Shown here: positions 1-64,000 of the stretch, in pieces
How positions within the stretch are numbered: the first letter of the stretch is position 1
Layout of the letters: each line of letters begins with the position of its first letter
DNA from: Lachnospiraceae bacterium
GTDB lineage: Bacteria > Bacillota > Clostridia > Lachnospirales > Lachnospiraceae
NCBI GenBank assembly: GCA_022794265.1
Contig: JAAWEK010000020.1
Location: 1-64,000 of the forward strand
DNA length: 64,000 nucleotides
Reading direction: 5' to 3'
Position numbers and translations under genes: made by a program
The notes under the pieces: model-generated
What the model saw: the letters and a program-made list of their open reading frames with translations, nothing else
The model's database searches: none
Told to the model about the DNA's origin: nothing

Positions 1-3000
1 ATATATAACCCTTCCATCCTCTGCCAGAAGTTCATCTCCAACGATAAGGTTTGAAGCCGCCTTCCATTCCCCATTATACCTGCTTCCATTTTCTTCTACA
101 ATGTTCTTCACATAAAATGGATGAAACATCGTAGTCCTTATGTCATCCCCCTCCGACGTAATCACATGAACCAAAACATCCGTCTCTGTCACAGACACAT
201 TCGTTACTTTCGCAAGCACTTTTTCATTAATTTCCGTATCATATGACCAGACATAATCCCCGTCTACTATCTCATCAATCCGTCTCTCACCATCAGCCGT
301 ACTTACCAGTGTATCTCCCGTAAAACACTGACTTTTTAATGTAAACAATGATACTGCCAACCTAAGTGATTCAACTATTATTTTTTCCGGATCACCACTC
401 TTAACTGCTTCTACAAATGACCCCATATCCTGAGCTACACCTAATACCTTTAGCACCATTGTCGCCGCTTCTCCCAGCAAAGCTTTTGCAGCACAATTAA
501 TCAGTGTCTGGGTTATCATACCCTTTGCTATTGCCACTACAAGCCCGAATATATTTGCCTCTCCCGCAAATATCAGCCGCACCTGCTGCGCCACATCATA
601 CATCGTCACCGCCAGATTCGCCCAGGACATTATTTTTTTCACATTAAAATACGGCACAATCACACTGTTAATCGTACTCTGTATACTCTGGGCCACACTC
701 AATTCCGCCAGAGAAAAATACCCGCTTGGGTCCGTATACATCACCGGATTTGCATTTGCATACAGATACTTATGTAAACTAACAGGATTATCCAATGTCC
801 CCGCATACGTATCCATACTTGTAAATGTACCTGTTTCAGGGTTCATATACCTTGCCCTTAAATAATACAATCCGGTCGAAGCATTATACTGCTCTCCCGT
901 ATACAGATAATCATTCTCCGTGGTTCCGGTCTGCTTTAACAGATTTCCAAAGGCATCATACACATAAGTATCCGTTATAGCACTTACAACAGCACCGACT
1001 TCGGATACCCCGCTCTCTGCCAGCGCCGTCACCGAACCGTGTCCGTCCATAATATACTGTTTCTTCACAGACACATTCCCCATACCGGATACTAAGGAAC
1101 CATTATTATTATCCCTATCCCATATATCCACACAGATTAATTCTGTTCCTCTGGTATAAAACTTCTCCACACCATAAGAACCATCCCCGGACTTCTTCAG
1201 CTCCAAAGCCACCTGTGTCAGCGCATCAAAGGTATCATTCAGATAATAAACCGCCTCCTCCTCATTTACCTGCCTGGATACCCGGTTTCCCTCATAATCA
1301 TAGGTATAACTTTCAATTGTAACACTGTTCCCGCTGCTTACCGTAGCCGTAACCAGCCGGTTCTCTCCATTATAAGTATAAGTCTTATCCCTGCTTCCAC
1401 CATGCTCCGATACCAGATTACCATTGGCATCATAGGTATACGTTACAGGCGTTCCGCCATTCTCTGCCCTGGTCAGCTGGTTCAGATTATTATAGGCATA
1501 AACCGTCTTACCGGTTTCCACACTCTCGTCCAGACCGCATACCTCACCAGTCACTGCAGTCTCCTTTGATATCCGGTTGCTCACCGAATCATAGGAATAT
1601 TGATTCCGAATATTACCGGACCATAAAATATCCGCAAAGGAATTTCCTGTTTCCACACTGCCGGAAACCAGCTGCTTTAATTTCTGACTATCCAAAGACA
1701 CGCTTTCCGTAATATAAATCGTCTCCTCCATCAGTCTCAGCAGCTTATCATACCCATAATCCGTCCAAATCACTCTGGCATTCTCATCATCAGCAGAATC
1801 CCTGACGACCTCAACTGCCTGGGTTTTCTCTCCCGCATTACCGTAAACATAACCATAATACAACAGTATATTGGAATCCTTATCCGTTACCGTTTCATGG
1901 ATAAGCCTTGAACACTTATCATATACATAACGAACCGTCAGTCCTCCCTCATGTTTTACCACCGTACGGTTGCCAAGAGCATCGTACTCATACAAGGTTG
2001 CACTTCCGTCATGTCCCACAACTTTTACCATCCGTTCCATAAGGTCATACTCATAGAAAACGGTGCCCAAATCCACGCCATTTACATTGGTAGTAATGCC
2101 GCTTACCCGGTCTCCTGCTGTATATGCATATTTTATGATTCCCAAATCATAGGTTGACTTAGACGCAAGCCTGCTGTATTCATCATAAGCATAACGAATG
2201 ACTCCCAGGGAATCCGTAACTGCCGCCAGTCTTCCCAGTTCATCATAGGCATACACAGTATCCCCGTCCGTATTGGAAACCTTAAGGAGCCTCCCGGTTT
2301 CATCATAAAAATATTCCGTGGATTTACCTGCAAAATCCTTATATCCGGTCTGATAACCGTTTTCGTCATAGACAAACTCTGCCGTGGCTCCTGCGGAATT
2401 CACTGTGCGGATTAACCTACCGTCCCCGTCATATTCATAACGGGTCTCATTGCCGTTGGCATCGGTAACTTTGGTAAGTTCATACGTCTCATCATACTCA
2501 TAGGTATAAACACCGCCCATGGCATCCGTTACCGAAGTAAGATTGTCTGCATTATCATAGGTATATTTCGTGCGGTTGCCGTTTCTGTCTGTCCGGCAGG
2601 TAACTCTTCCTCTGGCATCATATTCCGTTTTTTCAGATGTTCCGTCCGGATAAATGATATCCGTCTGGTTTCCGTTGGCATCATATACAAAATTAAATTC
2701 ATTTCCTAATCCGTCGATGGTCTTTGTATGCAGAGAACGCTGGTCATATTCAAAAATTGTAACAATTCCATAAGCATCCGTAACAGAAGTATTCCGGTTC
2801 ATACTGTCATAGGTATAAGCCGTCACTCCGCCTGTAACTGATGTATAAATCAATACATTTCCATTGGCATCATAAGTATAACTCTCTTCCGTTCCGTCCG
2901 CATAGGCCTTTTTTAACAACCGGTTTAACTTATCATATGTCATTGTAATCCGGATTCCCATACGGCTGACTGCTGAAATATTATTTCCATTTAAATCATA

Positions 3001-6000
3001 TGTAAAATGCTCCGTTGTTCCATCCGGATATGCCACCATAATCAGATTATCCTGATTATCATAGGTATACTCTGTGCGGTTACCATCCGGTGTAATCATC
3101 GCTGTCCGGTTATTGCGGAAATCATATTCATAACCTGTCACTGCTCCCGTATTACTGATAACCGCAGTTACATTTCCTGCACTGTCATAACTATAGGTTG
3201 AGGTATATTCCCTGACCTGTCCGTCTGCTTCGGTTCTCCTTACGGTTACTCCGTTACACTTTCCTTCCGAATCATAGTTGTATGATGTGGTATTGCCATT
3301 TCCGTCTGTCTGAACCGTAAGATTTCCTTTAGAATCATAGGTCAGTGTCTGAACCAATCCAATACTGTCGGTTATGCCGGTGAGCTTTCCATCTTTTGCA
3401 TAAGATAACTCTGTTTCATTTCCAAGGGAATCTGTCAGCTCCGTCAGGTTTCCCTTATCATCATAATCCATTGTCATCACAATATTATCGGCAAACGAAA
3501 TACTGTTTACAAGATTTAACGTATTATATTCAATGGTCTCCGTTACACCATCTGCTGATGTCAGAGATTTTAAATTATTATCCCCGTCATAATTATAAGT
3601 CGTTACATTCCCCCTTGCATCCGTCTTTGTCAGTACATTATTATTTTCATCATACGTACTGCTTGTAACATTCCCCAGCGCATCCACAGTCTGCAGAATA
3701 TTTCCGTTGTCATCATAGGTATACACTGTAACATTTCCCATCTTGTCCCGTACAGTTTCCGTTTTACCCTCCAAATCATGGTCATACTCTACCCGGTTGC
3801 CCTCAGCATCTATGACAGCCACCAGTCTGCCATTCTCATCATATTCATTTCTGGCCACTGCCATTCCTGACGGGTCAATAATATCAATCAGATTATGGTC
3901 ATCATCATAGGTAAATGTAACGGTACGGTCCGCCTCATCCGTTACAGCAATTAGATTATCTTTACTATCATAGGCATAGGTCATGGAAGTAATGATATTT
4001 CCTACACTTCCCCGCTCTTCGGCCTTTATGATACGTCCCTGACGGTCTCTGGTAAATATTACTCCGTTACCGTCGGAATGTTTCAACCCGTTCTTGGAAA
4101 CAGATACCGTATTTCCGTTTGCATCCGTCATCTTTAACAAACCATGGCTGCCGTCCAGGTACAGCTTCGTTCCGTCTTTCCTTGTCAGAATATAGGAGCG
4201 GTTTTCAAACAGTCCGTCATCCCCCAGTAATAGCTGGTCGCCATAAACCAGGGCATGATTATCGCCGTTTAATTCCAGTTTCACATTTTTATCTGTTACA
4301 CACAGAAAAGAAATTTCTAACTCATAAATCGGAATCAGCCCCTGCCGTTCCGGTGAAAGCTTCAGCTCAAACCTGTCGCTGGTTCCGTCGCCGTATGTCA
4401 CGGTAATATCATGGCATGCGGTCTGTGTCATATAATAACCGGTAGAAAGTTTATTTCCCTGCTGAATCATCCGGTATCCCTGGGTAATATCCGAACTTTC
4501 CGTCAGTTTCACGCTCTGCATGCCAAGTTTCCAGCCCACACCAAAATCTCCGGAAGATTTATTTCTGCTGTCATAACTTCTGGTCACAGTAAGAGGAATA
4601 CCGGACACGCTGGCGCTGATATCCGTAAAGCTCAGATTCATATTTCCGATTTTCAGATTGCCTTCCACGTTTATGCTGCGCTCCACACGCATACGGTTTC
4701 CGCCGTTATCTACTACGGTAAGACGCAGCGCATATCTTCCGTTTTCCAGCATGGTAGTATCCAGTTCCCCCAGCACTCCATCTGTCACCGGCTCCGTTTT
4801 ATATGCAATCTGTCTGTACTCATCGGTTCCCTCCATACGATATTCCAAAATATAGTAAGCCATACTGGTTTCATCTGCAGCGGTTCCGGTAATCTCTGTC
4901 TTTGTACGAATGCTGCTGTCAGCCTCCGGTGTAAGAAAATAAGCTGCTGGGTGAACCCTGTCCGATTTATCAAAAAAACGGACGGTCTGTGATACCGTTT
5001 TTGTCTCTCCGTCTATCACGGCAGACAGAATTACTTCCGCTTCCCCTGCCGAATCAGCCTTAATATCTGCACTTCTTCCGAAAATGGTTACATCGGCGCC
5101 CTCAGCTGTAAGCGTTACATTCGAAGCAGATTCCGGATAAGTCATATATGCCTTTACCGTTTCCCCTACATTTGCAGTAAATCCTGAAAGAACAAGATTT
5201 AATTCCTTATCCTCAGTGTCTCCCGTACTTCCGCCGGTCTCCCCCTGATAACCGTCATCAATCATTCCCTGTTTCGTGACGGTCACCATATAGTCAGCCG
5301 TCCGCTTATTTCCTGCATGGTCTTCTGCTATTATCCGCACCCCATAATTTTCCTGACTGAAGCTTTCGTATGTATATTCTGCAATCCTTTCCTCAGATAT
5401 ATTCTCAAATCCATGAGCAATGGTAATCGGGGAAAGCAGGGTATTTTCATATTTTCTTCCTGTTAGAACCGTATATTCTTTTAGATTTTCATCATAAATC
5501 GTACCGGAAAGAACTAACTGTAATCCGCTGCCGGTAATTGCCGCTTTTAATTCTCCTGCGATTACCGGAGATATGGTATCCTCCTCTCTTCCGATTTCTC
5601 CCTTTTCTCCGGTTTCACTGCTTCCTTTAGTGTATGTAAAGGAAGCCCCCGATACACAGGTATTTCCCTCTGTATCCCAAGCCTTTAATTCAAGTATATA
5701 TGTACCGCTTTCCAGATTTTCTGTAGCAATGCTGCCAATCCGCTCATTCAAAACATCTTCTGTTCCAGCGGCTATTGTAGTTTTATCCCCTTCCTGCCCG
5801 GAAGGATACAAAACTAATTCATATCGTTCCAGTTTCGTCTCGTCCGTTACACTTCCTATAACTGTGATTTCCTTATTGTCTTGGGTAAGAAGAATATCAC
5901 TGATTTCTGCCTGTGGCGGTATCCGGTCCGATACCGTTTCTTCCACCGTAATCAGAAGTGTAGCCACACTTCTAAGACCTGCCATATCTTCTGCCGTGAT

Positions 6001-9000
6001 TTCTATTCTGTATACACCATTTATCAGTTGATCTGTATCGATTACGGCAATTACATCATTAATAATCTCTTCGGTTCCGCTACCAATCACCACCGGTTCC
6101 AGACCTTCTGTATCTGCTGCTTCGCTTTCATTTTCTGCTGTGCCTGTCTTAACATATGTTCTTGTAACGGTATAAGATTTTAATTGTTTATTATCGGTAA
6201 TACTTCCGATTATATCTGTTTTTCCACTGATTGCACCGTTGCCCGGAGACAGAATATCAATATTTGGTGGTGTTACATCGCTCTTATCCAGAATTGTAAC
6301 GGTTCTTGTCTCAGTGGAGGTATTTTTTCCAATATCTGTAGCAATAACGGTTATCTGGATTTCTCCTGCACTTTCTGCGCAAAAATCATATCTTCCATAA
6401 ACGTTCCCTAATTTATCTCCATTGATATAAACGGAAAAATCGGCAATACCGTAATCATCCGATGCTGAAGTTTCAATATAAAAAGTTTCTCCCGCTTCAA
6501 CCGTATCACTGCTCACTGTCAGGTCTATAACCGGCGGATTGGTATCTTCCGGCTCTGTAAAGACTCTGGCCTCTGATGTCTTGATGGCAGCCATGGCCGG
6601 ACGGCTTACGGTTCCCTCAATATCGGTTACAATATATTTCACAAGATAAGTGGTTCCCATTTCCGCTTCTGCCGGAAATCTTCCTTCTGTCCACTCTGTG
6701 TCACCCAGCTCCTTATAATAGAATTTTTCATCCCGGATTCCTTTTCTGCTGTCGGACGGGTGATCAGTATCCTCACTTTCATATATAACATTTACCATAC
6801 ATTTATTTCTGTCAGACGGTGACTGTGTAACCACCGCTGTCACCTTTGCTGTTGGACGATGCTGCGCTAAAATAAGTTTTTTATATTCATCTGTATCTGA
6901 CCATTTGATATAGGACTCCAGGCCAGGATTTCCTCCGGCCGGATTATCGCATACCCTGTGGCTTATTTCATATGCTCCGGCTTCGGTAAACATAGTAATT
7001 GGAGTTTCTCTTTTTATTTCCTGTACAGGGGTATTGCTTTCTCCAAATACAGAACCATCATATATATAATTCCACTCTTCCGCACCCACCGGATCATTGT
7101 CCGGGTCAAGATAAGTTTCCGTATATATCACTTCTTCATCGGTAGCCAACGTGTAGCCGATAGAATAATCTTTACTGTCAATATCCGCAATAATTGCCGA
7201 TACAATTCTGTTTACGCCTTCTTCCACAGAGACCTTATAATTTTCTTCTTCTCCCTCAGTACCTTCTTCATACCTTAGTTCAACGGTTTCCCCTTTTCCC
7301 TCCAAAGTATTCTGCAGGGCATTATATTGGTCAATTGTATTATCATTTCCTATTCCGAAAAACATGGCATCATTTCGCAGCATTGCTGAAGCAACGTCTG
7401 CCAGTCTGTCATTATCTGATAACTCCGGTACGGAAGTCTCGCTTAAATTTATAACATAATGATTTGTCCCCGGCGTCCATATATGGTTATTCACCACATC
7501 AGACAAACTTTCTCCGGTAATGGTCTGCATAACTATATTTTTAAAAGTAAAAAATGACTGCTGTCTGCAATTATGACTTATATGACTGATAATCGGACCA
7601 TAACCGTATGCCTCAACCCCGTCCTCTGGAAGAACGTATTCATTTACAATTAATTTATCACCGTCATACACCGTAAGAATATTTTTATCCACAATAATTT
7701 TAAAATGATGCTCCGCATACAAATCCGATATTTTAAACGTCTGTAATAATCTGCCTGTTTTTTGTACCGTAGAATAGGAGCCATTTCTAAACTTAGAGAG
7801 ATCCGTTTTATTCATCTGAACCAGTTTTAATCCGCTTTGCGTAACAAGAATACAATATCCCTGTATATAATTTTCTTCTTCCGATATCAGGGTATTAAAC
7901 AGAAAGCCGCCGCCCTCCATGCTGTGCCAGTCCGTTTTGTCTCTCTGCAAATCAAACTCAAACACTTTCCTGCTGCTGTCTTTATCATCAATATATAAAA
8001 AATCCTTTAATGGCGCCCGAAAATAACCTAACATCTGTATGTCTTTGCCGTCATACAGAATATGTTTCGGTAATTTCTGTCCATTAGAATCCTGATAATC
8101 ATAGTGATCAAATTCTTTCCAGGCAAACGTATCCTGTGCAGTAAGCGCAGATGAAGAAACTGTGCTTACCTTTGCCTCAATCCCCAGCTCTTTCAGCTTA
8201 TCTTTTACTCTTTCACCAGCGCTTACATATTGATTCAGTATATCCCGGTCCGCATTCCCTACCGTAAATATAATATCCGCAATCTTACTCTTCTCCAATG
8301 ACATGGAAGATTCCGGCGCCTGATTGACAATCTCAAATGTTTTTGATATTTCACCGCTTAAATATTCCGTTTCATGGACAAGCCCGGGAATAGTGTCCGT
8401 ATATGTTTCCTGCACATACAGCTTTACCATGTATTTCCCTACCGACGAAAGGTCATAGTTTACCTCTGTTTCATTACCAGCGGTCTGACTAATCAGTTCC
8501 TCTTCCTCAAATGCTCCGTTTCCGTTTTCATCATGATACAGTTTGTATATGCGTTTTGCAATCTCATCTCCCGCCTCCGAAACAGACCTATCAGTAACGG
8601 AAATATGGGCAATTCCCCGATTGTCCCGGAGATATATGGCATCCTCACTGTTAAATTTAAAATCTGCAACCGGCGCTTTATCCTCCCCAATAGTAATGTA
8701 TTTCTCCGCAGAAAATATATCCGTTCCATCGGTTGCGGCTACTGTGATGCGATAAGTTCCTGCCTCTTTAAATATTAATTCCCTATGATTCCACCTGGTT
8801 TTGGAATCATCGTATAATACCAGCCCTGTATTATCATTTCCTTTCTCAATTGTAATCCTGGTTTCATCCGGTAATAAAAATTCTGTTTCTCCCTGTATAT
8901 CAAGGTCTATGGCAATTTTCCTGTTTACCTTCTGATTACCTGATACATTTAACTCTATACTGTCAATCCGGGTGATATGCCTCCTTGGAACATAAGGGCA

Positions 9001-9783
9001 TACATATCCGGTATCATTCCATCCCTGAATTTTGACACAATTATTACCTGCTTTGTAATCACTGTAGGAAAGTGTTACCGAGCAGTTCCACAGTGTCTCT
9101 GCATTTCCTCTCCAGAACCGTAATTCTTTTGCCCCCTCGTCTTCTTTTGTTACCGTATATGTAAATACGTCTTCCTCTATTTCATTGACCAGTTTTACCG
9201 GTGAATATTTTTCTTTATCCCCATAATTTATATTAATATCCTGTCCGTTATTTTCCAGTTTGGATGCTCCGGTAAAGTTCACATAAAACTGTGCATCAGA
9301 TGTCTTCCAGTCCTTGAATTCATAATAATCCAGATAAATAATATCTCCCTCACGAAATCCCTCTTCCAAAGTTGCTGTTCCATCCCAGTAACCGTGTTCA
9401 TGAGTGATGGCATGATAGGTACTGTGGGTATCCCTGCCTCCTGCGCTCCATGAATTCCATTGCGTACTTCTGTCCGGGCTCAGCCGGTTAAATGTAACAT
9501 TATATGTGGTTGACGGTACCCGGACGCTCCACCGGTTTGCCGTCTCCTTTTTCATAATATATCGGTCATGCCCATTCGTGTTATCCACCATTTCAATTAC
9601 AGCGTTATCATTACCCAGCCAGTGTTCCGGCGTATCATCCGCCAGATAAAGGGTTGTGTAGGATGCAGCAGCTTTTACAATATCTGTAAAACTCTCCAGA
9701 CCCAGACTTGTAAACAAAATTGCTACTGTTAATACAATGGATAAAATTTTTCTGATAGTGCTCTTCTTCATTAATTTTTTCAT
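1..9783 (-). CDS. Giant secreted Rhs/YD-repeat protein with HINT domain; 3' end outside window
   Basis: This frame is open from the ATG at 9783 (GGAGG seven bases upstream) to the left edge, giving at least 3,261 residues. Residues 1-40 form a signal peptide. Residues about 42-125 resemble a CBM26-type starch-binding module (FNRLSPDRSTQWNSW). A long middle carries several Ig/cadherin-like modules (about 920-1700). From about 1708 an Rhs entry region leads into roughly forty YD repeats (about 1930-2960, YTYDANGNL type), then an Rhs core (LYYLRARYMNPETG, near 2973) and a hydrophobic stretch. A HINT domain starts at Cys3153 (CFTGDTLVSTADGE) and includes His3221 in FHPFYV. In polymorphic toxins a HINT domain precedes and releases the C-terminal toxin. 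That toxin, and any immunity gene, would lie left of position 1. It is last in a seven-gene co-directional run but also has its own candidate promoter. Confidence 0.93.
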   Translation of the reverse strand, partial: MKKLMKKSTIRKILSIVLTVAILFTSLGLESFTDIVKAAASYTTLYLADDTPEHWLGNDNAVIEMVDNTNGHDRYIMKKETANRWSVRVPSTTYNVTFNRLSPDRSTQWNSWSAGGRDTHSTYHAITHEHGYWDGTATLEEGFREGDIIYLDYYEFKDWKTSDAQFYVNFTGASKLENNGQDININYGDKEKYSPVKLVNEIEEDVFTYTVTKEDEGAKELRFWRGNAETLWNCSVTLSYSDYKAGNNCVKIQGWNDTGYVCPYVPRRHITRIDSIELNVSGNQKVNRKIAIDLDIQGETEFLLPDETRITIEKGNDNTGLVLYDDSKTRWNHRELIFKEAGTYRITVAATDGTDIFSAEKYITIGEDKAPVADFKFNSEDAIYLRDNRGIAHISVTDRSVSEAGDEIAKRIYKLYHDENGNGAFEEEELISQTAGNETEVNYDLSSVGKYMVKLYVQETYTDTIPGLVHETEYLSGEISKTFEIVNQAPESSMSLEKSKIADIIFTVGNADRDILNQYVSAGERVKDKLKELGIEAKVSTVSSSALTAQDTFAWKEFDHYDYQDSNGQKLPKHILYDGKDIQMLGYFRAPLKDFLYIDDKDSSRKVFEFDLQRDKTDWHSMEGGGFLFNTLISEEENYIQGYCILVTQSGLKLVQMNKTDLSKFRNGSYSTVQKTGRLLQTFKISDLYAEHHFKIIVDKNILTVYDGDKLIVNEYVLPEDGVEAYGYGPIISHISHNCRQQSFFTFKNIVMQTITGESLSDVVNNHIWTPGTNHYVINLSETSVPELSDNDRLADVASAMLRNDAMFFGIGNDNTIDQYNALQNTLEGKGETVELRYEEGTEGEEENYKVSVEEGVNRIVSAIIADIDSKDYSIGYTLATDEEVIYTETYLDPDNDPVGAEEWNYIYDGSVFGESNTPVQEIKRETPITMFTEAGAYEISHRVCDNPAGGNPGLESYIKWSDTDEYKKLILAQHRPTAKVTAVVTQSPSDRNKCMVNVIYESEDTDHPSDSRKGIRDEKFYYKELGDTEWTEGRFPAEAEMGTTYLVKYIVTDIEGTVSRPAMAAIKTSEARVFTEPEDTNPPVIDLTVSSDTVEAGETFYIETSASDDYGIADFSVYINGDKLGNVYGRYDFCAESAGEIQITVIATDIGKNTSTETRTVTILDKSDVTPPNIDILSPGNGAISGKTDIIGSITDNKQLKSYTVTRTYVKTGTAENESEAADTEGLEPVVIGSGTEEIINDVIAVIDTDQLINGVYRIEITAEDMAGLRSVATLLITVEETVSDRIPPQAEISDILLTQDNKEITVIGSVTDETKLERYELVLYPSGQEGDKTTIAAGTEDVLNERIGSIATENLESGTYILELKAWDTEGNTCVSGASFTYTKGSSETGEKGEIGREEDTISPVIAGELKAAITGSGLQLVLSGTIYDENLKEYTVLTGRKYENTLLSPITIAHGFENISEERIAEYTYESFSQENYGVRIIAEDHAGNKRTADYMVTVTKQGMIDDGYQGETGGSTGDTEDKELNLVLSGFTANVGETVKAYMTYPESASNVTLTAEGADVTIFGRSADIKADSAGEAEVILSAVIDGETKTVSQTVRFFDKSDRVHPAAYFLTPEADSSIRTKTEITGTAADETSMAYYILEYRMEGTDEYRQIAYKTEPVTDGVLGELDTTMLENGRYALRLTVVDNGGNRMRVERSINVEGNLKIGNMNLSFTDISASVSGIPLTVTRSYDSRNKSSGDFGVGWKLGMQSVKLTESSDITQGYRMIQQGNKLSTGYYMTQTACHDITVTYGDGTSDRFELKLSPERQGLIPIYELEISFLCVTDKNVKLELNGDNHALVYGDQLLLGDDGLFENRSYILTRKDGTKLYLDGSHGLLKMTDANGNTVSVSKNGLKHSDGNGVIFTRDRQGRIIKAEERGSVGNIITSMTYAYDSKDNLIAVTDEADRTVTFTYDDDHNLIDIIDPSGMAVARNEYDENGRLVAVIDAEGNRVEYDHDLEGKTETVRDKMGNVTVYTYDDNGNILQTVDALGNVTSSTYDENNNVLTKTDARGNVTTYNYDGDNNLKSLTSADGVTETIEYNTLNLVNSISFADNIVMTMDYDDKGNLTELTDSLGNETELSYAKDGKLTGITDSIGLVQTLTYDSKGNLTVQTDGNGNTTSYNYDSEGKCNGVTVRRTEADGQVREYTSTYSYDSAGNVTAVISNTGAVTGYEYDFRNNRTAMITPDGNRTEYTYDNQDNLIMVAYPDGTTEHFTYDLNGNNISAVSRMGIRITMTYDKLNRLLKKAYADGTEESYTYDANGNVLIYTSVTGGVTAYTYDSMNRNTSVTDAYGIVTIFEYDQRSLHTKTIDGLGNEFNFVYDANGNQTDIIYPDGTSEKTEYDARGRVTCRTDRNGNRTKYTYDNADNLTSVTDAMGGVYTYEYDETYELTKVTDANGNETRYEYDGDGRLIRTVNSAGATAEFVYDENGYQTGYKDFAGKSTEYFYDETGRLLKVSNTDGDTVYAYDELGRLAAVTDSLGVIRYAYDEYSRLASKSTYDLGIIKYAYTAGDRVSGITTNVNGVDLGTVFYEYDLMERMVKVVGHDGSATLYEYDALGNRTVVKHEGGLTVRYVYDKCSRLIHETVTDKDSNILLYYGYVYGNAGEKTQAVEVVRDSADDENARVIWTDYGYDKLLRLMEETIYITESVSLDSQKLKQLVSGSVETGNSFADILWSGNIRNQYSYDSVSNRISKETAVTGEVCGLDESVETGKTVYAYNNLNQLTRAENGGTPVTYTYDANGNLVSEHGGSRDKTYTYNGENRLVTATVSSGNSVTIESYTYDYEGNRVSRQVNEEEAVYYLNDTFDALTQVALELKKSGDGSYGVEKFYTRGTELICVDIWDRDNNNGSLVSGMGNVSVKKQYIMDGHGSVTALAESGVSEVGAVVSAITDTYVYDAFGNLLKQTGTTENDYLYTGEQYNASTGLYYLRARYMNPETGTFTSMDTYAGTLDNPVSLHKYLYANANPVMYTDPSGYFSLAELSVAQSIQSTINSVIVPYFNVKKIMSWANLAVTMYDVAQQVRLIFAGEANIFGLVVAIAKGMITQTLINCAAKALLGEAATMVLKVLGVAQDMGSFVEAVKSGDPEKIIVESLRLAVSLFTLKSQCFTGDTLVSTADGERRIDEIVDGDYVWSYDTEINEKVLAKVTNVSVTETDVLVHVITSEGDDIRTTMFHPFYVKNIVEENGSRYNGEWKAASNLIVGDELLAEDGRVIY

Positions 9784-9821
9784 ATGTCCCTCCGTATTTT
9801 TTATCAATTTGTAAATATATT

Positions 9822-9839
9822 GATACAATTAATTGTATC
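9822..9839. promoter_or_regulatory. 18-bp perfect palindrome in Rhs leader, candidate operator
   Basis: GATACAATTAATTGTATC is a perfect 18-bp palindrome placed about 8-25 bases after the predicted Rhs transcription start. The position suits a roadblock-type repressor site. There is no loop, so an RNA hairpin is less likely. No regulator can be assigned. Confidence 0.4.
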
Positions 9840-9853
9840 TATCCATTGTATTT

Positions 9854-9882
9854 AATTTAACAATATTTGTATTTAATGTCAA
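9854..9882 (-). promoter_or_regulatory. Candidate sigma-A promoter of the Rhs gene
   Basis: On the minus strand a perfect -35 box TTGACA (9882-9877) is followed by a 17-base spacer and TAAATT (9859-9854, 4/6 match to TATAAT). The predicted start near 9847 leaves a leader of about 63 bases before the Rhs ATG. It would let the Rhs gene be transcribed apart from the upstream operon. Confidence 0.5.
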
Positions 9883-9974
9883 ACCTTTTCCATCGACATT
9901 ATTCGACAAAATCCTCTTTTTCTCAAATAAATTTTCCAATCATTCTCATGGCTTTTCCCTATAATACAACTCCT

Positions 9975-12698
9975 CTACGGTTTCTCCGAATTCATTATCA
10001 TATCACAGATTTCTGCCGCCAGTTCAGATATTTTATCATCTGCCAGTATCCCATATCCTGAATCTCCAAGATAATCCGCCTCATATCCGAACTCCTGATA
10101 TGAATAACCATCATCGATATACACCGTTCCCTGAAATTCACATGTATGGGAAAGTATATCTGATTTCTCCCCGTCTGAACTTCTCTCCGCCCGGTCCGAA
10201 AAAGCAGTAAATGCATAATACCTGGTTCCCAGTGCAAGGGTGGCGGTTTTATAAGAATCATTCCAGATATACCGGTAACCACAAGCCGCCGCCAGAGTTT
10301 TTGCAGGCACATACTCCGCCCCTGCCGCCCCGGAAACCGTTTCAAATACCCGCCCATTGCCGGAATCCAATTCTTTCTTTGCCTGCGCCGCCAGCAGTCC
10401 GTCCGTTTCGTCATTCTTTGACAGTTCTCCGTACCGGGCAAGACCTGCCAGAACTGCAGCGTTTATTTCCTGCCGGCTTAGGGAAGCAATATCTGTTTCA
10501 CTGCTGTCAGAAAGAAATTCCCCATCCAACAGTTTCTCCCCTATTTCCTCCATCATATTCTTCAGTTCACCGGCAGTCAGCCCCGAAGGATTTTTCTCTG
10601 AACCGCCCAGTAAATCCGAATGTTCGGATACCAGCCCTTCTATCTTCTGAATCAGCCCGTCATAGATATCCGTCGAATTCAGATATTTTTCCGCCAACAG
10701 TGAAGAATAAATATCCTGCAGGGTGTTGAAAACCTGTTTTGTATTGGAATCCAGAAACACCGCCAGTCCGTCAATCATCCGGTCAATATCCGTTATGGCT
10801 TCCCTGACAATTTCTCCGGTTCCGGTACTATCTCCCGACAGCGAGGCCGCCTTTACTTCCCCAATGGAATCCATTGCCGATTTGCTGAATTCCGCTATGG
10901 CTGACACACGGCTTCCCTCTTCCAATCCTGCTGTTGCCCCCGCCAGCCTGGCCTTTAACTCTGCAATCTGCCGCTCCAGGGTTTTCTTTTCCTCACTGCT
11001 TTCGTTTTCGTCTCCATTGCCCGCTTTCTCCAATTCTTTCTGAAGCTCTGCAATTTCTTCCGTCAATTCGTTAATCTCTTCCGACAATTTTTCTTCCAAA
11101 GCCTCTGCTTTTTCGCTGTTAGCTGAAATCATTGCCTCTATCCTGTCCGCTTCCTTTAAATTATTCTTATCCAATGCCTCCATTTTTTTCTGTATAAGTT
11201 CCTGCTTTTCTTCATACAATTCACTTAAGCCATTTTCCCCCTCTGCCCCGCCAGCGCCGGATTCCCTAAGTTTATCTTCCAGCCACTGCCTGTAATCTTC
11301 CACTTCCGCCAAAGCACTTTCCTGAAATGCATCCCCGGGAACCGCCGACTGAAAATTTCCGGTTTCATTTAACTTTTCGGTTAAAAAAGCTGCGGCTTCG
11401 TCAGAATCCCAACGCTCCGTTACCGCCTGTACCAGAAACTCCAATTCTCCTTTTATACCTGCCAGTTCCCTCTGATTCTCCGATACAATACTATTTAACA
11501 CTACTCTGGACGATTTTTTATTTAATTCAGCTTTATACTTATCATTAATCCCTGCCGCCAGTCTGGTTTCAAAGGCTGCTTCTCCCCGCTTTATCAGTTC
11601 TTCCGTTAAATAAATCCGTTCCGCAGACCGGTTGACAATTACATTATCGTTTACATTATAGATGACCGACAAATGGTCTGTATCCGTATCGCATTCTGAA
11701 TCCAGATGCTCCAGTGCATGCTGAATCAGCCTGTTGGCTTCATCATATTCCGCCTTTGATAATACAGTGTTTCCTTCCTTCAGGGTATTTCCGTCATGTT
11801 CCCGGTAACTATCTTCAATATTCTGAATACTGCTGTAAAGAGCCGTCAGTGTATCCGTTAAGGATGTACTCTCTTCTCCGTCCAGGGAATTTAATTTCTC
11901 CTCCAATGTCTCTAATAATTGGTTTACCTTATTGTATACATGAACCCTTCTGGCAGAATCCACCTTTGACATAACTTTATTTACAACTTCTTTGGTACCG
12001 TTGCTTCCGTTATTATCATTTAAAATCTGCAGATACCGGTTCAGCTCCCGGATTTCTCCGTCCCGTTCTCTGGTATATTCATCCTCCGTTTCTTCTTTAA
12101 AAAAATCCCGGATTATGTTTCGCATTTTTTTTAAATCCTTATTATTTTTATACTGCTCCTGAATATTCTGATACTGATTCTTCAAAGGTTCCAGTTCCTT
12201 CATACTTTCCAGTTCATAGGGGCTTATGATATCAAAAACGCATATTTCCCTGTTATTCCGCAAGTCATGTGTAACGCCGTCAGACCCGGTACGATACTCA
12301 AAAAAAAGCATATTTATTTCATCATCAGAAACCGCCTGGCTGCTGTCACCGGTCAGATCCAATACACTGGAAGCGTTACCCAGATTTATCCACGCTCCGT
12401 CGGCCAGTTCCGATTTATAATACATTGTCATCTGTCCGGAATCCACTGCTGACTGATAAGCCGTTTCATATAATTTGTCGGTCAATGCATTTAAATGAAT
12501 TAAATGGGTTCCTATTGCAATGGTAGAATTTTCAATTTCCGCTGCATTTATATGAACCGCCTGGCCGGAATCCCAGATTGCACTTACAACTCCGGTATTA
12601 TATAATACAAATATGAAAATTATAAATACCGAACAAATAATTGCAATCTTCATTTTCAAACGCAGGGCCTGCCTGATTTTCTTTATTTTTATACCCAT
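9975..12698 (-). CDS. Membrane-anchored coiled-coil protein with C-terminal copper-amine-oxidase-type stalk domain
   Basis: The protein has 907 residues. One membrane segment lies near residues 17-40, with a basic cytoplasmic start (KIKKIRQALRLKMK), so most of it lies outside the membrane. Residues about 43-150 form a conserved-looking globular part (IAIGTHLIHLNAL, YYKSELADGAWINL). Residues about 150-640 are long Glu/Lys-rich coiled coil. The C-terminal 130 residues match the copper amine oxidase N-domain pattern seen on many clostridial surface proteins (EYVPAKTLAAACGYRYIWN). It sits directly before the Rhs gene, 191 bases away, and 62 bases after the TolC-like gene. A scaffold or tether for the Rhs protein is possible (inference). 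I do not recognise a named family for the whole chain. Confidence 0.85.
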   Translation of the reverse strand: MGIKIKKIRQALRLKMKIAIICSVFIIFIFVLYNTGVVSAIWDSGQAVHINAAEIENSTIAIGTHLIHLNALTDKLYETAYQSAVDSGQMTMYYKSELADGAWINLGNASSVLDLTGDSSQAVSDDEINMLFFEYRTGSDGVTHDLRNNREICVFDIISPYELESMKELEPLKNQYQNIQEQYKNNKDLKKMRNIIRDFFKEETEDEYTRERDGEIRELNRYLQILNDNNGSNGTKEVVNKVMSKVDSARRVHVYNKVNQLLETLEEKLNSLDGEESTSLTDTLTALYSSIQNIEDSYREHDGNTLKEGNTVLSKAEYDEANRLIQHALEHLDSECDTDTDHLSVIYNVNDNVIVNRSAERIYLTEELIKRGEAAFETRLAAGINDKYKAELNKKSSRVVLNSIVSENQRELAGIKGELEFLVQAVTERWDSDEAAAFLTEKLNETGNFQSAVPGDAFQESALAEVEDYRQWLEDKLRESGAGGAEGENGLSELYEEKQELIQKKMEALDKNNLKEADRIEAMISANSEKAEALEEKLSEEINELTEEIAELQKELEKAGNGDENESSEEKKTLERQIAELKARLAGATAGLEEGSRVSAIAEFSKSAMDSIGEVKAASLSGDSTGTGEIVREAITDIDRMIDGLAVFLDSNTKQVFNTLQDIYSSLLAEKYLNSTDIYDGLIQKIEGLVSEHSDLLGGSEKNPSGLTAGELKNMMEEIGEKLLDGEFLSDSSETDIASLSRQEINAAVLAGLARYGELSKNDETDGLLAAQAKKELDSGNGRVFETVSGAAGAEYVPAKTLAAACGYRYIWNDSYKTATLALGTRYYAFTAFSDRAERSSDGEKSDILSHTCEFQGTVYIDDGYSYQEFGYEADYLGDSGYGILADDKISELAAEICDMIMNSEKP

Positions 12699-12760
12699 AC
12701 CATTTATCCTTTCCTCTTTTCTTTCCAGAGCGTGTAACCAATCCGTGTTTATTTCAGTCT

Positions 12761-14824
12761 TTACTCCGCAGACTGAACCATCTTAATCTGCAGCATATCC
12801 GTTTCAAACTCTCCTTTGCAGAGCAATTGCTTCTCTTTGTCATACAGGTATATTCTCATATCCTGAAAGGAATCCTGTAATATACTGAGATACCGGAACT
12901 CATCCGATATAGGAATCAGCGCCTCACTGAAAACTGCCTGTTCCTCCTTTGTAACCAGACGGTAATATGCTGCTCCGGCAAGTTCCGCTTTAATTTTCAG
13001 CTCTGACGTCCCGCTGCCGGTATCCTTACATTCATAGGTTCCCACAATGATATTGCTCTGGGGTTTGACGGCAAATCCGCCGCTGATATTCAGCTTTCCG
13101 TGATATACCGATGTATTTATCTCACAGTCATCCACGAAATCCTCATCCAAATAAAATCTAACAAACGCTGATTCCACATTTTCTAAATCCAGTGCCAAAT
13201 GCCGGATAACAGAAGAAACATCGGTCCGCTCCCCAATCCGGATTCCGTTTACCCACAATTCATAAAAATTAACCTCTGGTTCGAAGTTCTCCGGAATGGA
13301 TACACAGAATAAAAACAGGTTATCTTCCACTTTACTCTGAATAGTATACCAGGCGCCTTCATCCCCCTCTCTGATAATAATGCTGTCGCCGCCATCCACA
13401 GAATCCCCGCTGACATCCGTACCAGACAGCAAAGCGGTAATGCCGCCGCAGGTAAGCCGGTCATAGGAATATAACAATTCGGTATATGCCGCCAGGGAAT
13501 CCAGAATGTCCGTCTGGGTTTCTTCATATTCCGCCTGTAGTGCCTGTACCTCATCATACCCGGCTTCTCCCAGTTTGTTTTTTGCCGATACTTTCTGATA
13601 ATCCCTTTTCAGTGCATCTGCGTTATTTTTCAGGGATAAATATGCGTTCCGGGCAGTCACTATATTTTCAAATCCGGATTTTACCGCCTTTTCCTTTGCT
13701 TTCTGTATGGAAGTCTGTTCATTTACGGCAGCCGTATACTCCTTTGCCGCAGTCAGCAGTGCATACGGCTCGTCTTCTATATAGCGGATACCGGAAATCT
13801 GGCCCTTAAACCATTCTTTCGGAATTTTTATAAACAGTATTCTTATATTACCGGCCCAGGGAGCATCCACTGCTTTTTGCATGGCATCATATGCGTTTTT
13901 AAAAGCATCATAATCAATTTCCTGATTACCTTTTGCCATGTTCACATAGGATTGAATGTAACTCATGTTCCCGCCGTATTGGGTTCTCATCAGGGATTCA
14001 TATGTATTTAGTGACGTAAGCGCCAGACTGGCCGACAGTTTGGCCTCATAATATTCCTGGTCCATATCCAGTGTCCTCTGAAGCAGACCGTTTAGATGAT
14101 TCCGTCCTATTTCCGCCGTAACCAGCGGGCTGTCAAAGCGATACCCTGTTGAAACATCAATTCCAATCAGACCGGACAAATCCTCTTTTGCGTTTTCAAA
14201 GCTGCGCATAACTGCCGCCGTATCCGATTCCAGCTTATTCAGAGAAGACTGCATTTTATCCACGTCTTCCTGAACCCCATTCCCTGTCAGAACCCGGGCT
14301 TTATTTCTACTGATATCCTTTTTCAGTGTTTCCATCCGCTTCCGGTTAAATGAAATCTTTTCCTGATATACATATAACTTTACAAATAATAATTCTGTTT
14401 CTTCGTATATCTCATACACTACGTCACTTAACCGGTGTTTCTTTGCTGTAATATCTGACTGAATCTGCAGCGGTTTATAAGTAAACTCATATTCCTCCGC
14501 CAGGTCAGCCTTTTCCGGAAATTTAAAACTCAGCAACGGAGTCCAGCGAAATGTGGACATATTATGCTTTTTTAAAGCAATGGATTTTACTGCCTGTTCA
14601 TATTTAACCTGCAACAGCGTAATATCGCTTTTAACCGATTTATAATCCCTGCTATTCCTTAATGCCAGATTCTTTGCCTGGGAAACCGTCAGAATCTTTT
14701 TTCCGCTGTATGCATACACATCCATGTATTGCATATGGAAAACCGGTTGAAATATGCCGCCCGTACAACAAAACAACAGCGCTGCCATCACCAGTATACT
14801 GAGAATTTTCCTGTAAAAACCCAT
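12761..14824 (-). CDS. TolC/OEP-like coiled-coil exported protein
   Basis: The protein has 687 residues from the ATG at 14824, which has AGGAG nine bases upstream; an upstream in-frame GTG would put that site inside the gene. A signal-type hydrophobic segment (residues about 7-24) precedes ILTVSQAKNLALRNSRDY, the opening typical of outer-membrane-efflux (TolC) proteins. Long helices follow (about 40-240 and 360-450) in the paired arrangement of TolC repeats. The last 200 residues are beta-rich and not TolC-like. A TolC-like fold is odd in a single-membrane Gram-positive cell, where it may span the wall or act as a structural sheath (inference). It lies between the MORN and stalk-domain genes. 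Confidence 0.8.
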   Translation of the reverse strand: MGFYRKILSILVMAALLFCCTGGIFQPVFHMQYMDVYAYSGKKILTVSQAKNLALRNSRDYKSVKSDITLLQVKYEQAVKSIALKKHNMSTFRWTPLLSFKFPEKADLAEEYEFTYKPLQIQSDITAKKHRLSDVVYEIYEETELLFVKLYVYQEKISFNRKRMETLKKDISRNKARVLTGNGVQEDVDKMQSSLNKLESDTAAVMRSFENAKEDLSGLIGIDVSTGYRFDSPLVTAEIGRNHLNGLLQRTLDMDQEYYEAKLSASLALTSLNTYESLMRTQYGGNMSYIQSYVNMAKGNQEIDYDAFKNAYDAMQKAVDAPWAGNIRILFIKIPKEWFKGQISGIRYIEDEPYALLTAAKEYTAAVNEQTSIQKAKEKAVKSGFENIVTARNAYLSLKNNADALKRDYQKVSAKNKLGEAGYDEVQALQAEYEETQTDILDSLAAYTELLYSYDRLTCGGITALLSGTDVSGDSVDGGDSIIIREGDEGAWYTIQSKVEDNLFLFCVSIPENFEPEVNFYELWVNGIRIGERTDVSSVIRHLALDLENVESAFVRFYLDEDFVDDCEINTSVYHGKLNISGGFAVKPQSNIIVGTYECKDTGSGTSELKIKAELAGAAYYRLVTKEEQAVFSEALIPISDEFRYLSILQDSFQDMRIYLYDKEKQLLCKGEFETDMLQIKMVQSAE

Positions 14825-14856
14825 ACCATCAGCTCCTAACACAATTTGAAAGAATA

Positions 14857-16080
14857 TTATACCCCTTCACATTTCCAAAACACAAACCGCCCTTCTTTTT
14901 CCGTACAGTAGAAGGTATACAACAATCCGTTATTCTCAAAACTGTAAATATATATTTCTCTGGTTTTATCATAATCCGTCACTTCAATGACATCCCGAAA
15001 TGAAGAATCACTTTTCATCTCAATCTTCTCAAACTCCCGGTTTCCTGAATCAACCAGCAGATTCACCGCTACGCATTCCATCAGGGTCAAATTGGTATTG
15101 CCCTCATAAACCGGTTCCCCCAGATATTCCCTGATTCCGGGTATAGTGGTAAACCTTCTTTTCTGCAGACAAAAGGTATCTTTAAAAACAATGACTCCTC
15201 CAGCCCTGTAAGTCTCCTCTAATGTATCCTCACCGCTGATTCCCCAATAGAGCGCCTGGATATCCGGCATTACCACCCCAAACTCCTGCCCTGAGGAATA
15301 AACGATTCTCTCTCCGGTATACATATCCGAAATTTCCTGTGTGGTTTTTCCCGGTATATCACTATATAACAATTCTCCGCTACTAAAATTCCCGGTAAAA
15401 ACCGGATTTCCACTTTCATCAAATAATTTTCCCGTACCGTTTTTTTCGCTCTCAGAAAATTCTCCCTCATATTCTTTTACACCGTTATCCCGGTACAAAA
15501 CCCCTGTACCCGAAAACTCATTATCCTTAAACTCACCCTCATACCATAACATCTGATTGTTATAATAGCGCTTCCCGGTTCCGTTATACATATTTTGAGC
15601 AAATTCTCCGCTATAAACAAGATTTCCTTCTTTACCGTATAGATTTCCTTTTCCTTCCACCACTCCGTCCTTCATACTTCCTTCATATGCCCGGTATCCT
15701 GATTTTCCCAGTATCCTTACCTGCCCCGAATGAAAGCGCAACGGAACTGCATCATACCGGTAGGTTAAAATTCCACTATCTTTTCCTGAGTTTCCCATAA
15801 TGTTTACCGGCTTCATGCCGGTTATATAAACGATGCAGACCAGCCCCAGAAAAACAACCACGGCAAATGCCAGTTTTTTGCTGACCATCCACTTAAAAAC
15901 CGTATAATAATCATCCTTATCCCTGGGTTTTACATCCAGAAGACCGGTTAAAAACTTTTTTATCCGGATTAACAGATGCTCTTTCACATACCGGGGATTT
16001 GTATACGTCCAGATGAATGCCAGTATTTTTGCAAACTTTTCCCTGACGATATTGATATAAATCCTTAAAACTGACAGCAT
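14857..16080 (-). CDS. Membrane protein with MORN repeats
   Basis: The protein has 407 residues, with an ATG preceded by AGAGG. A basic cytoplasmic N-terminus of about 70 residues leads to one membrane helix (LAFAVVVFLGLVCIVYITG, about 72-90). Outside it come five or six MORN-type repeats (about 130-235; YEGSMKDG, YSGEFAQN, YEGEFKDN, YEGEFSES), a 23-residue toxin_2/MORN pattern usually forming a beta-sheet scaffold. A separate C-terminal domain of about 170 residues is not recognised. It is 24 bases from the upstream sensor gene and 32 bases from the TolC-like gene, so co-expression is very likely. Its role in the locus is unknown. Confidence 0.88.
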   Translation of the reverse strand: MLSVLRIYINIVREKFAKILAFIWTYTNPRYVKEHLLIRIKKFLTGLLDVKPRDKDDYYTVFKWMVSKKLAFAVVVFLGLVCIVYITGMKPVNIMGNSGKDSGILTYRYDAVPLRFHSGQVRILGKSGYRAYEGSMKDGVVEGKGNLYGKEGNLVYSGEFAQNMYNGTGKRYYNNQMLWYEGEFKDNEFSGTGVLYRDNGVKEYEGEFSESEKNGTGKLFDESGNPVFTGNFSSGELLYSDIPGKTTQEISDMYTGERIVYSSGQEFGVVMPDIQALYWGISGEDTLEETYRAGGVIVFKDTFCLQKRRFTTIPGIREYLGEPVYEGNTNLTLMECVAVNLLVDSGNREFEKIEMKSDSSFRDVIEVTDYDKTREIYIYSFENNGLLYTFYCTEKEGRFVFWKCEGV

Positions 16081-16103
16081 GAAACCTCTCTTTCCCGCAG
16101 ATT

Positions 16104-18776
16104 TTAAATATCCGCAAATAAATTATGCCGGATTTCCCCGAAGTCTCCGGCATTCAGCATAGCTTCACAGGTAAACAGATACCATCTGGCAATACCGTCC
16201 TCCGGACATTCCTTTAAAACTGCCGAAAACTTATTTCGTGCCAGATAAAAATCGTTTTGATAAAACATCTGAATTCCCTCCTGAAATCTTATATCCGTTT
16301 TTTGTCTGTTATTTTTTTCATGTTCCGAATATACCTCCAGCATTTCATAAAGCTGAAATGTCTGATTCAGGGATTCTGATACCACATAACCGATATACCG
16401 CACAGAAAATCCCCGGCGCTGTTTCCGAATCACGGAATCGGTGACCGCCATGCGGACTCCCATCTTTCTCAGTTCCGGTATAAACCGGCTTAACTCTTCA
16501 ATTTCCCGGGAAGAAACAAAAGGAAAAATCTGTTCTTCTGTTCCTGCCGCCCCGAATAACACACTGGTTTTATGAAGGAGCGCAACCGGCCGGCACCCGT
16601 CAGCAGCCATTACCCGTATGGTATCAATTCCGAATGCAAAGGCTTTCTCTGCAGAATCGGGAAACAATATGTTAACCAATGACAGATTACAGTCGTTTGA
16701 CAGCAGAATCCCCAGGTTTTCCTCACAGTTCCTGTTGATGATCCGAAAACAACGGTTGATAAATTTCATTTGTTTCGCCGGATTTCTGCCATATAGTTCT
16801 TTTTCACCGTCTGCGGATATCATGCCCACTGTTCCGCTGATATATTTCATATCCCCGGGCTGTATCTTCATTACGGAATCCCGGTTCATTAATTTTTCTA
16901 TTTTCTTTGGGACAAAACGATAATAGGATTGGAGAATACCTTCCATTTTGTAATTTTTCTTCTGCAGCGCCTGACACATTTTTTCAAACGAAACCCACAT
17001 GGAGCCGATTTCATGTTCCGGCAGTTTTATTTTTATAAATTTATACCCTGGTTCGTAAATCCTTCCTTCCGCCGCCCGGACCATGGCCTTTGATAACCGC
17101 CTGACAGGACGGAGGGCAATTTGAACGGAAATAACCAGCAGCACCACCGTAATAATCAGAATACACAAGGCTGCCGTCAATAACCGTACCACCGCCTCTT
17201 TTTCTTTCCGGCCCATATCCTGCATGGATACTGCCGTTACCAGACAGAGCCTTGGCTCTGTGCCTCTGTTCAGCGGCGCCGCAGTAACGGAATAAGTTCC
17301 CTTTTCCGTTTCCAGCACTTCCGAAATCCTTTCATTCTGCTCCATGCTCTGGCAGACCAGTGATACGGCCTTTTCGGAAAATACGGCGCCGGAGGAACTT
17401 CCTGTTATGATATGGTCTGTTCCGCTTCCAAGAAAGTAGGATTGTCTGCTGTCAGTGTCAAAATACAGCAGATATTGAAGGGAACCGGACCATTCTCCGG
17501 AATCTTCCGCCAGATTGTCCAAAAAAAGAACATTTAGCTTCCGATAATCTTCACTATGATAAAAAGTATATAGAAAATCATTATTTCCACCGTCTTTTTC
17601 TTCCATTATCTGTCCAAATCTGATTTCCTCCAGCAGACTTATCTGTATCTGATTACTTAGAGCGGCAAAATCCTTTCGTTCCCCTTTCATGGCATCCCGG
17701 GTGGCAGTATATGACGAATAAGTTAACGCTGCAATCAGTACCGCTGCCATTTCAACGGATATCATGGAAATCCTTACCGCCAGATGCCTTGATTTCCCAT
17801 ATCCCCAACTGAGAAGAAAAATGACAAACACTGCAGAAAAATAGATAAGGGTTGCCACCATAAACCAAACCGTTGGCGCGTGTTTCTGTTTTCCCGAATC
17901 ATTCAGCGTTTTTGTTCTTGGCATAAGAATACCATCTTCCAATGTGTACAACAGAATATTTCCATTTTTTTCAGCGGCCAGAATATGAATTTCCCCCTGT
18001 TGCTCTCCAACCATGGATATCACGGTAAATTCTTCTGTTTTTATAGAGTCACCCTGACCGGAGTATAATATATGTTCCCTCTGACTATACCAGAAAAGAG
18101 TTTTGTCCCGCAGCGCAACAGCCGTACATCCTCCTTCCGCTACCCCGTTGATTCTGACCGGTTCCCCCTCCCCAAGAGACCAGACATTTCCTGCGCAGCT
18201 CAATACATAAGAATCGTCGGTTCCGTACAGGATATCCTTGGGCTGTTCCGTCATATCCCTCTCCAGTATTAAATTCATACTTCCGGGTTCCGAACGTAAA
18301 TCATATTCATATATCTCAACTTTTTCTGTTTCCGCTGCCACGCTTAAATATAACCTTTCCTCCCGGAATGATAGCCGTTTTATCTCTATATTTTTATCAG
18401 TTTCGAATATATTCTTCCCTTTTCCGTCTGTCACAGAATACTTTATGATTTTCCATTTTTTTTTACCGGATTGGGTGGCGTAAAACCGGAATAATATATA
18501 AATATCATCGTTATCCACTGCCATATCCGTAATCTTTACCTGTTGTCCACCGTTATTGTGATGAAAAGAAGCCGTCAGGCTCATTCTGTCACTCCTGTCC
18601 AGCTTTACGATATCCGACCGGTGTTCCGTATTTTTCACCATATAGATAGTTCCGTTTCCGTCTCCCCGCATCCACCTCTCAAACTGATTCAGATTTAACT
18701 CAAATCTCTGATTGATATTAAAAATAAGAACAAAATACAAAGCTGCAATTGCCAGAATCACAATTAATTTTTTCAT
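16104..18776 (-). CDS. Multi-pass sensor with HAMP and degenerate class III nucleotide cyclase domain
   Basis: The protein has 890 residues from the ATG at 18776, which has GGAGG upstream. It starts with a membrane helix, then about 260 extracellular residues with propeller-like repeats. Two helices (about 290-340), a second extracellular segment and another helix (about 506-530) follow. Then come a HAMP-like linker and a region aligned with adenylate cyclases: YYRFVPKK near 620 and QPGDM. The metal-binding aspartates of real cyclases are missing. The usual FSDIRGFT is replaced by MISADGEKEL, and the GDAIMALFP region reads NCNLSLVNILFP. The C-terminus looks TPR-like (FYQNDFYLARNKFSAVLKECPEDG). 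It is probably a pseudo-cyclase signal or scaffold protein rather than a cAMP producer. Confidence 0.82.
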   Translation of the reverse strand: MKKLIVILAIAALYFVLIFNINQRFELNLNQFERWMRGDGNGTIYMVKNTEHRSDIVKLDRSDRMSLTASFHHNNGGQQVKITDMAVDNDDIYILFRFYATQSGKKKWKIIKYSVTDGKGKNIFETDKNIEIKRLSFREERLYLSVAAETEKVEIYEYDLRSEPGSMNLILERDMTEQPKDILYGTDDSYVLSCAGNVWSLGEGEPVRINGVAEGGCTAVALRDKTLFWYSQREHILYSGQGDSIKTEEFTVISMVGEQQGEIHILAAEKNGNILLYTLEDGILMPRTKTLNDSGKQKHAPTVWFMVATLIYFSAVFVIFLLSWGYGKSRHLAVRISMISVEMAAVLIAALTYSSYTATRDAMKGERKDFAALSNQIQISLLEEIRFGQIMEEKDGGNNDFLYTFYHSEDYRKLNVLFLDNLAEDSGEWSGSLQYLLYFDTDSRQSYFLGSGTDHIITGSSSGAVFSEKAVSLVCQSMEQNERISEVLETEKGTYSVTAAPLNRGTEPRLCLVTAVSMQDMGRKEKEAVVRLLTAALCILIITVVLLVISVQIALRPVRRLSKAMVRAAEGRIYEPGYKFIKIKLPEHEIGSMWVSFEKMCQALQKKNYKMEGILQSYYRFVPKKIEKLMNRDSVMKIQPGDMKYISGTVGMISADGEKELYGRNPAKQMKFINRCFRIINRNCEENLGILLSNDCNLSLVNILFPDSAEKAFAFGIDTIRVMAADGCRPVALLHKTSVLFGAAGTEEQIFPFVSSREIEELSRFIPELRKMGVRMAVTDSVIRKQRRGFSVRYIGYVVSESLNQTFQLYEMLEVYSEHEKNNRQKTDIRFQEGIQMFYQNDFYLARNKFSAVLKECPEDGIARWYLFTCEAMLNAGDFGEIRHNLFADI

Positions 18777-18836
18777 ACCTTCCTCCATTCCGCCAAACCG
18801 TTCCCCATCCCCGCCGGCATCCCTTTCCGCCAGTCC

Positions 18837-19676
18837 TTATATCAGTGTCTCTGTTCCTATTTTCTTAAATGGGTTAATAAACAAACGGAACAGTCTGACT
18901 TCGCCGGATAGTATCTGTGACAATAGTATGACCAGGGTCAGCAGTATTAAAATAATACAGGCGAACAGCAACAGACGGAATAAAATATCTTTTTTACTTT
19001 CCAGAAAATGTTTCCATTTAGTCCGCAATCCGGGCTTTTTTTCCGATTCCCCGGTTAGTATGATATCTCTGTATAATTCTGAAAAATCTGTATATCCCCT
19101 TTTATATGTTTTTTTCCTGATCAAATCATAGCTTTTTCCTTTTTTTCTGCGGCAGGGTTCCAGCAGACTTACAATAATCTCCCCACACCGCCTTGCACAG
19201 TCCCGGCCAGTGCGGTTATCATCATAGCTGCCCAGGTCCAGAAACCAGGAAAAAGATATACTGTTATCCCTCTGAATCTGTATATTCTTCTGTGTCAATA
19301 TTAAATACAATAATTGAGGCGGAATTTTTGATACCATACACTGAATGACAAGATTTATGCATATTACTTCACATTCCTCTGGAGAAAGCAGATTCCCCAT
19401 GTAAAATTCGGTCAGGGGACGTTCATTTTCATAGGGAAGCACCAGCCCCAGAGAATCCTCTGCCGAGAAATACTCCGGGCATAAAGATTCTTCTGTTTCA
19501 CAGGTTTCAAATGCTTTGATGATCTGTCCACCAATCTGCCGCTGTTTTATCAGTATCACGGTGTAATAAAGATTTCCCGTAAATTTGATGTCCCTGCATA
19601 CATACACTTCATTGATTTCCGAAGCGAATACCTGACTGACTACCATAAGAAGCCGCTTTTCCGTCTTAAAAGTCAT
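18837..19676 (-). CDS. Pseudokinase-like single-pass membrane protein
   Basis: The protein has 279 residues. Residues 1-215 are cytoplasmic and read like a degenerate protein-kinase fold: an N-lobe of strands with YYTVILIKQ, then helices in LSPEECEVICINLVIQCM and a loop IQIQRDNSISFSWFLDLGSYDD in the place of a catalytic/activation segment. No HRD, DFG or glycine loop is visible. One membrane helix (about 230-252) is followed by a 27-residue outer tail. The layout recalls EssB/YukC of type VII secretion (pseudokinase, then helix) but with a much shorter outer part. The match is by eye only. The gene starts 16 bases after the preceding stop, with a GGGGG ribosome site. Confidence 0.65.
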   Translation of the reverse strand: MTFKTEKRLLMVVSQVFASEINEVYVCRDIKFTGNLYYTVILIKQRQIGGQIIKAFETCETEESLCPEYFSAEDSLGLVLPYENERPLTEFYMGNLLSPEECEVICINLVIQCMVSKIPPQLLYLILTQKNIQIQRDNSISFSWFLDLGSYDDNRTGRDCARRCGEIIVSLLEPCRRKKGKSYDLIRKKTYKRGYTDFSELYRDIILTGESEKKPGLRTKWKHFLESKKDILFRLLLFACIILILLTLVILLSQILSGEVRLFRLFINPFKKIGTETLI

Positions 19677-19692
19677 TTTCTGCGCCCCCTGA

Positions 19693-21468
19693 TTATTTTA
19701 TCTTGTTTTTAACCACCGCATAAGCATAAGTACACAAAACCGGCATATCGGTACAGAATATCCTGATTTCATAAACCCCTTCCCTGGCTGGCGCCGTATA
19801 TACACCATCCAGAGTTATCTCACCGCTTCCCGGCTCCGTCAGCTCATATGTAACACTACATGGCTCCATATTATGGAACCGTACGTTAAAATAAAAGCTT
19901 TCCTTTGTTCCCAAAACCACCGTTGTTTTTTCCGGTGATATGCTTTTTCCGGTATAATATCCGATTCTGTCCAACTCATCGCCGGAATCTGCCTTTATGG
20001 CTACCCAGCGCAATGTCAGAATAAAAAATCCCGTATCTTTCAACAGTTTTGCAGCTACTACAAAACTTCCTTTCTCATTTAAAACTTTTACCGCAGTTTC
20101 TACTTTGGATACAGGAACTTTTTCTTTAAACAAATCGGGATTTCCGTATACTACAGATTTACACGGCTTACCCATGGTATTATCTTCCTTCACATACTCA
20201 AACCCGACATTAACAAATACATTTCCTTTTCCCAGTCCGTGCATAATTTCTCCGGAATACCGGACATCCCCTTTTCTCATCTTATCACCCAGAGGTATCT
20301 CCACCGTTCCGGTAGCTATCATCGGACTGCAGGATGTTTCCACCCTGCCATCCTGCTCCTTTTTCCCCATTTCTGAATTGTCAGCGACAGGAAAGAAGGC
20401 TGTATCTTCACAAAAATATCTCTCATATTCCCTTCGTTTCTCTGCCTGTGACGGCGCCTGAAGATAAATTTTGACACCTTCCTCCACAGAAACAATCAGA
20501 TAATTTCCTCCAGTCCTTTCCAGATGTATATCTGCAAGTCTGATATATTCCCTGACTCCGGCCAGATTCTGCATTTCCAGACTTAACTTTCCCACTTCCC
20601 TGGTAATCAGTTCTTCGGGCAAAACGGAAGCCGCGTTGATTTTTATCGGAACAGGATTTCCCGCTTCTATCTTTTTGTCCCCCTCAAATGCCTGTAAGGA
20701 ATCTGTTTCAATGACAATATTAATATCGTCATGGGCAGATTCCTGTACCTGTAAAGGATACGGAAAATACTTCTCCTCTCCTGGAGACAGCATAATATAT
20801 CCCGTATCGATGAGTAATTCATGAGTCCCCTGGGAATTCAGCAGTTCCGGTGTCTGTATCCGGCATGATAAATGAAAAGAATCCGTACTTTCCTTCTTGT
20901 TTGTTATCTTTAAAAACAGATTTATACCCCTGCCCCTGCACACAGTAACCGGCACACTGAGTTCTGCTATATAACCGTCCCCTGCTGCCAGAACCGACTT
21001 TGCTAAAAACTCCTGATCCGGTTCATATACGGATTCCACCGCAACAGTATCCATCAAAAACAGTTCGTAGCCCTCGGATATGTGGTTACATTCATAATCC
21101 TGAGCGCTTTTATTCAGTGCATATACCGGATGAACTGGTTCTTCCCTGTATCTCACACACAGACTGGCCCTGTCCGATTCCAGATTTTCAAAACCTTCAA
21201 TAGCCGACAGTTTCCTGACCGCTGCTTTATCCACGACTATTTCTCTTCCGTACCCGTCAATGGCAACGCCGCTTTCGATCATAACCGATAAATCATCCAG
21301 ATTAAAAACACTCATTCCGCATATAATGCCGGAACCGAATAATACCTGATTTAAAAATTTTCTTTTATTATTAAAATAATCCTGTTCTGCGGTAAAATCT
21401 GCAGAAGTCAGCATCTTTCCCGCATAAAAACGATTTCTTTCAAAGGGAAATAATTGATTATCAGACAA
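19693..21468 (-). CDS. Protein with contractile-injection-locus-type N-terminus and Ig-like C-terminus
   Basis: The protein has 591 residues from the TTG at 21468, which has AAGGAGGG nine bases upstream; an earlier in-frame TTG would enclose that site. The N-terminus contains NRFYAGKMLTSADFTAEQ, then DYFNNKRKFLNQVLFGSGII and CGMSV. It matches the pattern NRFYxGKLLTAxDFxxEQ...NRxLHGxGIVCGL known from proteins of unknown role encoded with extracellular contractile injection systems and other phage-tail-like loci. The middle is beta-rich; the last 80 residues look like a bacterial Ig fold (GSGEITLDGVYTAPAREG). There is no signal peptide. No sheath, tube or baseplate genes occur in the window, so the protein may serve a different machine here. 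It is the first gene of the seven-gene run. Confidence 0.72.
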   Translation of the reverse strand: MSDNQLFPFERNRFYAGKMLTSADFTAEQDYFNNKRKFLNQVLFGSGIICGMSVFNLDDLSVMIESGVAIDGYGREIVVDKAAVRKLSAIEGFENLESDRASLCVRYREEPVHPVYALNKSAQDYECNHISEGYELFLMDTVAVESVYEPDQEFLAKSVLAAGDGYIAELSVPVTVCRGRGINLFLKITNKKESTDSFHLSCRIQTPELLNSQGTHELLIDTGYIMLSPGEEKYFPYPLQVQESAHDDINIVIETDSLQAFEGDKKIEAGNPVPIKINAASVLPEELITREVGKLSLEMQNLAGVREYIRLADIHLERTGGNYLIVSVEEGVKIYLQAPSQAEKRREYERYFCEDTAFFPVADNSEMGKKEQDGRVETSCSPMIATGTVEIPLGDKMRKGDVRYSGEIMHGLGKGNVFVNVGFEYVKEDNTMGKPCKSVVYGNPDLFKEKVPVSKVETAVKVLNEKGSFVVAAKLLKDTGFFILTLRWVAIKADSGDELDRIGYYTGKSISPEKTTVVLGTKESFYFNVRFHNMEPCSVTYELTEPGSGEITLDGVYTAPAREGVYEIRIFCTDMPVLCTYAYAVVKNKIK

Positions 21469-21529
21469 AATAAAACCCTCCTTTTTCCGTCTCAATATAA
21501 TAGGCAGTTGCCTGTCTCTATATAAAAAC

Positions 21530-21558
21530 AGTATAACAGAGGAAGGTCATATTTTGTC
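21530..21558 (-). promoter_or_regulatory. Candidate activator-dependent promoter for the seven-gene Rhs operon
   Basis: TATACT (21535-21530) is a good -10 box, but the -35 region 17 bases upstream reads GACAAA, a poor match. The weak -35 directly abuts the TAAAG direct repeat, the arrangement expected for promoters activated by PhoB/OmpR-type regulators. The predicted start is near 21523. Confidence 0.45.
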
Positions 21559-21577
21559 TAAAGATTTGTTAAAGAAT
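21556..21577. promoter_or_regulatory. TAAAG-N6-TAAAG direct repeat, candidate response-regulator box (copy 1)
   Basis: Two TAAAG units start at 21559 and 21570, an 11-bp period typical of tandem OmpR-family winged-helix binding. The site overlaps the stop codon of the histidine kinase gene and centres about 44 bases upstream of the predicted start of the Rhs operon. It matches a second site at 26876-26897 in 18 of 22 positions. Confidence 0.5.
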
Positions 21578-22465
21578 GTCTATATATGTCGGAAAAAATA
21601 TGTAAATCTTCATTCCATGTCCGGTGCTGCTGACAGCAAAAATATCTCCATTATGAGCTTCTATGATTTCTTTTACAATATACAATCCGTTGCCAGAACC
21701 ATGGCCTGCATTGGAGCCCTGAAAATTTTCCTCGAATATCCGAAAAGTTTCTTCTGCTTTCATGCCTTTTCCATTATCTTTAAATTCCAGCATCACCTGA
21801 TTTTTTATTTGAATTAAAGTCAGGGTAATACATCCTGGGCAGCCCATATATTTTATGGCATTGTCAAACAGATTGTTAAGAACATTTGTTATCTGAATCC
21901 GGTCTCCTTTGATCAGAACCGGAGAATCATCAAACATAAACTGAAGTCGGATTTTATTTTGCCGTAACAGATTTTCCATATCCCAGGCAGTTTTTCTCAC
22001 AATCTCTGCCAGATTTACAGATTCCATCATATAGACCGGGTCTCCAATCCGTTTTTGAATCTGCATAAACGAGCGGCTCACCATTCTATTTAAATATTTA
22101 GCGTTATCACATATTTTTTCCAGATATTTACGATAAGTTTCTTTTTCTATGCTGTCATTTTTTATTAATATATCACAATATCCCCATATAATTGCCAAAG
22201 GCATTCTAAAACCATGAGACAGGGAACTTCGGATTCTCTCAATTTCCCTGTTATACTCCGCCTTAATCTTTTCTGTTTCCCTATGAATCCTGATTCCATA
22301 CATATATTTTAAATGCAGAATGACTGCAAGCAAAGCCAGAATAATAATACCGGCTGCTGCCAATATAATGTTCTCAGGTTTCATTCCTCCACTACCTTTC
22401 TTTTGCTTGTCAGTTGAAGCCCTTTTCTCTTTTTGTTTTAAGTATTTCATATCTTTATTTATCAT
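21569..22465 (-). CDS. Sensor histidine kinase
   Basis: The protein has about 298 residues. One membrane helix near the N-terminus (IILAAAGIIILALLAVILHL) is not paired with an extracellular sensor domain. The dimerisation segment has the phospho-acceptor His in LSHGFRMPLAI. The ATPase domain has an N box (NVLNNLFDNAIKY), G1 (DNGKGM) and G2 (GHGSGNGLYIVKEI). All key residues are present, so it should be active. The ATG at 22465 overlaps the response regulator stop by 11 bases, which implies translational coupling; an in-frame GTG at 22483 and an ATG at 22450 are alternatives. With no obvious sensor domain it may read membrane state or a partner protein. Confidence 0.92.
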   Translation of the reverse strand: MINKDMKYLKQKEKRASTDKQKKGSGGMKPENIILAAAGIIILALLAVILHLKYMYGIRIHRETEKIKAEYNREIERIRSSLSHGFRMPLAIIWGYCDILIKNDSIEKETYRKYLEKICDNAKYLNRMVSRSFMQIQKRIGDPVYMMESVNLAEIVRKTAWDMENLLRQNKIRLQFMFDDSPVLIKGDRIQITNVLNNLFDNAIKYMGCPGCITLTLIQIKNQVMLEFKDNGKGMKAEETFRIFEENFQGSNAGHGSGNGLYIVKEIIEAHNGDIFAVSSTGHGMKIYIFFPTYIDIL

Positions 22466-23144
22466 CAAAAATATATCCTGCACCTCTGACAGTTTCTATT
22501 ACTCCCGTTTTTCCACTGTCAATCTTTTTTCTTAAATTTGAGATATGTACCATTACGGTTCTAATGTCTCCCAGACTGTCGCTTTCCCATATGCTGCTAT
22601 ACAAATCGTTATATAACAGCAATTCACCCGGATGCCTGATAAATTTTAACAGTAACTGATATTCCGTGGGCGACAAATCAATTTCTTCGCCGTGAATATT
22701 TTCTACAACTCTTCTGTCTATATCTACGGAAAACTGTTTAAAAGATAATTTCCGTTTTATATTATATTTTCTGCAATCCATTTTTACCCTTCTGATATTT
22801 GCTTCGATTCTGGCAATAAGTTCCGCATAATCCACAGGTTTTACAATATAATCATCGCCGCCTTTTTCCAACGCATCTATCATAATGTCTTTATCATCAA
22901 TACAGCTTACAAAAATAATCGGTGTATTCTGTTCATGCCGGATATGCTTACAAATTTCTGTACCATTGGTATCTGGTAACAGTACGTCTAATAAAATCAG
23001 ATCATATTTACTGTTTTTAACCATTTTCATGCTTTCCATACCGTTATATGCTGTTTCCACATTATAGCCTGCACTTTCCAGATTAAATTTTATAATATAT
23101 GATAAATCCACATCATCTTCCACTAATAACACACTGCTGTTCAT
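22455..23144 (-). CDS. OmpR/PhoB-family response regulator
   Basis: The protein has 229 residues. The receiver domain (1-120) has the acidic pair in LLVEDDVD, the phospho-acceptor Asp in LILLDVLLPD and the conserved Lys in IVKPVDYAEL. A linker leads to a winged-helix DNA-binding domain (about 130-227) with DLSPTEYQLLLKFIRHPGEL and VMVHISNLRKKI. It starts 14 bases after the RsbW-like gene and overlaps the kinase gene. It should bind tandem direct repeats; the TAAAG repeats at 21556 and 26876 are candidate sites. Confidence 0.95.
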   Translation of the reverse strand: MNSSVLLVEDDVDLSYIIKFNLESAGYNVETAYNGMESMKMVKNSKYDLILLDVLLPDTNGTEICKHIRHEQNTPIIFVSCIDDKDIMIDALEKGGDDYIVKPVDYAELIARIEANIRRVKMDCRKYNIKRKLSFKQFSVDIDRRVVENIHGEEIDLSPTEYQLLLKFIRHPGELLLYNDLYSSIWESDSLGDIRTVMVHISNLRKKIDSGKTGVIETVRGAGYIFDDK

Positions 23145-23157
23145 ATCCTTATCCCTC

Positions 23158-23574
23158 CTAATTACTATCCAGTTCCTTTCTTATTGTAAGAATATTTTTC
23201 CCACCCAGATATTCATAGTTTACAGATGTCATGGATTGTTTCACCAGATAAATTCCCAATCCCCCCGCCTGACGTTCTTCCAGACCCAGATTGATATCCG
23301 GGTCCGGCCGTTGCAAAGGATTATAAGGTCTTCCGTTATCCAGAAATTGTATCACTATCTGCAGCGGATACTCTTCAATTTCACACCGTATCCATGCCTC
23401 TCCGGTTTTCGGACTGTATGCATAATTTGCAATATTGACATAAATTTCTTCCACGGCAATATCTATCTCATATTTGATTTTGTCACTGCATTGTCTGGAC
23501 TCAAGCTCTGTATTGATAAAATTGATTACCTGTTCCAGATTTTTTGTATCTGCTTTTACAATTAACTCCTTCAA
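23158..23574 (-). CDS. RsbW-like anti-sigma/serine kinase ATPase
   Basis: The protein has 138 residues and is a stand-alone GHKL ATPase of the RsbW/SpoIIAB type: the N box is IDIAVEEIYVNIANYAY, G1 DNGRPYNPL and G2 GGLGIYLVKQ. Proteins of this family phosphorylate an anti-anti-sigma STAS protein, whose dephosphorylation is done by SpoIIE-type phosphatases such as the one encoded two genes upstream. No STAS protein or cognate sigma factor is encoded in the window, so the switch partner must be elsewhere or replaced by another target. Confidence 0.9.
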   Translation of the reverse strand: MKELIVKADTKNLEQVINFINTELESRQCSDKIKYEIDIAVEEIYVNIANYAYSPKTGEAWIRCEIEEYPLQIVIQFLDNGRPYNPLQRPDPDINLGLEERQAGGLGIYLVKQSMTSVNYEYLGGKNILTIRKELDSN

Positions 23575-23625
23575 TCCAAGCCCTTCCTTCTGTATTTGCT
23601 AATTATACCCTTCTCTGTGGCCGGA

Positions 23626-24606
23626 CTATAATCTCTGGTCCCCATACTCGTAAAGATTATATTTTTTCAACAGTAATTCCGGCTGATACCTCATTTTTGC
23701 CTGCCGCAGCCCGGCTAATCCAATATCCTCTTCCCGGTTAATATATTTGTATTCTTTACAGCAGTACATGACAAAAAAACGGTTAATTGCACGATAAATA
23801 TTTGGATATCGGTAATCTCCCTTTTCCACAATTACGTCAAATACTTTATCTGTTACCGACTGTCCATAGGAATATGCCGCCACACGGTTATCTATATATA
23901 TTACAATTCCTTTTAGACCCAAAGCTTTAAAAGAATCCAGAGCAATATTGATTGACTCATTTTCCCAACCCAGGGATAACTTTTCTTCGGTATTCATATT
24001 ATTATTTTCCATCCATTTTTTCTGAAAATCCCTGACTTCCTCAATGTTTTCCGCTTTTATTTCCGATATGGTGATTCTTTCACCATAGTCACGCATAAAT
24101 TTATTATAACCTTTTCTCTTTGTTGCCAGATGTTTGCCGCTCAATGAAATCATTTTTTCGCTCAGATAAATATAATCTGCCCAGTCTCTGTTTTCCTGTG
24201 CATGGAACCATCCTTTTTCTTCCTTTAAAATCAATTCTTTCATATCTTCCGTGACACCAAAAAACATAAGCCGTTTTCCGGCAGAATGTGCCTCTTTCCT
24301 TATTTTATCAATTGCTCTGTAAAGCCAGTCCATCGAATGATTATTCTGACATTCAGAAGATTCCTCTGGTATCTTCATTGGCAGAAGATATGCCCAATAT
24401 AAATCTTCATCCCTTTTGCTCTGTCTGATATATAATACACCCTGTGATATACAGATTTGTGTGTTATATTTACACGAAAGACAATATAAATTGGCAAAAG
24501 ATACCTGACAGGACATACTGTCAGCATACCTCACAGCCCTGTTCACGATCTGTCTGTCCGTAATCTCCAATTTCCTAAAAATTAATTTATTTTTCCCTTG
24601 ATACAT
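23626..24606 (-). CDS. DUF2156 (phosphatidylglycerol lysyltransferase C-terminal-like) protein
   Basis: The protein has 326 residues and no membrane segments. It matches the DUF2156 pattern: a central SLSGKHLATKRKGYNKFMRD motif and a C-terminal INREEDIGLAGLRQAKMRY. The fold is two GNAT acyltransferase domains, as in the catalytic half of MprF, which transfers amino acids from tRNA to lipid. The soluble stand-alone form is common in Firmicutes and its substrate is unknown. It lies between the phosphatase and the RsbW-like gene, with short gaps (25 and 52 bases) and an AGGAG site five bases before the ATG. Confidence 0.88.
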   Translation of the reverse strand: MYQGKNKLIFRKLEITDRQIVNRAVRYADSMSCQVSFANLYCLSCKYNTQICISQGVLYIRQSKRDEDLYWAYLLPMKIPEESSECQNNHSMDWLYRAIDKIRKEAHSAGKRLMFFGVTEDMKELILKEEKGWFHAQENRDWADYIYLSEKMISLSGKHLATKRKGYNKFMRDYGERITISEIKAENIEEVRDFQKKWMENNNMNTEEKLSLGWENESINIALDSFKALGLKGIVIYIDNRVAAYSYGQSVTDKVFDVIVEKGDYRYPNIYRAINRFFVMYCCKEYKYINREEDIGLAGLRQAKMRYQPELLLKKYNLYEYGDQRL

Positions 24607-24630
24607 AAAAACTCCTGATTTTAATACTCT

Positions 24631-26778
24631 TTACTTTATTTTAAGCAGCATAATTGTTATATCATCTGCCTGTTCCGCCCCGTCTGCAAAAACTCTGATG
24701 TCTTCTTTTATATAAGATACAATATCTTCCGGGGTATCTTTTTCCAGAACTTCCGGCTTGTTTAACCTGTCTTCCAGTCTTTCTTCCCCATAAAGGATTT
24801 CCTCTTTGTTCAATGCTTCCGTGACTCCGTCGGTATAAAAAATAATCCGGTCGCCAGAATTCATGGATATTGTAAAATCTTCATATTCCATGTTTTCAAA
24901 TCCGGCCAATACAAACCCCGGCTCTAATGACAGCCATTGAAAAGTTTCTCCCTCCTTACAGAATAACGGCTGATTATGTCCGGCATTGGCACATTCCAGT
25001 ATTTTCTTTTCAAAATCATATCTGGCAATAAACACCGTAACAAACATCTCTGCGTCGTTATGTTCACACAATTGATTATTTACGTTTTTCAATACCTCTC
25101 CGGGCGAAGAAGTATGGCTGGCCTGATTCTTGAGCAGGGTTTTGGCAATTACCATAAACAGTGCAGCCGGAACGCCTTTTCCCGATACGTCGGCAATCAC
25201 AATCCATAATCCTCCGTCTTCCGTCAGAAAATAATCATAAAAATCACCTCCGACTTCTTTTGCCGGGTTCATGTCGGCAAATAATTCAAATTTCTCCCCA
25301 AAGACCTTTCCCTCAGGCAGCATATTTTTCTGAATAGAAGCGGCAACTCCCAGTTCTGTTGCTATTCTTTCTTTTTCTGCCGAAATCTGTGCATAATTTA
25401 TTATGTAATCCTTCAGGGAACCTGTCATGGAATTAAAGGCATCCCCCAGTAATTCAATTTCATCTCCGGTTTTAATCTCCGTCCGGTAATCCAGGTCACC
25501 GTTGCTGATTCTTCGCACATCAGTGGTAAGTTTCTTAATCGGACCGGCAATTTTATCCGACATACGGATTGTCAGTAGAAAAACTCCAGCCATTAATCCC
25601 ACACATACTACGGCAAAAATGAATACCATATGTCTTAATATTTCTTCCAGCTCTTTCATGGTATTTTGTGTTTCATTTTCTATTGTTTTCGAACTGTCCA
25701 ATGCCGGCTTTATCGTTTCTTCCTTCGGAACCAAAACTGCCAGCATCCACCCGGAAACTGCAACCGGTGAATACGCCATATAATATTCTTTATCGCCTAT
25801 GACTGTTTCCTTAAATCCGGTTGTTCCATTCTGCAAATGCTTAAATACTTCCGTCATCTGAGGGCTAAACGATGTAATACTTTCCAAAGAGTCCCCAGGA
25901 CTGTCCTCTCCCATTCCAGGAGCGGAAATAATCTGTCCCGACTGGCCGATTAGCATGGCAAACCCGTTCTCACCAATCTTTGAAGAAATGATTTCCTCAC
26001 ATACATATTTAAGTTTGATATCGATGGCAAGCACACCCGCTAACTCATCTGACGAATTCCATACCGGTGCCGAGCATGTCACAATCAGGGATTTATCCAG
26101 TCCATCACCATAGGTCTCTATCAGGGTTACTTGTCCACTACTCTCAGCCGTTTTATACCACTTCCGTTCCGTTATGATATAATCTGCAGGCAACAGCCGC
26201 TCTTCCGGTTTTAATGTTAATGTCCTGTCTCCTTTATCGTCATAGGAAACCATAAATCCAGAAGCAGAGCCGAAATAGATGGAACTAATACCATTTTGGT
26301 TTATTTCAAAAATATGTTTTGCAGTTTCATAAAACATCCCGGCTTTTTCCGCTTCCTGTTTTACATCTTCATATGGTATATTTTTCATACGGTCAAACTG
26401 TAGAACTGCTCTTCCCTTATTCTCCTGCCCCAGTGCAGCAAAATGTATGGTGCCATAATTATCAGGATTTTGATATATATCTGATAAATACCCTGCCAGC
26501 AGTTCAACATTTTCGCATATCTTTACCAGCTTTTCATTGCTTAATGCAGACATTTCTTTTGTACTCATCCGAAGACTGTTTTCTGTCATACGGATTAATA
26601 TATCTTTGGTATCCTCTTCCACCTTATTTCCCAGTTTCCTGCTACTTTCTTTTGATTTTCGTATTGTCTGTCTCATCCCCACAATAGAAATGCAGACACT
26701 AATACATAATACGAGCATACCAACCGCAAGTAAAACGATTGATATCTTCCTTCGTATCGTCCCTTTCACTTCACCCAA
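24631..26778 (-). CDS. SpoIIE/PP2C-type phosphatase with dCache-like sensor and HAMP
   Basis: The protein has about 715 residues from the TTG at 26778, which has GGAGGAGG upstream. It has a membrane helix near 10-32, an extracellular region of about 340 residues with the dCache pattern (FEINQNGISSIYFGSASGFM, YMAYSPVAVSGWMLAVLVP), a second helix (about 388-408), a HAMP domain (KIAGPIKKLTTDVRRISNGD) and a PP2C_SIG domain (about 495-715). Metal-binding aspartates are present in GGDFYDY, VIADVSGKG, FYTDGVTEA and DDITIML, so it should be active. It probably converts an outside ligand signal into dephosphorylation of a STAS protein that works with the RsbW-like ATPase. Confidence 0.93.
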   Translation of the reverse strand: MGEVKGTIRRKISIVLLAVGMLVLCISVCISIVGMRQTIRKSKESSRKLGNKVEEDTKDILIRMTENSLRMSTKEMSALSNEKLVKICENVELLAGYLSDIYQNPDNYGTIHFAALGQENKGRAVLQFDRMKNIPYEDVKQEAEKAGMFYETAKHIFEINQNGISSIYFGSASGFMVSYDDKGDRTLTLKPEERLLPADYIITERKWYKTAESSGQVTLIETYGDGLDKSLIVTCSAPVWNSSDELAGVLAIDIKLKYVCEEIISSKIGENGFAMLIGQSGQIISAPGMGEDSPGDSLESITSFSPQMTEVFKHLQNGTTGFKETVIGDKEYYMAYSPVAVSGWMLAVLVPKEETIKPALDSSKTIENETQNTMKELEEILRHMVFIFAVVCVGLMAGVFLLTIRMSDKIAGPIKKLTTDVRRISNGDLDYRTEIKTGDEIELLGDAFNSMTGSLKDYIINYAQISAEKERIATELGVAASIQKNMLPEGKVFGEKFELFADMNPAKEVGGDFYDYFLTEDGGLWIVIADVSGKGVPAALFMVIAKTLLKNQASHTSSPGEVLKNVNNQLCEHNDAEMFVTVFIARYDFEKKILECANAGHNQPLFCKEGETFQWLSLEPGFVLAGFENMEYEDFTISMNSGDRIIFYTDGVTEALNKEEILYGEERLEDRLNKPEVLEKDTPEDIVSYIKEDIRVFADGAEQADDITIMLLKIK

Positions 26779-26828
26779 AGTTACTCCTCCTCCCAAAAAC
26801 TTGTCGAATAGACTAAATATTTTGTTAC

Positions 26829-26859
26829 ATTATATCATAATATGTCCTAATTTGACATA
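26829..26859 (-). promoter_or_regulatory. Promoter region of the phosphatase operon with inverted repeat
   Basis: A perfect -10 box TATAAT lies at 26834-26829 on the minus strand, with only TGTCAA at the -35 position. The -35 region lies inside an inverted repeat TATGTC-N7-GACATA (26841-26859), a possible operator. The predicted start is near 26822. Confidence 0.5.
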
Positions 26860-26875
26860 ACGCAAAGCCCCATTA

Positions 26876-26897
26876 GTCTAAAGGTTTTCTAAAGATT
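26876..26897. promoter_or_regulatory. TAAAG-N6-TAAAG direct repeat, candidate response-regulator box (copy 2)
   Basis: TAAAG units start at 26879 and 26890, again 11 bp apart. The site centres about 64 bases upstream of the predicted phosphatase start, some two helical turns further away than copy 1 is from its promoter, so both could face polymerase on the same side. Confidence 0.45.
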
Positions 26898-26996
26898 TCC
26901 ATTTTTAGAACAATTTATATCTTAATAAGATATAAATTATATTAAATTTAACAGAGTATTAATTCCGTTACACAATCAGCCTGCAAATAAAAAAGA

Positions 26997-27028
26997 CATT
27001 GGTCTGAGACCAATGCCCTTTTTTATTT
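26997..27028 (-). terminator. Terminator of the starch-binding protein gene
   Basis: The near-palindrome CATTGGTCTGAGACCAATG (26997-27015) forms a hairpin, followed on the minus strand by a T-rich tail (26996-26985). It lies 28 bases past the stop of the gene ending at 27043 and separates it from the phosphatase operon. A-rich sequence on the other flank makes it possibly bidirectional. Confidence 0.85.
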
Positions 27029-27042
27029 AATAAAATTAACGA

Positions 27043-29826
27043 CTAGTTATTCACTTTCTTTTTACTTACAATAACTACCGCTGCACTTACAAATAACAAA
27101 ATCAATAATGCTGCCGGAAGAACATCACCAGTATTTACTGATGCACCGTTATTAGCTCCTGTAGTCGGAACCTCTGCTGGTGCGGAATCTGCCGATAATG
27201 CAACGGTTAAAACCGTCTCTGCAAAACCATCCGTGAAATTCACCTTAACAACATGCTCACCCTCTGAAAGCGACTTCAGATACGCCTCTGAGAATGTAAG
27301 TATTGTAGAACCTTCTGTAACCGTGTAGTTGGATGGGTCAACTACTACATCATCCATCAGCACTTCTATAAACTTGTTGATATCCCGGTCTAAACGAAGA
27401 ACATATGCACCGTTTCCAGTATATTTTACATCCTTACCTTCTAATATCACAACATTCGGAACGGAACCGTCTTCTGGTGTGGTATCCTCTTCGGATGTAG
27501 TACTCTCTTCACCTGTGGTATCTTCTTTACCTGTAGTATCTTCCTCGGATGTAGTGTCATCTTCACCTGTGGTATCTTCCTCCGATGTGGTGTCATCTTC
27601 GCCTGAAGTATCTTCCTCCGATGAAGTTTCATCTTCCGTAGGATTTTCTGTTGTCTCTAATTCTTCTGCCGTCGGTTCATGGTCAAACCATGTATCCTGT
27701 GCATACCACCATTCTCCAGTGGTACGGCTTAAATCTCCAGTCTGGTTTCCGCTATAATTAAAGATTAAACTTGCGGCATCCACTCCTGGCAGTTCAAATC
27801 CAAACCAGCCTTCTCCTTCGTCCGTCATTTCATCTCCCGGCCATGCTGACGGTTCAACTGCGCCTGCCGGAGTTAATCCCCAGTAATATACATTAGCTCC
27901 GCCCCAAGGACTTAAGAAATGAAGCTTAATACCATCAAATAAATCCTCATCTTTTATAATGGTCGGCTGGGTTTCCGTTAAATCCTGACCAAATACATAC
28001 CATAATGTAGTAGCGTCTTTCGTTAGTGTATATTCTCTGTCTGCATCCTGGCCGCCTTCCCAGGAACCTTTTGTCAACCGTGCAATCGCACCAATTTTAT
28101 TATACGGAATGGTAATGCTGCCTTTCAGCCATACATTTCCGTCATCATCCGTATATGTTTCTGAAAATTCTAATATATTGCTTACTTCCGAATCCAATGT
28201 GTTAAATAAGTAGATATCGGAATCCTCTATGGTTGGAGAGGTATTTCTTGCGTAATAATAATAAACTGTTACTTCATACATTTTATCCACAACAGAAACT
28301 GTTACAGGTACCGAAAATCCGTCTGTTGTTTTCGCCGTCAGAACAATGGTTTCACCTTCATAATCAGCGGCAACCGAAACGATTGTTCCATCAATGGAGA
28401 CACCTGCTGCATTTGCTGTTTCATATGTAACCGCTTTGTCTTCCGTTGTTCCATCCGGCTTATAATATGTAAGTGTTTCCGGAAGTTCCAGATTCTCACC
28501 CTTTTTAACGGATAATTTTCCTGCAGGTGCTGAAAGACCTGCAATAGTAAATACGCTGTTTCCATTCTTTACATTCTGATTTGCCGGATCGGTCATCCAT
28601 GCCGGAGTATCTGATAACGGATTACCAATAAATTTATATTCATATGTTCCCGGTTTTAAACCTGTACAGGTATATGTATATACACCATCATTGTCTTTTG
28701 TCATAACCGGTGCAGAAGCTGCATCCCATGTGGTAGCTGTTCCAGCAACAGCCACGCTGTCATAAATGTCTGTTTCCGGTTTAAATCTGAAGATTACTCC
28801 GTCATCTGTAATTTCTGGTGACTGAATATCAGAAGCAATGAAAAATGTACTGTTTCCTCCCTCATTTATATTATCATTTAAAGGGTCAGCAATCCAGTTA
28901 CCGTTCTTAACAAACTTATATTCGTATAATCCGGAAGCAACATCATTCAGTGTAACAGACCAATATCCGGTCATACTGTCATAAGCCATTTCCTGTTTGC
29001 CATCTCCCCAGGCCGGTGTTGTCATAGAGCCGGCAACCTGAACGGAAAGAGCTCCTGGTGCATATAATTTAAATGTAACAGAATGTCCGCTTATCACAGG
29101 ACTGGTTACAGTCGGGTCTTCATCCGGATACTCTACAGTTGGCTGAATAGTAAATATGCTATTTCCTCCCAGTGAAACTGCTTCCATATTGTAATAATCT
29201 TTACAAAATTCACCATAAGAAGGTCCTGATTCGCTATAAACATTTATACCGTACTCATATGTATCCGCAGCCAGTTCGTCAATCGGTAACGAAAGTGTAT
29301 AATGGGTGCCGTCCTCAGATAACTGCATTTCGGTCTCTCCCCATCCGTTAGCTGAACTTTTGAACTTTACTGCTGTAACATCCGCCGGTAACTGAGCTAC
29401 CGGATAATTAAAAATAACGGAATCCCCGTTTATCACAGGACTGTGTACCGCTCCCGGAACCACCAGTTTCGAATTATCATTGCCCGGAAAATAGGTATTA
29501 TTGGAAGGATCATTTTTCCATGCACCATCCACTACAAACTTATACCCATAGACTCCGCTGTCTATCTGCTTTGTTAATTCCCACTCCCCTGAGCCGTTCT
29601 TTTCCAGCTTCCACTCATCAGAACTGGAAGACCATGAATTAACATCTCCTGCTACATACACCGAAGTTGCATCGGGATCCGTATATTTAAATGTTACACT
29701 ATACGCTCCGTCCTGCCCCGTAACCGTAGGCGCTGCAGAAAGCTTAAATGTCATGGCTGGCATCATCATAACCGTTAATGTCAGTACCATAACAAGACTC
29801 AGTATTTTTTTTACATTTCTTTTCAT
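27043..29826 (-). CDS. Cell-wall-anchored multi-module starch-binding protein
   Basis: The protein has 927 residues. A signal peptide (1-32) is followed by four E-set/CBM48-like glycogen-binding modules (about 35-430; SVYVAGDVNSWSSSSDEW, YGYKFVVDGAW, YEYKFVKNGNWIADPLND). Then come a small Ig-like spacer, a pullulanase-associated CBM41-like module (VTVYYYYARNTSPT, about 518-620), a CBM26-like module (HFLSPWGGANVYYWG, about 628-720), an acidic Thr/Ser/Glu/Asp repeat linker and an X2-like Ig module. The C-terminus NTGDVLPAALLILLFV plus KKK is a sortase-type sorting signal. No catalytic domain is present, so it probably holds starch at the surface, as the Sas proteins of Ruminococcus do. Confidence 0.9.
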   Translation of the reverse strand: MKRNVKKILSLVMVLTLTVMMMPAMTFKLSAAPTVTGQDGAYSVTFKYTDPDATSVYVAGDVNSWSSSSDEWKLEKNGSGEWELTKQIDSGVYGYKFVVDGAWKNDPSNNTYFPGNDNSKLVVPGAVHSPVINGDSVIFNYPVAQLPADVTAVKFKSSANGWGETEMQLSEDGTHYTLSLPIDELAADTYEYGINVYSESGPSYGEFCKDYYNMEAVSLGGNSIFTIQPTVEYPDEDPTVTSPVISGHSVTFKLYAPGALSVQVAGSMTTPAWGDGKQEMAYDSMTGYWSVTLNDVASGLYEYKFVKNGNWIADPLNDNINEGGNSTFFIASDIQSPEITDDGVIFRFKPETDIYDSVAVAGTATTWDAASAPVMTKDNDGVYTYTCTGLKPGTYEYKFIGNPLSDTPAWMTDPANQNVKNGNSVFTIAGLSAPAGKLSVKKGENLELPETLTYYKPDGTTEDKAVTYETANAAGVSIDGTIVSVAADYEGETIVLTAKTTDGFSVPVTVSVVDKMYEVTVYYYYARNTSPTIEDSDIYLFNTLDSEVSNILEFSETYTDDDGNVWLKGSITIPYNKIGAIARLTKGSWEGGQDADREYTLTKDATTLWYVFGQDLTETQPTIIKDEDLFDGIKLHFLSPWGGANVYYWGLTPAGAVEPSAWPGDEMTDEGEGWFGFELPGVDAASLIFNYSGNQTGDLSRTTGEWWYAQDTWFDHEPTAEELETTENPTEDETSSEEDTSGEDDTTSEEDTTGEDDTTSEEDTTGKEDTTGEESTTSEEDTTPEDGSVPNVVILEGKDVKYTGNGAYVLRLDRDINKFIEVLMDDVVVDPSNYTVTEGSTILTFSEAYLKSLSEGEHVVKVNFTDGFAETVLTVALSADSAPAEVPTTGANNGASVNTGDVLPAALLILLFVSAAVVIVSKKKVNN
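27471..27640. repeat. Tandem 36-bp coding repeats (acidic linker)
   Basis: Degenerate units coding for TSEEDTTGEDD-type blocks repeat about four times within the starch-binding protein gene. The linker is probably extended and O-glycosylation-like in character. Length variation between strains is likely. Confidence 0.8.
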
Positions 29827-29953
29827 ACAATCATTCTCCTTTCAATAATCTGCTTTCAGGTATGCCCTGCACCATAAAAACCACCAAAGAATCTCAACTA
29901 CCCAATGCTATATTATCATTTTTCACAACAAAAAACGCATATAGAATGATTAT

Positions 29954-29982
29954 ATTATATCTTATTTTCACAAACATAACAA
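29954..29982 (-). promoter_or_regulatory. Promoter of the starch-binding protein gene
   Basis: TTGTTA (29982-29977), a 17-base spacer and TATAAT (29959-29954) on the minus strand form a good sigma-A-type promoter. The leader is about 120 bases, ending in AAAGGAG before the ATG. Confidence 0.65.
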
Positions 29983-30041
29983 GGAATTTTTAATAATTCC
30001 AGTCAATATGTCCAATATTTTGTGCGAATCTCATCTCCATC

Positions 30042-31982
30042 TCATGTGTAGGTAATATCTGACTTATTCAATTTTGAAACATATTGAATAAAATCTGTTT
30101 CCGGCAACGGTTTTGAAAAATAATAGCCTTGCAGATATTCACAACCCATTTCCGTAAGTTTTTCTGCCTGCTCTTTTGTTTCCACTCCTTCCGCCACAAT
30201 CTTGTATTCCAGTCTCCGAATCATGGCTATACTGCTGGCCAGCGCAATGCCCGCTTTTTCGTTTGCGAAGGACGACCAGACTATATTTTTATCCACTTTA
30301 ATCAGATTAAACGGCAATTCCACAAGATAGTTGATATTTGAGTATCCGGAACCGTAATCATCCAGTGAAAAATTCACGCCATAATCCACCAGATGAATCA
30401 TATTGTTTCCTACAATTTCCGGCGAATTCATGGCGGCCGTCTCGGTAATCTCCAGATTAATCTGCCCCGGTTCCAAACCGTAGCGATTAATCATGCCTGC
30501 CACTCTGGAAGCCATATTGTGTTTCATACACTCTATAACGGAAACATTTACTTCAATATATTCAATTCCTTTTGCCTTTATATCATTATCCTTAATCAGC
30601 CGGCACACGTTTTCCAGAACAAACCGGCCGATTTTAAGTATGGAGCCGTCTTCCTCGGCGATTGGAATAAATTCTTCCGGCGAGATAAATCCAAGTTCAT
30701 CATCAATAAGCCGTACAAGCGCTTCCGCAGAATTCACCCGTCCCTCTTTTGTAGAGTAAATCGGCTGGTAATATACCTGAAAACTTTCTTCCTGAATCGC
30801 TTTATGTATGGCTTTCCGAATCTGGTTTTTTCTGTTTCCGTAAAATGACTGAAACTCATTGGCATAAACTATCCGGGTTCCTCTGCCATGCTCTTCATTT
30901 GAAATATAAGCGGTACAGTCAAATATCTGCTCCAGACTGTTTACATCTTCCGGACACCTTATAATGCAGATATCCATATCCACCGGAATCTCCACATCTC
31001 CGACCATCCAGTTCTTTGCACAGGTATTCTGAATCCTCTTTGCTATCTCATCCAATACTGTTCCGCCAGACTCCGCTTCACTGTCTACAATATAAAAAGT
31101 ATAGTCACCCACATGGTAAATTTCAAATCCCGAAGAGACTGTCTTTAAATATTCTGATATTGCAAACTCCAGTCCGGCCATACACTCAATTCCGAAGTTT
31201 TTCTCCAGATAATCCACATCATCCACAGATACGGACATAACGGAAACAGAATTATCCTCTTTAATATTTATATTTGCAAAATTTACAAATGCCTTTTTAT
31301 TATACAGACCCAGCACTCCGTCTACCAAGTCTGCCCTCTGTTCCAGACTTGCATAAATCAGCAGAAAACAAATTGCTTCCCCGAATCCCTCAACCAGCAG
31401 ATACGGATATAAGGTCTGCAGGACTACCGGAACTGAAATCACAGCTATAAACAGATAGACACAAAATATCTTATAGCCTTCAATATATCTTCTGTTCTTT
31501 GTCACATATATAATCGTACATGCAAAATAGGTGATGGCCACCACATACAGCAGAAACATTCCGGAACCTCTGACATACTGCCCGCTCTCATTAATTTCAA
31601 AAATAAATTGTGTAAACACATTGGAAATCAATAACAGCAGCACTATAATATAAGGTGTGAAAAACAATATTTTCATCCAGGTCTTGTACCTGCTGACTTT
31701 TGTTGTCATACTAATATTATAAATTACAAACATCATAGGCAGCGCAATATGAACAACAAAATACAGGGTATTCATTAAAAACGCAACGCCTACTGGTAAT
31801 TTCATGCCTGAATTTGCAGTAATTCCCGCTGCCAAATCGCAGGATGTGGATATAAACAGCAAATAAATCATATAGATATAAATCTTGTTTTGTCCAACCT
31901 TAAGGTTTTTTCTGGAATAATATAAAACTATTTCTGCCACAAGCACCAGAATCGCACAGATGTCATAATGTATATTGTACAT
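30042..31982 (-). CDS. Membrane EAL-domain c-di-GMP phosphodiesterase with degenerate GGDEF
   Basis: The protein has about 646 residues from the ATG at 31982; a GTG three codons upstream overlaps the YbaK stop. Six or seven membrane helices (about 5-215) form the N-terminal sensor. A GGDEF-like domain (about 220-385) has HVGDYTFYIV in place of GGDEF and is not a cyclase. The EAL domain (about 395-640) keeps its key residues: SAEALVRL, NVSV, LEITET, SLDDYGSGYSN, IKVDK, EGVET and QGYYFSKPLP. It should hydrolyse c-di-GMP. Together with the GGDEF protein at the right edge it shows that the organism uses this second messenger. Confidence 0.93.
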   Translation of the reverse strand: MYNIHYDICAILVLVAEIVLYYSRKNLKVGQNKIYIYMIYLLFISTSCDLAAGITANSGMKLPVGVAFLMNTLYFVVHIALPMMFVIYNISMTTKVSRYKTWMKILFFTPYIIVLLLLISNVFTQFIFEINESGQYVRGSGMFLLYVVAITYFACTIIYVTKNRRYIEGYKIFCVYLFIAVISVPVVLQTLYPYLLVEGFGEAICFLLIYASLEQRADLVDGVLGLYNKKAFVNFANINIKEDNSVSVMSVSVDDVDYLEKNFGIECMAGLEFAISEYLKTVSSGFEIYHVGDYTFYIVDSEAESGGTVLDEIAKRIQNTCAKNWMVGDVEIPVDMDICIIRCPEDVNSLEQIFDCTAYISNEEHGRGTRIVYANEFQSFYGNRKNQIRKAIHKAIQEESFQVYYQPIYSTKEGRVNSAEALVRLIDDELGFISPEEFIPIAEEDGSILKIGRFVLENVCRLIKDNDIKAKGIEYIEVNVSVIECMKHNMASRVAGMINRYGLEPGQINLEITETAAMNSPEIVGNNMIHLVDYGVNFSLDDYGSGYSNINYLVELPFNLIKVDKNIVWSSFANEKAGIALASSIAMIRRLEYKIVAEGVETKEQAEKLTEMGCEYLQGYYFSKPLPETDFIQYVSKLNKSDITYT

Positions 31983-31987
31983 AATTA

Positions 31988-32485
31988 TCACTCTTTCTTC
32001 ACAATAATATCCCCGGTAACAGCCCCCGTAACCTGGATCAGATCAATTGGTGATAACAGTATCTGGACGCCTATTTTCCCTCCACTTACAATTATCTCAT
32101 CAAAATCATTAACACTTTCATGAATTACCGTCATATAATTTTTCTTCATTCCAACCGGTGTACATCCCCCCCGGATATATCCTGTAATATTGTTAATCTC
32201 TTTCACATGTATCATTTCTATATTTTTTTCGGATACAGCCTTTGCTGCTTTTTTCATATCCAGTTCTTCCGCAATCGGTATTACAAATACATAATAATTT
32301 TTACTTTTTCCCACTGTGACCAGTGTCTTAAATGAACTCTCATAGGATTGCCCCAGCATATCCGCAATAGTTATTCCGTCTTTAAATTCATCACATTCAT
32401 AGGTATTTATTTGATATTTTACTTTATTTTTATCTAAAATCCTCATGGCATTTGTTTTATTGTCTTTTTCTTTTGATTTTGCCAT
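31988..32485 (-). CDS. ybaK: YbaK/EbsC family aminoacyl-tRNA deacylase
   Basis: The protein has 165 residues. The YbaK fold shows in KTNAMRILDKNKVKYQINTY, the lysine in SSFKTLVTVGKSKNYYVFV, and the GYIRGGCTPVGMKK loop near the binding site. Members hydrolyse Cys-tRNA-Pro formed by ProRS error. The stop is only six bases from the ATG of the EAL gene, so the two genes are probably co-transcribed, although their functions are unrelated. Confidence 0.92.
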   Translation of the reverse strand: MAKSKEKDNKTNAMRILDKNKVKYQINTYECDEFKDGITIADMLGQSYESSFKTLVTVGKSKNYYVFVIPIAEELDMKKAAKAVSEKNIEMIHVKEINNITGYIRGGCTPVGMKKNYMTVIHESVNDFDEIIVSGGKIGVQILLSPIDLIQVTGAVTGDIIVKKE

Positions 32486-32570
32486 AATAAAAATTACATG
32501 CCTCCCTCTTTTTTATTTAATGATAAAAAATTTTGTGAGTTTTATTAACTATATCTGTACAGGCATATTA

Positions 32571-33788
32571 TTATTTTCTCTTGAGATTAGTATAATGGCT
32601 TTTTATCATCCTATACAAATCCAATCCCTTTTCCTGACCAACTTTATTTACCATCATCTTATAAAAATGCTGTTTTCCCGTAGACATTCCAATTGCCTCA
32701 ACCAGCACAGGAACATATGAATCATCATATTTATCTTTTATCAATTCCCGGACATCATCATTAATATTCAGTTTAACTTCTGCCGCAAATACTTTGTTCT
32801 TTGATATTGGATTCTGCGGATTCGGCGGAAGCGGTTTTGTCACGGATACATCTGTCGAAGAAGCCGGTATCCTGTCCGCCGGACTGTTTATCAGTTTTTC
32901 CATTGCCTTATTAATCAGACGGTTTACCGGAAGTTCCTCTTCCACGTCCCGTTTTATGCTATCCGATTCTTTCTTTTGCCCGGAATGCTGTTTTCTGGTT
33001 CCCGGTTTTCCCGGCTTCCATGGTTTCTTATCACCGGCTGCCTGTCTCCATGGCTCATTTGACTTACGCTCATCATTCTGCCATGGTTTCCGGTTTCTGG
33101 CTCCTTCCTGGTTAGGAACTCTGTAATAAGGCTCCGCTTTTGTAAATATATTCGTACTATATGTAGTACGTTTCGGTCCCGGTGGTCTGCCATATACTCT
33201 GGTTTCCGTTCTCTCTTTTCCGGATGTGGTATCTTCTGTCATACGTTCCTCTGATACCTGTTTTTCACTGTCCTCCCCATCGGCAGATTCATCCGGCAAC
33301 TCTTTGGCAACCTCTTCTCCATTTACTGAAAGAATCACTCCGTCTTTTCCGCTGAGTCTCTCAATAAATCTGCCTGCAAGTCCGTCTTCAAAATCATTGT
33401 CCAGTTCAATATTATCAAATGCCGCCCCGATACTTCTGCACAACTTGATATCACAGTTACATTTATCCCTGTTCTCCTCCCAGAAATTTGTTACGCATAA
33501 AAAACCCTTATCCCTGCTGATTATAACGATTTCTTTAAAAGAATTCTCCATAACCAGATATCCCAGATACGTTGATAATTGAAAATCAAGGGAATTATGT
33601 CCTCCTCTGAGAATTCTGTAGGTCTCTATCTCTGCCGAACTTTTACTCAACAACGTGTGAACATCAAAAGTTATTGCATCCGCATTCTTACTGTAAAATA
33701 TTACAACCTTGTCCTCTGATGTTAATTCTTCAACTCCCTTTAAACCCTCCGATCTCACATTCTCGAAATCTACTAAATAAACTGTCAT
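32571..33788 (-). CDS. NYN/PIN-like nuclease-domain protein with disordered middle
   Basis: The protein has 405 residues. The N-terminal domain (1-150) has the NYN/PIN-like acidic signature: VYLVDFENV at the start, a GGHNSLDFQLSTYLG segment and IVIISRDKGF. These supply the aspartates that bind metal in RNA-cutting NYN enzymes. Residues about 165-330 are low-complexity, rich in Lys, Pro, Glu and Arg (RKPWQNDERKSNEPWRQ). The C-terminal 75 residues form a small helical domain (YVPVLVEAIGMSTGKQHFYK). The layout of nuclease, flexible arm and helical tip fits an RNA-processing or defence-type nuclease, but the substrate is unknown. It sits 85 bases upstream of ybaK. Confidence 0.8.
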   Translation of the reverse strand: MTVYLVDFENVRSEGLKGVEELTSEDKVVIFYSKNADAITFDVHTLLSKSSAEIETYRILRGGHNSLDFQLSTYLGYLVMENSFKEIVIISRDKGFLCVTNFWEENRDKCNCDIKLCRSIGAAFDNIELDNDFEDGLAGRFIERLSGKDGVILSVNGEEVAKELPDESADGEDSEKQVSEERMTEDTTSGKERTETRVYGRPPGPKRTTYSTNIFTKAEPYYRVPNQEGARNRKPWQNDERKSNEPWRQAAGDKKPWKPGKPGTRKQHSGQKKESDSIKRDVEEELPVNRLINKAMEKLINSPADRIPASSTDVSVTKPLPPNPQNPISKNKVFAAEVKLNINDDVRELIKDKYDDSYVPVLVEAIGMSTGKQHFYKMMVNKVGQEKGLDLYRMIKSHYTNLKRK

Positions 33789-33954
33789 TTAAAATATTAC
33801 CTTTCTGTTCAAGCACTCACTTATTTACCTGTACAGATATAGCAGTCTATACCCTTTTACAAACGGGTACAACTAACATAATTATAGCAGAAGAAAGGAA
33901 TATATAAAAGGTTCTTTTCATGAAATTTTCATATATTTTATTACTAATTCGAAC

Positions 33955-34539
33955 TTACTCAACATTTATTTTACAATGAAGGTTTAATTTTTGTATCATT
34001 GGTGTCCCATATTTATTATTCTCCTGTTTTATGCCTGTCCTTCCGTATATTTCTACCCATGCATCAAATTCATAATTATTTCCTTTATACAGTTCTATGG
34101 CTTCTTCCGGCTTTATCACATGAGAAACAATGGCAAGATTTTTGCTGCCGGAATTTCTGCTAATTTCACTTTCCAATATATTATTTCCGGATATGACGAT
34201 ATCCGTAACCGGATTGCCTGAAATAGACATAATGGAATATGACAGTATTATTTCAAATATATCGCCTTTCAAAAGCTGTCGGGCTTTATTTTCTTCCAAT
34301 ACAATATTTAACTCCGTTCCGCCGTTTAATATTTCCATATCAGTCATATCCACCGGATATATCCCCTCATATGATTTCAGTACCATGGCATATGTTTCCG
34401 GTCCCGAATGGCCATATGCCGATGGTTCTGCATACATGTCCGTTTCCACGTTCCGATGGTTTCCCCATTTTCCGTAAATAATTCCCATTGCCAGTACACA
34501 CAGCAGAAGCAGACATACCGATATCCTTTTTTCCTTCAT
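33955..34539 (-). CDS. Small membrane-anchored extracytoplasmic protein of unknown function
   Basis: The protein has 194 residues from the ATG at 34539, which has AGAGGGG upstream. A basic start and one hydrophobic helix (ISVCLLLLCVLAMGIIYG) anchor it. The C in CVLAMG is not in a proper lipobox. The outer part is beta-rich (ELNIVLEENKARQLLKGDIF, TDIVISGNNILESEI) and resembles no family I can name. It has its own gaps on both sides (about 115 and 166 bases), so it may be a single-gene unit. Confidence 0.75.
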   Translation of the reverse strand: MKEKRISVCLLLLCVLAMGIIYGKWGNHRNVETDMYAEPSAYGHSGPETYAMVLKSYEGIYPVDMTDMEILNGGTELNIVLEENKARQLLKGDIFEIILSYSIMSISGNPVTDIVISGNNILESEISRNSGSKNLAIVSHVIKPEEAIELYKGNNYEFDAWVEIYGRTGIKQENNKYGTPMIQKLNLHCKINVE

Positions 34540-34590
34540 TCCGTACCCCTCTTTCCCTGTCATCCTGATTAAAGATTCTATAAATAATTT

Positions 34591-34627
34591 ATGCGGAGCC
34601 TGTCCTTTTTAGAACAGTTCTCCGCAT
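34591..34627 (-). terminator. Hairpin terminator between the nicotinamidase-NUDIX gene and the small membrane-protein gene
   Basis: ATGCGGAG and CTCCGCAT (34591-34598 and 34620-34627) pair, with an inner CTGT/ACAG stem. It lies 27 bases after the stop of the nicotinamidase-NUDIX gene. The minus-strand tail is only moderately T-rich; the plus-strand tail is richer. Confidence 0.55.
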
Positions 34628-34653
34628 ATTTTTAATTTTTTATATCCTTACTT

Positions 34654-35874
34654 TTAACTCTCTGGCACTGGCTGCAATTTCTCAACCAGCTGCCCTTCTT
34701 TCAGTCTCAGAACCGCCAGGGCAATGATTGCCCCATGATCAAATGCAAGTCCCCGGGACCATAGCATCTTTACTTCACCGGCTCCCGGCATATATCCGTT
34801 GTTTTCTATTTGCAGCAATGCGGTTAAAACCTGCTCTCTATTTTCCTGCTCCGCAGTTAACGTTAACTTATATAACCGTATTTTTTCTGTTTCCCATTGC
34901 TCCCGGATTCTTTTTCTCTCCATTACCTCCAGTACATCCGATTCTTCAAATCCGGTTTCTGTCAGATTCATCTCAAACCATGCCGCATCCGCAGCATCAT
35001 CACCGGATACTATGTGTAATTGATTTGATTCCGCCAAAGCCATAAATGCGGAAGACATGACCCAGCCCCGTTCGTCCCTGTCCGGTCGGCTGAACACCTG
35101 AAGTTGCTGCAACATTACATTTTCGATTCCCGTTTCCTCTTTCAGTTCACGGTATGCCGCCTCTTCTACCGTTTCGTTTTTCTCTACAAATCCCCCCGGA
35201 ACGGCCCAGCAGCCCTTATAAGGATCTGCTCCACGCCGAATCAGCAGGACGGAAATCTTTTTTTCCGGCTTCCTTGTGGAAAATACCACAATATCAGCCG
35301 CCACTGAAGGACAATCATATTTTTTCTTTTTATACGAAGTATTTCCATAAATTTTTATCTGACACTTTTCCATTGCATTCAGGGCATTTACATGACTTTC
35401 CGGCGTCACCCCTGCACAACATCCGGCATCCACGGATATAACTGCTTCCGGAAAAAATGCCTTTAATATCATTGCATTGGATATCACACAGATATCTGTA
35501 CAAAGCCCGCATAGTTCAATTTCCAGTTCATTTGTATCGGATATCTCTCCTGCAGTTTTTCGGATAACCTCTGGTAAATCGGCTGAACCGAATGTATTCT
35601 TATTCACAATAACGGAACCATTGGTATCCAGTGCTTCATCAATTTCAATCCCCGGCGTTCCTTCTATACAATGTGCCACCGGAAGATTTTTCCCTTCCTG
35701 TGTTTCCAAATAATCTCCGGTATGGGTATCTTTTGTAAATATAATCTCAATTCCCTGTTTTTTATAATCTTTTATCTTCTTTGCTACCGGATAAACAATG
35801 TCTAACGCTTCCTTTGTCCCCAGAGAACCGTCAATAAAATCTTTCTGCATATCTACTACAATTAAAATCTTCAT
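34654..35874 (-). CDS. Nicotinamidase-like cysteine hydrolase fused to NUDIX hydrolase
   Basis: The protein has 406 residues from the ATG at 35874, which has AGAAGGA upstream. The N-terminal domain (1-185) is an isochorismatase/nicotinamidase fold with the triad in LIVVDMQKDF, VNKNTFGSAD and LCGLCTDICV. The C-terminal part carries a complete NUDIX box (GGFVEKNETVEEAAYRELKE ending EETGI) and ends with AFDHGAIIALAVLRLKE, as in NrtR-type ADP-ribose NUDIX proteins. Here the DNA-binding domain of NrtR is absent. Both halves act on NAD breakdown products, nicotinamide and probably ADP-ribose, so it is likely a bifunctional NAD recycling enzyme. Confidence 0.92.
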   Translation of the reverse strand: MKILIVVDMQKDFIDGSLGTKEALDIVYPVAKKIKDYKKQGIEIIFTKDTHTGDYLETQEGKNLPVAHCIEGTPGIEIDEALDTNGSVIVNKNTFGSADLPEVIRKTAGEISDTNELEIELCGLCTDICVISNAMILKAFFPEAVISVDAGCCAGVTPESHVNALNAMEKCQIKIYGNTSYKKKKYDCPSVAADIVVFSTRKPEKKISVLLIRRGADPYKGCWAVPGGFVEKNETVEEAAYRELKEETGIENVMLQQLQVFSRPDRDERGWVMSSAFMALAESNQLHIVSGDDAADAAWFEMNLTETGFEESDVLEVMERKRIREQWETEKIRLYKLTLTAEQENREQVLTALLQIENNGYMPGAGEVKMLWSRGLAFDHGAIIALAVLRLKEGQLVEKLQPVPES

Positions 35875-35915
35875 TAATTCATTCCTTCTTTCCAATAGTA
35901 TTCGTTATTCTATTT

Positions 35916-35974
35916 ACGATATTATCCATGTATTATAAGAACGATACCATTATTTATTTTTACCGTCAACGATA
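35916..35974. promoter_or_regulatory. Three ACGATA direct repeats upstream of the NAD-recycling gene
   Basis: ACGATA occurs at 35916, 35941 and 35969 in the same orientation, 25 and 28 bases apart. On the minus strand the middle copy coincides with the -10 of a candidate promoter (TTGACG, 17 bases, TATCGT). They may be operator half-sites for an unidentified regulator. Confidence 0.3.
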
Positions 35975-35988
35975 ATTATAAAAAACCC

Positions 35989-36017
35989 TTGCATTTTATT
36001 CCGTTTTCCTCTATAAT
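35989..36017 (+). promoter_or_regulatory. Promoter of the first tRNA-Lys gene
   Basis: TTGCAT, a 17-base spacer and TATAAT precede the tRNA by 14 bases. Confidence 0.8.
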
Positions 36018-36031
36018 ATCCAAAGCATTCC

Positions 36032-36104
36032 GCGCGACTAGCTCAGTTGGTAGAGCACCTGACTCTTAATCAGGGTGTCCAGGGTTCGAACCCCTGGTCG
36101 CGCA
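36032..36104 (+). tRNA. tRNA-Lys (anticodon CUU), copy 1
   Basis: A 73-base cloverleaf: acceptor GCGCGAC/GTCGCGC with discriminator A, D loop AGCTCAGTTGGTAGAGC, anticodon loop CTCTTAA giving CUU, and T arm CAGGGTTCGAACCCCTG. CCA is not encoded. It is identical to the copy at 36182. Confidence 0.98.
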
Positions 36105-36131
36105 TTGACTAAAAACTTTTTTAAAAAAAGC

Positions 36132-36160
36132 TTGCATTTTTACATTTTTTGATATATAAT
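36132..36160 (+). promoter_or_regulatory. Promoter of the second tRNA-Lys gene
   Basis: TTGCAT, a 17-base spacer and TATAAT lie 21 bases before the tRNA. The second tRNA therefore has its own promoter. Confidence 0.8.
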
Positions 36161-36181
36161 GATTTTCGCATTAAAAAACAT

Positions 36182-36254
36182 GCGCGACTAGCTCAGTTGG
36201 TAGAGCACCTGACTCTTAATCAGGGTGTCCAGGGTTCGAACCCCTGGTCGCGCA
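36182..36254 (+). tRNA. tRNA-Lys (anticodon CUU), copy 2; prophage integration site
   Basis: It is identical over 73 bases to copy 1. Its last 42 bases plus the following terminator are repeated at 44955, so this gene is the attachment site of the inovirus element. It is intact because the repeat restores its 3' part. Confidence 0.98.
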
Positions 36255-36306
36255 CTAGAAGTACCAGTTTTGAAGACGCAAGAGCTTCGGGGCAGGTGCT
36301 TTTTTT
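36213..36306 (+). repeat. attL: 94-bp direct repeat (left end of prophage)
   Basis: Identical to 44955-45048. It covers the tRNA from the anticodon loop to the 3' end plus the terminator. Such tRNA-3'-end duplications mark integration by a tyrosine recombinase. Confidence 0.95.
36260..36306 (+). terminator. Terminator of tRNA-Lys copy 2 (inside attL)
   Basis: AGTACC pairs with GGTGCT, and GTTTTGAAG pairs with CTTCGGGGC through several G-U pairs; a run of seven T follows. The same structure, with eight T, ends attR at 45048. Confidence 0.85.
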
Positions 36307-36421
36307 GATTTAAAGTATTAACGTGTTAAAATTCTTAGAATAATGCCCGTTTCACTAAGTTTTTTTTCGTCTGTTTTTCCCAGTATTTACAAGGCTTACA
36401 TTGATTTTTCATATGTATTTT

Positions 36422-36450
36422 CAGACCACGTATTACAAGAACGTGGTCTG
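36422..36450. repeat. 10-bp perfect inverted repeat (hairpin)
   Basis: CAGACCACGT and ACGTGGTCTG are separated by nine bases. No proper T run follows on either strand, so it is more likely a structural DNA element than a terminator. Confidence 0.7.
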
Positions 36451-36673
36451 GATTTCATTTGGAATTATTTTTGTAAAAATTTTATCTATCAGATTGATGT
36501 TTTTGGTAGTGAAATTGATTATTCTGATTTCATTATTACCCTGTTATTAAAATAACATTTGTTCGCAAAAATAAAAAAAGCCCTAATAGGCAAATTTTTA
36601 AACATTGAATTCTTCCTCTAACAGACTTTATCTTTTTTCAATAACCTTCACCTGATCTCCTGTTCCAGACACA

Positions 36674-36694
36674 GAGGGGGTAGCAACCCCCCTC
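36674..36694. repeat. G/C-tract hairpin
   Basis: GAGGGGG and CCCCCTC pair across a seven-base loop. It lies just before the long cruciform and is strikingly GC-rich for this element. Confidence 0.65.
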
Positions 36695-36701
36695 AAAATA
36701 A

Positions 36702-36776
36702 TAAAGATAACATTATGCATAACATGGATAAGTCCAAAAAGCGGACTAATCCACGTTACACACAACGTTATCTTTA
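36702..36776. repeat. Long nested cruciform, candidate phage origin or packaging signal
   Basis: The outer arms TAAAGATAAC (36702-36711) and GTTATCTTTA (36767-36776) enclose an inner hairpin, TGGATAAGTCC (36725-36735) with GGACTAATCCA (36743-36753), one A-A mismatch and a seven-base loop. AAC (36721) and GTT (36755) extend the inner stem. The 75-base structure has no coding role. It could be the nick site region, the complementary-strand origin or the packaging hairpin. Confidence 0.6.
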
Positions 36777-36886
36777 CTATTTTTCACCCCCCCTGCTCTT
36801 ACTTATTTTTTTTCATAAAAAACAAAATTGAAAATTCGATATGTATTATCAAGAGATTTACTTTATTGAAGGATTTTCACTATTGT

Positions 36887-37063
36887 TTATTTCTTGTATT
36901 GGCAATCCGGAACACGGCCTTTTTTTATTTTTACGAACGAACGTTTTTTAATAACAGGATAAGTTTTGTGATGCAGACGAACAACCAATTTAACTACCAA
37001 AAACATCAACCTTATAACTAAAATTATAGCCAAAAACTGACCAAACATATAAGCAATGTACAT
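36887..37063 (-). CDS. Small phage membrane protein (58 aa)
   Basis: The ATG at 37063 follows AAAGAAAGAG by eight bases; a GTG three codons upstream is less well placed. Residues 1-30 are a membrane helix (MFGQFLAIILVIRLMFLVVKLVV), followed by a basic tail with seven Lys/Arg. It starts 17 bases after the 72-residue gene. The function is unknown; it could be a minor coat or regulatory membrane peptide. Confidence 0.55.
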   Translation of the reverse strand: MYIAYMFGQFLAIILVIRLMFLVVKLVVRLHHKTYPVIKKRSFVKIKKGRVPDCQYKK

Positions 37064-37080
37064 ATTAATCACTCTTTCTT

Positions 37081-37299
37081 TTACTTTTCTAATTCTTCAA
37101 TATTCTCCTTTACCCATTGTTTTGCAGCCTCTAGCGAATCTGCAGTTCCTAAAACATCTCCACAATACGACTCAATCGTGTAAAGTGTACCTTTTTCTCC
37201 TACACAATGAATAATAACCCAACCAAATCCGTCAATATATGCACATGTCTTTTCTCCTAACGAATCAGTTTTTGAACTATCATAATACCATATTGCCAT
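37081..37299 (-). CDS. Small soluble phage protein (72 aa)
   Basis: An AAGGAGGT site 12 bases before the ATG supports the gene. The protein is mixed alpha/beta with a C-terminal helix (DSLEAAKQWVKENIEELEK) and is similar in style to small phage accessory proteins. It is 17 bases after the integrase stop. The family is not recognised. Confidence 0.7.
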   Translation of the reverse strand: MAIWYYDSSKTDSLGEKTCAYIDGFGWVIIHCVGEKGTLYTIESYCGDVLGTADSLEAAKQWVKENIEELEK

Positions 37300-37316
37300 A
37301 ACTTAATTTGACCTCC

Positions 37317-38231
37317 TTATTTATTATAATTATTAAAAAATATACTATCCAATTTATATATGGGATAACGGTTTATTAAATATTGACTACTGATATGTAA
37401 ATAATTCTGTGTAATATTATAATCTGAATGACCAAGTAATATCCTTAGATTCTCCATGGAACCGCCACCCATGACAAAGCTGGTTGCAAAAGTATGCCGG
37501 AGTAAATGAGGATGAATTCTTTCTAATCCTGGTACTTTTTTCAACTTCCTAAATATATTCTTTATAGCATTTTCTGTAATCCGGCTCATGCTCCGACTCC
37601 GAGTATCATACATTACAAACAAAGATTTACTTAAATTATTTATATTTATATACCGTAAAAGCGCCAGTGAAAGTAACTCTGGCAGAGGAAGAACCCGCGA
37701 TTTATTATTTTTTGAATTTCTTATAATAACTAAATTATCAATTATATTTATATCATTTACATTCAGGTTAATAACCTCACTCCGGCGCAATCCGCAATCC
37801 AACATCAAGTGAATCATTATAAAATTCCTTAATCCCGTTTTCTGCAAATCAAATTGTTCATCCACCAAATTAACTTCTTTAACTGACAAAGGAATTATAA
37901 CCTTTTCATCATTCTTTGGATATTTTATCTTACTGGTTATATCTTCATCCATGTAATTTTCATCTACCAGATAATTAACAAAGACTTTTACAGGACGGCA
38001 ATAAGTTCTTATTGTTGTATTTTTTACCCCTTTATTTCTTAAATTATAGATATAATTTATATAATTCCGGCGTGTAAGCTGCAAAATTGATACATCATTA
38101 TGCTTTAGTTTTATATAATCACGAAAATTAATCAAACAAACATTATAATAATCAATTGTCTTTTTTTCACAATAACTCTTTTTTTCTTCAATAAATATAT
38201 CAATTAATTCATCAATATTATAATCCTTCAT
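37317..38231 (-). CDS. int: Tyrosine recombinase (prophage integrase)
   Basis: The protein has about 304 residues from the ATG at 38231, which overlaps the rep stop by 14 bases. An N-terminal SAM-like DNA-binding domain (LIDIFIEEKKSYCEKKTID) precedes the catalytic domain with ArgI in DCGLRRSEVINL, HxxR in HPHLLRHTFA, His in LGHSDYN and the Tyr nucleophile in TQNYLHI. All catalytic residues are present. It most likely mediates integration at the tRNA-Lys 94-bp repeat. A stand-alone integrase is unusual among filamentous phages, many of which borrow XerCD. Confidence 0.94.
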   Translation of the reverse strand: MKDYNIDELIDIFIEEKKSYCEKKTIDYYNVCLINFRDYIKLKHNDVSILQLTRRNYINYIYNLRNKGVKNTTIRTYCRPVKVFVNYLVDENYMDEDITSKIKYPKNDEKVIIPLSVKEVNLVDEQFDLQKTGLRNFIMIHLMLDCGLRRSEVINLNVNDINIIDNLVIIRNSKNNKSRVLPLPELLSLALLRYININNLSKSLFVMYDTRSRSMSRITENAIKNIFRKLKKVPGLERIHPHLLRHTFATSFVMGGGSMENLRILLGHSDYNITQNYLHISSQYLINRYPIYKLDSIFFNNYNK

Positions 38232-39777
38232 ACATTTCACCATCACTTTCACTAACCACAATATACGATGGCCGATTATCTTCAATTACCGAAGAAAAAT
38301 CAGCATGATTTAATAACCGTTTTTTCTTTTCTTTATATTGTTTCATATTATGGATATCATTATCATTCAATCGAAGTAAAGCAGCCGCACAATCATGTAT
38401 AACATCATTATCGTTCAATCCATTTACATATAACGAATATGTTACCGCTCCATGTAACATTCTATGCTTTACCAGTTCCTTATTCAGATTTCTTGAATAT
38501 ATTCTTGTAAGTTTCAAATGCTTTGGTGTCGTGCAGCAAACATCTATCATTTTGCAGCTCCTCAACATTTTCCAAAACATACAATAATCACATCTGGATT
38601 TATTTGTATCGCCAGTTCTGCTAACAAGACGCAGCGTATCATGTGTTAAATACTCTGTTATCAATTTCCGATTATCCATATACGTATATATTCTTTTACA
38701 AACGCCATATTTACTGTTATCTTTTAAATCCAACAGATTATATGATTTGCTAGACTTTCTAGTCGTCTGGTACTCAACATTTGTTATCAAAGTTATTCTT
38801 GGCGTTAAAAAATCCGCTAGCTTATGAATTGTATTATCACTATAATTTTCAGGATTATCAATAATCACTTGACACTTTAATTTATACATTTCATTTTTTC
38901 CCCATAATAAATAATAGTTAAGTCTGGCAACATCGACATAATTCCAACTTTTTCGTTTATAACATTCTTCATATAGATATTTGTCATAATCCGATATCAT
39001 GCCTTGCTCATGCCAAATAGAAATAAACCAAGGTTTATATCCCATTTCCACTACTTCCTTACTTTTTAAATAAATCCTGACAAACACTTTATCACTGCGT
39101 TTTCCAAGACAAATATAATCATTCTCATATTCATCACAAGGTTTAAATTGATATTGATAACTGACACGCTTAAATCGACTTACCTGCATTTGTGCAAAAT
39201 TATCAATCCGAAAAAACTGGCTAGGATTCTGCAGATAATTTGAATGCCAACAATAATCTACCCGGTTTTCCTTAACTTCCAATATTTTAATACCAAACAT
39301 ATCAAGAATGTACTTTACTACTTTATAGCTAAGCTCAAATGTCGGAACAACCCCCATACACCACAATGGACAACTGCGAAGCTGAACAATAATTTCACTG
39401 GTTACAGATGCACCACCCTGGGATTTGGGTACAACATCCGCAAAAAATATATCAAACATATCCGGACATTCCAGACAATACTTATAATATCCGGCAAAAC
39501 GAAAAGGCATAAAATTAAAAACATATGGTAAATCTGAAATAACAAAAGGTTCAAAAGAACCATAATCCAAATTATCATATCTTTTCAAAAATTCACGAAA
39601 ACGAAGAACCTTTAAATCCACAGAATCAACCGTAAAGTTCCCATCCAGTTTGATACTATAGTAAAAAGTATCTATATTATGAATAAATTTATTTTGCTTT
39701 TTCTTAAAAACCACCGCATCTATTTCATTTTCAATTAACGATACGATAATAACCACATCCCAAAATTTATTTTCCAT
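38218..39777 (-). CDS. Phage replication initiation protein (Rep)
   Basis: The protein has 519 residues. It matches the Rep_trans / replication-initiation-factor type used by inoviruses and rolling-circle plasmids: RVDYCWHSNY resembles the conserved R-[IV]-D motif, and a Tyr-rich stretch follows. The position after zot and before int fits. The C-terminal 150 residues (CDYCMFWKMLRSCKMIDVCC and onward) are specific to this subgroup. It should nick the phage origin and start rolling-circle replication, though the catalytic tyrosine cannot be fixed by eye. It overlaps zot by 11 bases. Confidence 0.8.
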   Translation of the reverse strand: MENKFWDVVIIVSLIENEIDAVVFKKKQNKFIHNIDTFYYSIKLDGNFTVDSVDLKVLRFREFLKRYDNLDYGSFEPFVISDLPYVFNFMPFRFAGYYKYCLECPDMFDIFFADVVPKSQGGASVTSEIIVQLRSCPLWCMGVVPTFELSYKVVKYILDMFGIKILEVKENRVDYCWHSNYLQNPSQFFRIDNFAQMQVSRFKRVSYQYQFKPCDEYENDYICLGKRSDKVFVRIYLKSKEVVEMGYKPWFISIWHEQGMISDYDKYLYEECYKRKSWNYVDVARLNYYLLWGKNEMYKLKCQVIIDNPENYSDNTIHKLADFLTPRITLITNVEYQTTRKSSKSYNLLDLKDNSKYGVCKRIYTYMDNRKLITEYLTHDTLRLVSRTGDTNKSRCDYCMFWKMLRSCKMIDVCCTTPKHLKLTRIYSRNLNKELVKHRMLHGAVTYSLYVNGLNDNDVIHDCAAALLRLNDNDIHNMKQYKEKKKRLLNHADFSSVIEDNRPSYIVVSESDGEMYEGL

Positions 39778-40621
39778 TTACTGTAACATTTATATCACGA
39801 TCAGTATTATATTTTGTAATTTGCTCCCCACGAGGAACATATCTTGTTTTGCTTAACTTTTTAACAATTTTATATGTATCAAAAGAATTTCTTAAATCAT
39901 CATCCTGAATGTAAAACCAAACTTTTCGCAATTTCTGCTTATCAATGGTACCATCCTCTTTCAGTTTAATCTGATATTTACGAACTATCACCAGACAACC
40001 AAAAAAACAGATTGGCTTTAACAAAAAATACGTCTGTTCACGAATTGGTTTGGCCAAACGCGTAAAACATTGTGTTGTAAATATAAACATTTTTCGTTGT
40101 TTCCGCTGTTGCGTCAGCTGCTCAATTAATTCAATTGGAAAATCTTTGCTTGCTGCACTGTTAAACCAGTTTTGACATTCATCAACAACATCAATTTCAC
40201 CATATTGCCCATTTGTAAAAGTCATCAAGTCATATGCATTTTTAATTTGCGAATCCTCTGCTTTATAAAAAAAATTTGTCTTAACAATAACCCTTGGAAA
40301 TCTCTTTTTATAATCTCTTAGCAGCCATGCAACTGTTGTTGTTTTTCCACTTCCCTGCATTCCTTCAACGACGTGAACTCCATAATCGGTAAAAAAATTT
40401 GGATTTTTTAAAAATAAATCATCCGCAAAACGCTTTGGAAAATAAAAGAACAATCTTATAAAGAAATTTTCTTTTTTGGGCAAGGGAAATTCACGCTTAA
40501 TAAAACGTTTTCCTTTAATTAAATTAATAATCACAAAGTATAACGTACTTAAAATAAATGGAGAAAGTATTATAAATATCCATTTAACAAAGAAAATAAT
40601 ACAACTTATTAGTAATTGCAT
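39767..40621 (-). CDS. zot: Zot/pI-type morphogenesis ATPase
   Basis: The protein has 284 residues from the ATG at 40621, which has GGAGG upstream. One or two N-terminal membrane helices (about 2-38) are followed by a P-loop domain with Walker A EGMQGSGKTTT, Walker B EIDVVDECQNWF and LTQQRKQRKMFIFTTQ. This is the hallmark Zot/pI protein of filamentous phages, which drives virion assembly at the membrane. In Gram-negative pI the membrane helix follows the ATPase; here helices come first, as in Gram-positive inovirus relatives (by memory, not checked). Confidence 0.93.
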   Translation of the reverse strand: MQLLISCIIFFVKWIFIILSPFILSTLYFVIINLIKGKRFIKREFPLPKKENFFIRLFFYFPKRFADDLFLKNPNFFTDYGVHVVEGMQGSGKTTTVAWLLRDYKKRFPRVIVKTNFFYKAEDSQIKNAYDLMTFTNGQYGEIDVVDECQNWFNSAASKDFPIELIEQLTQQRKQRKMFIFTTQCFTRLAKPIREQTYFLLKPICFFGCLVIVRKYQIKLKEDGTIDKQKLRKVWFYIQDDDLRNSFDTYKIVKKLSKTRYVPRGEQITKYNTDRDINVTVNGK

Positions 40622-40634
40622 ATAAACCTCCAAC

Positions 40635-40668
40635 TGCGCGCGGGGTTCCGGGAACCCTTCCGCGCGCA
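40635..40668. repeat. Very GC-rich hairpin between pVI-like gene and zot
   Basis: TGCGCGCG and CGCGCGCA form an outer stem and GGGTT/AACCC an inner one. No T run follows, so it is not a classic terminator. In Ff phages the packaging signal is a single GC-rich hairpin, so this is an alternative packaging-signal candidate; it may also set the zot mRNA level. Confidence 0.6.
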
Positions 40669-40676
40669 TATATCTA

Positions 40677-40946
40677 TTATTTTAATAAAATTATCTCTAT
40701 TACAGCTTTTGTTACTGACCAGAATAACGATATAAAGAATACAGAAAGCGTAAAACCTGTCAAAATCAATATCATATTAATTGGCAGAAAATAACCAACA
40801 CTTCCAAAAAACTTAACTATTACATCAATAACATTTGACAACCAGGAAGCAAGCGTATCGATTCCCTCAATTGCAAAATCCGGAATGAATATCAACAATC
40901 CTTTCCCTAAGCCGAGTAAAACCTGAATAATTAAATCTGTAATCAT
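40677..40946 (-). CDS. pVI-like phage membrane protein (89 aa)
   Basis: Start at the ATG 40946, seven bases after AAAGAAAG. Two or three hydrophobic helices (LIIQVLLGLGKGLLIFI, LASWLSNVIDVIVKFFG, MILILTGFTLSVFFISLFW) fit a pVI-type minor coat protein at the adsorption end. It lies four bases after the pIII-like gene, the same order as in Ff phages. Confidence 0.78.
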   Translation of the reverse strand: MITDLIIQVLLGLGKGLLIFIPDFAIEGIDTLASWLSNVIDVIVKFFGSVGYFLPINMILILTGFTLSVFFISLFWSVTKAVIEIILLK

Positions 40947-40950
40947 ATTA

Positions 40951-42882
40951 TCACTTTCTTTCGCTAAATTTATCATAAGCCATTGAATACGTTGTGTAGC
41001 CCCTTAACATTCGCGGAATCGAATTCAGGAACCAGCGACCCCACACATATAATGAAAAAAAACCAGTAACAATTCGAACCAGACCAATAATTGATACATT
41101 CATGTTATAAATTGGTTTTTCAAAATCTTTAAAATCAATAACCGTTACATTTCCAACACTTTTAAAATAGGGAACGGAAGATGCACCCAGATAAAGGGTT
41201 ACTTTAGGCGCCTCCTGGGATACAATATTGGATACAGAAGTTACAGAATCAAACAAACCTTTAACACTTTGTATCGTATGCATCACCGGAATATTATCAC
41301 TAAAAATACTTAAATCTACTGATTTAGGAACAAATAATATCTTTAATCCTTCCTTAACACCATCCACAACCTCTGATGAAATTCTTATAACTGCATTTTG
41401 TATGTTAACCAGGCAATTATGAATCAGTTCCAGTATTCCTTTAAAAAAATTATACATGGCACTTGGCAGACCAGTTATTCCATCAATTATATCTGCAATT
41501 CCTTCAACTATAACGGTTAATGTTCCCGCAAATGCATCAAAAATTGTACGGGGCAGTGATTTAATTGCTGATGAAATTGAAGAACCGGTATTTTCAATTG
41601 AACCAATTACATCTGCATTTGCTTTTGCAACAATATCTGCAATATCATCTGATGTAGTTAACTCATCCTGTAACCGGCTTTGTATCGTTTCTAATGTGCC
41701 AAGACCAACTTTTAAATCAGAATTTCCCAAAGTAATCCCGGCAAGAGCAGAGGAACTGGCCGCGAGACTGGTTATATCAACCCTATTTGATTTAGAAATA
41801 CAAACTACCTTTTCATCAATTAACGCATAAAAATTAACTATAGTTGTTTCCTGTTTTTCTGCAGGTGAAACTATATAACATTTATCAAAATCAGAACCTA
41901 CCGTTACGTTTTGAGACCTGAAATAAGTTTCTACACGCTCTGTATCACAAAAATTAATAGAATTCAAATAATAATTTGACTTTATATCACTTTTTGACTT
42001 TGGACCTAATGACCAGAACCTACCATAACCAAAAGAAGAAAAACTTCCGGAATCCATTAAATCTGCAAAAGAAATTCGACCAGAATTATAAGTTGATATC
42101 AAACCGGAAAATCCATTTATATCTGTAAAACGTGAAATAGCATACCCGGATGAAGAAGGTCCAAAAAGATAAACATAATCAGTCTGCAAGGGAAGAACAA
42201 AATACTTTTTATTTTCAGAATCATAACCACAAAAATAAAATGATTTTGACGAAAAACAAGATAAAAATTGTTCATAAGAAATTGTACCTGCAGTCTCTGC
42301 CCAAAAATCCGCAAATGCTACATAGGGCAGATTACCAGGTGTTTCCTGAACTCCCTTAGCTTTTAAAATATAATTCATACATTCCCGCATCATACGTGAA
42401 ATAGTAATCCCACCATCTGTAAAAATCTTAAATTCACTATCTGGTGAATAATAATAATCAACAATTGATTTAATGGATTTATAACCATCCTCTGTTAAAA
42501 CTGATGATGCATCAAATGCCCAGGAAAATGCTTCAACCATATCATTACCAAATTCCTGAATATCGCTCAAAGTAATCTTACACCATGGTTTTCCAAAATA
42601 AACATCATCCGGCCCTACATTTTCTACAATATAAAGAATTTCACGCCAGTCAGGAAACCATACCTTACAACTTTCAACAAGACTAGCAATGCTACTTCTT
42701 CCATTTTCTGCACGATATCCATTCTCAGCCAAAACAACAGAAAACATAGTTTCCAAACCAACTGAAATAACATCCGTGAAATCCATGCCATACACTTTAA
42801 CCTGTGTCGCATGATATAAAGATGATGTCAACAAGGTAATCATCAATACAACAGCAATTAACTTAAAAAATTTTTTTTTCAA
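40951..42882 (-). CDS. pIII-like adsorption/attachment protein
   Basis: The protein has 643 residues. A signal peptide (KLIAVVLMITLLTSSLYHA) precedes a long extracytoplasmic part rich in aromatic, Ser and Gly residues (about 30-400, YFCGYDSENKKYFVLPL), then an amphipathic helical region (about 400-560) and a C-terminal membrane helix (SIIGLVRIVTGFFSLYVWG). The topology (signal, receptor-binding part, C-terminal anchor) and the place between the coat terminator and the pVI-like gene match pIII. The sequence itself is not similar to Ff pIII, as expected for a host-recognition protein. Confidence 0.78.
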   Translation of the reverse strand: MKKKFFKLIAVVLMITLLTSSLYHATQVKVYGMDFTDVISVGLETMFSVVLAENGYRAENGRSSIASLVESCKVWFPDWREILYIVENVGPDDVYFGKPWCKITLSDIQEFGNDMVEAFSWAFDASSVLTEDGYKSIKSIVDYYYSPDSEFKIFTDGGITISRMMRECMNYILKAKGVQETPGNLPYVAFADFWAETAGTISYEQFLSCFSSKSFYFCGYDSENKKYFVLPLQTDYVYLFGPSSSGYAISRFTDINGFSGLISTYNSGRISFADLMDSGSFSSFGYGRFWSLGPKSKSDIKSNYYLNSINFCDTERVETYFRSQNVTVGSDFDKCYIVSPAEKQETTIVNFYALIDEKVVCISKSNRVDITSLAASSSALAGITLGNSDLKVGLGTLETIQSRLQDELTTSDDIADIVAKANADVIGSIENTGSSISSAIKSLPRTIFDAFAGTLTVIVEGIADIIDGITGLPSAMYNFFKGILELIHNCLVNIQNAVIRISSEVVDGVKEGLKILFVPKSVDLSIFSDNIPVMHTIQSVKGLFDSVTSVSNIVSQEAPKVTLYLGASSVPYFKSVGNVTVIDFKDFEKPIYNMNVSIIGLVRIVTGFFSLYVWGRWFLNSIPRMLRGYTTYSMAYDKFSERK

Positions 42883-42897
42883 TTATCATTACCTCCT

Positions 42898-42934
42898 AAA
42901 AAAAGAGCCACACCGTAATCAGTGCAGCTCTTTT
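42898..42934 (-). terminator. Terminator after coat-protein genes
   Basis: AAAAGAGC and GCTCTTTT form the stem, followed on the minus strand by seven T (42904-42898). A strong terminator just after the major coat gene is typical of filamentous phages and favours high coat expression over the distal genes. Confidence 0.88.
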
Positions 42935-42946
42935 GACGCATAACCT

Positions 42947-43108
42947 TTATGCACCTTTAATTTGTGCTAACAAGAAATTAATACCTTTCCGAACACCAAC
43001 AATCGTCAGTATGCCCGGCAATATAAACGGTAAAATCGAGTACAGCGGTTTAAACACGTCAGCAATAACAATTGCGTTTTCGCCGGTAAAAAGCGACGTT
43101 AAATCCAT
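42947..43108 (-). CDS. Probable major coat protein (53 aa)
   Basis: The ATG at 43108 has GGAGGT upstream. The layout is that of a mature pVIII: an acidic N-terminus (D2, E10, D17), a hydrophobic centre (YSILPFILPGILTIVGV) and a basic C-terminus (R40, K41, K51). There is no signal peptide, as in the Pf3 coat. It sits directly before the strong terminator. The next gene upstream encodes a paralogue sharing the VFK...P...P...L...G spacing. Confidence 0.8.
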   Translation of the reverse strand: MDLTSLFTGENAIVIADVFKPLYSILPFILPGILTIVGVRKGINFLLAQIKGA

Positions 43109-43128
43109 CAATTACACCTCCTAAAATC

Positions 43129-43275
43129 CTAAAATGCACTTTTAACTAAATCAATAATATATCTAACCGTCACCTTCAACCCTAAAAAAGCAAGAGCTGC
43201 CGGAAAAACGATTGGAACCAACTTAAATACTTCATTCAACACTATTTGCAAATCGCTTTGACAAACATTAAACAC
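43129..43275 (-). CDS. Coat-like protein paralogue (48 aa)
   Basis: The GTG at 43275 has GAGGTGG upstream. The short hydrophobic protein (VFKLVPIVFPAALAFLGLKV) has an acidic N-terminal part and ends in LVKSAF. It resembles the 53-residue coat protein in spacing (EVFKLVPIV against DVFKPLYSIL), suggesting tandem duplication, one copy being the minor tip protein or a second coat. Confidence 0.75.
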   Translation of the reverse strand: MFNVCQSDLQIVLNEVFKLVPIVFPAALAFLGLKVTVRYIIDLVKSAF

Positions 43276-43284
43276 ACTACCACC

Positions 43285-43422
43285 TCAGATAAATATTCGC
43301 AGGAACCTGTATATAAAAAAACAGACCAAACAAAATAAGAAAAATATTACACACATTCGAATAATGGTTAAAGAATCGGATATGTTATTAATCAATTCAA
43401 ATTCTCCTGAAGTCGCTGCCAT
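43285..43422 (-). CDS. Small single-helix phage protein, pVII/pIX-like (45 aa)
   Basis: The ATG at 43422 has AGGTGG upstream. An N-terminal polar segment of 20 residues precedes one membrane helix (MCVIFFLFCLVCFFIY) and a basic end (RFLRIFI). Size and place between the ssDNA-binding and coat genes match gVII/gIX of Ff phages. Confidence 0.72.
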   Translation of the reverse strand: MAATSGEFELINNISDSLTIIRMCVIFFLFCLVCFFIYRFLRIFI

Positions 43423-43433
43423 AAATGAACCAC

Positions 43434-43763
43434 CTACTTCTTATTTTCCTTTATATTGTTTTTGGTCTCTACTCTTGGTAAAAAATCCAGTCCACCAATT
43501 ACAAGAATCTGTTTGCCCTGAGACTGACGCATTACATAAGTAACCTTTGCGCGGCATGGAATTCCAACCTCTTTTGCCCTGTCAAAAAATGATAACGGAA
43601 ATGTTTCCTTACACGGTTCTGCTCCCAACAAACGGTCCGATTCTAACGGTGTATCAATACTGCCAACTGGATAATACATCACTTTGCAACCGGATACCCT
43701 CTTTCCATCTGACTGCTCAAAGTCGTAACAACCAACGCTCAAAATAATAACTTCATTTTCCAT
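43434..43763 (-). CDS. Phage ssDNA-binding protein, pV-like
   Basis: The protein has 109 residues, is beta-rich (EVIILSVGCYDFEQSDGKRV, GIPCRAKVTYVMRQ) and has a basic disordered tail (ETKNNIKENKK), fitting a small OB-fold ssDNA-binding protein such as gV, which coats phage ssDNA before assembly. It has GAAGG before the ATG. Its place at the head of the coat genes supports the call; sequence similarity alone is weak. Confidence 0.65.
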   Translation of the reverse strand: MENEVIILSVGCYDFEQSDGKRVSGCKVMYYPVGSIDTPLESDRLLGAEPCKETFPLSFFDRAKEVGIPCRAKVTYVMRQSQGKQILVIGGLDFLPRVETKNNIKENKK

Positions 43764-43888
43764 TTTTTACCTTCTTTCCGTATACTGGCCCTTTACTGCC
43801 AAGTAACACTTATTTTTAATTTTATAATTAATTATTAAACAATGTATTCTTAATTCAGAAATAACTTGTTTAACAACTAAATATCCCA

Positions 43889-44056
43889 TTATTCAGTAAA
43901 ACATCTTTTTCCGTCTTTCAATATTACAAAAGAATTACCCAATGTAGCCTGATACTCTACAAAATCCCTTGCATATTCAAAACAGATAAAATTTGCTGCG
44001 GGTTTTATTAAGATTTCTTCATTAAACTGATTTGTTTCCCAAACTACATACTCCAT
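43889..44056 (-). CDS. Small phage protein of unknown function (55 aa)
   Basis: The ATG at 44056 has AAAAGGA upstream and the stop of the preceding gene is four bases away. The sequence (MEYVVWETNQFNEEILIKPA) is soluble and mixed; no family is recognised. Spacing and the ribosome site support a real gene. Confidence 0.6.
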   Translation of the reverse strand: MEYVVWETNQFNEEILIKPAANFICFEYARDFVEYQATLGNSFVILKDGKRCFTE

Positions 44057-44060
44057 AATA

Positions 44061-44321
44061 TCATCCTTTTCCAGTCATTAATCCAAGTAATTCTTCAACT
44101 ATTATTTTTCGATTTTCAGAGGTTATCTCTTGGGAAGCTTCTAAGCCCCAAATATAACCGACTAAATAATTGTACATTACATACATTATTTTATAATCAT
44201 TTTTATTTATTGCATTTATATAATCTTTTAACCAAGATTCGGCGACAAACAACCAACATTTTCTCTTTCTTAATTTTGTTAATTCGATAGTTGCCATAGT
44301 TTCCCAAACTGCACAAATCAT
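44061..44321 (-). CDS. Small phage helical protein (86 aa)
   Basis: First gene of the minus-strand phage operon, with AAAGGAAG before the ATG. It is mostly helical and basic at the start (TIELTKLRKRKCWLFVAESW), acidic at the end. No family is recognised. Early position suggests a regulatory or replication role (inference). Confidence 0.65.
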   Translation of the reverse strand: MICAVWETMATIELTKLRKRKCWLFVAESWLKDYINAINKNDYKIMYVMYNYLVGYIWGLEASQEITSENRKIIVEELLGLMTGKG

Positions 44322-44453
44322 AATATCTTCCTTTCCCCTGAAGCATTTAAGCTCACAGGTTAACCCTTTAATTTTTTTTACAAAAATGATATAATGAAAG
44401 TTAACTATATTTTTATGAGGTTTTCATATATCATTTATGATTCACACAACCTC

Positions 44454-44482
44454 ATTATATTACAGCTTTCTGAAATAGTCAA
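44454..44482 (-). promoter_or_regulatory. Strong promoter of the phage structural operon
   Basis: TTGACT (44482-44477), a 17-base spacer and perfect TATAAT (44459-44454) on the minus strand. The -35 region overlaps the repressor half-site TGAAATA, so repressor binding should shut the operon. Confidence 0.88.
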
Positions 44483-44511
44483 TAGTATTATTTCAGCAAA
44501 TTGAAATAATA
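44471..44511. promoter_or_regulatory. Repressor operator array of the prophage
   Basis: A perfect inverted repeat TATTATTTCA-N6-TGAAATAATA (44486-44511) and a third half-site TGAAATA (44471-44477) lie between the repressor gene and the divergent operon promoter. The array would let the repressor block the operon promoter and also control its own gene. Confidence 0.78.
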
Positions 44512-44524
44512 AGGAGGAAAACAA

Positions 44525-44866
44525 TTGCAATTTTATGATAATCTTGAAAAATACATGAAAATCAAGAATATTACTGCTTACCAAATAGCAAAAAACACAT
44601 CAATATCAAATGCAACAATGTCAAATTGGAAACAAGGTAAAGCTCCATCAGCTGATAAACTAATAGAATTATTACAATATCTTGAAATATCGGCAGATGA
44701 TTTATTAGGTACAAAATTTGGTAAAAATCTAACAGAAGAGGAAGAGCAGCTATTAAATTATTTTAGAAACTGTAATCAAGAAAGTAAGACAATAATTCTT
44801 AATGCTGCTAAAGGTATGCAAAAAGAACCTGAATCTTCAAAGTCATTAGATTCGAAGATTGGATAA
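44525..44866 (+). CDS. XRE-family phage repressor
   Basis: The protein has 113 residues and starts at TTG with AAGGAGG eight bases upstream. The helix-turn-helix is clear (YQIAKNTSISNATMSNWKQG) and is followed by a short helical C-terminal part. It is divergent from the structural operon and beside the inverted-repeat operator, the standard lysogeny-switch layout. There is no peptidase domain, so LexA-like self-cleavage is unlikely. Confidence 0.92.
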   Translation: MQFYDNLEKYMKIKNITAYQIAKNTSISNATMSNWKQGKAPSADKLIELLQYLEISADDLLGTKFGKNLTEEEEQLLNYFRNCNQESKTIILNAAKGMQKEPESSKSLDSKIG

Positions 44867-44954
44867 AAAAGCACAAAAGAGGACGAGAATAACAATTAAT
44901 TAGAGGAGAAAATGTCAGAAATGGGAATATAGAGAAAAATAAACTGTAACAATT

Positions 44955-45048
44955 CTCTTAATCAGGGTGTCCAGGGTTCGAACCCCTGGTCGCGCACTAG
45001 AAGTACCAGTTTTGAAGACGCAAGAGCTTCGGGGCAGGTGCTTTTTTT
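44955..45048 (+). repeat. attR: 94-bp direct repeat with partial tRNA-Lys
   Basis: Identical to 36213-36306: the last 42 bases of tRNA-Lys plus the terminator. The tRNA fragment lacks its 5' half and is not functional. Confidence 0.95.
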
Positions 45049-45113
45049 TGATTTTATCTTTAATATAAAGGGAAGTGCGTACCTGCAGAACGATTAAAAT
45101 TTCTAAATTTCAT

Positions 45114-45141
45114 TTGCAAGTTGATTTATCTATGTTATACT
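45114..45141 (+). promoter_or_regulatory. Promoter of the AI-2E family gene
   Basis: TTGCAA, a 16-base spacer and an extended -10 TGTTATACT. Confidence 0.65.
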
Positions 45142-45189
45142 AATCACCACAACATTATTTTGATTTTCAAAGAGATGAGGGATGTTCAA

Positions 45190-46359
45190 GTGGAAAACAA
45201 ACACAAGTTTCAGAAAAATTCCAAATATTACACAATTTCTATCTATGCAATAGCAACCGTTATTATATCTGCCATACTGCTAAAAGTAATATGGCACTGG
45301 GCAGCTACAATAAAATCCGTGGAACGTATTATCGGTATGTTAATGCCGTTTTTAATTGGTCTGCTGATAGCTTACCTGATGAATCCCCTTGTAAAAGGAC
45401 TGGACAAAAAATTGTTTGAAAAAATATTTCGGATTAAAAACGCAAATGTACGGAAGGCATTATCAATTTTAATTTCCTATATTTTTGTTCTCGGAATTAT
45501 TATCGTCTGTATTTCGGTAATCATTCCTGAAATATACTCCAGCTTAAAAAACATTTCCTCCGGGGTACAGGATTCCTATAATAAACTTATTTTTTTCCTG
45601 GAAGATTTTAATAAAAAATATCCGGATTTGGATATCTCTTATGTTACAGACGTTGTAAAGCAAAACAGTTCAAATATCATTGATTTTGTAAAAGGTTCGC
45701 TGGACAAAATCCTGCCTATGTTGTACAACACTTCCGTTTCCGTTATCTCCTGGGTAATCAATATTATTATAGCCATCATGGTTTCCTGTTATATGCTGAT
45801 TGATAAAAACAGATTACTGAAAAACTGCAAACGTTTCATATATGCATTTTTTAAAAAGGAACATGCCGATTCTTTTATATCTACCTGCGGAGACTGTAAC
45901 AGAATTTTTGGCGGTTTCCTTATAGGAAAAACAATTGATTCTACCATCATTGGCTTTATGTGTTTTCTTTTTATGAATATACTGGATTTAAAATATACCA
46001 TGCTGATTAGCGTTATTGTGGGCATTACAAACATGATACCTTATTTCGGTCCGTTTATCGGCGCTGTTCCGGGCGTTCTGATACTGCTGACCGTAAACTG
46101 GAAATATGCTCTGATATTCGGTGTACTTATCTTTGGGCTACAGCAATTTGACGGTCTGTATCTGGGACCAAAGATTCTTGGTGACAGTACGGGACTTCGT
46201 CCTGTCTGGATTATATTTGCCATAACGGTGGGGGGCTGGCTGGCCGGAGCAATCGGAATGTTCCTTGGAGTACCCATAGTCGCTGTTATTGCATTCCTGA
46301 CAGACAGATGTATTGAGCGAAAGCTTTCCGCCAGAAAAATTGATTCCGATATACTGTAA
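45190..46359 (+). CDS. AI-2E family (TqsA/PerM-like) membrane permease
   Basis: The protein has about 389 residues from the GTG at 45190, which has GAGGG upstream; an ATG at 45175 is possible. There are about eight membrane helices. Typical family features are an early helix ending in FLIGLLIAYLMNPLVK, a long polar middle (SLKNISSGVQDSYNKLIFF) and a conserved C-terminal PYFGPFIGAVPGVLI. The family includes the AI-2 exporter TqsA and sodium/proton antiporters; the substrate here is unknown. It sits directly beside attR. Confidence 0.93.
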   Translation: MENKHKFQKNSKYYTISIYAIATVIISAILLKVIWHWAATIKSVERIIGMLMPFLIGLLIAYLMNPLVKGLDKKLFEKIFRIKNANVRKALSILISYIFVLGIIIVCISVIIPEIYSSLKNISSGVQDSYNKLIFFLEDFNKKYPDLDISYVTDVVKQNSSNIIDFVKGSLDKILPMLYNTSVSVISWVINIIIAIMVSCYMLIDKNRLLKNCKRFIYAFFKKEHADSFISTCGDCNRIFGGFLIGKTIDSTIIGFMCFLFMNILDLKYTMLISVIVGITNMIPYFGPFIGAVPGVLILLTVNWKYALIFGVLIFGLQQFDGLYLGPKILGDSTGLRPVWIIFAITVGGWLAGAIGMFLGVPIVAVIAFLTDRCIERKLSARKIDSDIL

Positions 46360-46385
46360 ATAATATAAAATGTTATGATATATGA

Positions 46386-46439
46386 AAATGCGCCCTTCAA
46401 AGTACAAATAATTGTATTTGTACTTTGAAGGGCGCATTT
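46386..46439. terminator. 25-bp perfect inverted repeat between convergent genes
   Basis: Two perfect 25-base arms (46386-46410 and 46415-46439) are separated by a four-base loop ATTG. The repeat lies between the AI-2E gene (plus) and thioredoxin (minus), so it probably acts as a bidirectional terminator, with the U tract inside the stem ends. Confidence 0.75.
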
Positions 46440-46450
46440 CTGCAGATGAA

Positions 46451-46771
46451 TCATCCAAAATATTTCTCTGTCTTCTGGTCCACCATACTTTTCGGTACCG
46501 CTCCCTCTATCCTTCCCAGCATCTTCCCACCTTTGAAAAACACCAGCGTAGGAATAGACAATACCCTGTATTTCATTGCAGTGGAAGTATTTTCGTCAAT
46601 ATTTAATTTACATACTTTTATTCTATCCATATTCTCATCTGCAATCTGAGACACAATGGGCGCCATCATCTTACATGGACCGCACCAGTCCGCATAAAAA
46701 TCTACAATTACCGGTTTATCACTTTTAATCACTTCATCTTCAAAATTATTATCGTTTAACTGATATATCAT
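46451..46771 (-). CDS. trxA: Thioredoxin
   Basis: The protein has 106 residues from the ATG at 46771, which has GGAAG upstream. The active site is FYADWCGPCKMMAP, and the cis-Pro loop SIPTLVFFKGG follows. It is of normal length and a general disulfide reductant. No reductase gene is nearby. Confidence 0.97.
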   Translation of the reverse strand: MIYQLNDNNFEDEVIKSDKPVIVDFYADWCGPCKMMAPIVSQIADENMDRIKVCKLNIDENTSTAMKYRVLSIPTLVFFKGGKMLGRIEGAVPKSMVDQKTEKYFG

Positions 46772-46835
46772 ATGTTCATCTTCCTTCCTTTTTTCTAATT
46801 TTACATAGACAATTGTGGAACCCACGGTTACAGGC

Positions 46836-46985
46836 TTATTTCCTACAACACTTACATCCCGGATTCAAAATCTCAAATACCTCATCAAAGGACTTTTTCA
46901 GATTTACACACTTTCTGTTCAGCCATCTTCTGTCACAGGTACATCTGTTCACGCATCTGCACAATCTTCTTTTTCCTCGTCCCAT
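46836..46985 (-). CDS. Possible small Cys-rich basic protein (49 aa)
   Basis: An ORF from the ATG at 46985, with GGGG nine bases upstream, lies between trmB and trxA. It has eight cysteines, several paired (CRC, CTC, CKCC), and eleven Arg/Lys before residue 31. It could be a metal-binding or ribosome-linked microprotein. Only the ribosome site, the position and the composition support it. Confidence 0.42.
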   Translation of the reverse strand: MGRGKRRLCRCVNRCTCDRRWLNRKCVNLKKSFDEVFEILNPGCKCCRK

Positions 46986-47009
46986 AACAATCCCCGTCTG
47001 CACAATTCT

Positions 47010-47675
47010 TTAATTTATTGTATTCTCTGATTTTCTTCCTGCTACTAATTTACAGATTGGATTTCCCATTATCACAAACTTTTCTTCATACTCGGTGGTA
47101 ACATTTCCTTCAAACAGCCTTTTATCTTTTTCTCCATGCAGATTATAGGTATATGCTAAAACATTAAAATCAGTCTCCGGTATCTCTTCCATAGAAAAAT
47201 CAAACAGCGGACGATTATCCGTCTTAAATTCAACGATGCCCCCTGTCTTCAGGATTTCATTATACCTTGAAAAAAACTGTCTTGACGTCAGTCTCCTTTT
47301 AGCATGTCTGTCCTTTGGCCATGGGTCGGAAAAATTCAGATAAATCCTGTCTATTTCTTCTTTATCAAATACATCACAGATTTCAACCGCATCCATACGA
47401 ATAAAGAATAAATTTTTTATATCCAGCTCCTTTCTCTTTTCCACAGCCCGGATCAGAACACTGGAATATTTCTCGATACCTATATAATTAATATCCGGAT
47501 GATTCACTGCCAGCTCCGTTATAAACTTTCCCTTTCCCATTCCGATTTCAATACGGATGGGATTATCATTTCCAAAAAGCTCTTTCCACCTGCCTTTATA
47601 CTCTGCCGGCAGGTTTATTGTATATTCACTTTCTGCTATGGCTTCTCTGGAACCTCTCACATTTCTAAGTCTCAC
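47010..47675 (-). CDS. trmB: tRNA (guanine-N7-)-methyltransferase
   Basis: The protein has about 221 residues from the GTG at 47675, which gives the family's usual (M)RLRN start. The SAM-binding motif is IRIEIGMGKGKFI; the TrmB signature is NFSDPWPKDRHAKRRLTS. It methylates G46 in tRNA variable loops. It is preceded by 195 bases of AT-rich DNA separating it from the divergent V-ATPase operon. Confidence 0.95.
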   Translation of the reverse strand: MRLRNVRGSREAIAESEYTINLPAEYKGRWKELFGNDNPIRIEIGMGKGKFITELAVNHPDINYIGIEKYSSVLIRAVEKRKELDIKNLFFIRMDAVEICDVFDKEEIDRIYLNFSDPWPKDRHAKRRLTSRQFFSRYNEILKTGGIVEFKTDNRPLFDFSMEEIPETDFNVLAYTYNLHGEKDKRLFEGNVTTEYEEKFVIMGNPICKLVAGRKSENTIN

Positions 47676-47869
47676 ACCGGATCCCGCCTTTCCTTTTTCA
47701 CACAAATAAATAGTCTATTGAATATGATACAACAAATTACCTTAAAAAAAAAGAAAAAATTTTCAAAAAAACCTAGATTTTTTTCTAAAAAGTAGTATTA
47801 TTTATGATGAATTTAAGGAATCATAGTTTAATAACATATAATTATACTAATACAAAGCGGGGTGATACC

Positions 47870-48193
47870 ATGGAACTACAGGTAAATCAGGTAATAGAAG
47901 AATTATCCAAGATTGATTCAGCTACCGAACAGGTAATATTATCTGCGGAAAAAGAGAAAGAAGATTATTCCGCCGCCATTGAATCCTGGAAAAAAGAATA
48001 TGAAGATTTTCTGATAAAAAATATGGACGAAAATATTGAATCCTATAAATTAAAGATACAATCCCATAACCAGAGGATTTTACAGCAACACCGCACCGAA
48101 ACGGAAGCGCTGCTTTCCAAACTGGATGCTGCATATCAGAAAAACCATTCGCAATGGGCAAATGAAATATTTAAAAAGCTTATCAGTGAATAA
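47870..48193 (+). CDS. V-type ATPase peripheral stalk subunit G/H
   Basis: The protein has 107 residues from the ATG at 47870, which has GGGGTG upstream. It is entirely helical and charged (ILSAEKEKEDYSAAIESWKK), as expected for the stalk subunit that pairs with subunit E (NtpF in Enterococcus). It opens the nine-gene V-ATPase operon. The call depends partly on position, since these subunits diverge strongly. Confidence 0.85.
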   Translation: MELQVNQVIEELSKIDSATEQVILSAEKEKEDYSAAIESWKKEYEDFLIKNMDENIESYKLKIQSHNQRILQQHRTETEALLSKLDAAYQKNHSQWANEIFKKLISE

Positions 48194-48231
48194 AATTTAT
48201 TTGCTTTTATCGCGGTATGGAGGGATATAGG

Positions 48232-48360
48232 TTGAAAGAAATAATGACAGAAAGGAAGATTTGCAGACTGCCCTTCTTACAACCTGTTTATTTGGGCAGT
48301 ATCACAGACAGGTCTGTGATATGGCATGGGTATAAAAATGAAAAACTTACTTGCCTATAG
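48232..48360 (+). CDS. Possible leader ORF (42 aa) upstream of the V-ATPase C subunit
   Basis: A TTG at 48232 with GGAGGGATATAG upstream opens 42 codons (KEIMTERKICRLPFLQPVYL) that overlap the start of the next gene in another frame. It runs through two hairpins. The next gene lacks a good ribosome site of its own, so translation of this ORF may help the subunit C start. There is no recognisable product. Confidence 0.35.
   Translation: MKEIMTERKICRLPFLQPVYLGSITDRSVIWHGYKNEKLTCL
48267..48321 (+). promoter_or_regulatory. Two tandem hairpins in the leader of the V-ATPase C subunit
   Basis: ACTGCCC/GGGCAGT (48267-48300) and TATCACAG/CTGTGATA (48300-48321) form adjacent stems ending five bases before the first ATG of subunit C. 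No T run follows, so they are more likely to control translation or mRNA stability than termination. Confidence 0.5.
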
Positions 48361-49372
48361 CGGACTGACTACAAAGGTCAGAGCAATGGAAAGTCATCTG
48401 ATTTCGTCATCAGAATACGAACAAATTATAAATCTTTCTTCTGTTTCGGAAATTGTGGGATATTTGCAGACTCATCCGGAATATTGTGATATATTTGACG
48501 GTGTCGAAACGTCGGAATTGCACCGGGGCGGACTGGAACGTCTGCTTATGATGTCTGAATATAAATCATTTGCAAAATTATATAATTTCGCCTCCGTAAA
48601 AGGACGCCGTTATCTGAAATTATATTTTATCAGATATGAAACCCGTCTGTTAAAACAATTAATCCGGGAAATTATGGACACAAGAACTGGGGCTTTGGAT
48701 ATAGATTTTCTTTCCTTTTATTTTGACAGATTCTCAGATATAAATCTGAAAAAGGTATCCTCCGCCGCAACTTTAGAAGAATTGATTGAGATGCTTAAGG
48801 GATCCAAATTCTATCAGCCTCTTAAAAAAGTACAGTCAATCGATGATGTTACTCTGTTCGATTATGAAATATGCCTTGACCTCTTTCACTTTCAAACCAT
48901 TTGGAATGACAAAAACAAATATCTGAAAGGCAAAGATTTAGAAGTCATAACAGACTTATACGGAACTACCATTGACCTGCTGAATCTTCAATGGATATAT
49001 CGCTGCAGGAAATATTACAATATAACAACTGCCGATATATATGCCCTGATTATTCCGATTAATCATAAACTGCGGAAATCACGATTAAAGGCTATTATAG
49101 AATCCGACGGCATTGTTTCACTGACCGATATGCTCCAGTCCACCTGTTATTCCGACTACGGAACCTATGGAGATGAAATTTCCCTGGAGAAGCTTTATAA
49201 ACAGGTACTGAACCGGAAACATAAACTTCTAATGCGCTATAATCCCTATTCGCTGGCTACAGTAAATTACTATCTGCACCGGAAACATAACGAAATCACA
49301 AAATTAATTACCCTGACCGAATGTATCCGCTATTCCTATACGCCGGCAAAAATAAAAAAACTGATTGAATAA
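48326..49372 (+). CDS. ntpC: V-type ATPase subunit C (AC39 / subunit d)
   Basis: The protein has 348 residues; translation may start at ATG 48326 or at 48338. The N-terminal YSGLTTKVRAMESHLIS pattern and the three-repeat helical architecture are those of the AC39/NtpC family, which links the rotor ring to the central stalk. The stop is 17 bases before the GTG of subunit I. Confidence 0.92.
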   Translation: MGIKMKNLLAYSGLTTKVRAMESHLISSSEYEQIINLSSVSEIVGYLQTHPEYCDIFDGVETSELHRGGLERLLMMSEYKSFAKLYNFASVKGRRYLKLYFIRYETRLLKQLIREIMDTRTGALDIDFLSFYFDRFSDINLKKVSSAATLEELIEMLKGSKFYQPLKKVQSIDDVTLFDYEICLDLFHFQTIWNDKNKYLKGKDLEVITDLYGTTIDLLNLQWIYRCRKYYNITTADIYALIIPINHKLRKSRLKAIIESDGIVSLTDMLQSTCYSDYGTYGDEISLEKLYKQVLNRKHKLLMRYNPYSLATVNYYLHRKHNEITKLITLTECIRYSYTPAKIKKLIE

Positions 49373-49389
49373 CAACGGAGGTGAATGAA

Positions 49390-51315
49390 GTGATTGAAAA
49401 AATGAAATTTGTCAGTATCACGGGGCCGAATGATGATATTGACCGGGTCATTAATCAATATTTATCAAAATATGAAATACATCTGGAAAACCCAATGCTG
49501 GAACTTGGCTCCTCCAATAATCTGTTTCCCTATATCGAAAGCAACCCTTACAGGGAACTGCTTGCAAAAGGTGAATCGTTAAAGAAATTAATTGGTACTG
49601 ACACCGTTCCGGATACCGAAGACATGAATCTTCAGAAAGCAGAACAGTTAATCAAACAATTAAGCAATGATATCAAACAATTACAGAACAGTAAAAAAGA
49701 ACTGGAGAAGAAAAGAGATTCCATTCAATCCGATTATGACAAAATTTCGCCGTTTGTGGGACTGAAATATGATATTAAAAGTATACTGCTGTTTAAACAT
49801 ATCAAATTCCGTTTTGGGCGTATTCCGATAGAATATTATACAAAACTTGAAATGTATATGGAAAATAATAATTCGTCAATATTCAAAAAATGTACCACCG
49901 ATAAACAATATGTATGGGGCGTTTATTTTGTTCCCGCTTCCTTGTCGGATAAATGCGATGCAACCTATACATCCATGCATTTTGAGCGAACATTTATTCC
50001 TAACGAATCCACAGGTACACCGGAAGACGCCTGCAAACAGCTGTTGAAAAAAATCAACGGACTTAACGAAAAGATTGCCGCTTCCGATACAAAAATCAAA
50101 AAACGGCTGGAAAAAGATAAATCTTTGATTGTTACGGCCTGTGAAAAGATTCAGACGGCATATGAAAATTTTGACGTGCGGAAAATGGCAACCCATACCA
50201 GCAATGATGGTGTAATTTTTTACATTATCTGCGGCTGGATGACGGAATCCGATTCTTCAGATTTTATGCATGAAATAGAACATGATGATAATGTAGTCTG
50301 TATCATTGAAGACCAGAATGGACGTCATCGAAAAACGCCACCTACCAAACTTAAAAATCCGAAAATTTTTAAGCCTTTTGAAATGTATATCCGTATGTAT
50401 GGGCTTCCGGCATACAACGAAATAGACCCCACCATCTTTGTGGCGCTTACCTACTCTTTTATTTTCGGCGCTATGTTCGGAGACGTAGGACAGGGTCTGC
50501 TACTGGTATTCGGCGGTTTTCTTTTGTATCACTTTAAGAAAATGAATCTGGCCGCCATAATCGGCACCGCCGGCATATTTTCTACCTTTTTCGGTTTTAT
50601 GTTCGGCAGTATCTTTGGTTTTGAAGATATTATTGACGCCGTTTGGCTGAGACCGGTAGATGCCATGACCAACGTACCGTTTATTGGTAAACTGAATACC
50701 GTATTTGTAGTGGCTATTGGCTTTGGAATGTTCCTGATACTATTTACAATGGTTCTCCATATTATAAACGGTATTAAAAGCCAAGACACCGAAAATATAT
50801 TTTTTGATACCAACGCCCTGGCAGGACTTGTCTTTTACGGCGCCATCGTTGCCGTTACAGGACTGATGATGACCGGAAAAAAACTACCTGCTGCCATTGT
50901 TCTGATTATTATGTTTGTAATACCGCTGTTGCTTATCGCATTAAAAGAGCCGCTGACACATATGATTGATAAAACCCGGCCGGAAGAAAAAACAGGAATC
51001 GGAATGTTCATCACACAGGCTTTCTTTGAATTATTTGAAGTTTTGTTAAGCTATTTTTCCAATACACTGTCTTTCATCCGTATTGGTGCATTTGCTGTCA
51101 GCCATGTCTCCATGATGGAAGTGGTTTTAATGCTGGCCGGTGCTGAAAGCGGCTCCCCGAATATGTTGGTCATCGTACTGGGAAACCTGTTTGTTGTAGG
51201 TATGGAAGGACTGATTGTTGGTATTCAGGTACTTCGTCTTGAATATTATGAACTGTTCAGCCGTTTCTATAAAGGAACCGGACGGGAATTTAAACCGTTT
51301 AAGGCCCACAAATAA
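49390..51315 (+). CDS. ntpI: V-type ATPase subunit I (a subunit)
   Basis: The protein has about 641 residues from the GTG at 49390, which has ACGGAGG upstream. The N-terminal half is cytoplasmic with coiled coil (about 75-115) that contacts the stalks. The C-terminal half has seven or eight helices (from FVALTYSFIFGAMFGDVGQG), including the ion-channel helix with the conserved Arg region near FSNTLSFIRIGAFAVSHVSM. It forms the ion path against the c ring. Confidence 0.95.
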   Translation: MIEKMKFVSITGPNDDIDRVINQYLSKYEIHLENPMLELGSSNNLFPYIESNPYRELLAKGESLKKLIGTDTVPDTEDMNLQKAEQLIKQLSNDIKQLQNSKKELEKKRDSIQSDYDKISPFVGLKYDIKSILLFKHIKFRFGRIPIEYYTKLEMYMENNNSSIFKKCTTDKQYVWGVYFVPASLSDKCDATYTSMHFERTFIPNESTGTPEDACKQLLKKINGLNEKIAASDTKIKKRLEKDKSLIVTACEKIQTAYENFDVRKMATHTSNDGVIFYIICGWMTESDSSDFMHEIEHDDNVVCIIEDQNGRHRKTPPTKLKNPKIFKPFEMYIRMYGLPAYNEIDPTIFVALTYSFIFGAMFGDVGQGLLLVFGGFLLYHFKKMNLAAIIGTAGIFSTFFGFMFGSIFGFEDIIDAVWLRPVDAMTNVPFIGKLNTVFVVAIGFGMFLILFTMVLHIINGIKSQDTENIFFDTNALAGLVFYGAIVAVTGLMMTGKKLPAAIVLIIMFVIPLLLIALKEPLTHMIDKTRPEEKTGIGMFITQAFFELFEVLLSYFSNTLSFIRIGAFAVSHVSMMEVVLMLAGAESGSPNMLVIVLGNLFVVGMEGLIVGIQVLRLEYYELFSRFYKGTGREFKPFKAHK

Positions 51316-51350
51316 ACTATTGAAAAAATAAATTAGAAAAGAGGTATATT

Positions 51351-51785
51351 ATGTTAACCGTAAAAATCACTTTATTTATTGCACTTATACTCAGTATTGT
51401 CATTCCTTTTGCGGCTTATGCCGTTGGCGAAAAAAACCGCGGACGCTATAAAAAGGCTCTGGCACTAAATGTTATCGGATTTTTTGGAATCCTTATCATT
51501 TCCCAAATCGTAATTTTTACCGGTGATGTTTCCGCTGCAGAAGCTGCAGAAGCCGCTTCTTCCTCCGGACTCGCAACGGGACTCGGATATCTTGCTGCAG
51601 CCCTGGTAACCGGATTATCCTGTATCGGTGGCGGTATTGCAGTTGCCAGCGCTGCAAGTGCCGCTCTGGGCGCAATCAGTGAAGACCAGAGTATCCTCGG
51701 TAAATCTCTTATCTTCGTAGGCCTTGCAGAAGGTGTTGCCCTTTACGGACTTATCATCTCCTTCATGATTCTCAGTAAACTGTAA
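51351..51785 (+). CDS. ntpK: V-type ATPase proteolipid subunit K
   Basis: The protein has 144 residues and four helices. The ion-binding glutamate is in the last hairpin (FVGLAEGVALYG). The first hairpin carries no matching glutamate, so there is one ion site per four-helix unit, as in NtpK. The glycine-rich helix GLGYLAAALVTGLSCIGGG lines the ring. The ion, sodium or proton, cannot be decided by eye. Confidence 0.95.
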   Translation: MLTVKITLFIALILSIVIPFAAYAVGEKNRGRYKKALALNVIGFFGILIISQIVIFTGDVSAAEAAEAASSSGLATGLGYLAAALVTGLSCIGGGIAVASAASAALGAISEDQSILGKSLIFVGLAEGVALYGLIISFMILSKL

Positions 51786-51793
51786 GAACACCT

Positions 51794-52102
51794 ATGAATA
51801 TTTATCTGATCAGCGATAATATTGATACGCAGACCGGAATGAGGCTTGCTGGCATAGAAGGCTGCGTGGTACATGAAAAAGAGGAACTTAAGGCGGCCTT
51901 AAACGCTGCCCTGGCAGACAAAGAAACAGGAATCATACTGATAACTGAAAAACTCAGTTTTGAATTTCCTGAAATAATCAATGATATTAAATTGAACCGG
52001 AAACTCCCTCTGCTGGTGGAAATCCCGGACCGGCACGGTAGCGGACGACGGGCGGACTTTATAACCTCCTATGTCAATGAGGCAATTGGTCTGAAACTTT
52101 AG
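51794..52102 (+). CDS. ntpG: V-type ATPase subunit F
   Basis: The protein has 102 residues and starts eight bases after subunit K. An alpha/beta Rossmann-like start (NIYLISDNIDTQTGMRLAGI) and GIILITEKLSFEFPEIIN match subunit F (NtpG in Enterococcus), part of the central stalk. Confidence 0.9.
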   Translation: MNIYLISDNIDTQTGMRLAGIEGCVVHEKEELKAALNAALADKETGIILITEKLSFEFPEIINDIKLNRKLPLLVEIPDRHGSGRRADFITSYVNEAIGLKL

Positions 52103-52145
52103 ACCATGTAACGTCTGAAATTTATAGAAAGGCATGGTGATTAAC

Positions 52146-52718
52146 ATGACAACAGACGACAAACTCCGGCATTTCATGGACGTATCCATGCAGTCTGCCA
52201 TGAGTAAAAAGGAATCAATGGTAAAAGAATACAAAGCCGGACTTGATATCCAGTTTGAAAATTATAAAGAAGATACAAAAACCAAATACCAGCTTCAGGA
52301 AAAAGCCGCCCTGGAAGGATTGAGAAGGGATTTCAGCAAAGAATTCTCTCTGCAGCAACAGCATATAAAAAGAAAACTGACACATAAAAAAGATGAATTA
52401 AAAGAAAAGATTTTTTCCGAAGTGACCGGACTTTTAAATGATTTTCTTCTATCAGATGATTATACTGAACTTCTGGTCAGGGAAATAAACTTTTCCCTGT
52501 CAGTTGCCCCGGCCGAAGAAATAACCATATTTATTGATCCCCTGGATGAAGACAAAAAAGAGCTTCTTGAAACCCGGACCGGAGCTGATATTACGATTAG
52601 CGCATATTCTTTCGGCAGAGGAATGCGCGCAATTATTCCTTCCAAAAACATATTGATTGATTATTCATTTAATTCAAAATTACATGAAATCAAAGATGAC
52701 TATACAATTATTTTGTAG
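52146..52718 (+). CDS. ntpE: V-type ATPase subunit E
   Basis: The protein has about 190 residues from the ATG at 52146; ATG 52134 is an alternative. Long N-terminal helices (KEYKAGLDIQFENYKEDTKT) and a C-terminal alpha/beta domain (EEITIFIDPLDEDKKELLET) are the subunit E pattern. It pairs with the G/H subunit as a peripheral stalk. Confidence 0.9.
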   Translation: MTTDDKLRHFMDVSMQSAMSKKESMVKEYKAGLDIQFENYKEDTKTKYQLQEKAALEGLRRDFSKEFSLQQQHIKRKLTHKKDELKEKIFSEVTGLLNDFLLSDDYTELLVREINFSLSVAPAEEITIFIDPLDEDKKELLETRTGADITISAYSFGRGMRAIIPSKNILIDYSFNSKLHEIKDDYTIIL

Positions 52719-52729
52719 GAGGTTGTTCG

Positions 52730-54502
52730 ATGAGTAAAGAAGTAACAGGAAGCATATATGGTATAAACGGTCCCGTTGTATATATAAAAGGACGAACAGC
52801 CTTCAAAATGGGCGAAATGGTCTATGTTGGCACCCAGAAACTGGTGGGTGAAGTCATCGGTCTTTCTTCTGAACAAACTACAATTCAGGTCTATGAAGAA
52901 ACCTCAGGATTAAAACCCGGAGACACCATATATTCTACAGGCAGTGCCATTTTCGTTACACTGGCTCCCGGAATACTAAATAACATATTTGACGGTATTG
53001 AACGTCCGTTAAAAGATATTGCGGAACAATCCGGAATCTATATATCCAGAGGCGTTACCGTTGATTCCCTGGATATATCAAAAAAATGGGATACGCATAT
53101 TACGGTAAAACCCGGAGATGAAGTACAGGGTGGTACGATTATTGCAGAAGTTCCGGAAACCAGCGCCATACTTCACAAATGTATGGTTCCGCCATATATT
53201 TCGGGAATCGTGACCGCAGTTGTTCCCGACGGACAATATACAATCAACGATACCATCGTTACCATTTCCAGGCCGGACGGTTCTTCCATTAATCTGACCA
53301 TGACCCAGAAATGGCCGATTCGCCAGCCAAGACCAATTAATAAGCGTTTCCCTTCAACCAAACCGCTAATTACAGGGCAGAGAATTATAGATACCTTATT
53401 TCCGATTGCCAAAGGCGGTACCGCTGCAATTCCCGGTGGTTTTGGAACTGGAAAAACCATGTCCCAGCATCAGATTGCCAAATGGTCGGATGCAGACATT
53501 ATTATTTACATCGGTTGCGGAGAGCGCGGAAATGAAATGACACAGGTTCTGGAGGATTTTTCAAAACTGGTAGATCCCCGTTCCGGAAATCCGTTAATGG
53601 CCCGTACTTCCCTAATCGCCAATACCTCCAATATGCCCGTTGCCGCCCGGGAAGCCAGTATTTATACTGGTATTACCCTGGCGGAATACTACCGCGATAT
53701 GGGATATCATGTAGCAATCATGGCAGATTCCACTTCCCGTTGGGCAGAGGCTTTGCGGGAGCTGTCAGGACGTCTGGAAGAGATGCCGGCAGAAGAAGGA
53801 TTCCCTGCATATCTGGCAAGCCGTCTTTCCGCATTTTACGAGAGAGCCGGTTATGTATCCAATTTAAACTGTACCGAAGGCTCGGTATCCATTATAGGAG
53901 CCGTTTCGCCTCAGGGCGGAGATTTTTCCGAACCGGTCACCCAGAATACTAAACGTTTTATCCGCTGCTTCTGGGGTCTGGATAAATCCCTTGCCTATGC
54001 CAGACATTTCCCTGCTATTCACTGGCTGACCAGTTACAGCGAATATCTGAATGATCTGGCTCCATGGTATAACGATAATGTAGGCCCCGATTTCATTTCC
54101 TGCCGGAACCAGCTGCTGGCAATATTAAATCAGGAAAGCAGCCTGATGGAAATTGTAAAACTTATTGGCAGCGACGTGCTTCCGGATGACCAGAAACTGA
54201 CTTTGGAAATTGCCAGGGTAATCCGTCTGGGATTTTTACAGCAGAATGCTTTTCACAAAGACGATACCTGTGTATCCTTGGAAAAACAGCTTTTAATGAT
54301 GCAGACGATATTATATCTCTATGATAAATGTAAAGCTTTGGTTTCTTTAAATATGCCTATCAGCGTGTTAAAAGAAAACAATATATTTGAGCGGATTATC
54401 TCTATTAAATATGATGTACCCAACGACCATTTAGAGTTATTTAAAAATTACCGGAAATCCATTGACGAATTCTATGAGGATGTTATGAGAAGAAACGGAT
54501 AA
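52730..54502 (+). CDS. ntpA: V-type ATPase catalytic subunit A
   Basis: The protein has 590 residues, the normal length. The P loop is [12 protein letters not shown], followed by the catalytic glutamate region [16 protein letters not shown] and [12 protein letters not shown]. The non-homologous region typical of A subunits lies at about 115-185 ([20 protein letters not shown]). It hydrolyses or makes ATP. An AGGAGG site precedes the ATG. Confidence 0.98.
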
Positions 54503-54546
54503 TAAATGATTGGTTAATCCCTATTGAAAAAAACAGGAGGCAGGTT

Positions 54547-55953
54547 ATGGCTATAGAATATTTAGGATTAAGTGAGATCAAAGGGCCATTAGTCGCATTG
54601 GAAGGTGTCAGAAATGCAGCTTTTGATGAAATCGTAGAATTAACCCTTGATAACGACCCTGGCAAAAAGCTTGGGCGTATTATAGAAATATATGAAGATA
54701 AAGCAGTCATACAGGTATTTGAAGGCTCTGAAGATATGTCCCTTACCAATACACACACTAAACTTACCGGACATCCTTTAAGAATCCCTCTTTCACCTGA
54801 TCTGCTTGGCAGAACTTTTAATGGTATCGGAAGACCCATTGACGGTATGGGCGAGATTTTATCCGATATTAAACGGGATGTCAACGGGATGCCCCTGAAT
54901 CCTGTAACCCGTCAGTATCCACGGAATTATATCCGCACCGGTATTTCGGCGATTGACGGTCTGACTACTCTGATCAGAGGACAGAAGCTTCCTATATTTT
55001 CGGGTAACGGACTGCCTCATGACCGTCTTGCCGCCCAGATTGTAAAACAGGCTTCTTTGGGAGATAAGTCATCGGATGAACTGGTAGTGATTTTTGCTGC
55101 AATGGGTGTTAAATATGACGTAGCGGAATTTTTCCGGAGAACCTTTAATGAAAGCGGTGTTTCCGACCATGTAGTTATGTTTTTGAATCTGGCAAACGAC
55201 CCGGTGGTGGAACGTCTGATCACTCCAAAAGTTGCATTGACTGCCGCAGAATATCTGGCATTTGATTTAGGAAAACATGTGCTTGTAATCTTAACCGATA
55301 TGACTTCATTTGCGGAAGCCATGCGTGAGGTATCTTCTTCAAAGGGTGAAATTCCTTCCAGAAAAGGATATCCTGGTTATCTGTACAGTGAACTTGCCAC
55401 TATTTATGAGCGTGCCGGAATCGTGGAAGGTTCAGAAGGCTCCGTAACCCAGATTCCAATTCTGACCATGCCAAATGATGATATTACCCACCCGATTCCC
55501 GACTTAACGGGATATATAACCGAAGGTCAGATTGTACTGGACCGTGTTCTACACGGACAGTCAGTGTATCCGCCGATTAATGTTCTTCCGTCTCTTTCCC
55601 GGCTGATGAAAGACGGAATTGGCGAGGGATTTACCCGGGATGATCATCAGTCTGTTGCCAACCAGTTATTTTCTTCTTATGCCAAAGTTGGTGAAGCCCG
55701 TGCCCTTGCTTCCGTTATTGGTGAAGATGAACTGTCACCTACCGATAAAAAATATTTGGCGTTTGGCAGGGCTTTTGAACGGGAATTTGTAGCCCAGAAT
55801 GATTATGAAAACCGGGATATCATTACCACACTGAACCTTGGCTGGCGTCTTCTTCATATGGTTCCAAAAGAAGAACTGGATCGGATTGATACAAAAATTT
55901 TGGAAAAATATTATGATATTACCGGCGACGATACCGATTACAATACTCTGTAG
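54547..55953 (+). CDS. ntpB: V-type ATPase subunit B
   Basis: The protein has 468 residues. It is homologous to subunit A but without a Walker A lysine ([19 protein letters not shown]), as in all B subunits. It carries the [20 protein letters not shown] region and the [20 protein letters not shown] motif. It completes the catalytic interface with subunit A. Confidence 0.98.
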
Positions 55954-55988
55954 AAACAATCGGCAGCTGCCTGAATATGGAGGTTAGC

Positions 55989-56609
55989 ATGAATCCTAAT
56001 ACCTTTCCGACTAAAGGAAATCTGATTTTAGCAAAAAATTCTCTTGCCCTGGCAAAACAGGGTTATGAACTTATGGATAAAAAACGGAATATTCTGATTC
56101 GCGAACTTATGGCTCTGATAGACAAGGCAGAAGATATCCAGCAGGAAATAAATGAAACCTATACCTCTGCTTATCAGGCTTTACAAAAAGCCAATATTCA
56201 GATGGGAATCAATGAAGTTCAGAAATTTGCCCATGCCGTTCCCATTGAAAATTCCGTGACAATTAAATCCCGAAGTATCATGGGCACGGAAATTCCTTTG
56301 GTAGAATATGACGATACCAGAAAAAATTTTCCCGCTTATGCATTTTTCAGTACAAGAGAATCTCTGGATGAGGCAAAGGCCGGATTTGAAAAGGTGAAAA
56401 AACTCACCATAAAGCTTTCCATGATAGAAAATTCCGCATACAGACTGGCATATAATATTAAAAAAACCCAGAAACGTGCCAATGCCCTGCAGAATATTAC
56501 CATTCCCAATTACGAAACGATTACCAGAGATATTACAAATGCTCTGGAAGAAAAAGAACGTGAAGAATTTACAAGATTAAAGGTTATTAAACGAATGCAT
56601 TCTAAATAA
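55989..56609 (+). CDS. ntpD: V-type ATPase subunit D
   Basis: The protein has about 206 residues from the ATG at 55989, which has TGGAGG upstream. It starts with FPTKGNLILAKNSLALAKQG and ends in a long helix (RANALQNITIPNYETITRDI), the central shaft pattern. It is the last gene of the operon and is followed by a terminator. Confidence 0.95.
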   Translation: MNPNTFPTKGNLILAKNSLALAKQGYELMDKKRNILIRELMALIDKAEDIQQEINETYTSAYQALQKANIQMGINEVQKFAHAVPIENSVTIKSRSIMGTEIPLVEYDDTRKNFPAYAFFSTRESLDEAKAGFEKVKKLTIKLSMIENSAYRLAYNIKKTQKRANALQNITIPNYETITRDITNALEEKEREEFTRLKVIKRMHSK

Positions 56610-56629
56610 CGAATTAATTTATAACATGA

Positions 56630-56680
56630 TGCAATAAAAAATGAGAAGTTTTATCATTTTTTATTGCATTTATTTTTTTG
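56630..56680 (+). terminator. Terminator of the V-ATPase operon
   Basis: Fifteen-base perfect arms (56630-56644 and 56654-56668) around a nine-base loop, followed by a T-rich tail ending in seven T. Confidence 0.88.
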
Positions 56681-56692
56681 TTTTAGTATAAT
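56664..56692 (+). promoter_or_regulatory. Promoter of the carboxypeptidase gene
   Basis: TTGCAT, a 17-base spacer and perfect TATAAT. The -35 box lies inside the terminator stem of the V-ATPase operon. Confidence 0.6.
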
Positions 56693-56733
56693 AGACAAGA
56701 AAATACAAATTGTGGGAAAGGTAATGCACTTAA

Positions 56734-58173
56734 ATGTTAAAAAAATTAAAATCGTATGTTTCGTTTTTTTTGATACAAGCTCTGATTTTATCCGTATTTC
56801 TGACTGCCAGCCTCCATTCGGTTTTTGCAGATGAACCGGCAGACTCTTCACAGAGCTCCATTGCAGTAAATACGGAATGGCCGCCCTATCCAACCATATA
56901 TGCGGAAGCCGGCATACTGATTGATGCAGCCAGCGGAACCGTATTATATGAAAAAAACTGTCATGACCAGATGTATCCTGCCAGCATCACAAAGATAATG
57001 ACCACCATGCTGGCATTGGAATACGGTAACCTCAGCGATATGGTAGAGTTTTCACATTATTCCGTATATTCACTGGAAAGCGGAGCTGCACATGTCAGCA
57101 TGGATCAGGGAGAATTGCTTTCCCTGAATGATTGCCTGTATGCCATTATGCTGGCTTCTGCAAATGAAGTATCCAACGCTGTGGCTGAATATATTGCCAA
57201 AAAGCAGCCGGAATATGAAAAACGTATTGCCGAACTGGATGCCGCCGGACAGGAATACAATGAATCCGTTACTGCCATTCAGTTTTTTGCTGATATGATG
57301 AATTCCCGTGCCGTACAGTGCGGTGCCAGGAATACCCACTTTAACAATCCCAACGGGCTTTTTGATGAAAACCATTACACCACATGCTATGATATGGCTA
57401 TGATTACCAGAGAGGCAATTAAAAACGACCAGTTTTTAAAAGTTGAGTCCCAGCTAACTTATACACTGCCCGCCACAAATCTCAAAACGGAGACCCAGCC
57501 AATTGCCAACCGCCATAAGATGTTGTTTCCATTAAACGCAGTCTATTATGATGGTATTCTGGGAGGAAAGACCGGCTATGTTGACCAGTCCGGTAATACC
57601 CTTGTAACCTTCGCCCGCCGAAACGGTATGACACTGATCAGTGTGGTAATGAAATCCAACAGTCAGAACGTCTATAATGACACAAAGCTCCTGCTGGATT
57701 ACGGGTTTAATAATTTTAGTCTGACAAATATTTCTCAAAATGAAACAAATTTCACACCCAGCAACGGTAATTATATTTTTTCAGAGGATTCTTCACTGAT
57801 TAAAATCAGTCCCGATGACTATGCGGTTTTACCAAACAACATTACTTTGGAACTGTGTTCTTCCACTCTCACATTTTCCGAGGATAATCCTGACATCTTT
57901 GCCCGTCTGGAGTATAAACTTGGAGACAGAACCGTAGGTACTGCAACTCTTACTGTAAATAAAGAGGAAAACAATCACTTTGATTTCGGTCCTAAAATCG
58001 AGGAAGAAACAAAAAAAGAACCGGCAGATAACGATTATATAACAATTAACCTTTGGGTAGTTTTAGCTGTTGTCATTATAATTTTAGTCATACTGGTTAT
58101 CCTGTATTTTTTTAAAATGACCAGATTAAGCCGGAAACGGCACAGAAGAAATAAACGTAACAAATATAGATAA
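56734..58173 (+). CDS. D-alanyl-D-alanine carboxypeptidase (PBP5/DacF type)
   Basis: The protein has 479 residues. After a signal peptide (1-32) the serine-peptidase S11 domain shows SxxK in PASITKIMTTML, SxN in SANEVSN and KTG in GGKTGYVDQSGN. A C-terminal beta domain precedes a membrane helix (LWVVLAVVIIILVILVILYF) and a basic tail, so the anchor is a true transmembrane helix rather than the usual amphipathic one. It trims the last D-Ala from peptidoglycan stems. Confidence 0.96.
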   Translation: MLKKLKSYVSFFLIQALILSVFLTASLHSVFADEPADSSQSSIAVNTEWPPYPTIYAEAGILIDAASGTVLYEKNCHDQMYPASITKIMTTMLALEYGNLSDMVEFSHYSVYSLESGAAHVSMDQGELLSLNDCLYAIMLASANEVSNAVAEYIAKKQPEYEKRIAELDAAGQEYNESVTAIQFFADMMNSRAVQCGARNTHFNNPNGLFDENHYTTCYDMAMITREAIKNDQFLKVESQLTYTLPATNLKTETQPIANRHKMLFPLNAVYYDGILGGKTGYVDQSGNTLVTFARRNGMTLISVVMKSNSQNVYNDTKLLLDYGFNNFSLTNISQNETNFTPSNGNYIFSEDSSLIKISPDDYAVLPNNITLELCSSTLTFSEDNPDIFARLEYKLGDRTVGTATLTVNKEENNHFDFGPKIEEETKKEPADNDYITINLWVVLAVVIIILVILVILYFFKMTRLSRKRHRRNKRNKYR

Positions 58174-58205
58174 TTTATTAATTTAAAAATGAAAGAGGTG
58201 TTTTT

Positions 58206-58955
58206 ATGGGTTGGGTATCACCAATAAAAGATGAGGCAACTTTAGAAAAATTTAAACAGGCCTTAAGAAAAGTAGATGATAAATATTATATTATGTTTGA
58301 ACTGGGAATCGGAACTGGTCTGCTTCTTCAGGATATTTTACAGTTAAAAAACCGGGATGTATACGAAAAGGAAGTTATAACCGTTGTGATTGGAGCCAGA
58401 AAGATTGAGCGTTCTTACCAGATACCGAAAAATGTTCAGGACACTATTAATTCCTATGTGGCAGGAAAAGATATGGATGCTTATCTGATTACCGGACATG
58501 CCAGTTCCAAGGCTCCTCTTTCCAGAGAACAAGCATACAGAGTATTTAAAACTGCCGGCAGGTCTCTGGGATTAAGCACTATCGGCGCCCAGACCATGAG
58601 AAAGACTTTTGCTTGGAGATATTACCGCTCCACCGGTGACATTAATTACTTACAGCATTTATTTAATCATGCGTCTCCTTCCATAACATACCGTTATATC
58701 GGAGAAAAACCAAATGTTCAGGTTATTTTGAGAAAACTGACACCAGAAGAGAATGAGCGTAGCAGATATATGCTTTATTTGAATGATTCCGGTAGAAAAC
58801 GTATCGATGCTGCCATTCATGAATTGAAATCCATTAAAGAAAAGTTTAATAATCCAAGCAACAATGATGCCTTTTATGGATGTGTGGATTGTTTTCTGGA
58901 TGAACTGGATGCCCTGTTGGAAACCTACCGGGAATCCAATACCGGACATTTCTGA
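58206..58955 (+). CDS. Degenerate tyrosine-recombinase-like protein
   Basis: The protein has 249 residues and consists of the catalytic domain only. The pattern is clear but incomplete: GTGLLLQDILQLKNRDV stands where GLRxxELLxLxxxD is expected, so ArgI is missing. QTMRKTFAWRYY has lost the first His of HxxR but keeps the Arg. NHASPSITYRYIG keeps His and Tyr. It therefore probably binds DNA without recombining it. A helical C-terminal extension of about 60 residues is added. No att sites or mobile genes are near, so it looks like a domesticated chromosomal gene. It follows the carboxypeptidase gene by 32 bases. Confidence 0.8.
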   Translation: MGWVSPIKDEATLEKFKQALRKVDDKYYIMFELGIGTGLLLQDILQLKNRDVYEKEVITVVIGARKIERSYQIPKNVQDTINSYVAGKDMDAYLITGHASSKAPLSREQAYRVFKTAGRSLGLSTIGAQTMRKTFAWRYYRSTGDINYLQHLFNHASPSITYRYIGEKPNVQVILRKLTPEENERSRYMLYLNDSGRKRIDAAIHELKSIKEKFNNPSNNDAFYGCVDCFLDELDALLETYRESNTGHF

Positions 58956-58962
58956 TAAGCAA

Positions 58963-59949
58963 TTATAAAAGTTTTTTATTTTTATCGCGCTGCCTTTTCT
59001 GGCGGCGCCTTTCTTTTATATTTTCTTTTTTTAAAATTATATTTTCCAATTCCTCATCGTTTATCAGACCTACTTTTCTTATGGCATAGTATACGTCTCT
59101 GATTTTATTATGTTTTACATGAATGGTTCCTTCCATTATTCCATGTTCCGGGCAAACCGACACACAGATATACTTTGAATTATCCGCAAACCACTTAATC
59201 TTTTTTCTGCACTTTTTGTCACATATAACGCATCTCGTCACATAGAGATAGGGTTGTTCTAATAACATTTCTTTACAATCGTATCCTGTAGAAATAAATT
59301 CATTGTGTCCGCTAATCTTAATTTCTTTTTCTTCCTGCCGGGTTTCGGGAATCCGGTAATAATCCAGAGAATAGTTTCCAAAAATCAGATCACGCTCCAT
59401 CTTTCTCAAAATTCCAGCTGTATATATGGCATCTTCCAACGCTCTGTGAAAATCTTTATCCTGTACAAGATTTAACTGTATCACTGCCGATTCCAGAGAA
59501 CGCTGCTCATTATTTTCATTCTGTGCCAGACCAAATATTTTTTGAACGTCAATATACATCATGGGATATGACCATCGTATCCCCAGTTCCATACAGTTGA
59601 TTCCATGATATTCCAGATTATTCTGAAGTTCCATTAAATCTTGATTTCCATAGGTGCACAAGACATAATCCTCTCCGCACCACTGAAAAAACTCCGATAT
59701 AACGGTTTTAAAATCCCGTTGCGTCTGCAGTTCTTCATCGGTAATTTTCGTTATTTCCTTTATAATCGGATGGATTTTCTGGTGCAAAACAGGTTTGATC
59801 AGACTGGAGTATCTGGAAATTTCATTAAAATCTTCATCCAGCATCACAGCCCCCACTTCGATAATCTCAAACTGAAGGGCATCCGTTTTATTCTTATTGT
59901 TCTGATTAATCGTCTGATTCCATTCCAAATCAAAAACAATGTAATTCAT
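58963..59949 (-). CDS. DEDDh 3'-5' exonuclease with C-terminal Cys-rich tail
   Basis: The protein has 328 residues. The exonuclease domain (1-195) has DLEWNQ (first D and E), the YGNQDLMEL aspartate and the FHRALEDA His and Asp, the KapD/ERI-1-like DEDDh set. Residues about 225-290 carry CVICDKKCRKKIKW and CVSVCPEHG, a probable zinc-binding module, and the end is very basic (KENIKERRRQKRQRDKNKK). RNA 3' trimming is the likely role. Confidence 0.88.
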   Translation of the reverse strand: MNYIVFDLEWNQTINQNNKNKTDALQFEIIEVGAVMLDEDFNEISRYSSLIKPVLHQKIHPIIKEITKITDEELQTQRDFKTVISEFFQWCGEDYVLCTYGNQDLMELQNNLEYHGINCMELGIRWSYPMMYIDVQKIFGLAQNENNEQRSLESAVIQLNLVQDKDFHRALEDAIYTAGILRKMERDLIFGNYSLDYYRIPETRQEEKEIKISGHNEFISTGYDCKEMLLEQPYLYVTRCVICDKKCRKKIKWFADNSKYICVSVCPEHGIMEGTIHVKHNKIRDVYYAIRKVGLINDEELENIILKKENIKERRRQKRQRDKNKKLL

Positions 59950-59993
59950 GGCGTTCTCTCTTTATTTATAATAATTACATTACAATACCGCTC

Positions 59994-61139
59994 TTAGGAC
60001 TGCATGGACGCAATCAATGCAGCTATATCATCCGGTGACATCTGCTTATTCGGATCTGATAAATCCGGCGCTTTTACAGGCTCCTGTTCCGGTTCGGTTT
60101 CCTGTTGCTGTGTGATTTCCATCTGTTCCTCTATTTCTTCCGGCTCCTCTGTAGTCTCAGCTTCAGTTGAATCTGTTTCTGTATCCGTTTCTGTATCTGT
60201 TTCATTTTGTCCGTCACTTATGTCCAGATTAAAATCCCCCAATAAATCCATTTGTTCAAATTCATTCAGGTTTGCTAAAATACTTTCTTCGTCAAAGATA
60301 TCCTGATTCATTATTTCATTTTCCGTTTCACTGTTAAATAACCCATCAGATTCAGAAATTCCCATTTCCTGCAATAAATCCTGAGATTCCTCCATAACCG
60401 GCTCTTCTGACGGCTGCTCCTGTAATGGCTCTGGTATCACATCCTGCGTTGATATTTCTTCAGATACTTGATTTATATTTTGTTTCGGCAGTTCATCAAT
60501 ATTTATATTGTCCAGCTTTTCAATTAAGATTCCACAAGCTTCTCTGATTGATACACATTCATTTTTTATTTGTGAAAACCCTTCGCTGCTATTTTGGATT
60601 TCAGTAACCACCGCTTGTTCAAAATGTTGGATATCTGTAGACAAATCCCCCTGATTATTTTCATTTGGCTTTAATTCAGAAAGCCGAGTACTTAATGACT
60701 CTATGGCTGTTCTTACTTCCGCCAATGATTCCATATTTTTCTTGATTATAGTTTTACCAATGGTCTTCTGACCGGAAAACAGAGTATCAATTGCTTCTCT
60801 TGTGCTTCTATCGACTTCTTCCAGTTTTTCTGTTATACTTTCAAAACCCTTTTTACTACATAAATAAATTGCCTTTTGGGATTTCATATATTCTTCAATC
60901 TGCAGCATCTTCTGTTTATAATTTTTATTCACTATTTTGATTATTTCATCGGTAATCAAATATACATCAATTATTACAAATAGTCCGCCTCCAAGAATTA
61001 TAAAATAATTCTGCGGTATTCTCTTAATCAGATAAAACTCGCTGATCAGCAACGTTATAAATACCATTATTTCTACTATCAGTATGGAAGATACTATATT
61101 TCTGTTTTTAGTATTCTTTTCTTCATTCTTTTCACTCAT
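59994..61139 (-). CDS. Membrane coiled-coil protein with acidic arm and C-terminal SPDDIAALI motif
   Basis: The protein has about 381 residues from the ATG at 61139, which has GGAGG eight bases upstream. Two membrane helices (about 15-60), then helical coiled coil (about 70-210), then a long acidic Glu/Gln/Thr-rich arm (TDTETDTETDSTEAETTEEP). It ends in DPNKQMSPDDIAALIASMQS. That tail resembles the FliM/FliY-type LSxDEIDALL peptide that binds partner proteins. The role is unknown; it may dock a regulator near the membrane. Confidence 0.8.
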   Translation of the reverse strand: MSEKNEEKNTKNRNIVSSILIVEIMVFITLLISEFYLIKRIPQNYFIILGGGLFVIIDVYLITDEIIKIVNKNYKQKMLQIEEYMKSQKAIYLCSKKGFESITEKLEEVDRSTREAIDTLFSGQKTIGKTIIKKNMESLAEVRTAIESLSTRLSELKPNENNQGDLSTDIQHFEQAVVTEIQNSSEGFSQIKNECVSIREACGILIEKLDNINIDELPKQNINQVSEEISTQDVIPEPLQEQPSEEPVMEESQDLLQEMGISESDGLFNSETENEIMNQDIFDEESILANLNEFEQMDLLGDFNLDISDGQNETDTETDTETDSTEAETTEEPEEIEEQMEITQQQETEPEQEPVKAPDLSDPNKQMSPDDIAALIASMQS

Positions 61140-61327
61140 AATAAACCTCCATGTCTTAAATGATTTTGCGACAGCAGAACTCGCAATACTATAATTTTTT
61201 ATAAATTCTATTATATTCGATTCACAGACCCTGTGCAACCCTTTTATAATCTGTATTTACCATCATTATTAGAACGATTCTGTTTGTCCCATTCGTCCGC
61301 CTCATTTCTATCACATTAAGGCAGAAG

Positions 61328-61858
61328 TTATTTGCATTCATAGATTAGCTCAACAATTCCATTATAACTTTGCGTTTTAACTAATCGCAGTTCCTGTTGA
61401 TTTGGAAACTCCCCAAAAAGACGAATACCTCTTCCCAGAAGAACAGGCATTACAGATATATAATACCTATCTATTATATTTTCACACATTAGCTGCCCAA
61501 TAAGATTAGCCCCTCCACAAATCCAAATATCCTTGCCGTTTTGTGGCTTTAGAGTTTTTAAAAGGTCTATTGGATTTTCGTTTGTAAAACAGATTTGTTT
61601 TGTAGAGCAGTCTTTATTATGCGTAAACACATAGGACGTTAAATCCCTATACACCCATTCTGTTGGAGAAAGTTCTGTAACAATTTGATGATATGTATTC
61701 CACCCCATCAAAACTGTATCAATATTTTCTACGAATTCAGAATATGTGTCAATATTTTCTTCATCATTTCCTTGTCCTTTTAACCATTCAACACCACCGT
61801 GGCTGTCTGCAATATATCCATCAAGGCTCATTGCAATATATAACACTACTTTTCTCAT
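61328..61858 (-). CDS. DHFR/RibD C-terminal-family reductase
   Basis: The protein has 176 residues. MRKVVLYIAMSLDGYIADSH, DTVLMGWNTYHQ and IWICGGANLIGQLM match the RibD C-terminal / dihydrofolate-reductase-like family, an NADPH-binding fold often annotated as YwjB/YyaP. The substrate is not known. The gene stands alone between two gaps of about 190 bases. Confidence 0.92.
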   Translation of the reverse strand: MRKVVLYIAMSLDGYIADSHGGVEWLKGQGNDEENIDTYSEFVENIDTVLMGWNTYHQIVTELSPTEWVYRDLTSYVFTHNKDCSTKQICFTNENPIDLLKTLKPQNGKDIWICGGANLIGQLMCENIIDRYYISVMPVLLGRGIRLFGEFPNQQELRLVKTQSYNGIVELIYECK

Positions 61859-62002
61859 TTTTGTTCCTCCAATGGTTTTTACAAAATTTTTTCAATATCT
61901 GCCGATTTCATACGTTATATTATATCCAATAACATACATATGCCAATAATTTTTTAATTTATTAAAATATGCCATATCTGGGAATAGGAAAAATCAAAAA
62001 AC

Positions 62003-62043
62003 TAAAAAACGCCGAAAACTTTGAAAAATCAATGTTTTCGGCG
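62003..62043 (-). terminator. Terminator of tRNA-Arg
   Basis: CGCCGAAAAC and GTTTTCGGCG pair across a 14-base loop, and a T run follows on the minus strand (62009-62004). Confidence 0.85.
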
Positions 62044-62053
62044 ATGTTTCCAG

Positions 62054-62127
62054 CGTCGCTAAGAGGATTTGAACCTCCGGCCTACCGCTTAGGAGGCGGT
62101 CGCTCTATCCAGCTGAGCTATAGCGAC
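62054..62127 (-). tRNA. tRNA-Arg (anticodon CCU)
   Basis: A 74-base cloverleaf: acceptor GTCGCTA/TAGCGAC with discriminator G, anticodon stem ACCGC/GCGGT and loop CTCCTAA giving CCU. CCA is not encoded. Confidence 0.97.
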
Positions 62128-62154
62128 AGTCTGAATAATAATTTTAACTCATTA

Positions 62155-62183
62155 ATTCTATCATACTAATGATATTCAGTCAA
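62155..62183 (-). promoter_or_regulatory. Promoter of tRNA-Arg
   Basis: TTGACT (62183-62178), a 17-base spacer and TAGAAT (62160-62155) on the minus strand, 27 bases before the tRNA. Confidence 0.82.
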
Positions 62184-62206
62184 GATTTAAATAACATATA
62201 TCTGCA

Positions 62207-63088
62207 CTATACAGTTTCAAATTCAATCCTGCCTTGCAGCCAAACCACACCTTTAAATCTTCTTCCTATTTTAGGAACTCCCATTAAATCCTTCTTATTA
62301 ATAAACACAGTTATACTGATATCATTACAGTCAATCAACATTTCTATAACCTCTTCATCACTAATTCCGTTTTTATCTTCCACAATGTCCCTGATTTCAC
62401 CAATTACCTGATATTTATCACATTCAATACCATAAGGCATTATACTGGATTCCACGATTGTCAGTATATCCTCGTTCATCACACGTTTGCAAATCTGATT
62501 ATATTCATTCATTTCCTCCAAAGCCATGGCGTCGATTGCTTCCTGATTCCCCTTTTTTGCTTCCCTTAGAACTTCACCTCTGTATCTTCGCAGTTCATCC
62601 GACATAGAAGTAAAAGAGCTGTCTTTTTTTATAGGCATTAATATTTTTCCGGCAAGGCTCATGGCCGTCAGCCCTACCTTTGCGGATATTCTGGAAATTC
62701 CTCTGTTATTATCAAAATTAATATAATCCAAACCATTCTGTATGAAAAAAATAACCGAAAATCCCAGCCGGTTATCTTCACATGAAGCATAAAATGACAT
62801 ATTCATTACGTTTTTTTCAATAATGATTTCATCATAATGAATATATTTCATCGGCAGCGCAAAGGGATAATAAAAATCACAATGAAATTCATCACTGCTT
62901 AAAAACTCTCCATGAAAAGTTATCCCCATATTCGGAGAAAAATGCTTAAAGATTTCCACCGACTCCCCTTCATGTTTCACCGAGCTGTTGATAGCCTCAT
63001 CTTCTTTTATGATCTTGTCCAATAAATGTCTGACATTTCTGTTGCAATCCGGACCGCCGAACCCTACAGTACGTAAATAACTATGCAT
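62207..63088 (-). CDS. DUF3881 family protein
   Basis: The protein has about 293 residues from ATG 63088, which gives the family-like start MHSYLRTVGFGG; an in-frame ATG lies 12 codons upstream. It is soluble and carries ISAKVGLTAMSLAGKILMPI and a C-terminal IDCNDISITVFINKKDLMGVP. DUF3881 is found mostly in Lachnospiraceae and has no known function. It lies 58 bases after the GGDEF gene, so the two may be co-transcribed. Confidence 0.72.
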   Translation of the reverse strand: MHSYLRTVGFGGPDCNRNVRHLLDKIIKEDEAINSSVKHEGESVEIFKHFSPNMGITFHGEFLSSDEFHCDFYYPFALPMKYIHYDEIIIEKNVMNMSFYASCEDNRLGFSVIFFIQNGLDYINFDNNRGISRISAKVGLTAMSLAGKILMPIKKDSSFTSMSDELRRYRGEVLREAKKGNQEAIDAMALEEMNEYNQICKRVMNEDILTIVESSIMPYGIECDKYQVIGEIRDIVEDKNGISDEEVIEMLIDCNDISITVFINKKDLMGVPKIGRRFKGVVWLQGRIEFETV

Positions 63089-63146
63089 AATTATATTAAC
63101 ATCCCTGGTACATACAACCTCCAAAGATTACACCTTTCTGAATAAA

Positions 63147-64000
63147 TTATAATAAATCTTTAATATTATCCCATATTTCATAACGACCCTTATTTGTTCT
63201 CTTGATATAGTATAACGCATCATCAGCTCTCTTTAATGCATTTTCAAAGGCGTTGTCCCCCTCGTCCCGGTTAACACCTGCTATACCTATACTACAGGAT
63301 ACTCTGTCCGATTCGCTGATATTCACACTGTATCCTACCGTCTGTTCCACCACTCCCTGAAATGATGCTTCATTTTTTATGGTATTATAAATGCTCTTTG
63401 CTGCCTTCTCCACATCCTCTTCATTATCCAGATATAATATGATTAGGAATTCATCACCGCCATACCTGACCGCAAAACTATCTTCTCCGCAAATACTTTT
63501 AATAACATTTGCAAAAGAAACCAGAATTAAATCACCGACCTCATGTCCAAAATGGTCATTATAATATTTAAAATTGTCCAAATCCATATAAAAAATAGAA
63601 CAAATATTTCTATTCGTCTGTATACCTATTTTATTAATATTATACTGTAATCCCTGCCGGTTATATAATCCTGTTAAATTATCCGTTAATGCAATATTTT
63701 TCAGTCGGTTATTCATCTCCCGAAGTTCCGCATGAAATTTTTCTCTTTCAACAGCATCCACCATTTGACGAAAAGAAGAAGTAAACAAAGATAAACTTTC
63801 ATTATTTAAAATGTACTTGCTGAGATTGGAATACCAGGTATTATGCATAAGCATATACATTACAACAATACAATTGATATCCTCATTTACAACTATCGGA
63901 ATAAGCATAAATGAAGCTATTCTGGCAGAGCCAAATACAGACATAATCTCCTCATAGTCATAGAAATTTGCATCCAATTTTGAAACAGCGAATTCACGGG
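63147..64000 (-). CDS. GGDEF diguanylate cyclase, 5' end outside window
   Basis: The frame is open to the right edge. The visible 284 residues comprise the end of a GAF-like sensor domain (FMLIPIVVNEDINCIVVMYM), a short coiled coil and a full GGDEF domain with RYGGDEFLI, the metal-binding MDLDNFKYYND and the ALKRADDALYYIKRTNKGRY end. It should make c-di-GMP. An inhibitory RxxD site is not evident. It complements the EAL protein at 30-32 kb. Confidence 0.94.
   Translation of the reverse strand, partial: REFAVSKLDANFYDYEEIMSVFGSARIASFMLIPIVVNEDINCIVVMYMLMHNTWYSNLSKYILNNESLSLFTSSFRQMVDAVEREKFHAELREMNNRLKNIALTDNLTGLYNRQGLQYNINKIGIQTNRNICSIFYMDLDNFKYYNDHFGHEVGDLILVSFANVIKSICGEDSFAVRYGGDEFLIILYLDNEEDVEKAAKSIYNTIKNEASFQGVVEQTVGYSVNISESDRVSCSIGIAGVNRDEGDNAFENALKRADDALYYIKRTNKGRYEIWDNIKDLL

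What the first reader, a model, noticed from the sequence alone, without database searches (positions are those of the whole stretch)
1..21468. Seven-gene locus that may build, control and display a giant Rhs-HINT protein in a Gram-positive cell
The seven genes are co-directional with gaps of 16-191 bases. Seen directly: a contractile-injection-type N-terminus, pseudokinase-like membrane protein, degenerate cyclase sensor, MORN protein, TolC-like protein, stalk-domain coiled-coil protein and an Rhs-HINT giant. From family knowledge: Rhs proteins are usually exported by T6SS, contractile systems or the Wap pathway, and none of those machines is present. Inference: this is a separate undescribed export or display system in which several enzyme folds have become scaffolds.
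Basis: partly seen in the sequence, partly recalled or inferred. Interest (0 to 1): 0.9.

Follow-up and report, generated by a model that had tools for sequence, protein, structure and literature searches.

The report
Envelope module of contractile injection machine
Six of the seven genes are not a separate export system but a conserved, little-noticed part of a phage-tail-like injection machine in Gram-positive gut bacteria, probably its membrane anchor and trigger, while the giant seventh protein looks like an unrelated neighbour.

Summary
The seven ORFs exist, but the window starts at a contig end inside the Rhs gene. The same genome carries a contractile injection system (CIS) core on another contig. 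In relatives six genes, A-F, sit directly against that core: F is followed by the Pvc16 cap gene in 12 of 12 loci where both are contiguous. The membrane pseudokinase B has strong hits in 25 of 392 genomes of the order, and all 25 have the CIS sheath. A carries the N-terminal domain of CIS13, the fibre that anchors the Anabaena CIS to its membrane. B is a dead Hanks-type kinase: 0 of 38 members keep the catalytic Lys or Asp. C looks like a HAMP sensor with a degenerate cyclase domain. D is a membrane-anchored MORN protein. E (TolC-like) and F (stalk-like) look exported. The Rhs gene has a Sec-like signal and promoter-like sequence, paralogues elsewhere, and no counterpart there in relatives. 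Best reading: A-F anchor and gate a CIS at a monoderm envelope (function inferred). A separate Rhs display system is not supported.

The parts
19693..21468 (-). A, 591 aa: CIS13-like baseplate protein; N-terminal CIS13 domain (residues 9-146), long C-terminal extension, no TM
   Evidence: NCBIfam CIS13_fam 3.9e-24, 12 of 12 aligned homologues hit it; follows the Cis12-like gene in type-2 and type-3 loci
18837..19676 (-). B, 279 aa: pseudokinase domain, C-terminal TM helix, short tail ending in a conserved [IV]G[TL] motif
   Evidence: hhalign to five Hanks kinases prob 97, E 1.1e-10 over 212 columns; 0 of 38 keep Lys or HRD Asp; tail motif 36 of 38
16104..18788 (-). C, 894 aa: four TM-like segments, extracytoplasmic region, HAMP-like linker, degenerate cyclase-like domain and TPR-like end (the last by eye)
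14857..16080 (-). D, 407 aa: one TM helix at 70-88, MORN repeats C-terminal to it
   Evidence: MORN 1.8e-8; exactly one TM-like segment in 29 of 29 homologues
12761..14842 (-). E, 693 aa: signal-like N-terminus, TolC/OEP-like helical protein
   Evidence: OEP 6.8e-5, relative 3.7e-6; N-terminal hydrophobic segment in 20 of 21
9975..12698 (-). F, 907 aa: signal/TM N-terminus, coiled coil (by eye), Cu-amine-oxidase-N (stalk) domain
   Evidence: followed directly by the Pvc16 gene in relatives
1..9783 (-). Rhs-HINT giant, cut by the contig end; Sec-signal-like N-terminus; probably not part of the module
   Evidence: Pfam RHS_repeat 21 stretches, PT-HINT; promoter-like TTGACA-17-TAAATT in the 191-base gap
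21569..22483 (-). histidine kinase beside A; similar kinases lie near the CIS in several relatives
   Evidence: HisKA/HATPase_c
22455..23144 (-). response regulator (by sequence)
   Evidence: 48-50% identical proteins close to A in G005, G104, L051
23158..23574 (-). RsbW-type anti-sigma kinase (partner switch)
   Evidence: HATPase_c_2 1.7e-19; a STAS protein, its usual partner, sits in the CIS core on C10
24631..26796 (-). Cache-HAMP-SpoIIE phosphatase (partner switch)
   Evidence: SpoIIE 3.1e-48

Best explanation
A-F are one conserved module of a Bacillota contractile injection system. Shown here: they are syntenic, co-occurring and co-inherited with the CIS core, and their hydropathy pattern is conserved (A mostly without TM segments; B, C and D with them; E and F mostly with a signal-like N-terminus). 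Inferred: A binds the baseplate through its CIS13 domain and its extension docks on B and/or the cytoplasmic domain of C, holding the loaded CIS against the cytoplasmic membrane. B (dead kinase) and C (probably dead cyclase behind a sensor) pass an outside signal to the baseplate by conformation, not catalysis. D, E and F form an extracytoplasmic collar or conduit that gives the tube a way through the peptidoglycan. The flanking two-component pair and the PP2C/RsbW/STAS partner switch set expression. The Rhs-HINT gene is a Sec-exported polymorphic toxin gene that settled between F and the CIS core in this lineage.
For: Synteny: A is followed by B in 37 of 38 loci that hold both. F is followed by the Pvc16 gene in 12 of 12 contiguous loci; of nine such gaps measured, eight are -1 to 40 bases and the ninth (G145) spans a second F. 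Co-occurrence: 25 of 25 genomes with strong B hits have the sheath, and 0 of 361 sheath-less genomes have such a hit; 17 of the 25 have both on one contig, 8 to 21 kb apart. Across the phylum 6 of 7 B genomes have the sheath. Co-inheritance: distances of A, B and D correlate with sheath distances (r 0.90, 0.83, 0.92; 18 loci; 0 of 2000 permutations each). Anchor logic: CIS13 is the fibre-like protein whose TM helix anchors the Anabaena CIS (PMC8894136, passages); here A has none in 30 of 33 homologues and a TM protein, B, is its near-constant neighbour.
Against: No structure, interaction or imaging evidence; structure prediction was never available. A's CIS13 hit covers only the N-terminal quarter and is far below that model's cut-off. 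E and F are not recognised in the type-2 loci, so they cannot be essential to every such CIS. Twelve of 18 sheath-positive genomes across the phylum, and 6 of 31 in the order, lack a B hit; some of those sheaths may be phage or tailocin ones, not checked except for the regions mapped. A-like proteins occur without recognised CIS genes in G101, G127 and G095. Adjacency counts come from loci chosen because they held A, B or the sheath. In the window genome the CIS core is on another contig, so contiguity there is inferred.
Confidence: 0.6

Rival explanations
1. The CIS is a released (lysis-type) extracellular particle. B, C and D are a signalling set that controls production or lysis; E and F are envelope proteins that help release.
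For: C is a sensor by architecture; two-component and partner-switch genes flank the locus. For Gram-positive CIS, those of Streptomyces were found free in the cytoplasm, neither released nor membrane-attached (PMC10066040, passages).
Against: Signalling alone does not explain placement of B beside the CIS13-like gene, nor MORN, TolC-like and stalk proteins with conserved topology. No lysis gene was recognised among the proteins scanned with Pfam, which are only part of the loci.
Confidence: 0.25
2. An intracellular CIS that kills or restructures the producing cell under stress, as proposed in Streptomyces, with B and C as stress-triggered membrane receptors.
For: Sensor-like C and partner-switch stress genes nearby; Streptomyces has a membrane protein proposed as such an adaptor (PMC10066040, passages).
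Against: E and F, which look exported, would have no obvious role.
Confidence: 0.15
3. One reading: a dedicated system that builds, controls and displays the Rhs-HINT protein.
For: Rhs lies 191 bases after F on the same strand.
Against: No Rhs in 12 of 12 contiguous relatives; a full Rhs paralogue on C28 with no CIS gene seen by eye in the 35 kb fetched; own promoter-like sequence and Sec-like signal; the other six genes belong to the CIS.
Confidence: 0.04
4. The Rhs-HINT protein is a lineage-specific effector recruited to this CIS.
For: It sits inside the locus if C29 and C10 were contiguous; a HINT-like tail fragment and an Imm42 immunity gene lie at the start of C10.
Against: Sec-type signal and size over 3,200 residues argue against loading in the cytoplasm; paralogues elsewhere.
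Confidence: 0.12

Closest known systems
Extracellular CIS (PVC/Afp type; Pvc16, DUF4280 PAAR-like, CIS_tube, gp25, baseplate J)
   Same: Core genes on C10 and in relatives
   Different: Adds the A-F module; released-particle mode not shown
Thylakoid-anchored CIS of Anabaena
   Same: A has the CIS13 N-terminal domain and, in type-2/3 loci, follows the Cis12-like gene; the Anabaena Cis12 and Cis13 genes have consecutive locus tags, All3315 and All3316
   Different: There CIS13 has its own TM helix; here A lacks one in 30 of 33 and is followed by a TM pseudokinase
Haloarchaeal T6SS-like CIS
   Same: A CIS core with an extra conserved membrane protein tied to a T6SS mode; its Cis11 is closest to Bacillota ones (PMC11566945, passages)
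   Different: Their putative anchor has six TM helices and a 150-residue cytoplasmic domain; not compared by sequence here
EssB/YukC of type VII secretion
   Same: Pseudokinase plus single TM in Bacillota (recalled)
   Different: Profile comparison with three YukC-family proteins found no relation (prob 0.1)
WapA/Rhs polymorphic toxins
   Same: The seventh gene: signal-like N-terminus, Rhs repeats, HINT, immunity-type gene at the start of the contig thought to follow
   Different: Not a CIS part on present evidence

Membership tests
Contractile injection system (CIS) | Sheath and tube genes | tested here: met
   Own genome C10: sheath 7.2e-19; gp19-type tube 2e-5, below its cut-off, and CIS_tube 2.3e-19; adjacent to A-F in relatives
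Contractile injection system (CIS) | Baseplate, spike, PAAR-like tip, Pvc16 cap | tested here: met
   gp25, Phage_base_V, DUF4280, Pvc16_N; Baseplate_J; CIS12-like protein with TIGR02242 over its cut-off, CIS12_fam below its own
Contractile injection system (CIS) | Cis15 AAA+ ATPase | tested here: met
   C9:24587-26749, 49% over residues 437-695 of the ATPase of a relative's CIS locus; not in the core operon
CIS13 (NCBIfam NF053767) | Whole-protein score over the curated cut-off (370 bits) | tested here: not met
   85.6 bits, N-terminal domain only
CIS13 (NCBIfam NF053767) | N-terminal domain (baseplate-binding in Anabaena) | tested here: met
   residues 9-146; 12 of 12 aligned homologues match the model
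T6SS (types i-iii) | TssJLM membrane complex, TssK | not tested
   no search run for these genes
Membrane-anchored CIS | Particles anchored to a membrane in the cell | not testable with these tools
   needs cryo-tomography
Hanks-type kinase (active) | Catalytic Lys and HRD Asp | tested here: not met
   0 of 38; fold membership supported
EssB/YukC (T7SSb) | Profile similarity to PF10140 members | tested here: not met
   prob 0.1, only 3 YukC-type sequences used
Class III cyclase (active) | Cyclase domain recognisable with metal-binding Asp residues | tested here: inconclusive
   transitive homology, weak direct; loss of Asp residues judged by eye

The most novel reading that the evidence does not exclude
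Some Bacillota own a T6SS-like, membrane-anchored CIS with a purpose-built monoderm envelope apparatus: a Cis13-like adaptor, a pseudokinase and a pseudo-cyclase sensor as trigger, and a MORN/TolC-like/stalk conduit through the thick cell wall. It would be a Gram-positive counterpart of T6SS with an unrelated membrane complex.
Probability: 0.35. Interest if true: 0.87.

Novelty: new variant of a known kind. Interest (0 to 1): 0.64.

Why it matters
[quoted passage not shown] A conserved module of a cytoplasmic adaptor, membrane pseudo-enzymes and exported-looking TolC-like and stalk proteins, tied to one subset of Bacillota CIS, is a concrete candidate answer and makes the question testable by deletion and imaging in cultivable rumen bacteria. 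It also would place dead kinase and cyclase folds in a mechanical trigger.

Tried and rejected
Rejected: EssB/T7SS relation of B. Rejected: Rhs as an obligate partner. Rejected: CIS absent from the genome. Direct contig overlap between C29 and C10: none (no exact end overlap, 0 shared 21-mers in the terminal 400 bases), so adjacency rests on synteny, on the partner-switch genes split over the two contigs, and on the HINT-like tail plus Imm42 at the C10 end. Two other contig ends (C9 right, C10 right) also lie in Rhs genes and could in principle be the partners. PDB searches with alignments of A, C, B and C's C-terminal domain gave nothing usable. E gave one marginal hit (8qox, 0.0046, in the C-terminal extension of the longer homologues). 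PHROGs matched D (3e-12) and C (1.4e-5) only to families of unknown function. Literature: ten searches. 'contractile injection system' with 'MORN' or with 'pseudokinase' gave 0 papers; with 'Firmicutes' and 'Lachnospiraceae' one paper, where the term is only in the reference list. I found no description of the A-F module in these listings and passages of the held open-access library; subscription papers and bioRxiv preprints are not in it. No model exists and no fold search was run.
Full report
WHAT IS THERE. The window is the first 64 kb of contig C29 of a 2.88-Mb draft genome in 34 contigs. Named relatives of the locus are Lachnospiraceae and other Clostridia by record title. Seven minus-strand ORFs run from 21468 to the contig end.

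A CIS IN THE SAME GENOME. The sheath family PF04984 has one match, on contig C10. Around it (C10:7555-26124) is an ordinary CIS core: Pvc16_N, DUF4280 PAAR-like, sheath, a gp19-type tube protein (below its Pfam cut-off), CIS_tube twice, a baseplate-hub-like protein and a Phage_base_V spike, gp25, Baseplate_J, a CIS12-like protein and a STAS protein. The Cis15-like AAA+ ATPase is elsewhere, on C9.

SYNTENY. A search of 144 genomes (the window's own included) with A gave matches in 16; 13 loci came from named genomes, which may partly be the same organisms. Mapping fetched regions (summarised) shows three arrangements. Type 1: A-B-C-D-E-F-Pvc16-x-PAAR-sheath...baseplate (G088, G049, G005, G170, G290; G145, G295, G104 and L041 as far as fetched). 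Type 2: sheath...Cis12-A-B-D-Pvc16...C (G131, G030, G325, G301, G416 and others). Type 3: sheath...Cis12-A-B-C-D-E-F-Pvc16 (G340; G124 with B inverted). A is followed directly by B in 37 of 38 loci holding both; G124 is the exception. F is followed by the Pvc16 gene in 12 of 12 loci where both sides lie on the stretch (G088, G049, G005, G104, G124, L041, G396, G145, G170, G290, G295, G340). In ten further loci F or its fragment reaches the end of the stretch or is followed by nothing recognised (L040, L042-L048, L051, and a second G396 contig), so nothing can be said. In nine type-1 loci the F-to-Pvc16 gap was measured: -1 to 40 bases in eight, while G145 has a second F between. These loci were chosen because they held A, B or the sheath. 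No ORF of the regions mapped matches the genome's Rhs proteins at E 1e-20 (low-complexity filter on); one weaker match (G810, 679 aa, 1e-8) is about 17 kb away from the module there.

CO-OCCURRENCE. In the same 392 genomes of the order, B (profile A6) has strong hits, E at most 5.5e-19, in 25 genomes and the sheath in 31; all 25 B genomes have the sheath, and none of the 361 sheath-less genomes has such a B hit (recounted). Seventeen of the 25 have both on one contig, 8 to 21 kb apart; the other eight, the window genome included, have them on different contigs. Six sheath genomes lack B (three of one genus). Across 398 genomes of the phylum, 7 have B (E at most 1e-8) and 6 of those have the sheath (E at most 1e-40); the seventh (G545) has B near the end of a contig of a 450-contig draft and no sheath hit. 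Twelve of the 18 sheath-positive genomes lack a B hit. So the module marks a subset of Bacillota CIS, not all. Distances of A, B and D correlate with sheath distances over 18 loci (r 0.90, 0.83, 0.92; 0 of 2000 permutations reach each).

THE PROTEINS. A: residues 9-146 match CIS13_fam at 3.9e-24, and all 12 aligned homologues match the model, but the window's score is far under the model's whole-protein cut-off. B: seventeen genomes had only weak profile hits; I fetched five of these proteins and all five read as Hanks-type kinases (one tested by Pfam, 8e-41). B aligns to these five over 212 columns with hhalign prob 97, E 1.1e-10. None of 38 B proteins keeps the VAxK lysine or the HRD aspartate in either of two joint alignments with the kinases (in one of the two, only three of the five kinases themselves align their Lys there). 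Of 21 B homologues, 13 show one TM-like segment and 8 two; 36 of 38 end in a tail with [IV]G[TL]. C: four TM-like segments in 20 of 26 homologues; HAMP 4.5e-7 and a sub-threshold Cache hit in a relative. Its C-terminal profile A7 matches the G030 homologue at 5e-27, and that homologue matches Guanylate_cyc at 4e-7, over cut-off. Direct comparison of A7 with eight cyclases is collinear over 191 columns but weak (prob 2.3), and PDB and Pfam searches found no cyclase. D: exactly one TM-like segment in 29 of 29 and MORN repeats after it. E and F: N-terminal hydrophobic segments in 20 of 21 and 10 of 13, OEP and stalk domains. The TM calls are a plain hydropathy scan, not a trained predictor; sidedness is inferred.

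THE RHS GENE. It starts 191 bases after F, behind a promoter-like TTGACA-17-TAAATT (in the 601 bases scanned, six promoter-like sites on both strands against 2.4 expected in shuffles, and no terminator-like site). Its N-terminus looks like a Sec signal (by eye; hydrophobic segment). Other giant Rhs ORFs lie on C28, C9, C10 (right end) and C30. PT-HINT has one match in the genome, on C29, though the Rhs genes on C9 and C10 are cut before their ends. C10 begins with a short reading frame whose start resembles the end of a HINT domain (motif recalled), and shortly after lies an Imm42 immunity gene (1.5e-17). With the partner switch split over the two contigs (PP2C and RsbW on C29, STAS on C10; all near the CIS in G005), the simplest reading is that C29 and C10 are neighbours and a polymorphic-toxin gene lies between F and the CIS core.

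HOW IT MOST LIKELY WORKS. In Anabaena the N-terminal part of Cis13 binds the baseplate, and a C-terminal TM helix anchors the particle in the thylakoid membrane; without it, 9 of 14 particles floated free (PMC8894136, passages). Here A keeps the baseplate part, mostly lacks a TM helix, and is followed by a TM pseudokinase. I infer that anchoring has moved to B, C and D, that C's external part and HAMP transmit a signal, and that D, E and F act outside the membrane. In haloarchaea a conserved extra membrane protein accompanies CIS with T6SS-like action, and their Cis11 is closest to Bacillota (PMC11566945, passages). None of the mechanism is shown here.

KNOWN OR NEW. CIS in Firmicutes are known (PMC8213781, passages, which lists Paenibacillus jilunlii and Ruminiclostridium cellulolyticum among the sources of its tested eCIS-associated toxins), and Streptomyces CIS are studied (PMC10066040, passages). 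A survey of CIS across metagenomes reports that CIS-producing bacteria of the human digestive system belong to Bacteroidota (PMC12210884, passages). I found no account of the A-F module in ten searches of the held library (listed under tried and rejected). I file it as a new variant of a known kind: a CIS with a Bacillota-specific envelope module.

Noticed in passing
window 36182-45048: An integrated filamentous-phage-like element (integrase, Rep-like, Zot-like ATPase, small membrane proteins) about 8.7 kb long, flanked by a perfect 94-base direct repeat that starts inside a tRNA-Lys gene at 36182-36255.
   Followed up: partly
G000:C9:24587-29272 (L129): The genome's Cis15-like AAA+ ATPase sits away from the CIS core beside three ORFs not further examined.
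   Followed up: no
window 27043-29826: 927-residue secreted-looking protein with several starch-binding-type modules; an alpha-amylase gene lies shortly after the CIS core on C10.
   Followed up: no
L040, L042-L048: In these eight loci, several from rumen samples by title, the TolC-like protein E is enlarged to 1,042-1,312 residues.
   Followed up: no
G101, G127, G095: A-like proteins (one matching at both ends, two matching only A's C-terminal part) with no CIS gene recognised in the fetched stretch.
   Followed up: no
G340:C1:1666254-1667543: A single-contig genome with all of A-F after the core, whose B is 429 residues with a long acidic tail instead of the usual tip motif; G804's B also lacks the motif.
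   Followed up: no
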